A stretch of 64,000 nucleotides of DNA from NCBI RefSeq assembly GCF_032854445.1, contig NC_088301.1, positions 58,788,512-58,852,511 of the forward strand, in the 5' to 3' direction. The notes below the pieces were generated by a model. The model was given only the letters and a program-made list of their open reading frames with translations. It was not told where the DNA came from and did not search any database. Source of the stretch: Liolophura sinensis (Eukaryota > Mollusca > Polyplacophora > Chitonida > Chitonidae). Made by a program: the position numbers and the translations under genes. Shown one piece after another: positions 1 to 64,000 of the stretch (position 1 is the first letter of the stretch; each line of letters opens with the position of its first letter).

Positions 1-372
1 ATAGAGTTGAAATCTAAAATAACCTTTCTCTTCAATTTAGAAAAGTAGAGATATGGATATGTTGTTCATTAGATTAATTACTAACAATGTAAGAAGAGAG
101 CACACTAGATGTTCTATAACTTAGAGATGGATTTGTTGCAAAGATTAACATGTAGGACTCTGATACATAAGGTGTGCAGTATTTCTTTGTTCTTGTTATT
201 TTACATTAAGGTTCAGTGATATGCAACATTCACTACCTTACCCACTTACAGGCACAATTTAAGCATTATTGAGAGTTAGATCTTAACATGTACCTTCAAT
301 GATTAATAATGAGTGACCTGGATAATGGTTGTCTATACTGCTTGCTGGCCTAGGATGCAACATTTTGCATTT

Positions 373-606
373 AAATTTATTGATGTATTTCATTGATGTT
401 TTATGCCATACTGACGAAAATTTCATAGGATAAAACAGCAATATGGTGGGTGTAAACTGGGCTGGGAAACCCATGACAATACACAGGTTGCTGACTGACC
501 TTCCACACCCAACCACACAAGGAAGCCACCATAAGCTGGGCTTGAACTTTGTGATGACACCAGTGCATTGGTGGCCGCTTGTCCATGAAGCCCCCTTACC
601 TTTAGC
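373..606 (-). repeat. SINE copy, 5'-truncated, minus strand
   Basis: Read on the minus strand this is the SINE body also seen at 27641 and 56821: 'ttcaagcccagctta' (B-box region), then 'gtcatgggtttcccagccc', and at the low-coordinate end a tail resembling 'cataaaacatcaatgaaat'. The tRNA-like head is missing. It lies in the intron that follows exon 1 of the first LHFPL gene. The short open frames here (for example 443-688) are by-products of the repeat. Confidence 0.6.
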
Positions 607-877
607 ACTATACACAGACAGTTTCACCAGATCATATCAACAAAGTTATAAACATGTGTATAATCAAGATTTAACTGCTTATGCATAGCACGTCCTATTA
701 GAAACTTTCCTCACAAATCTTGATTTAAACAACAACGTTTACTATAAATGTACGCTTTCATTTTACATGCCTTGACAAGTTATTAATTGTTGTAAGCATA
801 CTTCCTTTACTGTAATACTGTAAAAATGTATTTACTTTGACAACAATGCTACTATATTAGATTCTAACCAGATTTAC

Positions 878-1298
878 CTGATATGGCCTGCATCCACCCG
901 CAGATCTGGAGGACTGTGGCCGTGTTCAGAATGAAGAAGAGAAGGAAACAGGCGATGCAGATGAGGAAAAGGAGAGCGGAGAAGCCGACGAAGAAGGCAG
1001 CTGCCTGGAAGGAACCGCTCAGGATCGTGCTAAAGTCCGTGAACTCGCCTTCACACTCGTACGTCGATGCCGGACCGTTCCTTATGCAATGGCTGAAGAG
1101 ACCGAAGTACCCTACCTGCGGACTCTCCTCGGTATCTCCAATCCATTGTGGCTGGATAAATGCCACGATATTCAATATTGCGAAGCAGATTGTAAAAATG
1201 CCCCAGATTACAGCTATAGCTCGTGAATTTCGTACGTAATTCAAGTATTGAATACGCATATAACCGTGGTGATGCGACGATCCTGATGTTTGATACAT
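878..1298 (-). CDS. LHFPL tetraspan family protein (LHFPL3/4-like), copy 1, first coding exon only
   Basis: Lipoma-HMGIC-fusion-partner-like tetraspan membrane protein. In vertebrates family members are accessory subunits of membrane complexes (LHFPL5 in hair-cell mechanotransduction, LHFPL4 with GABA-A receptors). The exon encodes 140 residues from ATG 1296-1298 and ends in phase 1 at a donor reading TCAG|GTAAAT on the minus strand. Visible are the family block 'YVRNSRAIAVIWGIFTICFA' (residues 21-40), TM1 about 27-48, 'QPQWIGD' directly after it, 'GYFGLF' at 63-68, two extracellular cysteines (71, 82), 'FTDFSTILSGSFQAA' and TM2 about 99-123. TM3 begins near 127. The YVRNSRAI and FTDFST motifs resemble vertebrate LHFPL3/LHFPL4 more than LHFPL1/2/6. 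The remaining exons lie beyond the left edge. A second, more divergent copy lies on the same strand at 10399-15544. Confidence 0.9.
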
Positions 1299-2659
1299 GG
1301 CGAAGTTCAGGTGTAAATTTCACTTACGATGACAGCCGAAATATCCAAAATGTCCCTCAGTCAACAATTCCACACAGATCTTCACCTATGTCATAATCAC
1401 ATCAGGCCATCCAGGTATTTCACTTTTTGTTTCACGAAACTTGATGGGTGAGGCTCTTTTCTGTAATTACCTGTGAAATGAATTCAGGTAACACTGTTTT
1501 GTACCTCCACTGACCGGTGAGTTCCCTCGTCACTGAGGTGTACAGGTGATATATATCTGCCTATTTTAGCAGCAAACCGGTTTGACAACTTATCAGTCCG
1601 ACTGCGGGATTGAGTCTACTGGACCAAAGCCTTCTACCTGTGGTGTGCCCCCCAACTTGTCCACCGCATGACGTCGAGTACACCTTGTACCGTAGTCACA
1701 TCAATTAACTGTGTACAACGTACCTATCCTAACATAATAAATTAAATCCGAACTGTTCGTCCGAAATTAACGTATCTCATTTCGTGCATAGACAAATTAT
1801 GTCCATCTTGCTTAAAGTACGGTAGGCCTGACTAAATCTAATTTTAATGATCTTGGTTTCATTTGATTTTTAAACTGTGAAAACATTGAGCTAAATTCAA
1901 CATCCCTGAATAACAATAAGCCTGCAGAAACTTTGGATAGATTACGGTAGCGGTAGTGGTGTCATTTACCTACCCTTCGATAGGCCGCGGCGTATTTGTT
2001 TACGCCGCCCCTCAGAGAATGTGTTGGCATTCAGAGATGGGAGGGTGGCGGGGTAGTAGGGGACTGAGTAATCCCACGGGGCGTGAGACGGATGTCAGGA
2101 AAGTAAAACTCAGGAAATTCACTGTTGCTTAGAAAATTCACCTGTGGTGCGACAGAAATATACCCCGCAATGCCCTAAATTATACGCTATTTGTTTCCTG
2201 ATGTTTTGGGGAACAGTGTTCACCTAATTAGGAAATGCTGTTCGAACACTTTAAACTTGGAATAATTATTTTGGGAGATTTGAAAGGAACATGTTTCTAC
2301 AGGCGAATAACTAAAATATAGGTTTTAACCAAGACGATTCTTGACAACTAGCGGTCACTGATTTATGTATAAAAAGCATGCATTTTATAACTTTACACTT
2401 TTTAATCATTAAGAGTGTTAAACTGAAGTATTTCAATGTAGTCAAAGTGCAAGCAGCAAAACGGTAATTGCCCTTATTTACAAAAATTGCGTTTCTATAT
2501 TTTAAAGAACAACAACTTCAGTTATAGATAAGAAATCTATAAGACAGTTATACTGAACAGACTTTGTATCTCCAATAACAAGTTGTAGGGCTTATTAGAT
2601 TTGAAATTACTACATGGATGTAGCTGACTTAGCCGCTAAAGCTGCCGTATAGCCCTAGC

Positions 2660-2678
2660 GTTGCCATGGAGACGTCAT
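2660..2678. promoter_or_regulatory. Candidate X-box (RFX-type) joined to a CRE half-site
   Basis: The sequence gttgccatggagacgtcat contains GTTGCCATGGAGAC, very close to the palindromic RFX X-box (GTTGCCATGGCAAC), running into GACGTCAT, which resembles a CREB/ATF site. It lies about 1.36 kb upstream of the ATG of the first LHFPL gene in a slightly GC-richer stretch. Motif match only. Function and target gene are inferred. Confidence 0.35.
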
Positions 2679-3524
2679 CGTTTTGAACCAAAACCCCTCA
2701 CACCTGTAGTAGTCACGTTCCGCTGTAGGCCTACAGGTAGCGGAGGGTGGGCCCTTGTCAAATGCTGTAACTATAGTAGCCTGTCCCACAAAAGGCTGTA
2801 GGCCCACGCACATGTATATACCTTTTTATGGTGTCCAGTGTACGGGCTTGGGGTACGATGATAATACAGTAGGTCTAATATCGGTCATTGCTGTTATCGA
2901 TCATCACATTGATGCAGAAATAACTCATCAGTACATTTGCATGTGCTAATGCAACTGTTATATTAACTCCATGCAGGTAAAATAAAATTACACTCACCGA
3001 AGCACTCGAGGTACACAGTGTATAAGGCTGAAGACACTTGAGGTCGGTACTTTGCTGTGTCTCCACAACAATCAATGGGTGCATCTACGCGACCCTATAC
3101 ATACATACATGCATGTCTTCCAATTTCGGAGACGCCTCCACAAAATTTAGTAAACCAGATTTTTCGTAACGTTTGTCGTCAGTGATGTTGACTGGGTTAT
3201 ATAGCGTGAGACAGCGTGATTTACTGTAAATATCAGGAAGTTTTTCGGGAGTGGGCCAGGATTTTTATCTCCGAAAAGGGTTATGGCTGAAATTTGACGA
3301 TGTGCGCAAAGTATACAGAAGTGAAATTGTACTTTCGTCACATACACACGTAGACGTCTTTCAGCCTCTGAATGGGACAGGTATCCGACAAAGTTGTTAC
3401 GTAGTGTTATGCTGCACGGAAGGAGACAATATTTGACGAGAAAACCCCTAGATATTTATTTCCTTATATGCATTTTCATCATCCACTTTCTCAAATCCGG
3501 TGTTTTTTATGTATCGTCTGTTTA

Positions 3525-3735
3525 ATAGAGTGGTTGATGGACCGCTCACCAATGCTGTCGCTTTGAGTTCAAGTCCAGCTCAAGGTGGCTTTCTCGTCGG
3601 ACGTACGAGGGAAGGTCAGTTGGCAAGCTGCAGATGGTCGTGGGTTTCCCTCGGGCTCGGAACGATTTCCACCCATCATAATGTTGTCGTCCTATAAGTG
3701 AAATATTTTTGAGTACGGTGCAGTATAAAACTTTA
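3525..3735 (+). repeat. SINE copy, plus strand, head degraded
   Basis: Shares with the full-length copies 'ctcaccaatgctgtcgct', 'gagttcaagtccagctca' (B-box region), 'cagatggtcgtgggtttcc' and the tail 'tataagtgaaatatttttga'. The first part of the tRNA-like head is not recognisable. The open frame at 3500-3697 is the SINE read through. Confidence 0.7.
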
Positions 3736-6187
3736 TGAAATGCATGTATTGTATAGCAATCAAATACATCATGTCAAATTCATATGCTTGTATGTGGTCG
3801 TACGTCACACTACTGTGGCTAATGTATATACTATAACATTCTGTAGTAGTCTACGCGCATGTTTGTCGCAAAGGGGTAGTATTAATTATGTAGCCTATAT
3901 TGGCTTATATACATATACCGCGTGTCTTTGTTATCGCACGCTGAGATAAATTAGAAACAGACAGTGAAGCATATAGACTGTGTATATGCTTGCGTTTGCA
4001 CATTTTACATAATGCATGTACGTGTACTTGTGAGTTGTAAGGAGGTGCTTTGTTTTAATATAGCACACCTTCTAGTTCCAGTGTATTGTGTTTTGCCAGT
4101 TATGCATTGTCATAATGTTGGTGTATAGTATAAGGTTAAAATCTGTGTATTTGCAAGTCTTCACTCTTTAGAGTCACACACCATGCAGAATAACTTAAAA
4201 TGTGTCCTTATGTAATTATCCTGGCCTTGGGCTGGAAAGTTATGGGTTCCTGAGCTCCTGTTGTTTGTAATTAGGCCAGTAGTGACAATATAAGATATCG
4301 GCGACAGTCAAGCCCATGGTCAATTGCACAATTTGACGTTCACTGAAAACCACACTTACTCATTCACCCGATACGTACCTTGCGCCTGTCCAATATAACT
4401 GAAAACTACTGACTGCCTCTCTTTGCATGATTCCGTATTAATTTCGTACTTTCTTGGTTCTTCGGTGGTTTGCGTTAGACGTTGAGATTATTAACCTTGG
4501 AGGTCCATTTTCAAATTGGTTTGATGGCTGATATGCGAATGTCTAGTCGACGCATAGATTCAACCAATATAGTGTGTGTATATATGTGTGTGACATTTGA
4601 GAAAATTTCGAAGAAGTGAATAAATAAATAAATTAACTAATTAGCTAACCAATTAAATAATGAAAGTTACTGGAATTATATAACTTATGTTCCCCCGAAC
4701 CCTTTCGTTCTTGGTTATCGTTTGGATACCTTGTTCTGTATATGCCTCCAGCGATGGTACTGACAAATACAGGCTGCCAAGTTGAGGATATTGTACTTTA
4801 GTTGTACTCTGGCGATTTGGCACATTCTGGGTTCCATTGTAAACAACAACAACGGACAATTTGATGAAATCAAACTCTCAACAGAAGATGTAAATATGCT
4901 AAAAGATGTAAGTAATATACGTCTGTATTAGCCACGATAGACATGTGACCATTTGTATCTCTACTTTGTATCGCGTTTTACTTTTGCCTCCGGTCATATG
5001 GCATATGGCTAAAAGCATGTTGACGCATCCCCCAAGTATATTTTCTGTTTCATGCCGTGTATTGCAATATTTAAATCGAACATATGCATTTGGAAGGCAT
5101 TTCGATTGTCGTTTCAGCACAGCTACATGCTCAAAAAATTCTTCCGTTCAATTCTTTCCAAATGTGCAAATGCCTGATAACGAATTAATCCATAATCTGG
5201 AATGGATTTATTCAGAGAGATCGATGAAAATTACTCGAACTGATTTAACAGAAGATTTGCTTGAGTGTAGGTCACGCTACTGACGAACTTACTGTGAAGT
5301 TGAGAAATAAATTGGAATATATGTCTGTATATTTAAGGGAATGGATCAGACCTCAGTATGTGTCCTGTTGACATACAACTGTATTTAATTTCACACAAGG
5401 GTGGTGTTAACGTATTAGACTTATAGCAAAGAAGACAAGTTCACATCTCTGACATGCTGCATATATGAACACTTATATGAAAAAAACTGGTGTAGATATG
5501 TTTTGGTAAAATATATACATGTATAACAGTGATTATGAATCTGAACTTTGATTTGGACTTCGCCCCTACAGAATACTCCGACTGTGCTATAGCATACATA
5601 CCAAGTCATTACTGCCTGGGGAGGGTACGGGACATAGGTATTAAAAAGCGGCATTGTTTTCTTAAGTACACTGTCTAAACTTTGCTTCAACTCGAGGTAT
5701 TGGGTGTGGATCATTCTAGTAATACTGTCTAGTGATGTAATATATATAGCTTCGAATTAATTTCGGAATAGTGCAATTGTATATCCTATGTACTGCTAAC
5801 GTTCATCTATAATACAGTACGTGCATGGCTTAGTTGATATAAAGCGTCAGCCGCGTAAGCGTAGATCCGCGGTTTAAGTGTTAGTCAAAGACTTTAAAAA
5901 CGATAACCTATAATATCTCTTTTGCCATTCAGAGGAAATAGGCCATGTAGTCATCAGTCCAGTGTCACAGTTGCTGGCCCGGTGTCAGACCGGTCTGCTA
6001 TATATTATACTGGTTGTCGGTGGCCTAGTGTCATATACTGGGTGGCCTGGTGTCAGAATGACAGGCCCAGGATCCTACTAATAGAGCTGGCGTTGTTCTG
6101 GTACGTATGATTAAGGTTTAAAAGATTACACCGAGACCATTCGAACCATGACCCATAAAATACATTTCCGGCAACACACACACGCAC

Positions 6188-6189
<2 letters not shown>

Positions 6190-6226
<37 letters not shown>
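6190..6226. repeat. (TA)n microsatellite
   Basis: Uninterrupted TA dinucleotide run of about 37 bases. It accounts for the YIYIYI stretches in open frames on both strands. Confidence 0.95.
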
Positions 6227-6228
<2 letters not shown>

Positions 6229-7501
6229 CTTGACATCGAAAATCCAAAGAGACAGAACGTTGATCAGGTAAGCCTTGTGACAACATATATATGTGTGTCA
6301 GCCAATGCAACGGTTTATCCACGTCAAACCGTTGTCCAAACAATTAACTGTCCTAAATTTGCACGAAGTATAGCGTTTTGTCCACTTCATTTGTTTGTAT
6401 GCGAAACTTGGAATGACTCGGTCGCAAAGAAACAGGCATTTAATCACGTGTACCAAAGAGAAACCTGCACGGGACCAACCCAAATGTTCCGGTCACGAAT
6501 GAATCATGGATAAACGAAATATATAACAATGGCCTCCTCTCGCAGAACATCAGTACAATGCAATATATTGCAGCAATTAATATCGTGACGATGTTCCACT
6601 CATGAATAGTACGAATTGACACCTTACGGCCAGCAATTTTGATTACCTATAATTTGGGACAGCGTGTATTGTTATGCGTATAGCTGTATACGTGGAACAG
6701 GGGGAGTAACTTCGAACAAGGCATACAAATGAGTTGTGTTATGTGAATGTGTATTTGAAAGCATGATTCAAGACAGTCTTGTTGAATTAAAACAAAATGA
6801 CGTTTCCAGTTCAGTTTGCCTGCAGATTGGCGCGGACCATGTGTCTATCATGCAGGCATGCATGTAAATTAAAGGCGCAAACGTATTTCTGAGATTAGAA
6901 CGATCTAATTCAAAACCAGACCACATTATAGTGAAGGTATTGATGTGCCCATGATACTGGATGTGAAGAGATCTTTATTTCGTTCGCTGCCATTCCACGT
7001 TTATTTCTGCTTCATTATATAATGAACTAGCATTTCTCCAAATCGAGTAAACCAAATTCTTATAAACTGAAACTATTGAACTCTCTGGAGTGGGGATTCA
7101 CCTGAACTTTCAATGCGCGGTGATAAACGGTCAATGCTGTACATTCACGCAAGTGTAGAATTTATACATTTTCGCGCAAGCATGTGCCCGAATGTTTCAA
7201 CAAGATTATGTAAAAGCGACAGACATGGCTATATCATGCTCGTTAATTAGCTTGACATAACTCTTTTTTCACAATCCATTACATTTTCGTTCGCCTAATT
7301 AAGCCTGAGGGGTACCCTACACTAAACATATGACCTAAGTTTATATTCTTATATATTCAGGGTGTCTCAAATTACAGTGGCGTTGGAACCGGATTGAGGA
7401 TGGGGTGGTGGGGTGGGGGTGGGGATAATGTATATTAAGAGTTCTGAAACTCTAAGTGTTACACTTAGGACCAAAACTCGGCGCACTGACTTCCATAATC
7501 T

Positions 7502-7701
7502 NNNNNNNNNNNNNNNNNNNNNNNNNNNNNNNNNNNNNNNNNNNNNNNNNNNNNNNNNNNNNNNNNNNNNNNNNNNNNNNNNNNNNNNNNNNNNNNNNNN
7601 NNNNNNNNNNNNNNNNNNNNNNNNNNNNNNNNNNNNNNNNNNNNNNNNNNNNNNNNNNNNNNNNNNNNNNNNNNNNNNNNNNNNNNNNNNNNNNNNNNNN
7701 N
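7502..7701. other. Assembly gap (200 N)
   Basis: Exactly 200 unknown bases, probably a scaffolding placeholder, so the true distance is unknown. Open frames crossing it are meaningless. Confidence 0.99.
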
Positions 7702-8739
7702 TTATAACTATATTAAATAAACAATTAAAAGTGAAATAGATACTAGAATTAGAACTAAGTAAACTACAGATACAATTGGCACAAGTAATTCACGTATTTA
7801 AAATTTACAGCAAACTGACCAAGAATGACCATACATGTAAAAGTCGCCTCATGCAAGCTTGACTGAAAATGTACAGATAGATTGGTACGAGAATTTCCCA
7901 TGTTTAAGTGAAATAACCACATGATGCATTATCGATGTTTCAGTACTCCTTTTAAAAAGATGATGCGCGAATTAGGAAAACGGGTTGCCGTCTGATTTAA
8001 CTTGAATGGAGAGACAAACAGAACCAAAACGATTTATCGTAAAATATCACTGCATGTAGAGTGCACTAAACGATGAACAGTTTCGAAGTATGAATGATGC
8101 TGACATGTTAATTATTGTAACTGAATGTTTTATATCACGAGGGCTTTCATTTCTCGCTGCACTTCGAACATTTCCTTACAATATGTCCGACAAGTTTGTG
8201 TTATTTTTATTACTCTTAAATTTATATACTATAAATATCCGCATTTAAACATGAACGCAGATATGTTATACATGGATTAGTGCATAGAATAAATTCCAAA
8301 CAGTCTTCAATATGAATTTGTCAAGCGAGTTGCTTCTTACCGACATCAGCAGGAAGAACTGATGTCCAGAAACTACTACGCGGATCATTGAGGATCAAAA
8401 GACTAAGGCAAACTGGATCTATATGGGTGTGTCAGTACACAATTCCAGGTGGATAATTCTCGTAACCTGGAAAACACCTGGGGAGATCGCGTATTTTAAG
8501 CAAGGACCCAGGTGATTGCAAATGAACACCTGTCCATTACAATCTTCATGGAATCGTCTTAAAGGCTTAACCATGCCATATTTACACTAAATAATACAGA
8601 TAGCATTTAAATTGGTATGCTCGGCTATATAAATTAATTTTCATGTATTTAAGACATCATGCATTGTCTCAAACTCTGTCAAGAATCATAGGACGCAATC
8701 GGGATCAAGACAAACGTTCGTTACTCCAATGACCAAATT

Positions 8740-8905
8740 CAAGATGGCGTACCGCCACGCCAAGAGGCCTAGAACACGATCATCAAGATGATATAGCGCC
8801 CCGCCAGGAGGCCTAGAACACGATCATAAAGATATAACTCCCCGCCAAGAGGCCTAGAACACGATCATCAAGATGATACGGTCCTATGTCCAGATGCCTA
8901 GATCA
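8740..8905. repeat. Short tandem repeat, about 3-4 copies
   Basis: Imperfect units containing 'gccaagaggcctagaacacg' followed by 'atcatcaagatgata', with a spacing of about 40-47 bases. The last copy is degraded ('cagatgcctagatcacg'). No coding potential. Confidence 0.75.
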
Positions 8906-10174
8906 CGAAAAACATAATGCCTCATCTTGTCATACAACGCTTTATTAAAAGACTTGATCCAGTTGTTGCTTTACGTATATTGCTACATAAATTTACATCG
9001 ACCAACTCAAATCCCCGTGTCATGGTATTTACTGAAACATATTCAAGCCAACAAGACCACAGCCGTTTTTCGTGATAGGTGTTTCGGCACCAGGAAATTT
9101 TGTGGCTTTGTCTGCTTTACATAGGTTTCCATAAATTTCAAGACAGTTGTGATAAATTAGCATTTTATGTTTTTGTCGTAAAAAAAAACTTCACAAAAAA
9201 CCTTAGAAATAGACCTTATAAAAATGTATCATAGGTTATAATCTAGAAACAGATGTAGATAGCGATACAAAGTCGTTCTTTTGAGACATTTTACAACTCA
9301 GGCGAAAGGGAAAACAGGAGATGTTTATCAACAACCCTTGGTCTTTGTACACCTTTGACATAGCCAACGAGTAGTTACAATATATTGGGAACATTTTTCA
9401 AGTTCATTTAAAAGCTATAAACATGCAAGTAATAAAAAAAAACTGAAGGGAATCATTGCATTCTCTTATATACAAATATGATCATGTAGAATATATAAAA
9501 TATAAATGATTACTCGTATATTCCTCATATATACAATTATTTTCTGGAAAATAGTATAAACTTGCTAAAACATTCCCTCAGACAGAACTCCCATTCCCAA
9601 GATTACTTCATTAAATTCAGTAGTTATCAAATAGATAAAGTTATCACACAAGAAAAAAATTTGGTTAAAACTGAAGTAAAGTTGGTAAATTGTGTATATA
9701 TGGTAATATGACAGGATATTTGTATGTTTTAAGTATACATAAGCAAAAGCTCCTTTACAATTATAGATTTTCTTAAAAGTAAATCATACACTAGAACATT
9801 CTGACCATTTGGGGCATTAAGTCTATGTGCTTAGTAAACCTTTTCCATTTTCACATCAGGAATACATGGTTTCAAAACGAAAAACACCATAAGTTATACA
9901 ATATACTGGTGATATTTACACATAATTATGGCTAGCTTGGCCTACCAGAAGTTACCATCTGCATAAGAGATATCTGGTTGATTTAAATTTCAGTCTACAA
10001 CAAAGCGATCGAAGGAGATAAACCACAAGAACAGTAGCCCCAATACACGAGCTTTTGTTGTCCAGCATTATCCAGTTTTTATTTGGATCCATTTGGATCT
10101 TGGTAAGTATTTGGAAAGAATGTATTGGTGTAGCACAGCACAGCGTATCAAATGACAGAAGCAAGATTCAGAGC

Positions 10175-10180
10175 TTTATT
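10175..10180 (-). terminator. Candidate polyadenylation signal of LHFPL copy 2
   Basis: TTTATT on the plus strand reads AATAAA on the minus strand, about 220 bases past the stop codon at 10399-10401. It is the closest perfect hexamer I see in the expected direction. Confidence 0.5.
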
Positions 10181-10398
10181 TTTTGTACACAGACTCGGCT
10201 TTGCATCACTGTTATGCAGGTTCAATAGACAAAAATTATATTCATATCACATGACTTAATGTAAATGGGTTTATCCGCCATTGTTGGTAATACGGTCTAA
10301 CTAGCTTTCATCTTTGCAACAATGACCAGCATTTGGAAACAAAGGTTTTCTGTGATGCGTAAAGATACTCTAATCCCTTTAAAGCAATGGTCAGTTGT

Positions 10399-13300
10399 TT
10401 ACAACTGGAAGTTGTTTGCCGCTGACCGCTTGGACTTCTCAGACCTGTGAGAGTACTCGGAGTAGCGATCCACTTGGTCATTGTCCGGAACAGTGACCAT
10501 TGGTTGAATTGGCATGGATCGTCTGGACATGGTGTCACCAGCATAACCATTAAACTCAGCTAAAAAAGTAAAAAATAAAAGACTTGTCAGCACAATGTGA
10601 AAATGGACAGGAGTTATTACCATAAGACTTGATGCATCAAATAAATGTCCTTATTAAGAGAAGACTTCAGATTAAACTGAAAGAGACTTGTTTAACATGT
10701 AAGTTATATGACAGTGCAGCCAATAATAAAATAAAAATGTTACCCATCCTAATATGTATGTTATTAGCATTTTAAATTAATTTTTAACTTAAAAAAATTT
10801 GTTTATGAAAACTCACATTTGGAGACCATTCCATTGGTTAGGTGATATTCATCCATGAGCTTGGCTGTCTTGGTCGCCAGAACGAAGGCTAATGCAGCTA
10901 GGACAGCGGCATCAATAATTCCCAAAATGGCCAGGATGTATGCCCACCTGATCCCACATGCTCCAAGTTTGTACATTCCAACTTCCATGTCAGGGTCCTC
11001 CGAATGACGGCATAAGTCGACGACCCTTTGGTGATCCCAGCCAGATGGATAAATGACACAGCCAAGGAACATAAACACAGCTGTAACAAGATGATAAGAG
11101 GATTTAGTCTAATACAATGTATATGGACAACTGATACTGTGTTTACACTTGTTCTGCAATGGCAAGAGGAATATTTTATTACTTTTTAAAGAATTATAAG
11201 AGAAATGATCATGAAAAGTGCAAGTAGCATGAGTGTATCGGAATGTTGGACCACCTGAGAACACATAACGATGATGATACAGGACTAAGGGAAGAAGCTG
11301 AATGGGTAAGTTTTAGCTGCAACACATTCTGATTATTGTATAGCTACATAATGGAGAAAACATTTGCCAGCCAACAAAACAGAATAAACAGTCCAAACAA
11401 ACAATATGATATTTACATATATAAGACATGAACCTACAAGGCATGCAAATTCTACTGCCCTTCTAGTACTGGTACACGGATTTTCAGGTATTGATTTGTA
11501 TGCTGATTGAGGCTGTGATGTATCTATCTCAGTGCATATATCTGACAAGTTCATCTCTCCTTATGCATAAATTATAAATCCCTTTTCATAACACTATTTG
11601 CCTAAGTATCAATGCAAACAGATACCCATTGGGCTAAACTTGTGTCCATTGTAGCTTAAATGCTTGCAATCACTGGTTAACTTTTTCAAGAACATGCACA
11701 TTGTACTGGTACACAATTTGTTGCATGCAGTAGAACAATTAATGAACTAGTGGAAACCAAGAAAATACTGCGAGACTTCAGACACAAAGAGTAAAATTTT
11801 CACCAAAGGGCCTTAAGTCAAATAAAGATGTAACCTGTATTGTATATAGGGTCGGGTCTATAGAGCCTGTCTATTTCTGGCAACAACACCTGCTTTATAA
11901 ATATACCTATGTGTCAGTGCAAATTTCAAAGGCTACACAGATTTACCTGTACGACGAGTTTGCCAGACCTAACTTTTTAAATAACACAACATGTAAATAA
12001 GAGCCTGAATGTATGTCCCCCTACAGAGATATGCAAGGAATAATTCATCACGCATATTGTGTACCTAACATGGTAAGCATGCCAATACTTAATGTAACTG
12101 ACACAAGTACAATTTCACTTTGTACCCTTAAAAGGGAAAGAAAAAAAAATCCGTGTGAATGATGTTTCAAAATATATGAATGTTGTCAAAACAGGACCTG
12201 TTTAAACTTTCCTATTAAGTGTCCTAAGCTTTGTCTACTGTAATTTTAAATAGTACAGTAAACATTTGAGGAAGTTAAACATGTATAAGCCTAATACATT
12301 TAAAAACAATGTCTATCCATACCGGACTGCATGGAAAACTACAAATCACATAAAACTACATACTTGTGACTTCACCCTGCACAGTAGAATATTTCTATGC
12401 ACCATTTATATATACTGAATCGGATTGTGAGGGTTTTATCTCCTACATGTATTTTCTTTGTTAATTTGTATTTATGGTTTATCACTTAAGCTGTTCTGCA
12501 AAACTTTATTAACAATTTACAATAGAATTATTTGTTTGCTTTTATGATGCAATTAAAACATCATCATTGGGGCAAGGGTATAGTAATCTCGATCACCTGT
12601 CATCTCCCACTTGATCAAAGCTATCCTGGGCGTTTCTGTCCTTTGAACTAATGGGTCTTTTTATACATCAATGTTTAGCAATGAAATAAATTCCAGCTAC
12701 TTGCATAAAAGTGCTGAGTATACCACAAACTTTTACTTCCTTGTAATATATATTTTATGTTATAAGTCCGGTAATTCTGCAAGTGCTTGCTCATGCAATT
12801 ACCTCTCCTCCCCCTTCCCCCACCCCCACCCCCACCCCCATAGGAGAAACATGTTATCTATATGTTCATTGAGAATTCAGCCAAGTTTTTAAATCTTTAA
12901 AACCTCTGAAAAGTGATTTGTGTTGAAAGATAAATAGTCCAGGTAAAATGATGCCTTTGTAATTACTGAGGGCCAGGTTAAGTATGTGTCTAACACTCAA
13001 GGAGGCGTAGGCAAAGTGAATTCATTGGTAACAGAACAATAAAATAAAAGCCATATGGCCTGGGTCACTGATCTTAAGAACCTGTTGTCTGTCAAGCTGT
13101 TCGTGTTTAGATGTTTTTTATCAAACCTCTTCAAGTGACCACAGATGTCAGAATAAACATGTAAAATACAGTATGTCTGTGTGTACAGCTCATGGAATTC
13201 ATGGTCCAACAGTACTTAGGGGAACTGGAGGCCAAGTGAAAATTACAAGTGTTCATCTATCTCTCAACCACTCCTAACATTGTATCCATCACAAAATTAG

Positions 13301-15544
13301 TACAATCTGTTTCTCTAGCAAGAAATTAAAAGGGGAGGGATTGCAATTTTGCACTGGTTATCTATTATTAAAAGGGAATTAAAAGGGAAGGGATTGCAAT
13401 TTTGCACTGGTTATCTATTATTAAAAGGGATGGGATTGCAATTTTGCACTGGTTATGTATTATTAAAAAGGGAAGGGATTGCAATTTTGCACTGGTTATC
13501 TATTATAAAAAGGGAAGGGATTGCAATTTTGCACTGGTTATCTATTATTAAAAGGGAATTAAAAGGGAAGGGATTGCAATTTTGCACTGGTTATCTATTA
13601 TTACACAGCCTGGCAGAAAACAAGTAGGACACATCTTTCCAGAACACTCTTAGGGTTTGAAGCAACAATGAAAATAAGAACAGGGAACAGCTTCAGTCCT
13701 TAAACTGTATTTGGCAGTTGTAAAGACTAGGTTTGTCCTACGTTTTGTTGGTCAAGGAACCCAGGCTCAGATGTTCATTGTAAAAAGCTGCTTCTTCAAT
13801 GGACTGACATTACTTTCCATGGGATAGCCAGCTCAACTTTCAAATTCCTCTACTCTAAATCTAGTATAACCTAAATTCTGTTTAAACATAGTGTGATACA
13901 AGCATGTTTCACCATGATAATGGCTCTAGAATTTTGTTCCAAATGGGATTTTGATTACCCAGGAATTCTGAAAATATGAATGGCAAAACTTGTACATATG
14001 TTTTCACACATTCTAATGATGTGCTGCTGAAGATTAACTGCGGCAGTAAGTATACAAGATTCATTGAGAAAATAACTGCCTTGCTTACCTTATACCTTAT
14101 GCAGACATCATAAACTGTACTCTATTGCATTGTGTTGTATGTTTCACATATTCACACTAAAACAGTTATAGTTTGGGCTCCAGGAACTACCATTACAGTA
14201 TCTTGTCACACCAAGCACACACGGAGAGCTTGAAGAATAGAAGATAAAGCTGTTATGCAGGTATGTTTGAGCTTGAGTGCAAATTGACCAGAAAAATGAA
14301 GGTGTGCTTCTTAAATTTTAGAAAGGTACAAGAAGATTTAAAGTAAAATAGGAAATTGCATATGGTTTACAGTTGTTTTTTTTTGTGAGTGAGATGTATC
14401 TAGTGGCAGCCAGCATGAAAGTGATCAAACATCTACCTATTGTAAGAGCATGTGAATTCCTTAAATACATACTTTCTACTGCAAACTCAACCACATGGCA
14501 AAAGAAAGGAGGCTATACATGTGATATACCAGTATAAAGGAATATAAAAAAGGTGTATAAGCAACTCAGTAATGGTCACTTTCTAGAGGCATGCAGCCTT
14601 CCATTATGAACATGTGTATAGTCAATTCCCGCACAAATCCATGGTAAAAAGGTGTGACAGTTCTACAAACTGTTGATGTCACCTGTTGGGGGGATGGGTG
14701 GTGGTGGTGGTGGTGGCATATCACAATTAAAAACGGGAAAAGTGGAAAATATGGTGATCTGCATTGTATATCAATAAAACATCTGTAAACAAAACGAAGT
14801 ATATAATAAAATGTGAAAAAAAAAATTAAATAACAGAAACATTGAATAACTCTGTTGAACATTTCTCTGCTGTACAATTATGTCATCAACTGTTCTTGCA
14901 TTTTTTTGATGCGTATTTGTTTTACGAAAACATGTCCTACAGCTTGGGATTAAATGGGGAACGGTGCATTTTCCAAGAAAAAGCCAACTGGAAAACCACA
15001 AATCACATTTCTGATTATAAAGGAAATGTGTTGAATTTTTTGTTGACCTTTCAAGAAATTTCTTTAAACATGAATGTGAGGGATTTGTATATTGTATATG
15101 TACATTCTACTCACCACACACTACTTGGATTATTCCACAGAGGATAAACACCCAACGCCTCTTGAAGCAGAAGAACAGCATAATACCAGCGACACACAGC
15201 AACATCAGCAGGGCCGACATGCCCACGAAAAACGTCGCTGCCTTGAAAGAACCATTCAGGATCTCGGAGAACACGGCGAAATTTCCTTTACATATGTAGC
15301 GAAATTCTTCGTTGGGAAAGGTGTAAGTGGATGGTTCACAATGTCGATACAGTCCAAAATGTCCGTATCCCACTGTCGTGTGTGTATCCCCTATCCACTG
15401 GGGCTGGACAAAACATACTACGTTTAAAATGCAAAATATGATCGTCAAAACGCCCCAGAGAACACAAATTGCTCTGTATTCCCTGATGTACCTGGTCCGG
15501 TAATATTGAAGGGTCGCCGGCGTGTATTTCGGGTCGCTCATCAT
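10399..15544 (-). CDS. LHFPL tetraspan family protein (LHFPL3-like), copy 2, complete
   Basis: Minus-strand exons: 15544-15115 (ATG at 15544), 11080-10817, 10559-10399 (TAA). All junctions are GT-AG in phase 1, and the total is 855 nt, 284 aa. TM1 about 24-46 is followed by 'QPQWIGD'. The extracellular loop has cysteines at 69 and 85 and 'GYGHFGLYRHC'. 'ILNGSFKAATFFVG' leads into TM2 (about 103-126). TM3 (about 131-156) spans the first intron. 'YPSGWD' and 'YKLGACGIRWAYILAILGII' mark the second loop and TM4. The cytoplasmic tail (about 70 aa) is polar and rich in S/R/K, ending NNFQL, without an obvious PDZ ligand. It has 'YIREYRAICVLW' where copy 1 has 'YVRNSRAIAVIW', so it is the diverged paralogue. 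Membrane complex subunit by family. The partner cannot be told from sequence. Confidence 0.92.
11081..15114 (-). other. Intron 1 of LHFPL copy 2 (4.0 kb)
   Basis: No additional coding exon is supported. It contains a C-rich (CCCCCA)n stretch near 12812-12841, a minisatellite at 13335-13602 and a GGT-rich run at about 14697-14716. The 101-103 aa open frames near 14566-15147 have no family features and overlap on opposite strands. Confidence 0.6.
13335..13602. repeat. Minisatellite, six copies, two unit lengths (about 41 and 53 bp)
   Basis: Each copy carries 'gggattgcaattttgcactg' then 'gttatctattattaaaagg'. Spacings are about 53, 41, 41, 42 and 53 bases. The longer units hold an extra 'aattaaaaggga'. 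It creates the artificial 92-aa frame with repeated 'ILHWLSIIKRE'. Confidence 0.9.
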
Positions 15545-17424
15545 CTTGACGTCGTATAGTAATTCAACACCCTTTACGAAGAACTGAAGAGTATCTGACC
15601 AGAAATACGGACGGCAACACCTATGTACAACAGTTGTACCCCTTTCTGAAGCCTTCCAGTCAGCGCTGTGTTTCCTCTACGAACGATCCGAAAGTTCTTA
15701 TCAATCGTCTTAACTGAGACAGGTAAAATGGGTGAGGCTGGCTCTCAACAGGTAGACTAGCCTTCAGCGTAGTTATGGCTGTACTGCTATGTCGTTTTAT
15801 ATTTTTTCTCTGTCCACATAATCACGAACTCAAGCCTGATCACAACCCAGAATGAAAACTGGTAGAACAAGTTTCTATATTGGGCCCGCCTCCTGCATTG
15901 TTGAACTTGCCGCCAGCCATCATATCACGTGAAACAAGTCTTGGCGAGTGCTAAAAATAGCTGACAGCGATCGACAAGCCAACTGAATATTCACCGTGTC
16001 AAAGGTTCCCCGCTTTTCCCGCGTCATGCTGTTCTGTTACGAATGAGATAGACAACAACAACAAGTGAATGATCGCTGGAAACGAGTAGACTTTGGTAGG
16101 TTTCTGTAAATTACTGTCTATTTCGGACAGAAATCTGTGAACTAACATACTCAGATAATGAGACACTGAACAAATAAATGTGTGCAGTATGCATGAGTAC
16201 TTTTTTTGTAAGCTGGAAAGTTTAAACTTTCACATGTTTCATGGGACAGGAAAAGCATTATAAGGTGTCCAATTTCTGTGCATGTTGATTGCTCACGTGG
16301 ATAAGAAAAAGAGTTTTACATTATCAAAGACAACAAACAAACATTACTCCGCAGCTATCATGTATTAACACGTCTGATGTCCATTGAACCTATTGAAACA
16401 CCAGGGCCATCCTTACGGGACAGGGGATGTCAAAACAGTTGTATTACCGTACATAATACTTATTAGTGATTTGTTAGTATTGACTGCCCACCCTCATTTA
16501 TCCAGATGACAGTTCTTCGAGATCATTCAGACAAAATGTGGTATAAACAACAAAGCAGTAGCAGAATGTTGCAAACTTTGTGAAAAATAACAAAGTTGCT
16601 TTAATACAGTTATGGTCGTTTTTTTTTTTAATTTGAACTGTTTTCTAAAGATGTGTACCAGAAATACTGAAAATACACTTCTATTTTCAAACATGTTACT
16701 CAGATGTCAAACTAATCAAATTTTGGTGCAGTATATTTCCTGGTGTGTGTTCATTTGGTATTGATTCTGCGTGACACACATTAAATGGGTCCTGACACAC
16801 CCATTTGTATCTTAGTTTGTCACACATCAGAACTTTGCAACTGTGTACAACACAGCAGTGAACTGAAATATATACTAACATCTGGAAAGGTTTCATGATG
16901 ATGTACAAAATGTGCTTCACCATGGTGCCTGAAAAGCAGAACGTGAGATTCTGCTCTTTGTCTAAAATGACACTCAACATGTATTTCAAGAGATAAACCT
17001 CAGCGGTACCTAACATATTAAACCTTCTTCACTTAGTCCGCATTTGTGTAGATTAAAAGTTTATGCATCTATCACTAGTGGGATATTAGCATCATTTGTA
17101 ATATAGATTTACTTTCCAATTAAGCATAACTCATCTCATGGCAAATGTAATGGGCGCCTGTTAAATGCACATCAGACAGACCCTGATGCCATTTTATAAA
17201 CATCAAATGTGTGTTTCCCAGCTCCTCATGTTGACATCACAAGATAATACAGCATTATGGTGGAAACTGATATATTATAACATTGGACATGTTGCACAAC
17301 TGTTGATTTTTGACTTCACAACAGCATCAGTGTATAAGTGTGTACAGTAAGTTTACTTGTAAATATGTGGTGTACTATAAACTTCATTTGTTTGTGGTTG
17401 ATATGTTGTAGAGTAAAGTCAGCG
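15545..17424. other. Divergent intergenic spacer between LHFPL copy 2 and ORC5
   Basis: The two genes start back to back, 1.88 kb between start codons. No coding exon is supported (the 106-aa frame at 16696-17016 has no recognisable features). Both promoters should lie here. The ORC5 side has an AG acceptor just before the first coding exon ('tatgttgtag' ending at 17410), so part of the spacer may be a 5'-UTR intron of ORC5. Confidence 0.55.
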
Positions 17425-20400
17425 ATGGGAATGTCAGAAAAAGAATGTATATCCCAAGTGGACAGTAATATAGAAGACAGTCTTTGTGGAAGGAAGTCAC
17501 AGATTCAGCTACTGTTGTCTCTCCTTGGAACGGTAAATGATTAGTATTAACACAGTCACTCTGTCTTCTACAAAAATGTCCCTTATAAGTTTATTTTGAC
17601 ATTTAAACAAGGATCACACCTGATACATTTGACTGGTGTTATTATGTGTGCTATGGAAGAACACCACAAAAATCAAAAACTTATATATACTTATAATTGA
17701 TACATAAATATTGTCTTGTATTATGAATTTTTATTCTTTATAAGACATAACTCCACATAAAACTCTGAAGTGTGTGTGTAAGGTGGATGAATGCGTCAGA
17801 ATCCAGCAAAATATGTCACAATACCGGTACGGTAGTTGAATATTAGTGATGTTGTGTTTTGAACAGGAAGGATTACCTGCCTGTCCATCTCTCTTTATTT
17901 ATGGAAATGCCTCAAGTGGAAAAACTTTGGTTGTGAAGACCTTGCTGACACATTTACAGGTTGGTCATAATCATTTGGCATCATATATTCTGTTTAGAAG
18001 AAAGGTCAGTTAATATAAAAATTTATGCCTAATATCTCCAAGCCCTTCCAGTCTTTTGTAACTTTTGTATTCATGCCTTGAATTAGATGGTAGAAATTAA
18101 TTTCACTATTACAAATATTATACACACATTTCTTAAAACTTGTAGACCAGTTTCTGCATTGTAGGAATTGGCAAGTATTCTTTAAGGCTAGTTGTTTAGC
18201 TTTCTTTTAATCTTAGTAGGGATGAGAATTTTCTGCTGATCACCTGATTTCACCAGATATTCAGGGAAATGAAGATTTTCAAAATCTCTAATCTTTGATA
18301 TAAATGTCTGGAACTATGCAGTTTACTTATGGGGTCAGCCAGTAGAAGAAATTTAGCTTGTTTGCAAAGAAACATTCTCTTCCCTGCCTTAAGTTAAATT
18401 CAAATTCTAATTTGTGGATTAAAAAGGGAGCTTTATCACAAGTCAAAGGCATTGTCATTTTGTCAAACATTTGAGCAAATTTGCAAGTATGTATAATGTA
18501 TCAATTTATTTGATGTTTTGTATTTCTAGGTTCCTTGTGTCTTCATCAATTGTGTGGAATTGTTTAACAGCCGACTGATATATGACAAGATATTGACAAC
18601 CTTATGTCCTGCAGGAATTGAAAGGCCTTCCAAATGTGATAATATGAATGACTTCGTGAGAAGTTTCAAAAAACTTCTGAACAATAAAAGCTTGTCTGAG
18701 CAAACAGTTTATTTGGTAAGTTCAAGCATTTTTTTGCAGTGTATGTACTCTTTTTTTTTTACCATATCACTCAAACCAAATAATGGATTAATTTTTGTAT
18801 GGGCACACAGTGTATGCAATTATTTAGAAATGTATTACATTAAAGATTTTTTGATGATTGATTTTTTGACATTAATGATGATAAGTTTATGTTGTAGTAG
18901 TATTTAACATCAACACTAAAAATCTCTGTTCCATTACTCATTTACCCATACTTGCAGAATACAAATGTTTCAATAAACTGCTCTTGAATTTGAATTCTAT
19001 TGTTTCATTTAACCTCCCATGGACATACAAGGTATGCCAGATTTGCTGTCTGTAGATTAGTATAATTTTCTGCTGCAGGTGTTTGATAAAGCTGAACGTC
19101 TCAGAGATATGGACATCAATATTCTGCCGGCCTTGTTCAGATTTCAGGAGCTGGTATGTATGACTGGACGCTATTACAAAATTCCAGCTGAAAATTTTGT
19201 CAGAGGGATAGTTATTTTTGTTCATTTGTGTTTTACGCCGTACTCAAGAATATTTCCATTATATGACAGCATTATCGTGGGAGGAAACTGGGCAAAGCCC
19301 AACGGAAACCCACGACCATCTGCAGGTAGCTGCAGACCAGAGAGGGTGCCAGCATGAGCTGGACTTTAGCTCACAGTGACTGCACTGGTGAGAGGCTCCT
19401 GGCTTGCTATCCCCCTCGGCCATGGAGGCCCCCTGTCAGAGGAATAAACAAATTGACTTTCAAGAAGATGTAGTTTTTGAGGTGCTTTATGAAACAGAAT
19501 GATTTTCTTTCCTTTGCTTTGTTTATATGTTGAATAACGCTTTTCTATAAACTCATTGGTATTATTGGACCATACTGCAGCGTCCATGAAGTGCTTTGAA
19601 TTTCATCTAACATTGCTGTCTTTAATGGATCATGTCAACTGTAAAGTCTGCAGCCCAAAGGCATAACTTCTTGTTGTCTTCTGTTTTATTCCAGACGAGT
19701 GAGAAGGTCTGTACGATATTAATCACAGAGATTGTGTGGGAGAAATTTCAGTCTGGGAGAGGGTTCTGGAAACCATTTATTATCCACTTTCCAGATTATT
19801 CAAAAGGTGTGTTTATGTCACTGGGCATAACAAATTTAGTCAGCTTGAAAGAGCGTTTGTCAAGCAAGAGTTTACTGGCGAGGAAATGTTAGATTTGGCT
19901 CTTTTTATGTGTGAATTGTGAGGAAAATACAAAATTGAGTTTTATGGAGTGTCCCTTGACTTTCAGATGATCTGACAGAGATCTTGTGTATGGATTGTCC
20001 AGCTGAATATGAAGTGCAGTTTTACTTCTCTTATATCCAGCTCGTCCTTAGCATTTTCTACCAGGCTTGTCGAGACCTGAGAGAGCTAAGACATCTGGTG
20101 AGTGTTTTAAATGAGCATAGAAAGTTTGTCACCTGTGGCAATTTTCTCACATGATGAGGTAAATTTACGTTATCTTGTGATTTTTTATCTTTACTAGTGC
20201 CTTGATACTTGATTTCTCAGTATTCGGGTTAAAGATGTAGGGTGATGTCCCTTTAATTTTTCTGTGTGTTGACAGTATCTGCCCACACCAACCTGGAGAT
20301 AGAAAAAAATAAAATCTTTAAACATTAAAATTTCACAATTATTGAATAATCACTAAAATACCTTAATGTTTATACCTTAATGATTATGTATATATGATAC

Positions 20401-23400
20401 CATTGTATTTGTGTTGGATTGGTTTACATCTTGAATAAGGGAGGAATTTCACCTCAGAAGAAAATGTATGGTTTAATGTGTTAATTTAGGTAGAAATTTT
20501 TAAATTGTGTGAACAAAACTTTTACATTTCCTTTTTGAATAGGCAATTCTGAATTTTTCTCGATACATTGAACCTATTAAAAACGGAGAAGGTAAGTTGT
20601 CATTTGTGGTTTTACACGCAGGTTTTCTAGAGTGTGCTTCCAGTTTTGAGCTAATTGCAATGGATTCTTGACTATACTTTGATTATTGACTACGGTAACT
20701 TAAAGTATTGTGTAGCAGATGGTTAGGATAGTCTACTTTAATGTCACAAAGAGATTTAACGTCATATAGCTTCCTGGATTAAGGAAAGAGTCAGTGCTTG
20801 ATGAGAGCTTGGTATACCGTTTGCAAACTTCTGACATGTTGCCCTAATCCCTTAATCCTGTTCTGAGCTTGCGTTTGGGTTGGCGAAAATTACATGCCAC
20901 CAAGGTGTGTCAGACTGTTCAGAATATAACTTAAGAGTCTTACTCAACACCTCATAGTATTTTTTTACTTTTTCACATCTATGTCTTGAGGACATTATTC
21001 ACTCTAGATTGACTTGCCTTAAAAAACTTGCACCACTTTAACCAACCCAGCTGGATCAGTTTTTTCTCCATATTCAAATACTACAAGTGCATAAATGCAT
21101 TCACATTTGCATTGTTGTGTGCAAAGAGGTTTAGAAGCTGGAATACCAAAAGTGCATAAAGTGTCTTTGTTTGGTGTATAAATATTTGTGTTATATTTCC
21201 TTTTTTTATTTGTTCATTAATCATCTTTTCCATGAAATTAATCATTTTATTTAACTGTGGTGTTTTGAGATAAATGGTCATGTATTTCACTTGGCAATGT
21301 CTCATTTTTTTTTGTATTTGGACAGTAATTCATCTTAATGGAAGTTTGGTCATAAATGAATGATGATTTGGTCTAAATGGCAGATCGTCAGTGTCCACCA
21401 TACCATGGTGAGTACTGATTGATTGGTGCACTGATTGACTGGTGTTTTACGCTGTACTCAAGAACATTTCACTTGACGAGTAGGGAGAATATATTAGAAT
21501 TTATTACTATTTTTACAGCTACATGTGATGACACTATTAAACTGTGGAAGAACATAGAGCCTCACCTGAAGAAAGCATTACAGACCGTTTACCTGAGGGA
21601 GGTATCCAGGTAAGACAGATTTTAAATCATTTTATACTGTGTAAAGTATATGTTGTAGTTCAAAGAACCCATCACCTGTATGTCCCTAAATGATGAAAGA
21701 CATTTTCTCATGAAAGATATTTAATATGCTACTCGCAAACATTCATCATTCAGTTAAATAGAGTCAAATCAGGTGTGAGTATGTCTTTACTATATCATTT
21801 AGTGATGGCAGAAGAAGGGAGAGAGAAAAGTTATACAGAAAATATGAGGAGTTAATGGCGTGTGAAGCTGTAAGTTATCTATTTCGAATTACGTTCAGAA
21901 TTACTTTTGAAAGCAGTTATCTTTCCTCTGGATACATTTTAAGCATGTATTTCAATTAGCTTGTTTATGGACTTCAGTGTTTTTTTCCTTCAGTGCCCAG
22001 TGGGAGAAACTCCAGCAGGATGAATCAGAAGCACCCATTCAGAGTAAGTCTGGATTTACTTTCTGGATTCTGATGTAAGTTTGGTAGATGCTGAGATTAT
22101 TTAATTGGGTGTTTTCTTTAACAAATGTTACCATGGCATTCATTTGCAGCTGGAAACAAACAGTATGTGGAAAAGGGATCTAGTGAAAAATATTCATGGC
22201 TGTGTTGCTGCATGGTTACAGTTCACACGTTGTCACAAAAGCCTAAAGTATAATTGTCACTTAGATCTCTGTCTGATCATGCTTTGTATGAGCATTAGCA
22301 TAACCACTTTAGTGGTTTAGTGGACAACTATAATGTCTTGTTTCTTCAGGTTTATCTGCCAGGACCCACATAGAGCTGCCATTCTTCACCAAGTACCTGC
22401 TGATTGCAGCCTATCTTGCCTCATATAACCCAGCCAAATCTGACAGGCGCTTTTTCTGCAATGTGAGTTGTAAGAAACCATTAAGATCCCTTTTTAAACA
22501 TGCTGTTATACCCAAAGTGTGTATTTAATTAATGAATGTGAAGAAACATCATACATATGTAATGGTAGCAGTTGTTCAGTCGATTTGCTATAATATGCCA
22601 GTCTGGATGTAGGAATTGCTCATTAGCTCAAAGCGCTTGTCTTTAGACTTGGATGTTTGAGTACATACTGTTAATCCCTTTTCCAGGTGCATGTCCCTCA
22701 TTCTGTATCAATACATACTTATGTTTATGTTTTTAACCACTGATTTTTCATGGTTTGTAGAGAACTGGCAAACTTACAAGAAGGGAGAAGCTAGTGAAGA
22801 AACATGAAAGGGTAATCACTCTAATGAACATTTACATTTTGCATTCTCTTTAAGTCATATAAATGTATTTCTTATGCTTAATACCATAATACCATAAAAC
22901 GTACCAAACTGTTACATTTTGGTAGGTTTTTTTTTTTTTACTAATACTTATAAAACTGAAATTAATCGAACAAGATCTTCACCCAGCCCTCTTTAAAAAC
23001 GTTCCTGTCATGTGATGACAAATGGTAGTCACGCTGTCTTATGCATGTATTGTGTGTACCTGTGTAATACATGAGTTTACGTGCGAATGGCTGTGGGATT
23101 CCCCCTAGCTCAGCCTGGTTTCTTGTGTGTACCTGTGTAATACATGAGTTAAGATGTGGATGGCTGTGGGATTCCCCCGAGCTCAGCCTGGTTTCTTGTG
23201 TGTACCTGTGTAATACATGAGTTAAGATGCGGATGGCTGTGGGATTCCCCTGAGCTCAGCCTGGTTTCTTGTATGTACCTGTGTAATACATGAGTTAATG
23301 TGCGGATGGTCATGGGATTCCCCCTAGCTCAGCCTGGTTTCTTGTGTGTACCTGTGTAATACATGAGTTAAGATGCGAATGGCTGTGGGATTCCCCCGAG

Positions 23401-26400
23401 CTCAGGCTGGTTTCTTGTGTGTACCTGTGTAATACATGAGTTAACATGCAAATGGCTGTGGGATTCCCCTGAGCTCAGCCTGGTTTCTTGTGTGTACCTG
23501 TGTAATACATGAGTTAAGGTGTGGATGGCTGTGGGATTCCCCCGAGCTCAGCCTGGTTTCTTGTGTGTACCTGCCTAATACATGAGTTAACATGCAAATG
23601 GCTGTGGGATTCCCCTGAGCTCAGCCTGGTTTCTTGTGTGTACCTGTGTAATACATGAGTTAAGATGTGGATTGCTGTGGGATTCCCCCGAGCTCAGCCT
23701 GTTTCTTGTGTGTACCTGTGTAATACATGAGTTAACATGCGAATGGCTGTGGGATTCCCCCAAGCTCAGCCTGGTTTCTTGTGTGTATCTGTGTAATACA
23801 TGAGTTAACGTGCGAATGGCTGTGGGATTCCCCCAAGCTCAGCCTGGTTTCTTGTGTGTACATGCGTAATACATGAGTTAACTCGCGAATGGCTGTGGGA
23901 TTCCCCCGAGCTCAGCCTGGTTTCTTGTGTGTACCTGTGTAATACATGAGTTTACGTGCGAATGGCTGTAGGATTCCCCCGAGCTCAGCCTGGTTTCTTG
24001 TGTGTACCTGTGTAATGCATGAGTTAAGATGTGGATGGCTGTGGGATTCCCCTGAGCTCAGCCTGGTTTCTTGTGTGTACCTGTGTAATACATGAGTTAA
24101 GATGCGAATGGCTGTGGGATTCCCCCGAGCTCAGCCTGGTTTCTTGTGTGTACCTGTGTAATACATGAGTTAAGATGCGAATGGCTGTGGGATTCCCCCG
24201 AGCTCAGGCTGGTTTCTTGTGTGTACCTGTGTAATACATGAGTTAAGATGCGGATGGCTGTGGGATTCCCTGAGCTCAACCTGGTTTCTTGTGTGTACCT
24301 GTGTAATACATGAGTTAAGATGTGGATGGCTGTGGGATTCCCCCGAGCTCAGCCTGGTTTCTTGTGTGTACCTGTGTAATACATGAGTTAACGTGCGAAT
24401 GGCTGTGGGATTCCCCCGAGCTCAGCCTGGTTTCTTGTGTATACCTGTGTAATACATGAGTTAAGATGTGGATGGCTGTGGGATTCCCCCGAGCTCAGCC
24501 TGGTTTCTTGTGTGTACCTGTGTAATACATGAGTTAACATGCGAATGGCTGTGGGATTCCCTCGAGCTCAGGCTGGTTTCTTGTGTGTACCTGTGTAATA
24601 CATGAGTTTACGTGCGAATGGCTGTGGGATTCCCCCGAGCTCAGGCTGGTTTCTTGTGTGTACCTGTGTAATACATGAGTTAAGATGCGGATGGCTGTGG
24701 GATTCCCCCTAGCTCAGGCTGGTTTCTTGTGTATACCTGTGTAATACATGAGTTAAGATGCGGATGGCTGTGGGATTCCCTGAGCTCAACCTGGTTTCTT
24801 GTGTGTACCTGTGTAATACATGAGTTAAGATGCGGATGGTCGTGTGATTCCCCCTAGCTCAGCCTGGTTTCCTCCCACCATAATACTGGACTCCACCGTA
24901 TAAGTGAAATATTCTTGAGTACTGAGTAAAATACGTATTAAATAAATAATAAATAAATTGATTATTACTCCCACTGCTTTGGCTACAGCTGTAAGCTTGA
25001 AGGTTTGTCAAGTATTTGGCATGGTTAGGTAGTGTTTCCTTCTCTCATGAAGCTGATTGTGGTCTTGCACAAGTGATTGCATCTGGAGTACAGTTGATTA
25101 AATAACCTATGAAATAAGTCAATATTGCTTTTTGCAGACAACAAATCACCTGTTGGGCCCCAAAACGTTTCCACTAGATCGTCTGTTAGCCATTTTTTAC
25201 TCGGTGGTCGAAGGCAAAGTTGCACCCTCTGCAAACATATTCATGCAGGTTACAATATTTCTTGTATTCTTAGTGTTTTATCTGACTGTGTACATGAGTG
25301 TACATGTACATGTAACTAACAAGCTTAATAGTCATTTATGTAAAATTCACCTTGCTTGAAGTCACCTCAGTATTGTTACTTATTAAACTGACAGACTTGG
25401 CCGGTTTACCTAGCTAAAGCACTGGCTCACTATGACTTTTAAGGCCCATTAGGTCACATTTTTAATTCTGAGTCAATCATTAAATATAGTATGTTCCTTT
25501 CTGTTGTTTTAACTGAAATTTGTTTTATTCTGACTTACCCAGAATTTCCGCGGTCAAGCAATGTTTTGACATTATTAAGTAAGAAATAACATTTTTAAAG
25601 TGATTTGAAATTTTGAATTAAGTTTAAGATTGCTTCGTGATCCTGAGGCCAGCCTCCTACTTATTCTGCCGTGCTTTTAACTCATGAGGGTTGTGAAGTA
25701 TCTAGCAAAGAGATATGTTTCTCTCCAGTTTTTTTCTACCCATAACTGCCATCGTTAAAGTGAATATTTCTGGAATACATTGTTAAGCACAGTTAGTTTT
25801 ACTGCCATCATGAATTTACAACTTGTACATGAAAATAATAAGGTTGGAAGAGATAAATATCCACCAAGTTGTAATTGTCTGCAGAGTGCAGGCTATTGTC
25901 GTTTGTGGTTGATATTTTTTGGAGAATTTTGAGTGTATTATTCTTTCATCTGCTTACATAACCATAAATGATCTCCATCCCATTTAATATTTACATATGG
26001 CCTCTGTTGCAGATTTCCTCATTAGTGTCCTTGCACTTACTGGCACAGGTTGGTGGAGATGACCAGGTAGATGCTCCAAAGTACAGGTGTTTGGTGTCCT
26101 TAGATTTTATTACATCTGTCTGCAGGTAAATAATTCTTCTCTCCAGTGTCCAGAAAACATTTTATGTTATTAGTGGTTATTAACTGTAATCATTAGTTGC
26201 AATGGTAAACATGCTATACTGATATGATTCTCTGTCGATAATCATGCAAACATTTGCTGCATGTAATAATGACTTGTGTGAACTCAGATTGCCATCATTG
26301 TCATAGAATACATCTAGTAAATACAATTTATGCCTACTCAGTGTTAAATAATTGCTTTAAATAATCCCGATCCAAGGTAATACCAGACTAAAGTCAAAGT

Positions 26401-26594
26401 GCACATATTAACTGCTGGACTGTGGTCTGTTTCAAGTCAGAAAAAATAGCACTAAGATAATCTTCTAGCTAGCACACTTGATTGTAGCCCATTTGATGTT
26501 TCATTTTTCTTGGTTTTTGTTGAAACATGTTACTTTTTTCTTTAACAGGACTGTCGGATTTGACGTCAAGAGATACCTGTATGACTTCTTATGA
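17425..26594 (+). CDS. ORC5: Origin recognition complex subunit 5 (ORC5), complete
   Basis: AAA+ subunit of the nuclear ORC that licenses replication origins. Coding exons: 17425-17532, 17867-17959, 18530-18715, 19079-19153, 19695-19806, 19967-20097, 20543-20591, 21519-21609, 21994-22043, 22350-22462, 22761-22811, 25138-25248, 26013-26125, 26549-26594 (TGA). All are GT-AG and in frame, 1329 nt, 442 aa (human 435). Walker A is GNASSGKT in exon 2 and the degenerate Walker B is 'VFDKAE' in exon 4 (human 'VLDKAE'). Conserved blocks are 'EIVWEKF', '[15 protein letters not shown]', '[20 protein letters not shown]', '[12 protein letters not shown]' and '[16 protein letters not shown]', with the C-terminus 'RYLYDFL'. 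ATG 17425 is the first in the exon; a second at 17431 is equally possible. Intron 11 (2.3 kb) holds a minisatellite. Neighbours match human 7q22. Confidence 0.96.
19198..19446 (-). repeat. Full-length SINE, minus strand, with target-site duplication (ORC5 intron 4)
   Basis: Minus-strand element from about 19433 to 19211. Its head reads 'ggggcctccatggccgaggg', a tRNA-like A-box region, then 'cctctcaccagtgcagtc', the B-box region, and the tail 'tcttgagtacggcgtaaaac'. Flanks tgtcagagggata (19198-19210) and tgtcagaggaata (19434-19446) form a 12-13 base target-site duplication with one difference. Confidence 0.8.
21404..21482 (-). repeat. SINE 3'-tail fragment, minus strand (ORC5 intron 7)
   Basis: 'gactggtgttttacgctgta' followed by 'ctcaagaacatttcactt' is the reverse complement of the SINE tail. 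The body is missing. Confidence 0.65.
23056..24877. repeat. 73-bp minisatellite, about 25 copies, SINE-derived (ORC5 intron 11)
   Basis: The unit begins 'gtacctgtgtaatacatgag' and continues 'ttaagatgcggatggctgtg', 'ggattcccccgagctcagcc', 'tggtttcttgtgt'. The offset between the first two copies is 73. The second half of each unit corresponds to the SINE body ('tgcggatggtcgtg...ggctcagccc...tttcctccc'), and the last unit runs directly into a SINE tail. Positions such as gatgcgg/gatgtgg/catgcaa vary among copies. Confidence 0.93.
24840..24960 (+). repeat. SINE 3' part at the end of the 73-bp array
   Basis: The final array unit continues as 'tttcctcccaccataatact', 'ggactccaccgtataagtga', 'aatattcttgagtac' and an aaataaata tail, which is the normal 3' end of the dispersed SINE. 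It fixes the orientation and origin of the array. Confidence 0.85.
26592..26594 (+). other. ORC5: ORC5 stop codon
   Basis: TGA directly after the family-typical C-terminus YLYDFL. The following sequence (poly-C run at 26736-26762, then a CA run) is 3' UTR or flank. Confidence 0.9.
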
Positions 26595-26811
26595 TTGAAG
26601 TCAATACACCTGTACACTTTATATTAACGTGCAGGTAACATGTCTGTCTGTCTGATCTGTCCATGTTATGGATGAATTGGGCATGATACCAAGTACTGAA
26701 GACTACAAACTCTTGAAAAACAGTGTGATCTCTCGCCCCCTCCCCCCCCCCCCCCCCCCCCCACACACACAAAATTCATGCATATATAATTGTACAGAAA
26801 CAATTGAATTG

Positions 26812-26817
26812 AATAAA
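26812..26817 (+). terminator. ORC5: Candidate polyadenylation signal of ORC5
   Basis: AATAAA 218 bases after the stop. A second AATAAA lies at 27095-27100, just before the satellite. Either could be used. Confidence 0.5.
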
Positions 26818-27209
26818 CTTTGCTTTTGTATAATGGGATGGTGCCAATTTGTGCATATGTAAATAAATGTCAAGACTATAATGGGCCATTTCTTTGCTGG
26901 AACAAGCATTGTGCTAGAAACTAGAAACCATAAGACATTAGTATATAAGGTATAGCTGACACAGATCTTTTTGATCCTCTGAATCTCGTTCTCCAGATTA
27001 AAAATTCTTCATTGCAACAGTATTATTGTTGAAAGTTTATTCATTTCCATATCTGTGCAATAGTTATGGCTGTCCTATACATGCAATTATTTAAAATAAA
27101 GTAAATGTTTTTGAGATTGATGTCTTGTTTTTGTTGTTGAGATATGTCTTTGTTCTTAATATTTTGTTTTGATAATTTTGTAATAATTGTTTGAAATTTT
27201 TCTGGCTTC

Positions 27210-30200
27210 TGTATTGATGTGCTGTTTCTGACTTCATGTCCGGAGCTGTCAGATAGTGTGGGACATTATGTATTGAGGTGCTGTTTCTGACTTCATGTCC
27301 AGAGCTGTCAGATAGTGTAGGACATTCTGTATTGAGGTGCTGTTTCTGACTTCATGTCCGGAGCTGTCAGATAGTGTAGGACATTCTGTATTGAGCTGCT
27401 GTTTCTGACTTCATGTCCATAGCTGTCAGATAGTGTAGGACATTCTGTATTGAGCTGCTGTTTCTGACTTCATGTCCAGAGCTGTCAGATAGTGTAGGAC
27501 ATTCTGTATTGAGCTGCTGTTTCTGACTTCATGTCCATAGCTGTCAGATAGTGTAGTCATTCGATATTGACTGTTTTTGTCTTTGTCTGAACATGTCAGA
27601 TAGCGTAGGACGCTCTGTATAGAGGTGCTATTTCTGACTTGGGGCCTCCGTCGCTCAGTTGGTTAGCGTGCTAGCACAGCGTAATAACCCAAGAGTCTCT
27701 CACCAATGCGGTCGATGGGAGTTCAAGTCCAGCTCATGCTGGTTTCCTCTCCAGCCGTACGTGGGAAGGTCTAGCATCAACCTGCGGATGGTCGTGAGTT
27801 TCCCCCTGGCTCAGCCCAGTTTCCTCCCACCATAATGCTGTCTGTCGTCGTGTAAGTGAAATATTCTTGAGTACGGCGTAAAACACCAGTCAAATAAATA
27901 AATAACTATTTCTGACTTCATGTCCAGAGCTGTCAGATAGTGCAGGACATTCTGTATTGAGGTGCTGTTCCTGACTTCATGTCCAGAGCTGTCAGATAGT
28001 GCAGGACATTTGGTATTGAGCTGCTGTTTCTGACTTCATGTCCATAGCTGTCAGATAGCGCAGGACATTCTGTATTGAGCTGCTGTTTCTGACTTCATGT
28101 CCCGAGCTGTCAGATAGTGTAGGACACTCTATATTGAGTTGCTATTTCTGACTTTATGTCAAGAGATGTCAGATAGTGTAGGACATTCTGTATTGAGCTG
28201 CTGTTTCTGACTTCATGTCCCGAGCTGTCAGATAGTGTATGACACTCTGTATTGAGGTGCTGTTTCTGACTTCATGTCCACAGCTGTCAGATAGCGCAGG
28301 ACATTCTGTATTGAGCTGCTGTTTCTGACTTCATGTCCCGAGTTGTCAGATAGTGTAGGACACTCTATATTGAGGTGCTATTTCTGACTTTGTCAAGAGA
28401 TGTCAGATAGTGTAGGACACTCTGTATTGAGCTGCTGTTTCTGACTTCATGTCCACAGCTGTCAGATAGCGCAGGACATTCTGTATTGAGCTGCTGTTTC
28501 TGACTTCATGTCCCGAGTTGTCAGATAGTGTAGGACACTCTATATTGAGGTGCTATTTCTGACTTTATGTCAAGAGATGTCAGATAGTGTAGGACATTCT
28601 GTATTGAGCTGCTGTTTCTGACTTCATGTCCATAGCTGTCAGATAGCGCAGTACATTCTGTATTGAGCTGCTGTTTCTGACTTCATGTCCCGAGCTGTCA
28701 GATAGTGTAGGACACTATATTGAGGTGCTATTTCTGACTTTATGTCAAGAGATGTCAGATAGTGTAGGACACTCTATATTGAGGTGCTATTTCTGACTTC
28801 ATGTCCAGAGCTGTCAGATAGTGTAGGACATTCTGTATTGAGCTGCTGTTTCTGACTTCATGTCCACAGCTGTAAGATAGTGTAGGACATTCTGTATTGA
28901 GCTGCTGTGTTTGACTTCATGTCCAGAGCTGTCAGATAGTGTAGGACACTATGTCGAGGTGCCATTTCGGACTTTATGTCAAGAGATGTCAGGTAGTGTA
29001 GGACACTCTGTATAGAGGTGCTGTTTCTGACTTCATGTCCACAGCTGTCAGATAGTGTAGGACATTCTGTATTGAGCTGCTGTTTCTGACTTCATGTCCA
29101 CAGCTGTCAGATAGTGTAAGACATTCTGTATTGAGCTGCTGTTTCTGACTTCATGTCCACAGCTGTCAGATAGTGTAGGACATTCTGTATTGAGCTGCTG
29201 TTTCTGACTTCATGTCCACAGCTGTCAGATAGTGTAAGACATTCTGTATTGAGCTGCTGTTTCTGACTTCATGTCCAGAGCTGTCAGATAGTGTAGGACA
29301 TTCTGTATTGAGCTGCTGTTTCTGACTTCATGTCCACAGCTGTAAGATAGTGTAGGACATTCTGTATTGAGGTGCTGTTTCTGACTTCACGTCCCGAGTT
29401 GTCAGATAGTGTAGGACACTCTATATTGAGGTGCTATTTCTGACTTTATGTCAAGAGATGTCAGATAGTGTATGACACTCTGTATTGAGGTGCTATATCT
29501 GACTTCATGTCCAGAGCTGTCATGTAGTGTAGGTCATTCAGTGTTGAAGTGCTATTTCTGACTTCATGTCCAGAGCTGTCAGATAGTGCAGGACATTTGG
29601 TATTGAGCTGCTGTTTCTGACTTCATGTCCATAGCTGTCAGATAGCGCAGGACATTCTGTATTGAGCTGCTGTTTCTGACTTCATGTCCCGAGCTGTCAG
29701 ATAGTGTAGGACACTCTATATTGAGTTGCTATTTCTGACTTTATGTCAAGAGATGTCAGATAGTGTAGGACATTCTGTATTGAGCTGCTGTTTCTGACTT
29801 CATGTCCCGAGCTGTCAGATAGTGTAGGACACTCTGTATTGAGGTGCTGTTTCTGACTTCATGTCCACAGCTGTCAGATAGCGCAGGACATTCTGTATTG
29901 AGCTGCTGTTTCTGACTTCATGTCCCGAGTTGTCAGATAGTGTAGGACACTCTATATTGAGGTGCTATTTCTGACTTTGTCAAGAGATGTCAGATAGTGT
30001 AGGACACTCTGTATTGAGCTGCTGTTTCTGACTTCATGTCCACAGCTGTCAGATAGCGCAGGACATTCTGTATTGAGCTGCTGTTTCTGACTTCATGTCC
30101 CGAGTTGTCAGATAGTGTAGGACACTCTATATTGAGGTGCTATTTCTGACTTTATGTCAAGAGATGTCAGATAGTGTAGGACATTCTGTATTGAGCTGCT

Positions 30201-31708
30201 GTTTCTGACTTCATGTCCATAGCTGTCAGATAGCGCAGTACATTCTGTATTGAGCTGCTGTTTCTGACTTCATGTCCCGAGCTGTCAGATAGTGTAGGAC
30301 ACTATATTGAGGTGCTATTTCTGACTTTATGTCAAGAGATGTCAGATAGTGTAGGACACTCTATATTGAGGTGCTATTTCTGACTTCATGTCCAGAGCTG
30401 TCAGATAGTGTAGGACATTCTGTATTGAGCTGCTGTTTCTGACTTCATGTCCAGAGCTGTCAGATAGTGTAGGACACTCTATATTGAGGTGCTGTTTCTG
30501 ACTTCATGTCCACAGCTGTAAGATAGTGTAGGACATTCTGTATTGAGCTGCTGTGTTTGACTTCATGTCCAGAGCTGTCAGATAGTGTAGGACACTATGT
30601 CGAGGTGCCATTTCGGACTTTATGTCAAGAGATGTCAGGTAGTGTAGGACACTCTGTATAGAGGTGCTGTTTCTGACTTCATGTCCACAGCTGTCAGATA
30701 GTGTAGGACATTCTGTATTGAGCTGCTGTTTCTGACTTCATGTCCACAGCTGTCAGATAGTGTAAGACATTCTGTATTGAGCTGCTGTTTCTGACTTCAT
30801 GTCCACAGCTGTCAGATGGTGTAGGACATTCTGTATTGAGCTGCTGTTTCTGACTTCATGTCCACAGCTGTCAGATAGTGTAAGACATTCTGTATTGAGC
30901 TGCTGTTTCTGACTTCATGTCCAGAGCTGTCAGATAGTGTAGGACATTCTGTATTGAGCTGCTGTTTCTGACTTCATGTCCACAGCTGTAAGATAGTGTA
31001 GGACATTCTGTATTGAGGTGCTGTTTCTGACTTCACGTCCCGAGTTGTCAGATAGTGTAGGACACTCTATATTGAGGTGCTATTTCTGACTTTATGTCAA
31101 GAGATGTCAGATAGTGTATGACACTCTGTATTGAGGTGCTATATCTGACTTCATGTCCAGAGCTGTCATGTAGTGTAGGTCATTCAGTGTTGAAGTGCTA
31201 TTTCTGACTTCATGTCCAGAGCTGTCAGATAGTGTAGGACACTATATTGAGGTGCTATATCTGACTTCATGTCCAGAGCTGTCAGATAGTGTAGGACACT
31301 CTATATTGAGGTGCTATATCTGACTTCATGTCCAGATCTGTCAGATAGTGTAGGACACTCTATATTGAGGTGCTATTTCTGACTTCATGTCCAGAGCTGT
31401 CATGTAGTGTAGGTCATTCAGTGTTGAAGTGCTGTTTCTGACTTCATGTCCAGAGCTGTCAGATAGTGTAGGACACTCTATATTGAGGTGCTATTTCTGA
31501 CTTCATGTCCAGAGCTGCCAGATAGTGTAGGACACTCTGTATTGAGGTGCTATATCTGACTTCATGTCCAGAGCTGTCATGTAGTGTAGGTCATTCAGTG
31601 TTGAAGTGCTATATCTGACTTCATATCCAGAGCTGTCAGATAGTGTAGGACATTCTGTATTGAGCTGCTATTTCTGACTTCATGTCCAGAGCTGTCAGAT
31701 AGTGTAAG
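27210..31708. repeat. 59-bp satellite array, about 72 copies, with higher-order duplication
   Basis: The unit is 59 bases: 'tgtattgagctgctgtttct', 'gacttcatgtccacagctgt', 'cagatagtgtaggacattc'. Variant subtypes recur, such as 'tttatgtcaagagatgtc', 'gtcatgtagtgtaggtcatt' and 'atgtcgaggtgccatttcgg'. Their order repeats with an offset of 1587-1647 bases. One SINE interrupts the array at 27641-27905. Confidence 0.97.
27641..27905 (+). repeat. Full-length SINE inserted in the satellite, with target-site duplication
   Basis: Starts 'ggggcctccgtcgctcagtt' with a tRNA-like A box (cgctcagttggttagc). The B-box region is 'gggagttcaagtccagct'. The body is 'gcggatggtcgtgagtttcc' and the tail 'attcttgagtacggcgtaaa' plus aaataaata. 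The satellite sequence ctatttctgactt occurs on both sides (27628-27640 and 27906-27918), as expected for LINE-type integration. Read as tRNA-derived from the boxes. The parent tRNA is uncertain. Confidence 0.9.
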
Positions 31709-32129
31709 CTGGAGTTCAGAGTTTCTGCTATAGTTTTTGTTTACTGGTATTTTATAATTTTTTTATTTGTTTATTTGATGTCAAGAATTTTTTAGCATTG
31801 CCTTGTTCACCTGAAGAGTTTGGTCTTATACATATTACGAGGGATTTGGTGACAGTTGTGTGTGTGTTTTTTTTACTATATACCGTTAACTTGTTGGCAT
31901 TTTCACTTATAAAGAATTTTTATTGTACTAAAATTCTGTGGATGATTTCAGTTTTTAAACATGCAATGTCCGAGTAGTTTCCAGTTGGTTAGGGTGGTAT
32001 GGATGAAATATTGCCGATGTGGTGATAAACCATAATCATTCATTCATTTAATTTTTTTAAGGAATTTTTAGATATCCCCGCTGTCAGTGTTGGTGTGGAC
32101 ATGGTGACAATAAGTCATTGATGTGTGTG

Positions 32130-32345
32130 CAACTGATTGCGCAATCCAACATCCACTGGAGACCATTTCTCTCTCACCACCGTGGCATGCTTAACTGTAT
32201 CTCACATATTGAAAACTTTGTCACTAACTTGTCAAAGGCCGGTGACTTTCCCCTGGCACTTGGGTTCTCCCACCCATAAAACTCATCGCTATCATACAAG
32301 TGAAAAATTCGTCAGTTTCTGACTAAACAACAATCACATATATAA
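32130..32345 (+). repeat. SINE-like element of a second family (degraded)
   Basis: 'tctcccacccataaaactca', 'tcgctatcatacaagtgaaa' and a tail 'aacaacaatcacatatataa' resemble the 3' part of the elements at 48755 and 49095 rather than the main SINE. The 61-aa frame at 32137-32322 lies inside it. Confidence 0.4.
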
Positions 32346-34654
32346 ATAACTGATTTCATTTTAATCAAAATGCCAAAGTGGGTGTTGTCTCCCTTATGCT
32401 GCATGTTATTATTCTGGAAACAATTGTAGAAAATATACAAATGATGCATGCATCTTTATACATGTACCAGGGAAGTATATTACATTTATGTACGACACTG
32501 GCTGACAGGGCAGCTACACACACTTAAACAAAGACTGTGTAGGCTATGGTGACCCTATTGTGTGCACAAGTTGATACTGTCGGTTTTAGTTAAGATTGAT
32601 GTTTAACCCCATGTTTTTCATTACACTTTTTTAGTGCAGTAACTATCATTGGCATGAAGGGATCTATGATCAGATTGGAATGGTTTTTACTTCAGGGGAT
32701 TATCATGTTAATGTTTGACCAGCACATAGCTGTAAAATGGCCAACAATGAAACCAACATGGGATATTGTGTTGCCCATAGTTTTCTTGGAAACTAAACAA
32801 AAGAGAGTAGAGTGTTGTACTCACATCAGTATTTGTGTTGCCCCGGGCATTTCTATGTCCTCCGCCCATACACCTGACTGGTAAACATATAAGGGAAGAT
32901 TGAGCAAAGCTATCAAATCAATCAAATATGAAAATCAAAGTAAGTAATCGATATGTTTGTGAAATATTCCCATCTTTTCTGTCTTAGAAAGTTTGAGGCC
33001 ATGTGATAATACTTATTGTATTCCATAACCAAGTAAGATATTGCTCTTTTATTCTGCTCAGCCTTGTAAATGACATACCCCTATGGGCCTATTTATTTAG
33101 CTCAGGTATACATTATCTTACAAAATTTTAGTTCAAAAGGTTTTAAATTATGTGTTAATTTTAAATGAGCACAAACACTAGCTTCTGTGGAATGTACTTC
33201 TTGTCAGTTAATGCACAGTGTAACTTATTTGTAATGTTGCAGACTATCTACAATATACATACAGAATGACCTATAAATGTAAGGTGATACTATGTTAACC
33301 AAAGGGTGAAAACTTGAGTGGCTTCACAGGAAGTGAAGGAGCTATTTCCTATTAGGTTTTTACCAGGGCTTTCTATGCCACATTCTCCTTTCCACATGAC
33401 CATCCACAGCTAAATGTTGTACATCAGGTAATTATGTACAGGCGAAGTGTTGGGATTTTCATAATTAGAACTTTTTTGTTGTGCTAGGTAGGCCTACTAA
33501 ACGGTCTTTTTTATGTGTACCAACCAAATCATGAACACAGGGCAACAAAAACCTTGTAAAAAGTTAAGATTAGAATATGTAAATTTGTGATTTGTTAAAT
33601 TAAATGCCTCACTGGTACATATTCAGTAAATGTTTTGTCAGGTCAGACTTCAGAGGTGCTTCTGGCATTGCAAATCCATGATATTTTGGAAACTTTACGT
33701 AAACAAATCAGACATGTTGAATGGTGAGAAGATTATGGAGACTGCACTAAACAACTAGACTGATGCGAGCCTAGCACATTCTAGTTCTGTAACCTGAGAT
33801 GCCCTCTCATCTTTCATTCCATATTGGCATGTTCCGCTCACAGTAATGCTTTAACACATACATCCTGCTTCCAGGTATTGTTTATGTAGTAGTTCCTGTT
33901 GTTGCTGTAAGGTCAGAAACAGCTGTGCTGGCCTGTGACTGTCCAGTTTTGGTCTGTTTTGTGACTAATCACATCATATATACATTGCGTCTAGGTTTCT
34001 AGTTCGGCCAAAGAACTCTCAGACTGGCTTCTGTCTGAAGAAAGTTTGATTTCTCTGCACAGGTCAGTCTCTATTGTATGAGCTTTGCTTGGTATTAATT
34101 TTTTTCAAATTTTTGCCAAATATTGTTCAATATTATTTATGACCTTTTGTAGATGGCAAGTAACTGTATTTGGCAAGATTTCTACATGTAGATAGAATTA
34201 TCACTCTTAAGTGTTGACAGGTGGCGTGGTAAATAGTGAAGGGAATTATTGGCTGCTGGATCAACAGCCTTCTTTCACACACACACATGGATGTGGTGTT
34301 TTAAAGGCTTAATGAGATTAAATTATAATCAGTCAAAGATGTATGTCAGATGAAATTGTTTTTTTAAATTATATAGTGAGGTGATCGGATCTTGCATCTG
34401 TGTTCTAAACCAATACAAATAACAAAATAACCCTAGTGTGCTGACAGTGTTGGGGACATCCATGTTTACTATTCAGACTTCTCATTCCTGTAATTACATA
34501 TACTCTGGATAATGGGGGGAGGTAAATGTATGTTTATAACCTTTTTCTGGCAGCATTTAATATGGTGGTGGAAGTGAATAAAGTGACATACAACAAATAT
34601 ACATATATTTTGTTTTGTGAAAATTTATATTTTGATATGTCAACTGTCTTTCAG

Positions 34655-34684
34655 ATTTGGGTAGCCTGTAACTTGACCTTGAAG
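34655..34684 (+). promoter_or_regulatory. RELN: Reelin 5' UTR end with candidate splice acceptor
   Basis: 'caactgtctttcag' ending at 34654 is a good pyrimidine-rich acceptor 30 bases before the start codon, which suggests an upstream non-coding exon. An in-frame ATG upstream (34526) would place about 50 residues before the signal peptide, so 34685 is the better start. Confidence 0.4.
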
Positions 34685-37234
34685 ATGGCATCTCAAGGTT
34701 ACCTGTGGCTCCTGTTTGTGTTCACCTTGCCTGGTGATGTGTTCGTCGTGCAAGCCCCTTTCCTATCTCCTTTCTTCTTTTTGTGTAATTACCATGGAAA
34801 CGTCCAGGAATTGGGTGTTGATCAGGGGGAAGTTGCTCTCAGTGTGTCTGTATCGGGAAACCCGGAGTACTACGTTCCTGGGAAATTCTATGAAAGTAAG
34901 ACTCATTGGCATATTTTAATAATGCTGGCATAGAATTTTCCTGAAAAGTTTTTTATAATATAATTGGTTAAAATGCCTTTAAATTGTTTCTATGTGTGTC
35001 ATGTGCAAATTCAGATTTTGTGATACAAAGAGAAAAAGAAAACTCTGGTTTAAAATACTTTTAAAATATTTGTATTCATTCACACTTAAAACTGCTGAGA
35101 CAGGAACCTCAAGAACAATCCACCATGGGGCTTCATCTGGTTGTTGTGTGCAACACAGAATTCTTACATGAACTATTCCAAATTTTGTAATTTTCTTTCT
35201 GAAGGTTAGGCCTGTGCATCATGTTTATTGCCCAAGGTCAGTCTGATTGCATTTCAGTCTAAATTGAGACCTTCAAATAAACAGTCAAATAAATAATCAG
35301 TGACATTTTGATATGTGAATGAAATAAATACTTGAATGACCATGACATGCAGAAGTATTTTACTTAAGCTGAAGAATTAAAATTATTTATTTTCTTCAAA
35401 TTGATATAATTTCTTTGTTGTAGTAACGGTGTCCTCTAGCATGAACTTTAATGGCTTTCTGCTGACTGGTCTGTATACACTGTCAGACTTTGCTGCTGTT
35501 AATCTGCCTGGGTTTACGAACCCTGCTGTACAGGCAGGCCATGCTGTGGGACAAAATCTCATGTGCTCCATTGTCCACTCCCACATGAGCCGTAAGCCTC
35601 AGCACCAACTGTCAATCATGTGGCTGTCTCCGCCCTCCGGTACAGGCTGCATAAGCTTCCTGTAAGTCTCATAACATCTTCAATACAAGATTTTCAACAC
35701 TTATCTTCAAAAAGTTTTCAAGTTATGTCTTTTCAGCAATTTAACCTGTACTATCTGAAAAGTTGTATGCAATGCAGGAGTTTTCTTGTCACAACAGTTC
35801 TTGATTATGGATCAGGACTGATTTGTGGCTTCTTCGAGAAGCAGAGAAGCTACATGCTTATCCATATACTTTTTCAGAGTATCAATTTTGTAACGTTTTG
35901 GTCCTCAGCCATTGGATATTACAAGCTCATAAAATCACAATTCTCTTGATACAACAATATTTTAAGTTGATGACTATCTAAGCTTTAATCTTGTAAAGTT
36001 TTATATTTGTAACAGTGACAACTTGCTCTGATATCAGGGACATTGAAAAGGAATTTGTGTGTTCTATCTGAACACTGGACCATAAAAATGAAGCAAGCCT
36101 GTGGCAGGGATATTTTAAATCAAGCAATATTGAATGATCAGACATTAAAGTAAACATAAATTCTGCCACTATATATACATATAAATGATATATTACACAG
36201 TTATCACAAAAAAAATATGTAAAAAATTCTGTATAGTCTTGAAAGTCAAGAAGATGATGTTCAGCATTGGGAATATGGCACTGAGGGACAATTCACTCCG
36301 AGTAGCCATGTTGTAGAAGCCCTGATGAACTGGGACAGTCACAAGTGCTGAAAGCGTCACGTGATAATTGGCTGTCACATCAAAAAACCTGTTAGCTCTT
36401 GATTGTCAGTGTGGTTTCTTAAATATTGATGCATAAATATTGGATTGCTTAAGCGTTGAACTGAAGCATTTTGGGCCACACATTTATGAGCAGGGAACTG
36501 AGAATGGCTGCCAATGTCACATACATGTTGGGCAGGATACTGCAGTAACTTGTCAGGGTGAGCTGGCAAGAAAACTGCCTCGGGAGACTCATTTGCTCGA
36601 ACAAAAGATTTTGACATTGCATTATTTTATCTAAGCAAAGCCAGATTTATTACGAAAATATCTTCCCAAAATCTGAATGAAAGAGTCTGTTATTAATCAG
36701 ACGGTCCGGCTATGTTCAGTAAATTCCCTGATGTCTGTCCAGCCAGCTAGACCAAATGCTTACACGATTCAGAACGAGGACGAGGTGGACTGACCTCACC
36801 CTGACCAAGCACCAAAGTAAAACAAGCATCGACCCTTTGAACACAAAACAGAGCTGATACTCTTTGGTTGGGTATTAGGTGTTTTTGTTTGTATTTTCTC
36901 ATTGCTATATTGTTTAATACCGATGGTACTGGAGAGCTCCTAGGTTTTGTGACGTCACTCTAGATAGCTATAACATGGCAAGCTGGCGTCACCAAATGAG
37001 TGGCTAGGTATTGACAATTGTTTGCTATTTACCTTGTTGATAAGTGGTGTAGAATTTTAAAATATTTTTAGAACATTTCTGGAATACTACTCTGTTAATT
37101 AATTCAGCCTTAGTGGCTGACTTTATGTTCACTTTAACATCCCTAATTTGATTCGCATTACAGAGCAACTGCAACTTTAGGTGACCAGGTGTTGTTCAAA
37201 GACACAACAGTTTTACACATGTGTGAAGAAGGAG
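34685..37234 (+). other. RELN: Reelin module: signal peptide and Reeler domain (exons 1-3, aa 1-173)
   Basis: A hydrophobic N-terminus (LWLLFVFTL, then FVVQA) forms a secretion signal of about 24 residues. The mature part opens '[14 protein letters not shown]', nearly the human 'SPFFFLCTHHG'. '[13 protein letters not shown]', '[11 protein letters not shown]' and 'PSGTGC' follow the Reeler (F-spondin-like) fold. The four family cysteines are present (FFFLC, NLMC, GTGC, LHMC), consistent with two disulfides. The junctions in this block are phases 1, 2 and 1. Confidence 0.95.
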
Positions 37235-40200
37235 GTAAGCATATATGTAGAGTGTAAAGGTATGTACAACAGAGACAGCCGTAATTTTATGGCTTAAGAC
37301 ATTCTAGAATGTCTCCCTTGCTATAAGAGTAAACATTTGTACCAAAGTTGTAGGAAGCTTGTTTTATGTTTATTTGTCAGACACTTATTCCTATTTTATT
37401 GTGTATATACGTCCAGTATAACATTTCCATAGTTACAAATACATAGGCCTGCCTAAATTGTCAAAATTGTAGAAAATTGTAGTTTACAATATGTTGTCAG
37501 TGTACATTTGGACACCTGATAAATGTTCACTCACATGTGTGTACCTGAATATTTTTCATTCATGTTGTAGCTCCAACCATGACCCCTCTGAGACCCTTGC
37601 TAACATCCATCAATTCTGATGGTGTCATACTTAGAGATGATTTTGAGTCGGGTAAACAATTCAATAAATCCATTTGGTAAGTTATTTGTTGTCTTCAGTT
37701 ATTACTGGTGAGCTCTATAAGTCTTCTATCAGTAATCTGGCTTATGCATTTCCACACCCTTCTTTTATAAAATGGAGTAATAGTGCACCATTCAGATGAG
37801 TAAAAAGTGTTCAAGAGAAAATGAGATTGTTCAGATACATAATTCATGCAGAATTTTGGTAAAAAAACAATTATGAAATGTTATTTCGTTTGTGTACCAT
37901 TGCATCATGAGAAAGTCATTAAAGAAGTGGAACATTTATTACAAAGTTAATGGTTGATACATTTACAAGCTTGTGCTATACACAGTCACGCAACAGACTT
38001 TTTTTTCATATTTCCAATTTCGTTCTGCAGGATTTGATACTTTAGTGTTTTTCAACATTTTTATAATGTTATGATGTAACCGTGAGATTCTGTTTCAGGG
38101 CGCTGCATGACGGCACAGGGGTGAGTTCACAGTGTGGCACAGTCCTTCATGGGGATGGGGCGGTGTTCTGTGATGAGCCAGGCATCAGGACGCTGGTAAG
38201 CTGATGGGTGTGGTGAAGATAAGGGTGTACCTGTGCAAGCAGGGGTAGGATACCTGATTGGTCTAAGGCAACTTGTCAAGAGGCAGTATTTCACACTGCT
38301 ATGCTGCTCAGGATTACTATCTATGCTGTAAGTCTTTTGTTATACTTAATGCTGCACTTGAGAATTTGAAGTGGTGAATATGCACGATTATGGCTTGAGG
38401 CCAGGATGGGTGTAGGAAACTGGTCCGAGACCTCTCACAGTTACCTGACCGACCTCCCAACCTCCCAACTTAAACTGGGCATCAGGAAGAGCTGCAGCAG
38501 ACGTGTGACTGCTGTGCTCAAGGGTAAGGGATGTCATTCATCCCTTGGGTCATTTCCACATAGTCAGTTTTGATTGTGTAAGGTGCAGAATTTAGTTTAA
38601 ACTTACTTTTAAATATCTGGAGTTAATCACGTTTTTATCACATAACAGTTGTGTATGCCAATTCAGGCATAAACTGGGATGCCAATTAGGTTGTATTTAG
38701 GTTGTAAACTACACAAAATATTGAAGATTTAATGTATTGGATTTGCAGTAGCTCTCTGTGACCTGAAGTAGGACAAATGTAGTGGGTGTGCTGTAGCTCT
38801 GTAATGTAATCCACCTGAAGTAGGACAAATGTAGTGGGTGTGCTGTAGCTCTGTAATGTAGTCCACCTGAAGTAGGACAAATGTAGTGGGTGTGCTGTAG
38901 CTCTGTGATGTAGTCCACCTGAAGTAGGACAAATGTAGTGGGTGTGCTGTAGCTCTGTGATGTAGTCCACATGAAGTAGGACAGTGGGTGTGCTGTAGCT
39001 CAGTGTGACATACACCACCCAAAGTAGGACTTATGTTGTGGGTGTGCTGTAGTTCATCATGACATAGACCACCTGACATAGGGCGAATGTAGTGGGTGAA
39101 CAGTTCGTCGGTGTGACATAGTCCACCTGAAGTAGGACAAGTGTAGTGGGTGTGCTGTAGCTCATTGTGACATAGTGTGATTTTTGTGCAGACATCAGTA
39201 TGGAATAAGACAATTGGTTGTTTGTTTGCAGACATCAGTGCCATTAAACCTGACCACTACCTCTGTGCTCCAGTTTGCTATCAGTAAGTAGGCATGAGAG
39301 TTTCTGGTTAAACCAGCATATACCAAAAGTTTTGGGCAGGTGTTTTATGGGTGGATTATTCAGCTACATAACTAAAGCTCTAGTTGAAGAAGTTATGTAT
39401 ATGTCTATTATTTAACTTCTTTTATAGAAAATTTACAAGTGAACTATAGCTACCTGTAGTAAGGATACATGTAGGGTTTCTGTAGCAAACCATTAAAAAT
39501 ACAAATTTTCATGTATAATTGATATACATTGACTTGTTGATTGCCTTCAGCTGCTGGAATGTGCCGAAGAAACCCGGGCTTGGACAAAACTCATCTCTGT
39601 CCAGTTTGGCTTAAATGACTGCACTGACTGGAGAAATATTGAAAGTCTCAGGTAATTATTGTTTTAAGATATTTGCAATGTGGTTAATGATTTGTGGGAA
39701 TATACATGTAACTAGTACTTTTGAACATTGATTGGTTTATGCTGAATTCACTTGTCAGATATATGTTAACTGTGATAAAAGATAGAATGGATTTCTTGTC
39801 AAATCATTTAAAATTTTGATTAAATGTGAAAACCATGTCTTTTCTGTTCTTCACATGTTACCTTGACCAGTCCTCCGTACCACAACCTTGCTGAGATTCA
39901 CCTGGTCCATATACCTGAGGAAGCTCGTTTGCCAGGAACCTGTTTGAGATGGTTCCAGCCGCGGTCTGGAGGTGCGTACAAAGGATGCTGGGTACTGGAC
40001 AATGTCCTGGTTGTTAACACTGCCAATCCTCCGCCCCAAATGGATGAACAGTTTGATCCAGTCCAACCAGCTAACTGGCTCTTCTTCCCAGGAGCAAATA
40101 TAAAGGTAGGAGTAACTGTCCAATGGTTTAATGTTTCTTTCTCAGAGGCACACTTAATGTGGGAAATGTTTTACAGACTGATTGGAAAACGTTTTCTTAT

Positions 40201-43200
40201 TAATAATTGAAGAAGTTGTAATGAATTGTATGCATTTAGTTGTTTAATGTATATAGTTTACAAATTTGTAAAATCTAAATTTTCATTAGTTATAAACTTA
40301 CAATGTAGCAATGTAGTTTGACAACTGTATACTGTGGTAAACTAAATATTTCCATTATGTTCTTGCTTTCAAGCAAAAATGCCAGTCCGAAAAAAATGCA
40401 TTGGTGTTCAATAAACCTGATCAGACATACAACTTTGTCAGCACGCGTGACCTTGACCTTCGAGCTGATGACGCTGATGCTCTGACAGAGGCTATCTTTA
40501 AGGAAGGCTTTGAGGCAAAGTTTCAGGAAGGGTAGGGCGCTCATTAAAATTTTTGTTCAACTTTTATACTCTATTAGATGAATAATATTAACTTACGATA
40601 AATTAAGAAAAATACATATACAATCACAGTCATTACATATATAATTACAGTCATTACATATACAACCTACGCGGTCAGTCAACACATATACAACCTATAC
40701 GGTCAGTCATAACATATACAACCTATATGGTCAGTCATTACATATACAACCTATACAGTCAGTCATTACATATACAATTACAGTCATTTCATATACAATC
40801 AATACAGTCACAGTCATTACATGTACAATCACAGTCATTATATATACAATCTATACAATCACCGACATTACATATACCATTCATACTATGACTATTATTA
40901 CACATACGATCACAGTCATCACATATATAATCACAGTCATTACACATACAATCACAGTCATTACATACACAATCACAGTCATTATATATACAATCTATAC
41001 AATGACCATCATTACATATTCCATTTATACAATCAGTTATTACACATACAATCACAGTCATTACATATATAATCACAGTCATTACATGTACAATCACAGT
41101 CATTACATATACAATCAGTCATTGCATGTACAATCACAGTCATTACATATAAAATCAGTCATTACATATACCATTTATACAATCACAGTTATTACATATA
41201 TAACCAGTCATTACATATACAGTCACAGTCATTATATATACTATCTATATAATCACAGTCATTACATATACAACCTATACAATCACAATTATTATACATT
41301 TAATCACTGTCATTACGTATACAATCACAGTCATATATACAATCTATACAGTCCCACTACGTATACAACCTATACAATCACAGTCATTATATATATACAA
41401 TCACAGTCATTACATATACAGTCACAGTCATATATACAATCTATACAATGACAGTCATTACATATACAGCCTATACAATGACAGTCATTACATATACAGT
41501 CACAGACACTCCTCTGATTCTGAAGAAAAGACAGATATTTTCACTGCAGTGTTGTTGGCCAGGTGGTTTCGCAGTGGAGGTCGTATGGACACAACGTGTG
41601 GTGTAATACGCAGAGATAACTCCCTGGTGTTTGACAGCACTGGAAACAGGCAGACATGCACACCACTCATGGATATGAAACAGGCGGGAAACCTACGCTT
41701 CTACTTCTCCATGGGTGAGTTGAAAGACGTTTCAACATCGTTTCATGCACCCTCATTTTTCCAGGCAGAAGGAGGAAAATAAGTCTGTATGTGATTAGTC
41801 AAAATCATTAATTTAATTCTCATTTGTGTGCAAAAGTTTCTTTCTAAAATGGCATACTTTAAAATGCACACATTTGCTTTAGCTTAAAATGTGGACTTAG
41901 AGTTTAACGATATTGTTGAATTGTATTTCATGCTATGTTGGTGACAGTTAATTGTGTACTATAATACCTGTGATATAGTATGGATAGTATCTATACCATA
42001 TCCCAGATAACACAAAAGGGATAGAAAGGGAGCTGATAAGTACAGTTGTATAGGAAGTGTATCAGCTATTGATGCATATTAAACATATGGGTGCATTTTA
42101 GGTGAAGGATGCAATTGGTCAGAGTCAAAGAAGGCCACAGTGTTGGTGTATTTAGAGGATGAGAAGAATGGAACATACATTCTTCAAAAACTGGACCCAA
42201 AAGCATTTCAGGTATCATGAATAATACTACTTGTGCATTAAAGTTGCTGAACAGTTGTTTTAATGCCCATTACATTTGCATGTATCATTTAGATTTCAAT
42301 AAGAATGGCTGATTTCCAGGGTAATTTTATGTTTTTAAGAAACTTTTCATTTATTTTAAGTTTTCAAGATATAAACAGAGTGTATTTGTACATGCCCCTG
42401 TAATTCTGATATTATTTTATTTACAAATACATGTTTTTCTCAATATGGACAGAAAGTTGTAATTATGTAAACTGTCATTGTCATTCCGCAAGCCAGTATC
42501 ACAGCTGCCATCATAGATCATTTGAAAGGGACATTTACTATGATGTTTCAATAAGTAAAGAAATGTGGCAGTTGCTGGTTTTAGACGTGGCATTGTGGTT
42601 TAGTCTTACAATTATGTAATGAGTGATGCATGGTTTTACATCTGAACACACTGTAGTTGACGACATTTCATGTTGTTTCTAATAAGGCAGCGATGGGAAG
42701 GGCTAATCCTGTACTTTCTTTTCTAGAAATATAGTTCACATAAAATTCTAAACATGCTGTTGTGTGTATGTGTAAGTGTAAGTCACAAATGGTGTTAACC
42801 AATGACTATTATCATTATTCTCTTTGATCCAGAAACCGAAATTAGTCTCCATCCCTCTCAATGGACCAGAGAAGCCTACCATTGCTAGAGTCTGTTGGAT
42901 TCAGAAAGCTCACAGTGGGGCCAACAAGGATGGCTGGGCAATAGATGAGATGATGATCTTACCTCATTTACCGAAGAGCTCCTCTGCAGATAAGGTTGTT
43001 CAGTTCAGTCTAAATCTGGACTGCGGTACCAACATCACAGAGAATGTGTATGTGTGACATTACACATTGAGACAGTTCTAATAGTACTTTGCTTTGTTAT
43101 ACTAATACATGTACCATATATGCATGCAAAGACAATATTTTCATGCAATAAGGAATACATGAGGAAATGGACAAAAGCAGGGGAATGTTTAATTTATTCA

Positions 43201-46200
43201 TTTGATTGGTGTTTTATGCCGTACACAAGAATATTTCCTTGATACGACGAAATCCAGCATTATGGTGGGAGGAACATTGAACAAAGTGTACTTTACAAAG
43301 GATGATGAAGATTATTATTTCCATTAATAAACAGATGTGTATGCAGACTAAGATGTGAATTAAGATATGATTCGATAATATTTGAAAGTTTCTTGGCTTT
43401 TTCATAGGGAGGAATGTGTTGGTCGAAAAGCTAACTTTCCTGCAGTTAAAAGTAGGTTTTGTTTTGCAGTGTTGATCTTGAGTTTTCTCCGGACCATGGC
43501 TTTCACTGGCACCAACTCTTTACGCCATGTTACCCTGGCATCTGCCAAAGGAACCCCCAACCTTTGACTTCTCGCTTTGAATCATCCAAGCAGCAAAGGT
43601 AGCTAACTTCGTTTTCTTTGTATCCTTTGTAAATTTATGTGCAGCATGATAGCAAGTAATAATGGAATTTGAGATGATTTTTAGAAGCAATCATGTTGAA
43701 AACTTGAACTGAATTAAGAAATAATTGTTAGTTTATGTTTAGCATTTCAAAATGTCCAATCATACTGAAACATAGGAACATCTTCACATACTACTATAGG
43801 AAAGCATTTCTTTTAAATTAGTTGTAATTTTGGTATTCATTGATTGATTAAATGTAACTGTCTTTGTGCAGTTGTTTGTATTCATGTATTATTCATTATC
43901 CATTGCCAGTTCAGGGCATGTAAATGGAAGGTAAATTTAGGTTGTATGTGAAGATAACTCAGTGGAGATGGATGATATTGATTGTGTTTACAGGTGGCAG
44001 AGGCTGACTTTACCTTTGCCATATGCTGCTCTGACATCTCATGTTCGGTTTCGTTGGAAACAAGCCACACCCTCCCTAGCTTCAAACTGGGCCCTTGACA
44101 ATGGTAAGTATACAGATTTATTGAATAACGATGCTGTCTGCAAAAGCAATTTCTTGTGAATTTTTTTAAATCACCTCTCCTGTTGAGCACATTCATGTAA
44201 AACTTGTTCTTAATAACTGAGCTTTACTTTAAGGATTGTGCTTTTCCAGTGTGTATGGTTAGAGTTAATGGAAAAAGAATTTAGTTGTCCTACATGACTG
44301 AGCTGATGGAAAAGGAAATTACTTTTCCTTGAATGAGATACATTTAAAGGAACAGAAATTGACTTCACCTTTTTGACAGAGCTAACATAAAACAAACTTA
44401 GGGAAAAGGCAAAATTAATGTATGTTTGAAACTGTAATTTAAGAATTAAAAGTTAGTTGACAGTTGATTGGGAAGTTTGTCACGATTAATCTTATTAATT
44501 GCCTCTGTTTATTTCAGTGTTTATTGGGAATTGCCCGGACAAGTGCATGGGACATGGAACATGTAGGAAGGATAATATCTGCCAGTAAGTGGCATACATT
44601 AGTGAGTTTGTAGCTTTCCAATACATACCCTAATGTTTATTGGTTCATGTAAGCACTGGGGAAGCTGTTCATTGCTGGTGGAAACATCATCGGATTGAGC
44701 CTGTAAGATGAAAGCATGGAAAGCGAGAGATCACATACTGTTGTCATGACCAAAGAAGGACAAAAGTAGTTCCATGTTGTGCCACGGAGAAATGCTGAAA
44801 TCAAAACTTGAGTGTAGTGGCGAGTTTAAAACTAACTAAAATCTTGTTTATGAACATTATAAAGCACATTTAATATGTAGAAGTTTAAATTTTGGAAGTA
44901 AAAGCCTTTGTAAAATCTCCCTGAACCTTTATAGTTTTAAGGGAAATGGTTTGCCAATATTGTGTATTCTGAGTCATTAATATATTTGTTCTCTAGATGT
45001 GACTTTGGGTACAGAGGACCTACATGCAAATATTCTGTAAGAAAAAATTCAAAATCCTTGGTTGAGAGTTTTACTGAGCCTTCCACAGTTCCCAGCTCTC
45101 CGCACTACCATATTGAAGGGGCTGCACTTCGGTTTATATGCGATGTTGTGGCCACAGGGAAAGCAATAGTGTTTTATAAGGATGGGGTGAGACAACTTGT
45201 TACGGAGGAGCTCAACACCACGGATACAAGGTATGATATTTTCTCTATTTTCAAAAATGAGGATGGAATGTGGACAGTGAGTTTCCTGTATCTTTACCAT
45301 GTCATATTTCTCTATGGTTCAGTCATTGTGATAAATAACTGATGAACTTCTAATGGACTTATGACGAAAATATGTGAGTGTTGTGTGAGATTTGAATTGC
45401 TTTTATTGTGCCCTGTAAGAAACATTGAGGAGTTTTATTTGTAATTTTCGTTAACATACATGTTTGAAAACTCAGACATTGAAAAAGATTGTGCTTGCCT
45501 CTAAATCTTATCAACAAATGTAATACTTTCAACGATAATGTCAGTAAGTATGCCTTACATGAACAGGTTACATGAAATGTTCAACTAAAAGCACATAAAT
45601 GATATTCTAAAATCAGGAAACTCCATGTGTACCCTTTCTTCCCTCACCACATTTTGCTTATTTTTAGTTCTCACACTTACCAAGACAGTGAATTACTCAT
45701 GTTATGCTGCAGATATCTTCAGTTCTCCATTCGCATTGGAAGCAATTCTGCCACGTCATTTTGTCGACCTCCAGATGGCCCTTCAGAGGGCATCCTAGTG
45801 GAGTACTCCTGTAATGGGGGCATCTCCTGGGAACTCATGAAACACCTGAAATTTGATGAATATCGTAAACCTATGTAAGTAAAAATGTGAAGAATATGTT
45901 TATAGATGCATAGAGTTAGATTATGACCAGGTGTCTGAGTCACAACTAACCAGTGTTACACCTGTAGTTGGGCTATCCATGTATGTGTCAGTGTTCCATG
46001 AAAATGGATTAAGTATTACTAGAAGCCTTTGGAATTGATACCATGATGTACAAGACCCTCATGGTTTGATTATTGGTTTTGTCAAACAAGTCCGTGGGGC
46101 CTCTGTGGACAATGGGGTTAGCATTCGAGCGCAGCACAATGATCTCGGAGCCTCTCACCCGTACAGTCATTGTTAGTTCAAGTCAAGCTCATGCTGACTT

Positions 46201-49200
46201 CCTCTCCAGCCGTATGTGGAAAGGTCTGTCAGCAGCCTGCAGATGGTTGTGGGTTAATCAAGCATCTGGTGTGCTAAATACCTTCGCTATATACCAAGAT
46301 TTGATAACCTGATTATGTCACCTTTCAGGATGGATTCAGTAATGTTGCCAGAAGATGCTCAACAGGATGGGTGTAAGTTTCGTTGGCGACAACCAATGCA
46401 TTCGGGTTTAAATCAAGATGTGTGGGCACTAGACGACATCAGCCTGACAAAACATCTCATGAATACGTTAAACATTGAGGTGTCTGACATGGCAGAAGAC
46501 CTGCCTCAACTCACAGTGAATGAGGGAAAACTCCAAAACAACTTCTGTGGAGTTCCCAAAAGTTTAGGGTAGGGTAAAAGTTTTGTTTGAAACTGTCTGC
46601 AGTTTGTAGCATTTGTCAGTCTCTGGTTAAGGATGTTTCTTTATGTGCAAGCTGGAGTATATGTATATTTATGGGACTGTTTGTTTGCAGATGTTTTCCT
46701 GTGTTGTTCTTGAGTTCAGCATAAAACAGGTGTCTCTCTCAAGTCAATAAATTAAATAACAGATTAAAACATGTGTTCCTCTCAGGTCAGTAAAGTAAAG
46801 AACAGATTAAAACATGTGTTTCTCTCAGGTCATTAAATTAAAGAACAGCTTACAACATGTGTCTCTTCCAAGTCAGTAAATTAAAAAATAGCTTAGAACA
46901 TGTGTCTCTCTTAAGTAAGTAAATTATATAACAGCTTAAAACACGTGTCTCTCTCAAGTCATTAAATTAAATAACAGCTTGTCCAGGAAGTTCTGAAAAG
47001 TTCATTAATGTTATCTGTTTCTCAGTTTCCTTAGGACTTACTCAGGTGTTATTTCAGTATTTTAAAATTTATTTAGATTTGTGGACGAGCAGAGCACAGG
47101 TAACAGCCGATTTGTGTCTACAGAGCCAATGAGAGTCGGCCCATCTTACCTGCTGCAGTTTGAGCTCGTTATGGGATGTGACCACCCTTACAGCCAAGAC
47201 AAGGACAACCATCTGTATCTAGAGTTCTCCACAGATCATGGGTTATCATGGAAACCTGTTGTGGAGCCATGCCTTCCACCTAAGAAGTGTGATGAGTATA
47301 AGCCAGGGACAGTGTATGATGCCAGTCAGTTCCGACAATGGAGTCATGTGACTGTGATGCTGCCTTCAGAAACCTGGTTAGCTTTGTTTGTCCCAATTAA
47401 ACGTTTTAAGAATTTTAGACGGCCTTAATATTTGTGTGACTTCTATATACACTGCTAGAAGCCCTAAGTTTTCTAATTCTTTAAATATTCAAGGTTAAAA
47501 ATGTAATAATAATTACCGACATGTACAGTGTTCCTACATGTAGATCCCTACTATATGCATTGCCAAGCTTGCATGTGTAAGATATCAAACTCCCTTTACT
47601 AGTCAGCATTAAATTGAGATACCTGATATCATTATTTTGCGTTGTGTGCTCTGTTTACCTGTACAGGTCACCTGCAACTCGTTTCCGGCTTCGTCAGCCG
47701 GAGTGGGGCCCTCATGACACCTGGGGTATGACAAGGCTCTATGTGGGACAGCAGTGCCCTAAAATGTGCAGCGGCCATGGAAAGTGTGTTGAGGGAGCGT
47801 GCAGGTATGTACCGACAAAGGGTCCCGGTCCAGTTTCACAAACTTTCATAAACCAATTTCTCATAACTTTTCTTGTAAATCATGCCACTTTTTTGCTGGT
47901 GCTACTCTACCTAGACTATGTCTGTGAAAAAACATTACTAGAAATACGATTTATAAAGATTTCTGAAAGAGGGTTCTTTTCTTGATTGTTTTGCTATTGA
48001 AAAAACATTACAATACTATGTTACAATACTGCCAAGGTGATGTTAGGCATTCTAATGTAGGTGATAAAAAAACTGTGATTGCCAGGTGTGACAAAGGTTA
48101 TGTGGGAAAGAGCTGTGCACCCTCTGAGCCCCTGGACACATCCATGCAGGCAGATTTTGGCATTGATTATTACCCTGAGACAAACTTTCGTCAGATCACA
48201 GGGGGTGATGTGGCCTCCCCTCACCAAGGCTGTGGAATGGTTCTGTCTGGGGAAAACCTTTACTTCTCGAAGGTAACGTTCAAAATTACTCCTAACTCTA
48301 AATTCAAAGAAGAAAGTATGATTTTTGTGTACGTCTTGTGTATGTTTACCATTTCTTAAACTATCTGTCCTTTCAATGTTTTTCTAATTTTTCGAATTGT
48401 GGTCATTTTCATTTGCTGAATTGTGAATGTACCACGAAACATTTTCAAAACTTCAATTCATTAGTTATACATAGGTGTACTCATGTAGCACAGGGCATTA
48501 TATATCATTTTTCAGACAGGTGTTCGACAGGTGTCCACCAAAGACATGAATACGACAAACGCTGATTACATTCAGTTTTATATTCGCCTTGGGGGTACCT
48601 CCGGACCTGGCTGCAATGGGGTCCAGATGCGGAATGAGAGCGTGTTACTGCAGTACTCCAGTGATGGTGGCATCACTTGGCATCTGTTAGAGGACATGTT
48701 TGGACCAGACTTCTCCAAGCCAAAGTAAGAATTCTGACACTATTTATTATTTAATTAACTGATTGATGTTCAGTGCCATGCCCAAGAATTTTTTTCACCT
48801 ATACTGTGATGGTCAGATTCATGGGTGGAGATAGCCAGAGTGCCTGCCTTCAACCATTCACCTTTGGTAAGTTAGTGTAGATTTTTCCAACATGTAAGCT
48901 ACAGATATGCACAAGACCAGCCATCCTCAAGTGCAAGAATCATTGACCGCTTATTGTCAGTAAAGGCCTACATACAGAAAGACAAATGGAAAATTCCGTG
49001 TCCAAGGCAGAGACAGAACCCAAACCGTGTGTATTCTTGCGACCCTCTTTTCACCCCTGATATTATTCTCAAGCTGGTGGGAGATACCTGGCTATGTGGT
49101 TTACTGTGAATCTGCTTGTTTCCCCCATAAACCTCACTGTCATGATAGAAGGGATATATTCTTCAGTACGATGAAATAAATAAATAAATATATTAATAAA

Positions 49201-52200
49201 TTAATAAATTCATTTATCACCAGAAATATTTACAGTATTTTTATTTTCAAACAAATGTAAAAAAATTATCATTCTTCTGCAGTTATATAAAATTGTGCTC
49301 TGCCCGGTTTCCACCCACTATAATGCTGGCCGCCATTGTATAAGAGAAATATTCTTGAGTGTGGCATAAAACACCAATCAAATAAATAAATAAATTAAAT
49401 TAAATAAATTAGATGTCCATTACAAATGTAATGACATTACATGGGAAATGAATGCTGCCGTTCTCGGCAGGTTTGTGCACGTCAAACTTCCAGGAAAGGC
49501 TAAGACGGAGCAGACGCAGTTCCGCTGGTGGCAGCCTGCTCATTCTGGGCCAGGACATGACCAGTGGGCACTGGATGACATCCATGTCGGGAAGTATAGG
49601 CGCCTGGACCACCTGGAGGACAGCTTTGATGTAAGCCTTTAGCTGATCAGGTGTGACAGCAAACTCTCTCAGTCTCACTGGAGGATAACATTTTTGTTCT
49701 AAATAACGATGGTTTGTTGACCAGGGTGGTGATGATAAGCTTCACTGTTTGAGGCGTAAAACACAGAGGTTCAGCCTTGATCAGGTTTCTGAGGTCTGTC
49801 CTGGTCTTACAGCTTGTCTAACAAATAACGTCAGGGTTCCAACTGCCATTCGCCCTTGTCGCCAATTTTTTTTCACGGTCTGGGTTAAAGAATAGTTGTA
49901 TGATGTTCAGAAGGGTTTGTGAAAGCAAATGTGTTTAAATGTGACAGTGTAAAATACAGTACTGCTCGTACCTAGCTGGTAAAGTCAGTGGTTTGCTCCA
50001 GGGATTCTCTTCCAACCATAAACCTGACCCCTTTTGTGTTAGGGGATAAGTTGTGTTGGGGATAAGTTATGTAGGGGATATGTTATGTGGGGGATATGTT
50101 ATGTAGAGGATATGTTATCTTGGGAATATTTTATGTAGATGATATGTTATCTTGGGGATATGTTATCTTGGGGATATTTTATCTTGGGAATATGTTATCT
50201 TGGGAATATGTTATTTTGGGAAAATGTTATGTTGGGGAATTGGTTTTGTCCATACCATAGCATGTTTTCAAGTGTTCAGTGGTGACCTTATAATAAAGGT
50301 CTCATTTCACAGTCCAACACAAGATTTTTAAAATGTCAGGTTTAAGCTAGAATCAGGCTGTGATATATATTCATCTTCCTTCTGTTCTTGCAGCAAATGT
50401 CTTTGGATGTACGGCACTCTGACCTGTGGTTGACTATCACTGATGGTGTTCTGGCGAAATTCTGCCGTCAAAAGGACCTGGCCTTAGTTCTGGCCAATCA
50501 AAACAGTGACAAATCTGTGGTGACCAAGGACCTTTTGCTCAAGCCTGGCTATGTTATACAGTTCATGGTAAAATACTTTATACAATCACGCTAAACATGA
50601 GTGTTGCATACAGAAACTATAAGAACGTCTAAGATGTACTTAGCCTTATTTATGCCCACATACGGATCCCTATCCTAGTGGCTTCCAGTGTTTGTGCATG
50701 TATATTTGTGGTTAAGCTTACTGTAAGGACAATGTAAGTAATGAACCTCAGACATAAAATATACTTAGTCACCTGTTTCACTGTACATTTTTAGTGTAAT
50801 TGTTCCCCGATTCACATACCGAAGACAGTAACACTGATAGTTGCTGTTAGTTGTAAATACTTCTTCATTTCACATATTTATAGGCCTGAGGCACATTAAT
50901 GATTAGTAAACATTGAAAATAAATGATATTGTGTTCTTTTCAAGATCAATGTGGGCTGTGAGAAGAGATTTCGCTGGGATCATCCAGTCCTTCTCCAATA
51001 CTCATCTGACTTTGGGCGTACCTGGAAACTCGTCCAGGAGCCGTGTTACCAAGGAGACACCTGCGAGTCTAAACCTAAGCCGTCTGAAGGGAGCATATAT
51101 TATAGCGGTACTCATGGGGACTGGACCCTTGTGGTGATCCCAGTCTCGGAGGAAGTTGCCATGAGGTACTCTTCCATAACTATGCTCTCTGCTGGGCTGT
51201 GTTGTTGTCTGGGGTATGGTCCGTTCTTTGTTCTGACTGCCAGTGTTAGCCACAGGACAGGGTGAAACAGAAAAGTCCAATCAAATGGTGTGATCAAAGA
51301 CAAAGCAATACATGTCACAGACATCACTAATTCTGATATCAACTGACTCATTCTGATACAGTCTTATTTAACACCAACTGATCAAGTCCTTTCACATCTC
51401 TGTGATGATATTTGTCAGATTTTTTCATCTGTAAGATTCAGAGCAATGTTGAACAATCTTGTTTGTAAATGTTTTTCACAAATTTTTAAATGGGTAGTAT
51501 TTCTCTTCTCTGTTTGCTCTCTTTAGATAAACAGGTATTTTTCATTATTAGCATCAGGTGTCATGCAGCTATTTTCAGAACTGTTCTTTCATGCATAAAA
51601 TAAATAAATTAGTAAATGATAAAGTAACCACATACCTATTTTGTGACAGACCAGTGGTGCTGCGCTGGTTTCAGCCAGGGGGAATGATGTCCAGTTTTGC
51701 CCTGGATGACGTGTACATAGGCCCTCCGTGCCCCAAATACTGCAGTCGCCATGGAGTCTGCCAACAAGGAAATTGCTTGTGCGATGATGGCTACCTAGGT
51801 GAATACAATATGCATTTCTTTGTGATTTGTATCTATGAATTTGGAAGATTACAGAATGTGGACTAAGCCAGGATTGTCAAGCATGGCCATTATGAGGTGA
51901 TTTTTCACTTATCTATAAATCTTTTCTGTAAAAGTAATTGTACATGTATTGTGAGCTGTAGTCGTTCTTCACTTAAAGAAAAGAATTGTTTTTTGACACC
52001 CAGAATGATTTCTTTCTCTGTCCACAGAACCAGATTGTAGTCCACCTCAGCAGAATCCCAAGGGTATGGTTGACAGATTTGACAACACCAACATGCCTGG
52101 TGATAACTGGGCAAATGTGCTAGGAGGACATCTTGGGAAAGATTGCGGCTTCATTGACTATGGCAACAGTCTTTACTTCTCTGGGAAGGGAACCCGAGAA

Positions 52201-55200
52201 GCCATGACAGTTCCTCTTGATACATCGTCTTTGCGGTGAGTCAAACATCCATGTTTTGTCAAAACAGCTGACAATTTTTATTCATCTGAAGTTACAAAGC
52301 CACAGAGCTATTCTGTGAACATTTTCTGCACATTGTTGTTTGTATTTTGCAGGATGTTGCAGTTTGTCATTACAATAGGAAGTATTGAAGACAGGCCAGA
52401 TTGTCTGCGACCAAGTAGCCGTAGGGAAGGGGTTGTTTTGGATTACTCATTAGATAACGGTGTCACCTGGCACGTGTTGAAGGTCGTCGAACCTTTGTAC
52501 TACAACAAGACTGTTCAGGTTGTCTCCATTGATCTTCCTGCAGCAGCCAAGACAGATAAGACGATCTTCAGGTGGTGGCAGCCATTGGGGTTTGGAGGTA
52601 AACCAAGTTAACATTCATGCTTACTCATGAATATATAATGTACATAATGAATATGCTTACATGAACACATTATCTACATAATGAACATGCTTACATCAAC
52701 ACATTACTTACATAATGAACATGCTTACATGAACACATTATCTACATAATGAACAGTCTTACATGAACACATTATTTCCATAATGAACATGTTTACATGG
52801 ACATTATTTGCATAATGAACATGCTTACATGAACACATTATCTACATAATGAACATTCTTACATGAACACATCTACATAATGAACATGCTTACATGGACA
52901 CATTATCTACATAATGAACATGCTTACATGGACACATTATCTACATAATGAACATCCTTACATGGACACATCTACATAATGAACATTCTTACATGAACAC
53001 ATTATCTACATAATGAACATGCTTACATGGACACATTATCTACATAATGAACATTCTTACATGGACACATTTTCTGCATAATGAACATGCTTGCATGGAC
53101 ACATAACATATGTATGGTAGGTGATGGTTGGTAGTGTAACATTAGTATACATGTACTTTTTAGTGACAATGTATCGAATGACATGATATATTTATTTATT
53201 TGGTGTAATATATTTATTTAACATACTCATGAATTGACATCCAGTTCTTGGTATATGTAATGTTTTGTTGAATGTGATTGTGTTTATGCTTTCCTTTCTG
53301 TGTGTCACAATTTAGTGATCACTTATTGTGTATACAAACAGTTACCAAATTCAAGGACTTGCACTTGAGGACTTTATTTGTACAGAGATTTGCATGGAAA
53401 TGAAGTGGAAAATAACTTGAGGAATGGGATTATTAGAAAGTTCTTAGAACTGCATGTGCATCATGGAAATGGAGAATATATTCAGTTACATATGGAGTTT
53501 GTGACAAAAATATTTACATACTTACAGTTGTAAATAATCTTGATCTGAAACAGTGTGTGTATTACTCCACAGAAGTACCTCGAGCGCAGTGGGCCCTGGA
53601 TAGTGTGATGATTGGCGTGAATGACTCCAGCGCCAATGGTTTCCAAGATGACTTCAGTGACATGATGCCAAACCCATCTCATTGGTTCATGTTTGCAGAC
53701 GGTATCCCAAAGATAGGTTGCAACTCAAAGGGGAATGCATTTGAGTTCAGTCGCAGTGATGGTGAGCTGTACAGCAATTCAAATTTGTTTTACAAAGTGT
53801 TACTTTTCAATCATAGAAAATTGTTTTTGTCCTTAATTTTTTCCACATTTCCTTTACTTGCAGCTGGGACACGTTTTGCGGAGACATGGGATTATCACGT
53901 GACACCATCCACATTTCTCCAGTTTGACATAGCTATGGGCTGCGGTGGTGCATACAGTCAGGTATACACTGTGATGCTCCAGTACTCTGTAAACATGGGA
54001 AAGACCTGGCACCCGCTCATTGAGGAATGCATGCCGCCTCATTTTGAGTGTCCAGGGTACCACCTAAGCAGTGAATATATGTCTGACCAGTACATGAACT
54101 GGACCCGTGTGACGATCTATCTGCCTCCAGGAGCAATGTAAGTGTGTCTTTAAAGTCATCAGGTAAACACATTGTAATACAGTGTATATTGTTACTCTTA
54201 ATCAGCTTGATGACAAATGTGTGCTTATTTGTGTGAACATTTTGTGTAGTTATTATTAAGGACCTGGAAATGTGCACCTCGTGGTGTTCATATTGCTGAT
54301 TATTTGTCTGAATATTTTGTGTAGTTATTGTTAAGGACCTGGAAATATGCACCTCATGGTGTTCATATTGCTGATTATTTGTGTGAACATTTTGTATAGT
54401 TATTGTTAAGGACCTGGAAATATGCACCTCATGGTGTTCATATTGCTGATTATTTGTCTGAATATTTTGTGTAGTTATTGTTAAGGACCTGGAAATATGC
54501 ACCTCATGGTGTTCATATTGCTGATTATTTGTCTGAACATTTTGTGTAGTTATTGTTAAGGACCTGGAAATATGCACCTCATGGTGTTCATATTGCTGAT
54601 TATTTGTCTGAACATTTTATATAGTTATTGTTAAGGACCTGGAAATATGCACCTCATGGTGTTCATATTGCTGATTATTTGTCTGAACATTTTGTATAGT
54701 TATTGTTAAGGACCTGGAAATATGCACCTCATGGTGTTCATATTGCTGATTATTTGTCTGAACATTTTGTGTAGTTATTGTTAAGGACCTGGAAATGTGC
54801 ACCTCATGGTGTTCATATTGCTGATTATTTGTCTGAACATTTTGTGTAGTTATTGTTAAGGACCTGGAAATATGCACCTCATGGTGTTCATATTGCTGAT
54901 TATTTGTCTGAACATTTTGTGTAGTTATTGTTAAGGACCTGGAAATGTGCACCTCATGGTGTTCATATTGCTGATTATTTGTCTGAACATTTTGTGTAGT
55001 TATTGTTAAGGACCTGGAAATGTGCACCTCATGGTGTTCATATTGCTGATTATTTGTCTGAACATTTTGTATAGTTATTGTTAAGGACCTGGAAATGTGC
55101 ACCTCATGGTGTTCATATTGCTGATTACTGTTCATCTTAGACGTATAATCAGATAGGTTTATTCAGCAAGTTGAGAACACATTCACAAAAGGATTTGTCA

Positions 55201-58200
55201 GTAATAATGCTGCCTGTCTTGGAGATTCAGAGTGAACTGGTTTTTCAAGATGAAAAATTTGCTTTAGAACATACCCTGTTTTATGGTAGTATGTGTAACA
55301 ATTTGATTTCATTTTGAGTAAAATGAAGCAGGTGCAATGATGTTTGTTTTCTCTGTCAGTTCTCCTGCCACAAGGTTCCGCTGGCTGCAACCACCGGGTT
55401 CTCCACGAGGAAACGTGTGGGCCCTGGATAATGTCTACCTGGGTGGGGGCTGCCCTTGGCTGTGCTCGGGCCATGGCTACTGTAATGCCGGGAAATGTGT
55501 GTACGTATGGTAGAAACTTATGGACATGACTTGGGAATGTTATGCTAATTCATTTGTGACCGTGCAATGAAATAGTTTTAGAAATATTCCATCCAGGAAA
55601 AAGGTTTTGTTAGGTTAAGAAAAATAAACAAAGAAAAACCAGATGCTTTTAAAATATAGATTTCAACTTAGGTTTCATTTGAACAAAATCTTTCAGACTC
55701 GGAGGGACCTTTTTTGGCTTATTCGGCTAAGCTCCACTGCAGCCGATCATCCTTTGGCCATTGGGGTTGAGTATTTAAATCCTGTTCCACCATATCAGTA
55801 GTAGCCTTATGTCTGGACGTTTGTTGGGTACCCAGTGAAGGGCAATGATTTTTTGTGAACCCAAATTTCTTCACCCATAACCTGGCTGCCAAAATAAATG
55901 AGTGCATCACTAATTTGTAGACATGGATGAGAATGTGTACACAGTGTACATTAACTAATCTGCCAACCTCGAAATATGTGAAAGTGAAATGTGCTGACTG
56001 AGTATGTCTTATGTGAAGAACAATAGGTTAATCTCTTATGATAATATATTTCAACTGTGCAGGACACTAAACAATTGAGATACTTTCCAATATATGTGTG
56101 GGAATCATACTTTGATTTAGTTTTGAGTTAGTGACAGTGAGTTTTATTTCCTGTGTTGTAGATGTGACAAAGGGTTTGGTGGTCCCCACTGTGTACCAAG
56201 TGTTCAGCTGCCAATGATGATGAGGGATGACTTTAACAAGCCTGTGGACAGAAGCTGGTGGCCAGAAGTGTACGGGGGTGAGGTGTCAAGGGTGTGTGGT
56301 ACTGTGGTCAGTGACACAGCTCTTGCCTTCTACAAGGTAAGATACATGTAGTCTATAGAAACAAAGGTCTGAAGTCAATTAAACTTACAGTTTACTGGAG
56401 TTCTTAGTATTATGTAGAAATTTGTCATGGGTAGAAATACTGTTTTAATTGTGTATTAAGTGGTCACGATACTTTTTGTATTTATAGGAATGTTTAATAT
56501 TGTAGAACTTTTAAAAAAATTTTGACACTTGCTGACACCAGCGAGAACCTTGGTCTTCTTGCCCCAATATGTAGTTGAACTATATATTTCTTGTGATATT
56601 GAATTTAGTGAACTTTGTTAGGGATCCACACTAGTATGATAGCGGGACACCTCTGGAAATTGTTTGGATTGCTATTATTATTCTTGGTCAAGTAGTAAAA
56701 TTGTAATATCTCCAAAACTGGTAAAGGTAGAAAAATCAAAGTTTGAGGTCTGAATAAGGAATGTGTGACGCAACTTTTGACGTTTTGTGCTGTTTTACCA
56801 GTCACATGATTTAGCGGCCAGGGGCCCCCGTGGCTCAGTTGGTTAGCGTGCTAGCACAGTGTAATGACACAGGAGTCTCTCACCAATGCGGTCGCTGTGA
56901 GTGTAAGTCCAGCTCATGCTGGCTTCCTCTCTGGCCGTACGTGGGAAGGTTTGCCAGCAACCTGCGGATGGTCGTGGGTTTCCCATGGACTCTGCCCGTT
57001 TTCCACCCACCATAATGCTGGCTGCCGTCTTATAAGTGAAATATTCTTCAGTACGTCGTAAAACAACAATCAAGTAAATAAATAAATAAATTTAGTGGAC
57101 ATGTTGAATTTTATTGATCAGCTAAAAAAATGTTTGTCTCCAAAACCGCTAAACCTATTGAGATAAACTTTTCGTTTACAGTTTTTAGGTAGATCGATCC
57201 ATTCATATGGTAAAAACTAGTTTGGTATGCAAATAAGGGCAAAACTGACCAATAAACTTGGCTCAAAAGTGGGTCAGTTTTTAAAACTGCTTAAAATCAT
57301 TCAACAAACTCACTCTCTGGTGCCATTTAATGTCACGATTGTTTTTGTACTTTTTGTTGTTTTCATGTTATGATCAAAATACCAACAAAACTTTAACAAA
57401 ATCATCCTGTGTAAATAACACAGGAGCTTCGTGCTAGACTGCATGAAACCATTGACTGCAGTTTATGGTGTCAGTGGACATCAGCTTTGCAAGAATGTAT
57501 TCTTTCTGACTTTTGTCCTGGGCTACCAGCAGATAGCCTCCTAGTCTCTACACTAGTCTTCAGTAGGCGAATTGTAAATAATGCTTGGCAGCATAGGGTT
57601 CAAATCCAGTACATGTCCCTTCTCCACTTAATTTTTTTTCTTCTTTTTCTGTGCTTTTTTTCTACTATTCAGCATACAATTTATTTAGAGTGTACAGAGC
57701 CGATCCCTGGAATCGTTGTTCTCAAGCTCCAGTGGACATTGTATGTAGCTGCGTGAGGTTCAGATGCAGTTATTAGCTCCTGCCAATCTTTCTTCTGTTT
57801 TTTTTTTTTTTTTTTTTTTCGGAAAACTAATGTACACTAGATCTGCGGTTTAAACCCAGAATATTCCTTACATTTTTTTACATACAATATTTATCTAATT
57901 ATTATTATTCTTAGTCAACTGGTAAATATCTCGAAAGCTGGTTAAGGTAGAGTCCTATGAGGAACATATGAAGCAACTTTTGTTGTTTTGTGCTGTGTTA
58001 CTAGTCACATGATTTAGCTGCCATTTTGAATTTTATTGATTAGCTAAAAAAATCTTCTTGTCCGAAACGGCTAAACGTGTCGAGACAAACCATTGACGTC
58101 AAGATTACAAATCAGCAAGAATTATTTTTGTACTTTGTGTTTTTTTCATTTTTTGACAAATAAACCAACAAAAATTTGACAAAAACATCCTATGTAAATA

Positions 58201-61200
58201 ACAAGGGAGCTTTGTGCTAGACTGCATTAACTGCAATTTACGATGGGAATGGTCATCAGCTCTTTGACAGTGTATTCTTTCTGTCTTTTGTCCTCGGGTA
58301 CCGGCAGAAGATCAAAGCCACCTAATCTCTGTTCTAGTCTCAGCACTTTGCCCATTGTTAATGGTACTTGGCAGTGCAGGGTTCCAATCCAGTACATTTC
58401 TTTACGTTGTTTTCGGGTTTTTTTTACCATGATCATGAACTGTATAGACATCAGGCTACCAGAAGTGGTAAAAGTCTTGTTGGATCAACCCTGGCAATGC
58501 TGTTGGATAACAGATTTAATTTTCATTTAAAGGTAATGTTTGCTTGTTTCTTGTTTTTGAAGGAATCAAGGCGAATGGCAATCACACGTGATTTTGACAC
58601 GTCAATGGTAGAGAATGTGGAGTTCTTCCTTCAGTTTGGGTGCACAGAGAAGGAATCTGATTGGCCTAGGTCACACAGCGTGTTATTACAGTACTCGACC
58701 AATGGCGGAATAAAATGGCAATTGTTGCAAGAGCTACATTACCGAAATGAAACCAAGCCGAGGTGCCTTAATCACTATCCACTTTTTTAAATCATATCTT
58801 TGTGAGATTTCCAGCTTGTCTGTTAAGGAGATGCTCATTAAACTTTTTAGCTAATTTTTTTTTTTTTTTTCATTCTTTTTCATGGTTACCCCCCATTTAG
58901 GACTTTGCGTAACAGTGCTTTTCCATGTATTCAGATTTTGTTCATGCATCTCCTCTTAAACTATGGCACCGATTTTGATGAAACTTACCATACATCTTGC
59001 CTGTCGTCTGATCTTTTTGGAAATGTTGGGGGATGAAAGGGTGGTATTTCAGACATCCAAATTCTAGTTATGTAATATTAGATTTAGTGAAATTTTGAAG
59101 GTTTTTCATAATCTGTGGTAGTGTGGGTGGGACTATTGTGTTCAGTCACTGTGCAGTCACCATTAAAAGGGTTCCATGTAGAACCACAGAACATTGAATA
59201 TCAAACATGTTGGCTCCCGGCCTGAAATAAGATTCACCTTGCAATGCAGCCATAAAGTTTGAACGAACAGGTGCATAGTTATACTTACACTTTAAAGAGG
59301 GCTATTCTCAACAGCAAGATATTGAAAATATTAAGTAAATAATGTTATGTTATGCCTTATTTATTATTTAAATAATTTGTATAGTTATCACATAGGAAGT
59401 GTTATCATTGTCATTTTGATTGTTAAGAAGTCATGTGGTTTAAATGATTTTCATAACACAATGTATTCATAATGGAATTAGGTGCCAGTCTTAAGGTTCT
59501 TGTATTTTTTATAGGTTTTATAGTTTAACGTTGCCAACAAACGCAAAAGCCAATGCCACAAGGTTTAGATTCCTTCAACCAAAGCATGGAGGTAAGCCAC
59601 AGTTTTGCTGTTGTTGTTGAATGTTTCAGTAACTATTTTCAGCTTTGTTTAACATGTTTACTGGAATTTTTCAAACATACTGAGAATATAGGATAATGCT
59701 AGCCTAAATGCTGCACCTTTTGTATAGATTGACCTGTAGTGATGTAGTGGTTTGCTTTTCCAGGTCACCTAGTGTCTGCGTGGGCTATAGATAACTGGTA
59801 TGTAGGAACAATGATCATGAAACCTAACACAATCTATGACACTTTTGATGACCTGCAACCAAGTGAAGAATTCTGGCTTTTTGCTAACAATGGAAAATTG
59901 GGACGATATTGTGGACTGAACACAAGGTAATGTTTCATTTAACCATAATACATTTACTGTAAAATTGGGAAAATTTCCTGTCTAAACTGATTGCTTCTGA
60001 ACTCTGTAAAAAAACACATCATTCATCAGTTCTGGTGATCTGAAAGAATATTCATCACTTTGCTGTATGAACATATTCACAGAGAAACAGTGAAAGATTG
60101 AATGTGGATCTTGCTTGGACGAACTAGTTTTAGGCAGACAATGTTCACAGTTTGCTCTGAAACAGACTTTGATGAAACATTTTGGATCCTTGCTGTAGTG
60201 GCTAAGTTAGCTTGGACAGACTAGTTTTAGGCAGACAGTGGTCACAATTTTTGATGAAATCTTTTGGATCCTTGCTGTACTGGCTAAGTTAGCTTAGACA
60301 AACTGGCTTTAGGCAGACAATGTTCACAATTTGCTCTAAAACAGACTTTGTTGAAACTTTTGGATCCTTGCTTCACTGGCTAGGACAAGCTGGTTTGAGG
60401 CAGGCAATGGTTACAATTTACTCTGAAATAGACTTTGATGAAACCTTTTGGATCCTTGCTGTACTGACTAAGTTAGCTAAGACAAGCTGGTTTTAGGCAG
60501 GCGATGTTCATAATTTACTCTGAAATAGACTTCGATGAAACCTTTTGGATCCTTGCTGTACTGGCTAAGTTAGCTTGGACAAACTGATCTTAGGCAGGTA
60601 ATGTTCACAATTTTTCCACCACAAGCAACTAACATATTTTTTGAATTGTGATGTTGCATGGTTACGTGTATAAGCACATGTAATAAAGGGTAACTTATCG
60701 CCTCCAAGCACTAACATGCACTTTACAACTATTATCACTGTGATATGGATATAGTATTTCCACAGTGGTGTAAATGTCATAATCATTCATTCATTTAATG
60801 AATGAATGACTCCTGCTGAAAATAAAACTGGTCCTTTGTGAATTGATTCTTTACTGTAGACGAGACACAACAATGGCGGGCCAGACTGCTATGGTGTTCA
60901 GACATGGGGATGGGGAGAAGTCCTTGGTCTCTCGGGATATGGAGGTTGGACCAGCTAGTGTCCTACAGTTTGATGTAAGAAAATTATAAAATTATACAGC
61001 TCATCACAAGTTTGTTTCAGGGAATTACTGTATATTCTTGGATATCAGTGATATTTAAAACATCCCCTCACATTAAAACTTGGACCAATGTTAGCTGTTG
61101 TGTTCAGATACAAGGATTTTTGTCAATCATAGCTTACTTATATGAGGAAGTGAGACAGCCAGCATAAACAGTGTCTGCTTTCCCCCTACAGATCAATGTG

Positions 61201-64000
61201 GGTTGTGACTCAGTTGCTGACAATGCCTTACCTGTGCGCCTGGAGCACTCCTCGGACAGAGGGAAATCTTGGCACCTGCTGAGTGAGAACTGCCTCAGAT
61301 ACTCCATCTCCCTTTGCCAGGATAAGGTGAAGCACCCGAGCCTCTACTACAGTGGAACCTCTCGTTACTGGAGGAGGGTCACCATCCCACTGAACAGCCT
61401 CCATACCTGTGGGTCAGTCTTTCCTCCATCTTATACACTTACTTTAATTTCTGAATCTATCTTTTTTTTTTTATCATTACTGCAGTTTGTTAATTCCAAC
61501 TATGACATCACAGCCAAGACTTTGAACTACAAAGGTTATAATTCCTGAAATAGACCTTCTAAGAAATTTATCAAATCAAGTTGTGATACAAACTTATCCA
61601 GGTATGGAATTGCATGTAGATTTATCTCTTATGTAGGTAACAACTTGATGACTGTCATACTATAACACAGGTACAATGTACTGTAAATCACTAATAACTT
61701 TATGGAATGTTTTTTTACAAACTAATCACCCTGCTGTACTAACCTGGTGAGAAATCATGTCAAAAATTATCTTATTATCAGTAAACCAAATGTAACTTCA
61801 CATGATGTTTCACCTACTAATCACCCTTTTGTAGCTCAGTTTGTACAGCACGATAAAGCATTCCATGAAATAATGGGTAAATCACTGTTTGTGTAAAAAT
61901 ACAGTGGTACTGCATTTGTTTTGGTTTTAATGTTTTTAAAGATCGGTGCGTTTCCGTTGGCGACAAGAGGCTGCACCTGAGCATGGGTATGCCCCCGAGT
62001 GGGCTGTGGATAACGTATACCTGGGAATGATGTGTGCAGAGCACTGTCATGGCCAGGGAAGCTGTATCCATGGGATGCTGTGTCAGTGTGACCACTTCTA
62101 CTCTGGAGACACCTGCATACCTACCACCCCCAACCCTAGCTACCTGAAGGACTCATTTGATGCGCTCTCCCTAGGAAGGTCTGCCAGGAACCGTAGTGAC
62201 ATTAATGTTATCTCTAATCTGCCTATAACTTCACGTAAGTCCCTGTCATGTTTGGAGAGACAAAGTGGCCCTGAACATGTGATTAACAGTCTTGATGTAT
62301 CCTCATTAATATTTTTAAAGTTCATTTCACAGCTCATGGCTACTCAGTTATTAAGAAGTTTGCACTGTGTTGGTCACACATGTAAGGTTATTGTTCTCTC
62401 TCAGGCTCGGTCAGGCGATGTTTCCCCATTCTGATCATCCATTGTGCATCAGACATTTCTGGCAATAAGCAGTCCACAGTGCTCATTGGTTCGTTTAACA
62501 CCAGTCAAAGTAATCAAATCAAAACACTGTTTAACTGTTCAAGAATTCTGATAGAAACCCCTTTTATAGGAACTGTTGATGAAGGTAAATGGCTGACATG
62601 GAGTGGTGGTGAGATAGCAAAGACCTGTGGCATCCTCCTTACTGGCAGTAACCTCTACTACAGTAACAGAGGAGACAGATTGCTGACAACAGTCGACCTT
62701 GACCTGTCAAAAGGGAGGTAAAGAACCATTCTCTCGTGTATTCTACATGTTACGCACAGGCAAGACAGAAGTGATATATGAAATTTGAGTGAGTTTGTTT
62801 TATGCATGTAGAAGTAGATATTTGCGATTTATCCTGTTCTGACCCACCCTTGTGCTATTTTGTTGATGCCATTGCAAACAGATGTAAGTTGTCAAGAAAT
62901 TTGTAAGAACATTCTGGTATTTTTTCATTGTTAGATAAGTTTTGTGATTGCCAGTGTGCACAAAACAAAAGTAAAAAAATAAAGATACACGCCTTACATC
63001 TGCATAACTACATGTACAAGGTGTATAGGATTCATGTAGGCCCACATCTCTGTTGTCATGTTGTCACAATTCCGTCTGTGCACTTGTCTGCTTGTGACAG
63101 TTGTAAATAATGCACAGTATCATTGTTGATATTTAAAGACATCTTTACAAAAAGATCAGTTGTAATCTGTAGTTGAGTTGTGTACACGTGCATGTGGATG
63201 GTTATGCCTGAGACATTCTGTATGACCTTCTGCTCAGTTTGATCCAGTTCTACCTGAAACTGGGATGTAAGGACACTGTGGACCCCAATACAGCGCCCAT
63301 CCTGCTGCAGTACTCAACCAATGGAGGCATACACTGGGTCATCATTGAGCAATTTGACTTCCATGCCTCCAGTAACCAACCCAACTACATCGTCGTACAC
63401 ATCCCACATGGTGCCCTGACAAAAAGTACTCGGATCCGTTGGTGGCAACCAAGCTTGGACGGTACTTTTCTTGAAGACTGGGCAATAGACCAGGTAATAG
63501 TTGTTCTCTTTCAAATTGAAGACAAAACAAGACAAAAACAAACAGTTGAAAAAACAAGAAGACTATCTATCCTGTACAAAAATCACTCTGTATTGAGTCA
63601 TATCAGCCGGATTAGCTGCTACTGTGAATTATTTAAGTTGTTGTTGCAATGTATTAAATACATTTGTCAAGGAAATTGTCTGCTTTTAAATATGGACATG
63701 AGTTGATGGTTGTACATGGTTTAAAATTATTGACATAGTTTCTTTGTTATCAAAAACAGTATCATGGCTGAGGTAGATGTTATTTTACTTGAAAAGTGCC
63801 TGAAATTGTATATGTTCTTCACCTGATTCTCCTTAAACCACTGAGAACTCTCAGATGGCTTATATCTAAGTGCTTTTATCTCACTTGAACCAAAATGATT
63901 TGTCATGTGGGTGATTGTTTTGGCCAGGTGTACATAGGAAGTGAGAGGGAGAGCCAGGCACTCTTACAGGATGAACCGGACACCCCTAAGGACTCCAATT
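34685..64000 (+). CDS. RELN: Reelin, 5' part (41 exons, about 2,334 codons); continues past the window
   Basis: Secreted matrix glycoprotein; in vertebrates it signals through ApoER2/VLDLR and Dab1. Exons: 34685-34895, 35424-35661, 37164-37234, 37571-37676, 38099-38195, 39232-39283, 39551-39651, 39871-40105, 40374-40531, 41563-41714, 42102-42211, 42833-43047, 43470-43598, 43994-44103, 44518-44584, 44997-45230, 45713-45874, 46329-46568, 47077-47376, 47667-47804, 48086-48272, 48516-48724, 49471-49630, 50394-50567, 50945-51165, 51650-51798, 52028-52235, 52353-52597, 53573-53761, 53864-54137, 55360-55500, 56162-56336, 58563-58762, 59515-59591, 59764-59926, 60860-60974, 61192-61412, 61942-62234, 62570-62717, 63238-63493, 63928-64000. 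All are GT-AG, and phases agree at every junction except across exon 7, which carries an apparent +1 shift near 39590. Ten Asp-box (BNR) motifs and five EGF modules collinear with human reelin make the call secure. Repeats 6-8 and the C-terminus lie beyond 64000. Confidence 0.97.
38745..39180. repeat. 52-bp minisatellite, about 8 copies (reelin intron 5)
   Basis: The unit is 'ctgtagctctgtgatgtagt', 'ccacctgaagtaggacaaat', 'gtagtgggtgtg'. The right-hand copies are more diverged. It makes minus-strand frames of 60-171 aa with a '[14 protein letters not shown]' periodicity, which are not genes. Confidence 0.93.
40620..41505. repeat. About 20-bp minisatellite (reelin intron 9)
   Basis: Variants of 'cacagtcattacatatacaa', interspersed with 'tctatacaat' spacers, fill most of the intron before exon 10. 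The 187-aa plus-strand frame and the 104-aa minus-strand frame are products of this repeat. Confidence 0.93.
43188..43276 (-). repeat. SINE 3' fragment, minus strand (reelin intron 12)
   Basis: 'ttgattggtgttttatgccg' and 'tacacaagaatatttccttg', then 'cagcattatggtgggaggaa', are the reverse complement of the SINE tail and late body. Confidence 0.75.
46094..46265 (+). repeat. SINE copy lacking its 3' tail (reelin intron 17)
   Basis: 'ggggcctctgtggacaatgg' head, 'ggagcctctcacccgtacag', 'agttcaagtcaagctcatgc' and 'cagatggttgtgggtt' match the SINE up to mid-body, after which the similarity stops. Confidence 0.7.
46725..46985. repeat. About 43-bp minisatellite, about 6 copies (reelin intron 18)
   Basis: The unit is 'acatgtgtctctctcaagtc', 'attaaattaaataacagctt', 'aaa', with copy-to-copy substitutions. 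Confidence 0.85.
48755..49085 (-). repeat. SINE-like element, second family, minus strand (reelin intron 22)
   Basis: The reverse complement ends 'ccacccatgaatctgaccat', 'cacagtataggtgaaaaaaa', 'ttcttgggcatggcactgaa', followed by 'catcaatcagttaattaa'. This is a SINE-type tail distinct from the main family. The head is not clear. Confidence 0.4.
49095..49195 (+). repeat. SINE-like tail, second family, plus strand (reelin intron 22)
   Basis: 'cccccataaacctcactgtc', 'atgatagaagggatatattc' and 'ttcagtacgatgaaataaat' resemble the tail of the neighbouring minus-strand element, so the two point away from each other. Confidence 0.4.
49284..49400 (+). repeat. SINE 3' fragment, plus strand (reelin intron 22)
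   Basis: 'ctgcccggtttccacccact', 'ataatgctggccgccattgt' and 'attcttgagtgtggcataaa' plus an aaataaata tail are the main-family SINE without its head and central body. Confidence 0.8.
50032..50240. repeat. About 16-bp minisatellite (reelin intron 23)
   Basis: Repeated 'ggggatatgttatctt' with variants ('gggaatatgttatgta', 'ggggataagttatgta'), about twelve units. Confidence 0.85.
52610..53107. repeat. About 34-bp minisatellite, about 14 copies (reelin intron 28)
   Basis: The unit is 'cttacatgaacacattatct' then 'acataatgaacatg', with atgaacac/atggacac variants and a few shortened copies. Confidence 0.93.
54219..55133. repeat. 75-bp minisatellite, about 12 copies (reelin intron 30)
   Basis: The unit is 'ttatttgtctgaacattttg', 'tgtagttattgttaaggacc', 'tggaaatatgcacctcatgg', 'tgttcatattgctga'. 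Copies are nearly identical, and the main variation is tatgcacc/tgtgcacc. Since 75 is divisible by 3, long minus-strand frames (172 and 186 aa) with a 25-residue period arise by arithmetic. Confidence 0.96.
55700..55905 (+). repeat. Possible tRNA-derived element (reelin intron 31)
   Basis: 'ttggcttattcggctaagct' resembles an A box and 'ggggttgagtatttaaatcc' a B box about 50 bases later. No tail or target-site duplication was recognised and there is only one copy in the window. Confidence 0.25.
56673..57616. repeat. Tandem segmental duplication, copy 1 (reelin intron 32)
   Basis: Shares with 57899-58400 in order: 'attattattcttggtcaagt', 'agtcacatgatttagcggcc', 'tgaattttattgatcagcta', 'gagcttcgtgctagactgca' and 'ttcaaatccagtacat'. 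It is interrupted by a SINE and has about 150 bases (around 57180-57330) that are missing from copy 2. Confidence 0.85.
56821..57090 (+). repeat. Full-length SINE with target-site duplication (reelin intron 32)
   Basis: 'gggcccccgtggctcagttg' head, 'tgtaagtccagctcatgctg', 'gcggatggtcgtgggtttcc' and tail 'attcttcagtacgtcgtaaa' plus aaataaata. Flanked by tttagcggcca (56810-56820) and tttagtggaca (57091-57101). The second copy of the duplicated segment shows the unoccupied site 'tttagctgccatt' at 58013. Confidence 0.9.
57899..58400. repeat. Tandem segmental duplication, copy 2 (reelin intron 32)
   Basis: Diverged second copy of 56673-57616 without the SINE. It begins 'attattattcttagtcaact' and ends 'ttccaatccagtacat'. 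A long T run lies between the copies near 57800. Confidence 0.85.
59840..63493 (+). other. RELN: Reelin repeat 5 with EGF-5 (exons 35-40)
   Basis: '[20 protein letters not shown]' (exon 35), '[20 protein letters not shown]' (exon 36), '[11 protein letters not shown]' with Asp box '[12 protein letters not shown]' and '[17 protein letters not shown]' (exon 37). Exon 37 ends 'LHTCG', matching human 'LHLCG'. EGF-5 lies entirely within exon 38 ([11 protein letters not shown] ... [12 protein letters not shown]). Sub-repeat B: '[20 protein letters not shown]' (exon 39), Asp box '[12 protein letters not shown]' and '[11 protein letters not shown]' (exon 40). About 25 residues after 'LKDSFD' in exon 38 have no human counterpart. 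Exon 41 ([10 protein letters not shown]...) begins the link to repeat 6. Confidence 0.92.
60085..60605. repeat. About 97-bp minisatellite, 5-6 copies (reelin intron 35)
   Basis: Units contain 'aggcagacaatgttcacaat', 'ttgctctgaaacagactttg', 'atgaaaccttttggatcctt' and 'gctgtactggctaagttagc'. 'ggatcc' recurs at spacings of about 81, 97, 88 and 97. Confidence 0.9.

What the first reader, a model, noticed from the sequence alone, without database searches (positions are those of the whole stretch)
878..64000. LHFPL3-ORC5-RELN microsynteny conserved in order and orientation with human 7q22
Seen here: LHFPL (minus), ORC5 (plus), reelin (plus), with no other gene between them. Known: human 7q22 has RELN (minus), ORC5 (minus), LHFPL3 (plus), which is the mirror image. 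Three adjacent genes with matching relative orientation in an invertebrate and in human imply linkage inherited from an early bilaterian ancestor. The proteins have unrelated functions, so shared regulatory DNA (for example reelin or LHFPL enhancers inside neighbours) is a possible reason.
Basis: partly seen in the sequence, partly recalled or inferred. Interest (0 to 1): 0.75.

Follow-up and report, generated by a model that had tools for sequence, protein, structure and literature searches.

The report
Ancient LHFPL–ORC5–reelin gene trio
In this mollusc chromosome the LHFPL, ORC5 and reelin genes stand side by side in the same order as on human chromosome 7, most likely because both inherited the arrangement from a common ancestor; why it was never broken up is not shown.

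Summary
The window carries two tandem LHFPL genes (minus), ORC5 (plus) and reelin (plus); no further gene was found in the stretches scanned between them. ORC5 and reelin were each found at one locus only. The genome is molluscan. Human order is from a published table, the ORC5-reelin direction from another paper; the LHFPL3 strand is recalled. The identified genes next to the trio (PoxNeuro-like, PARP; queuosine salvage, receptor) differ from those of human 7q22. Wider linkage is old too: of six markers for 7q22-31 tried, five were found and four lie in the last 13 Mb of this chromosome, one of them weakly. Descent from the bilaterian ancestor is the best reading by far. The proposed cause, shared regulatory DNA, stays untested: no other animal genome could be searched. 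It is a further member of a known kind, ancient bilaterian microsynteny.

The parts
878..1298 (-). LHFPL-a, coding exon 1 (exon 2 lies outside the window, open frame C7:58786426-58786758)
   Evidence: Pfam L_HMGIC_fpl 110.8 bits; ATG and donor located; tree
10803..11080 (-). LHFPL-b, exon 2 to stop
   Evidence: Pfam L_HMGIC_fpl 77 bits; acceptor and stop
15115..15541 (-). LHFPL-b, coding exon 1
   Evidence: Pfam 79.3 bits; LHFPL4 of the PDB E 1.2e-23; tree
15542..17424 (.). 1.88-kb interval between the start codons of LHFPL-b and ORC5 (head to head)
   Evidence: start codons located
17425..26594 (+). ORC5, 14 coding exons placed by eye
   Evidence: ORC5 of PDB 5ujm E 1e-133; exon pieces; only ORC5_C locus found in G000, 2 of 2 matches
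23050..24871 (.). 73-bp minisatellite, 25 copies, in an ORC5 intron
   Evidence: TRF
27207..31706 (.). 59-bp minisatellite, about 77 copies, in the ORC5-reelin spacer
   Evidence: TRF
34685..64000 (+). reelin, 5' part; continues at least to C7:58863765
   Evidence: Reelin_subrepeat-B, 20 of 20 genome matches in this gene; PDB reelin E 4.8e-42; N-terminal exons by a recalled human sequence

Best explanation
The row LHFPL(-) - ORC5(+) - RELN(+) is an inherited piece of gene order from the common ancestor of molluscs and vertebrates, sitting inside a larger inherited linkage group (human 7q22-31 and the end of this mollusc's C7). LHFPL stands here as a tandem pair; the LHFPL-to-reelin interval is about 18 times longer in human. 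Shown: gene identities, order and orientation in the mollusc; one ORC5 and one reelin locus found; LHFPL group membership; shared linkage of several other markers. From papers: human order and the ORC5-reelin direction. Recalled: the LHFPL3 strand. Inferred: descent from the bilaterian ancestor. As to why it stayed whole, my first guess is regulatory entanglement: control DNA of the tissue-specific genes (reelin, LHFPL) reaches across or into ORC5, a ubiquitously needed bystander, so breaks are selected against. I put this at about 45%, nearly level with plain slow rearrangement.
For: Gene models and identities. LHFPL tree, support 100/100 with and 100/99 without recalled rows. Mollusc. Human coordinates (RELN 103.11-103.63, ORC5 103.77-103.85, LHFPL3 103.97-104.55 Mb). 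ORC5 3' end faces the RELN 5' end across 137 kb, both transcribed in one direction. ORC5 next to LHFPL3, ORC5 ubiquitous and LHFPL3 brain-specific. Wider linkage: TruD (PUS7), SCA7 (ATXN7L1), COG5 (weak) and Bap31 (BCAP29) on C7 at 47.5-56.8 Mb, the trio at 58.8 Mb; 4 of 5 found markers on a contig with 9.9% of the genome, P about 4e-4, or 3 of 4 without the weak one, P about 4e-3. Published base rates of such blocks.
Against: Only two species are compared, one of them from papers. RINT1, also of the 7q22 region, is on C1. DNAJC2 (RAC_head) gave no match. The COG5 match is under its family cut-off. TruD, SCA7 and Bap31 each stand for more than one human paralogue. The markers were picked by me and length-proportional placement is a rough null. 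For the regulatory cause there is no direct evidence at all; the compactness of the interval and its minisatellites leave little room, though 11.5 kb is ample for enhancers.
Confidence: 0.88

Rival explanations
1. Neutral retention. The trio is inherited, but no selection holds it together; it is simply one of the neighbourhoods not yet broken on a slowly rearranging linkage group.
For: The surrounding chromosome keeps several 7q22-31 markers, so exchange between chromosomes has been slow; hundreds of such blocks are inferred for the bilaterian ancestor; the three proteins have no joint function known to me; no regulatory element was found.
Against: The four linked markers lie 2 to 11 Mb away and the neighbours identified on both sides differ from the human ones, so order within the chromosome is well shuffled while these three stayed together in exact order.
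Confidence: 0.42
2. Regulatory entanglement (genomic regulatory block): enhancers of reelin and/or LHFPL lie in ORC5 introns or spacers, ORC5 being the bystander.
For: A ubiquitous gene beside a brain-specific one (human data); order kept while flanks differ. Rests on the general model, not on data from this locus.
Against: ORC5 introns here are short (12 of 13 under 1.5 kb; the longest, 2.3 kb, is mostly minisatellite); no match between the two LHFPL 5' flanks.
Confidence: 0.45
3. A divergent promoter region shared by LHFPL and ORC5 holds that pair, with reelin merely carried along.
For: In the mollusc the start codons are head to head 1.88 kb apart.
Against: In human the two gene ends are about 121 kb apart, which speaks against a compact shared promoter there; it would not explain reelin.
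Confidence: 0.08
4. Coincidence or independent assembly of the same order in the two lineages.
For: None found.
Against: Chance of 3e-10 to 2e-9 genome-wide, 3e-8 to 2e-7 within a chromosome under random order; shared wider linkage.
Confidence: 0.01

Closest known systems
Bilaterian-ancestor microsyntenic blocks (PMC8851819, passages seen)
   Different: Those blocks need not be collinear; this one is collinear. Whether it is in their tables could not be checked (supplements not open); the main text does not name LHFPL, ORC5 or reelin
Genomic regulatory blocks with bystander genes (search listing; passages of PMC8851819)
   Same: A ubiquitous gene (ORC5) between others, kept in order
   Different: No conserved non-coding elements or contact data here; the putative targets are a secreted protein and a membrane protein, not transcription factors
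PDI-RhoGDI microsynteny (PMC5722932, passages seen)
   Same: An old animal gene pairing whose upkeep is discussed as co-regulation or neutral retention
   Different: There physical interaction of the products is reported; none is known to me for LHFPL, ORC5 and reelin

Membership tests
Ancient bilaterian microsyntenic block | At least three orthologous genes, at most five intervening genes, in both species | tested here: met
   Mollusc side; human side from paper passages
Ancient bilaterian microsyntenic block | Present in several protostomes and several deuterostomes | not testable with these tools
   No other animal genomes held; no paper on the trio in an invertebrate in the listings, most of which show only part of the hits
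Ancient bilaterian microsyntenic block | Orthology of each member | tested here: met
   LHFPL tree; ORC5 E 1e-133; reelin E 4.8e-42 and one locus
Genomic regulatory block | Array of highly conserved non-coding elements across the block | not testable with these tools
   No related genome to align; inside the window the only non-coding matches look like dispersed repeats
Genomic regulatory block | Bystander expressed independently of the target | tested here: inconclusive
   Human only, from a paper passage: ORC5 ubiquitous, LHFPL3 brain-specific
LHFPL3/4/5 subfamily | Clusters with LHFPL3/4/5 rather than LHFPL2/6 | tested here: met
   100/100 support; 7 of the 14 genome matches are first exons and all 7 were used; LHFPL1 was not included
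PoxNeuro (neighbouring gene) | Place in the paired-domain tree; tribasic first helix | tested here: met
   Groups with a recalled Drosophila Poxn, 98/94; RRR in the frame, signal named
PoxNeuro (neighbouring gene) | KPKQVAT exon junction and [VI]PGLSYP[KR][IL]V motif of molluscs | tested here: inconclusive
   Simplest splice gives KPKVAT without the Q; VPGLSYPALV fits 9 of 10 positions

The most novel reading that the evidence does not exclude
The trio is the remnant of a regulatory unit over 500 million years old for neural and sensory genes: in the ancestor it also held PoxN, a neural transcription factor that stands beside LHFPL here and (recalled) has no vertebrate counterpart, and enhancers inside and around ORC5 still bind LHFPL and reelin together in both lineages after PoxN was lost in the vertebrate line.
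Probability: 0.1. Interest if true: 0.68.

Novelty: new member of a known kind. Interest (0 to 1): 0.4.

Why it matters
Reelin steers neuron positioning in vertebrates and its control region is of clinical interest. If its place next to ORC5 and LHFPL has been kept since the bilaterian ancestor by shared control DNA, ORC5 introns and the LHFPL3-ORC5-RELN spacers become places to look for reelin enhancers, and a mollusc with a 19-kb version of a 339-kb human interval becomes a compact test system. As plain inherited order it is one more example of a well-studied kind.

Tried and rejected
Longer human-like block: not supported; the genes identified on both outer sides differ. That view rests on reading open frames by eye over 50 kb on each side; only selected frames were family-scanned. 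Duplicate regulatory elements beside the two LHFPL copies: no match between their 5' flanks; other matches look like a dispersed repeat. Structured RNA: no Rfam match in the window at the gathering threshold. Hits to DNAG_N, Phage_tube_C, DUF4406 and NSF_ATPase_lid in the ORC5-reelin spacer: no stretch passes alone, all placed in the 59-bp minisatellite, taken as artefacts. Reeler domain by Pfam: no match at the first reelin exons; a PDB search of the first exon gave only chance hits. RAC_head for DNAJC2: nothing rang in any genome, uninformative. Paper searches for the trio in invertebrates: nothing in the listings seen (25 of 26, 1 of 1, 15 of 18, 12 of 300, 15 of 39 and 12 of 22 papers listed); a cephalopod and a sea anemone synteny paper do not name the genes in their main text. 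Irimia et al. 2012 was seen only in a reference list. A source for the LHFPL3 strand was sought and not found. My first ORC5 model of 13 exons missed one (mended); the peptide searched lacked it.

Full report
What is there. The window lies on C7 (58788512-58852511, 60.36-Mb contig) of a 609-Mb genome. The genome is a mollusc's: the haemocyanin beta-sandwich family PF14830 (that it is molluscan is recalled) matches eight times in tandem on C8. On the minus strand stand two LHFPL genes in tandem. LHFPL-a has exon 1 at 878-1298 and exon 2 outside the window; LHFPL-b has exon 1 at 15115-15541 and exon 2 at 10803-11080. ORC5 follows on the plus strand, 17425-26594, in 14 exons placed by eye (13, one more). 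Its joined peptide, without the late-found exon, matches ORC5 of PDB 5ujm over nearly the whole length at E=1e-133. Both matches of the ORC5_C family in the genome are exons of this gene. Reelin begins at 34685 on the plus strand and runs at least to C7:58863765. All 20 matches of the reelin subrepeat family fall in this one gene, and one exon matches PDB reelin at E=4.8e-42. The N-terminal exons (34685-34894, 35417-35662, about 37150-37254) were recognised with a human sequence recalled from memory: the first two align to it, the third was recognised by eye in the frame list of the same call. Pfam's Reeler model does not detect them.

Nothing else found between. Family scans of 1300-10800 and 26595-34684 (both strands), the plus strand of 15700-25692 and 34685-39500, and the minus strand of 16650-26590 showed no further gene. 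Not scanned: 11110-15100, the minus strand of 15677-16650 and of the reelin gene.

LHFPL identity. Of 14 genome matches to the LHFPL family, seven are first exons. All seven went into a tree with LHFPL4 and LHFPL5 copied from PDB alignments and with recalled LHFPL2, 3 and 6. The two C7 genes fall with LHFPL3/4/5 (100/100; 100/99 without the recalled rows). The C12 gene falls with LHFPL6, the C2 gene with LHFPL2, and three C10 genes form their own group. LHFPL-a is 59% identical to LHFPL4 over this exon; LHFPL-b is more diverged (41%). The tree does not resolve when a and b split.

Comparison with human. A coordinate table gives RELN, ORC5 and LHFPL3 in that order (PMC3377676, passages). Another paper says that the 3' end of ORC5 and the 5' end of RELN bound a 137-kb intergenic region and that both genes are transcribed in one direction (PMC3155544, passage), as here. 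A third places ORC5 and LHFPL3 side by side (PMC10244266, passages). That LHFPL3 is on the plus strand, so that LHFPL and ORC5 are head to head in both, is recalled. The LHFPL-to-reelin interval is 19.1 kb here (start codon to start codon) and about 339 kb in human.

How far the conservation reaches. On the LHFPL side the next genes recognised are a PoxNeuro-like paired-domain gene and a PARP. On the reelin side they are a queuosine-salvage gene, class C receptor-like ligand-binding frames (one of two family-tested) and a BTB-BACK gene. The human neighbours (SLC26A5, PSMC2, KMT2E, SRPK2) were not noticed within 50 kb on either side; this is a reading of open frames by eye, not a full scan. On the scale of the chromosome linkage is kept. 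I tried six single-family markers for human 7q22-31. TruD (PUS7) lies at 47.48, SCA7 (ATXN7L1) at 53.04, COG5 at 55.18 (below its family cut-off) and Bap31 (BCAP29) at 56.78 Mb of C7; RINT1 is on C1; RAC_head (DNAJC2) gave nothing. Four of five found markers on a contig with 9.9% of the genome has a chance of about 4e-4, three of four without COG5 about 4e-3 (rough null, markers chosen by me). That ATXN7L1, PUS7, RINT1 and DNAJC2 lie in one mammalian segment with the trio is seen in the gene list for dog chr18 (PMC9897549, passages); COG5 and RINT1 are in the human linked region; BCAP29 is recalled.

Interpretation. Random order cannot reasonably give the trio. Descent from the common ancestor of molluscs and vertebrates is therefore the best account. 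Blocks of this kind are known: 256 new ones are inferred for the bilaterian ancestor, stated to be 43% of the blocks there, against 45 to 56 in shuffled genomes (PMC8851819, passages). Between pairs of species only tens survive (45 amphioxus-chicken, 82 Pecten-Streblospio; PMC10719294, passages). So it is a real but not singular case.

Why it was kept. Two accounts are nearly level. Regulatory entanglement fits a ubiquitous gene beside a brain-specific one (human expression) and the contrast between the kept trio and the different flanks. Neutral retention fits the slow exchange between chromosomes and the absence of any element seen. In the window the interval holds 1.3 kb of coding DNA, 6.3 kb of minisatellite and 11.5 kb of other DNA; the two LHFPL 5' flanks gave no match. 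None of this decides the matter, because no related genome could be aligned.

PoxN. The gene beside LHFPL-a groups with a recalled Drosophila Poxn (98/94) and has a tribasic first helix. Against a clean fit, the simplest splice gives KPKVAT, not the KPKQVAT reported for PoxNeuro, and the motif after the domain fits the published molluscan one in 9 of 10 positions (PMC5333810, passages). That paper reports PoxNeuro in protostomes, hemichordates and echinoderms. If PoxN proves to be a neighbour elsewhere, the ancestral block had four genes; this is the boldest reading left open.

Novelty. No paper in the listings I saw names the trio in an invertebrate (searches, most listed in part), but genome-wide tables probably contain it and could not be opened. 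I file it as a new member of a known kind.

Noticed in passing
G000 C7:58776295-58777501 (L004:7784-8990): PoxNeuro-like paired-domain gene (+) next to LHFPL-a, tail to tail; a possible fourth member of the block.
   Followed up: partly
window 864-1319, 10803-11108, 15107-15676: Tandem LHFPL3/4/5 pair in this mollusc; copy b is more diverged (41% against 59% identity to LHFPL4).
   Followed up: partly
window 23050-24871 and 27207-31706: Large minisatellites (73-bp x 25 inside an ORC5 intron; 59-bp x 77 after ORC5) in an otherwise compact block.
   Followed up: no
window 54225-55127: 75-bp minisatellite, 12 copies at 97% match, between reelin exons; long open frames run through it on the minus strand.
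   Followed up: no
L001:9085-9942 and L002:2912-3655 (-): Two related coiled-coil open frames, by eye like CCDC51 (recalled); no Pfam match, only weak unspecific NCBIfam matches for the second.
   Followed up: partly
G000 C10:26189779-26307483: Cluster with 6 of the 14 LHFPL matches; its three first exons form a group apart from LHFPL2, LHFPL3/4/5 and LHFPL6.
   Followed up: no
G000 C8:37880506-37891931: Haemocyanin locus with eight tandem beta-sandwich matches.
   Followed up: no
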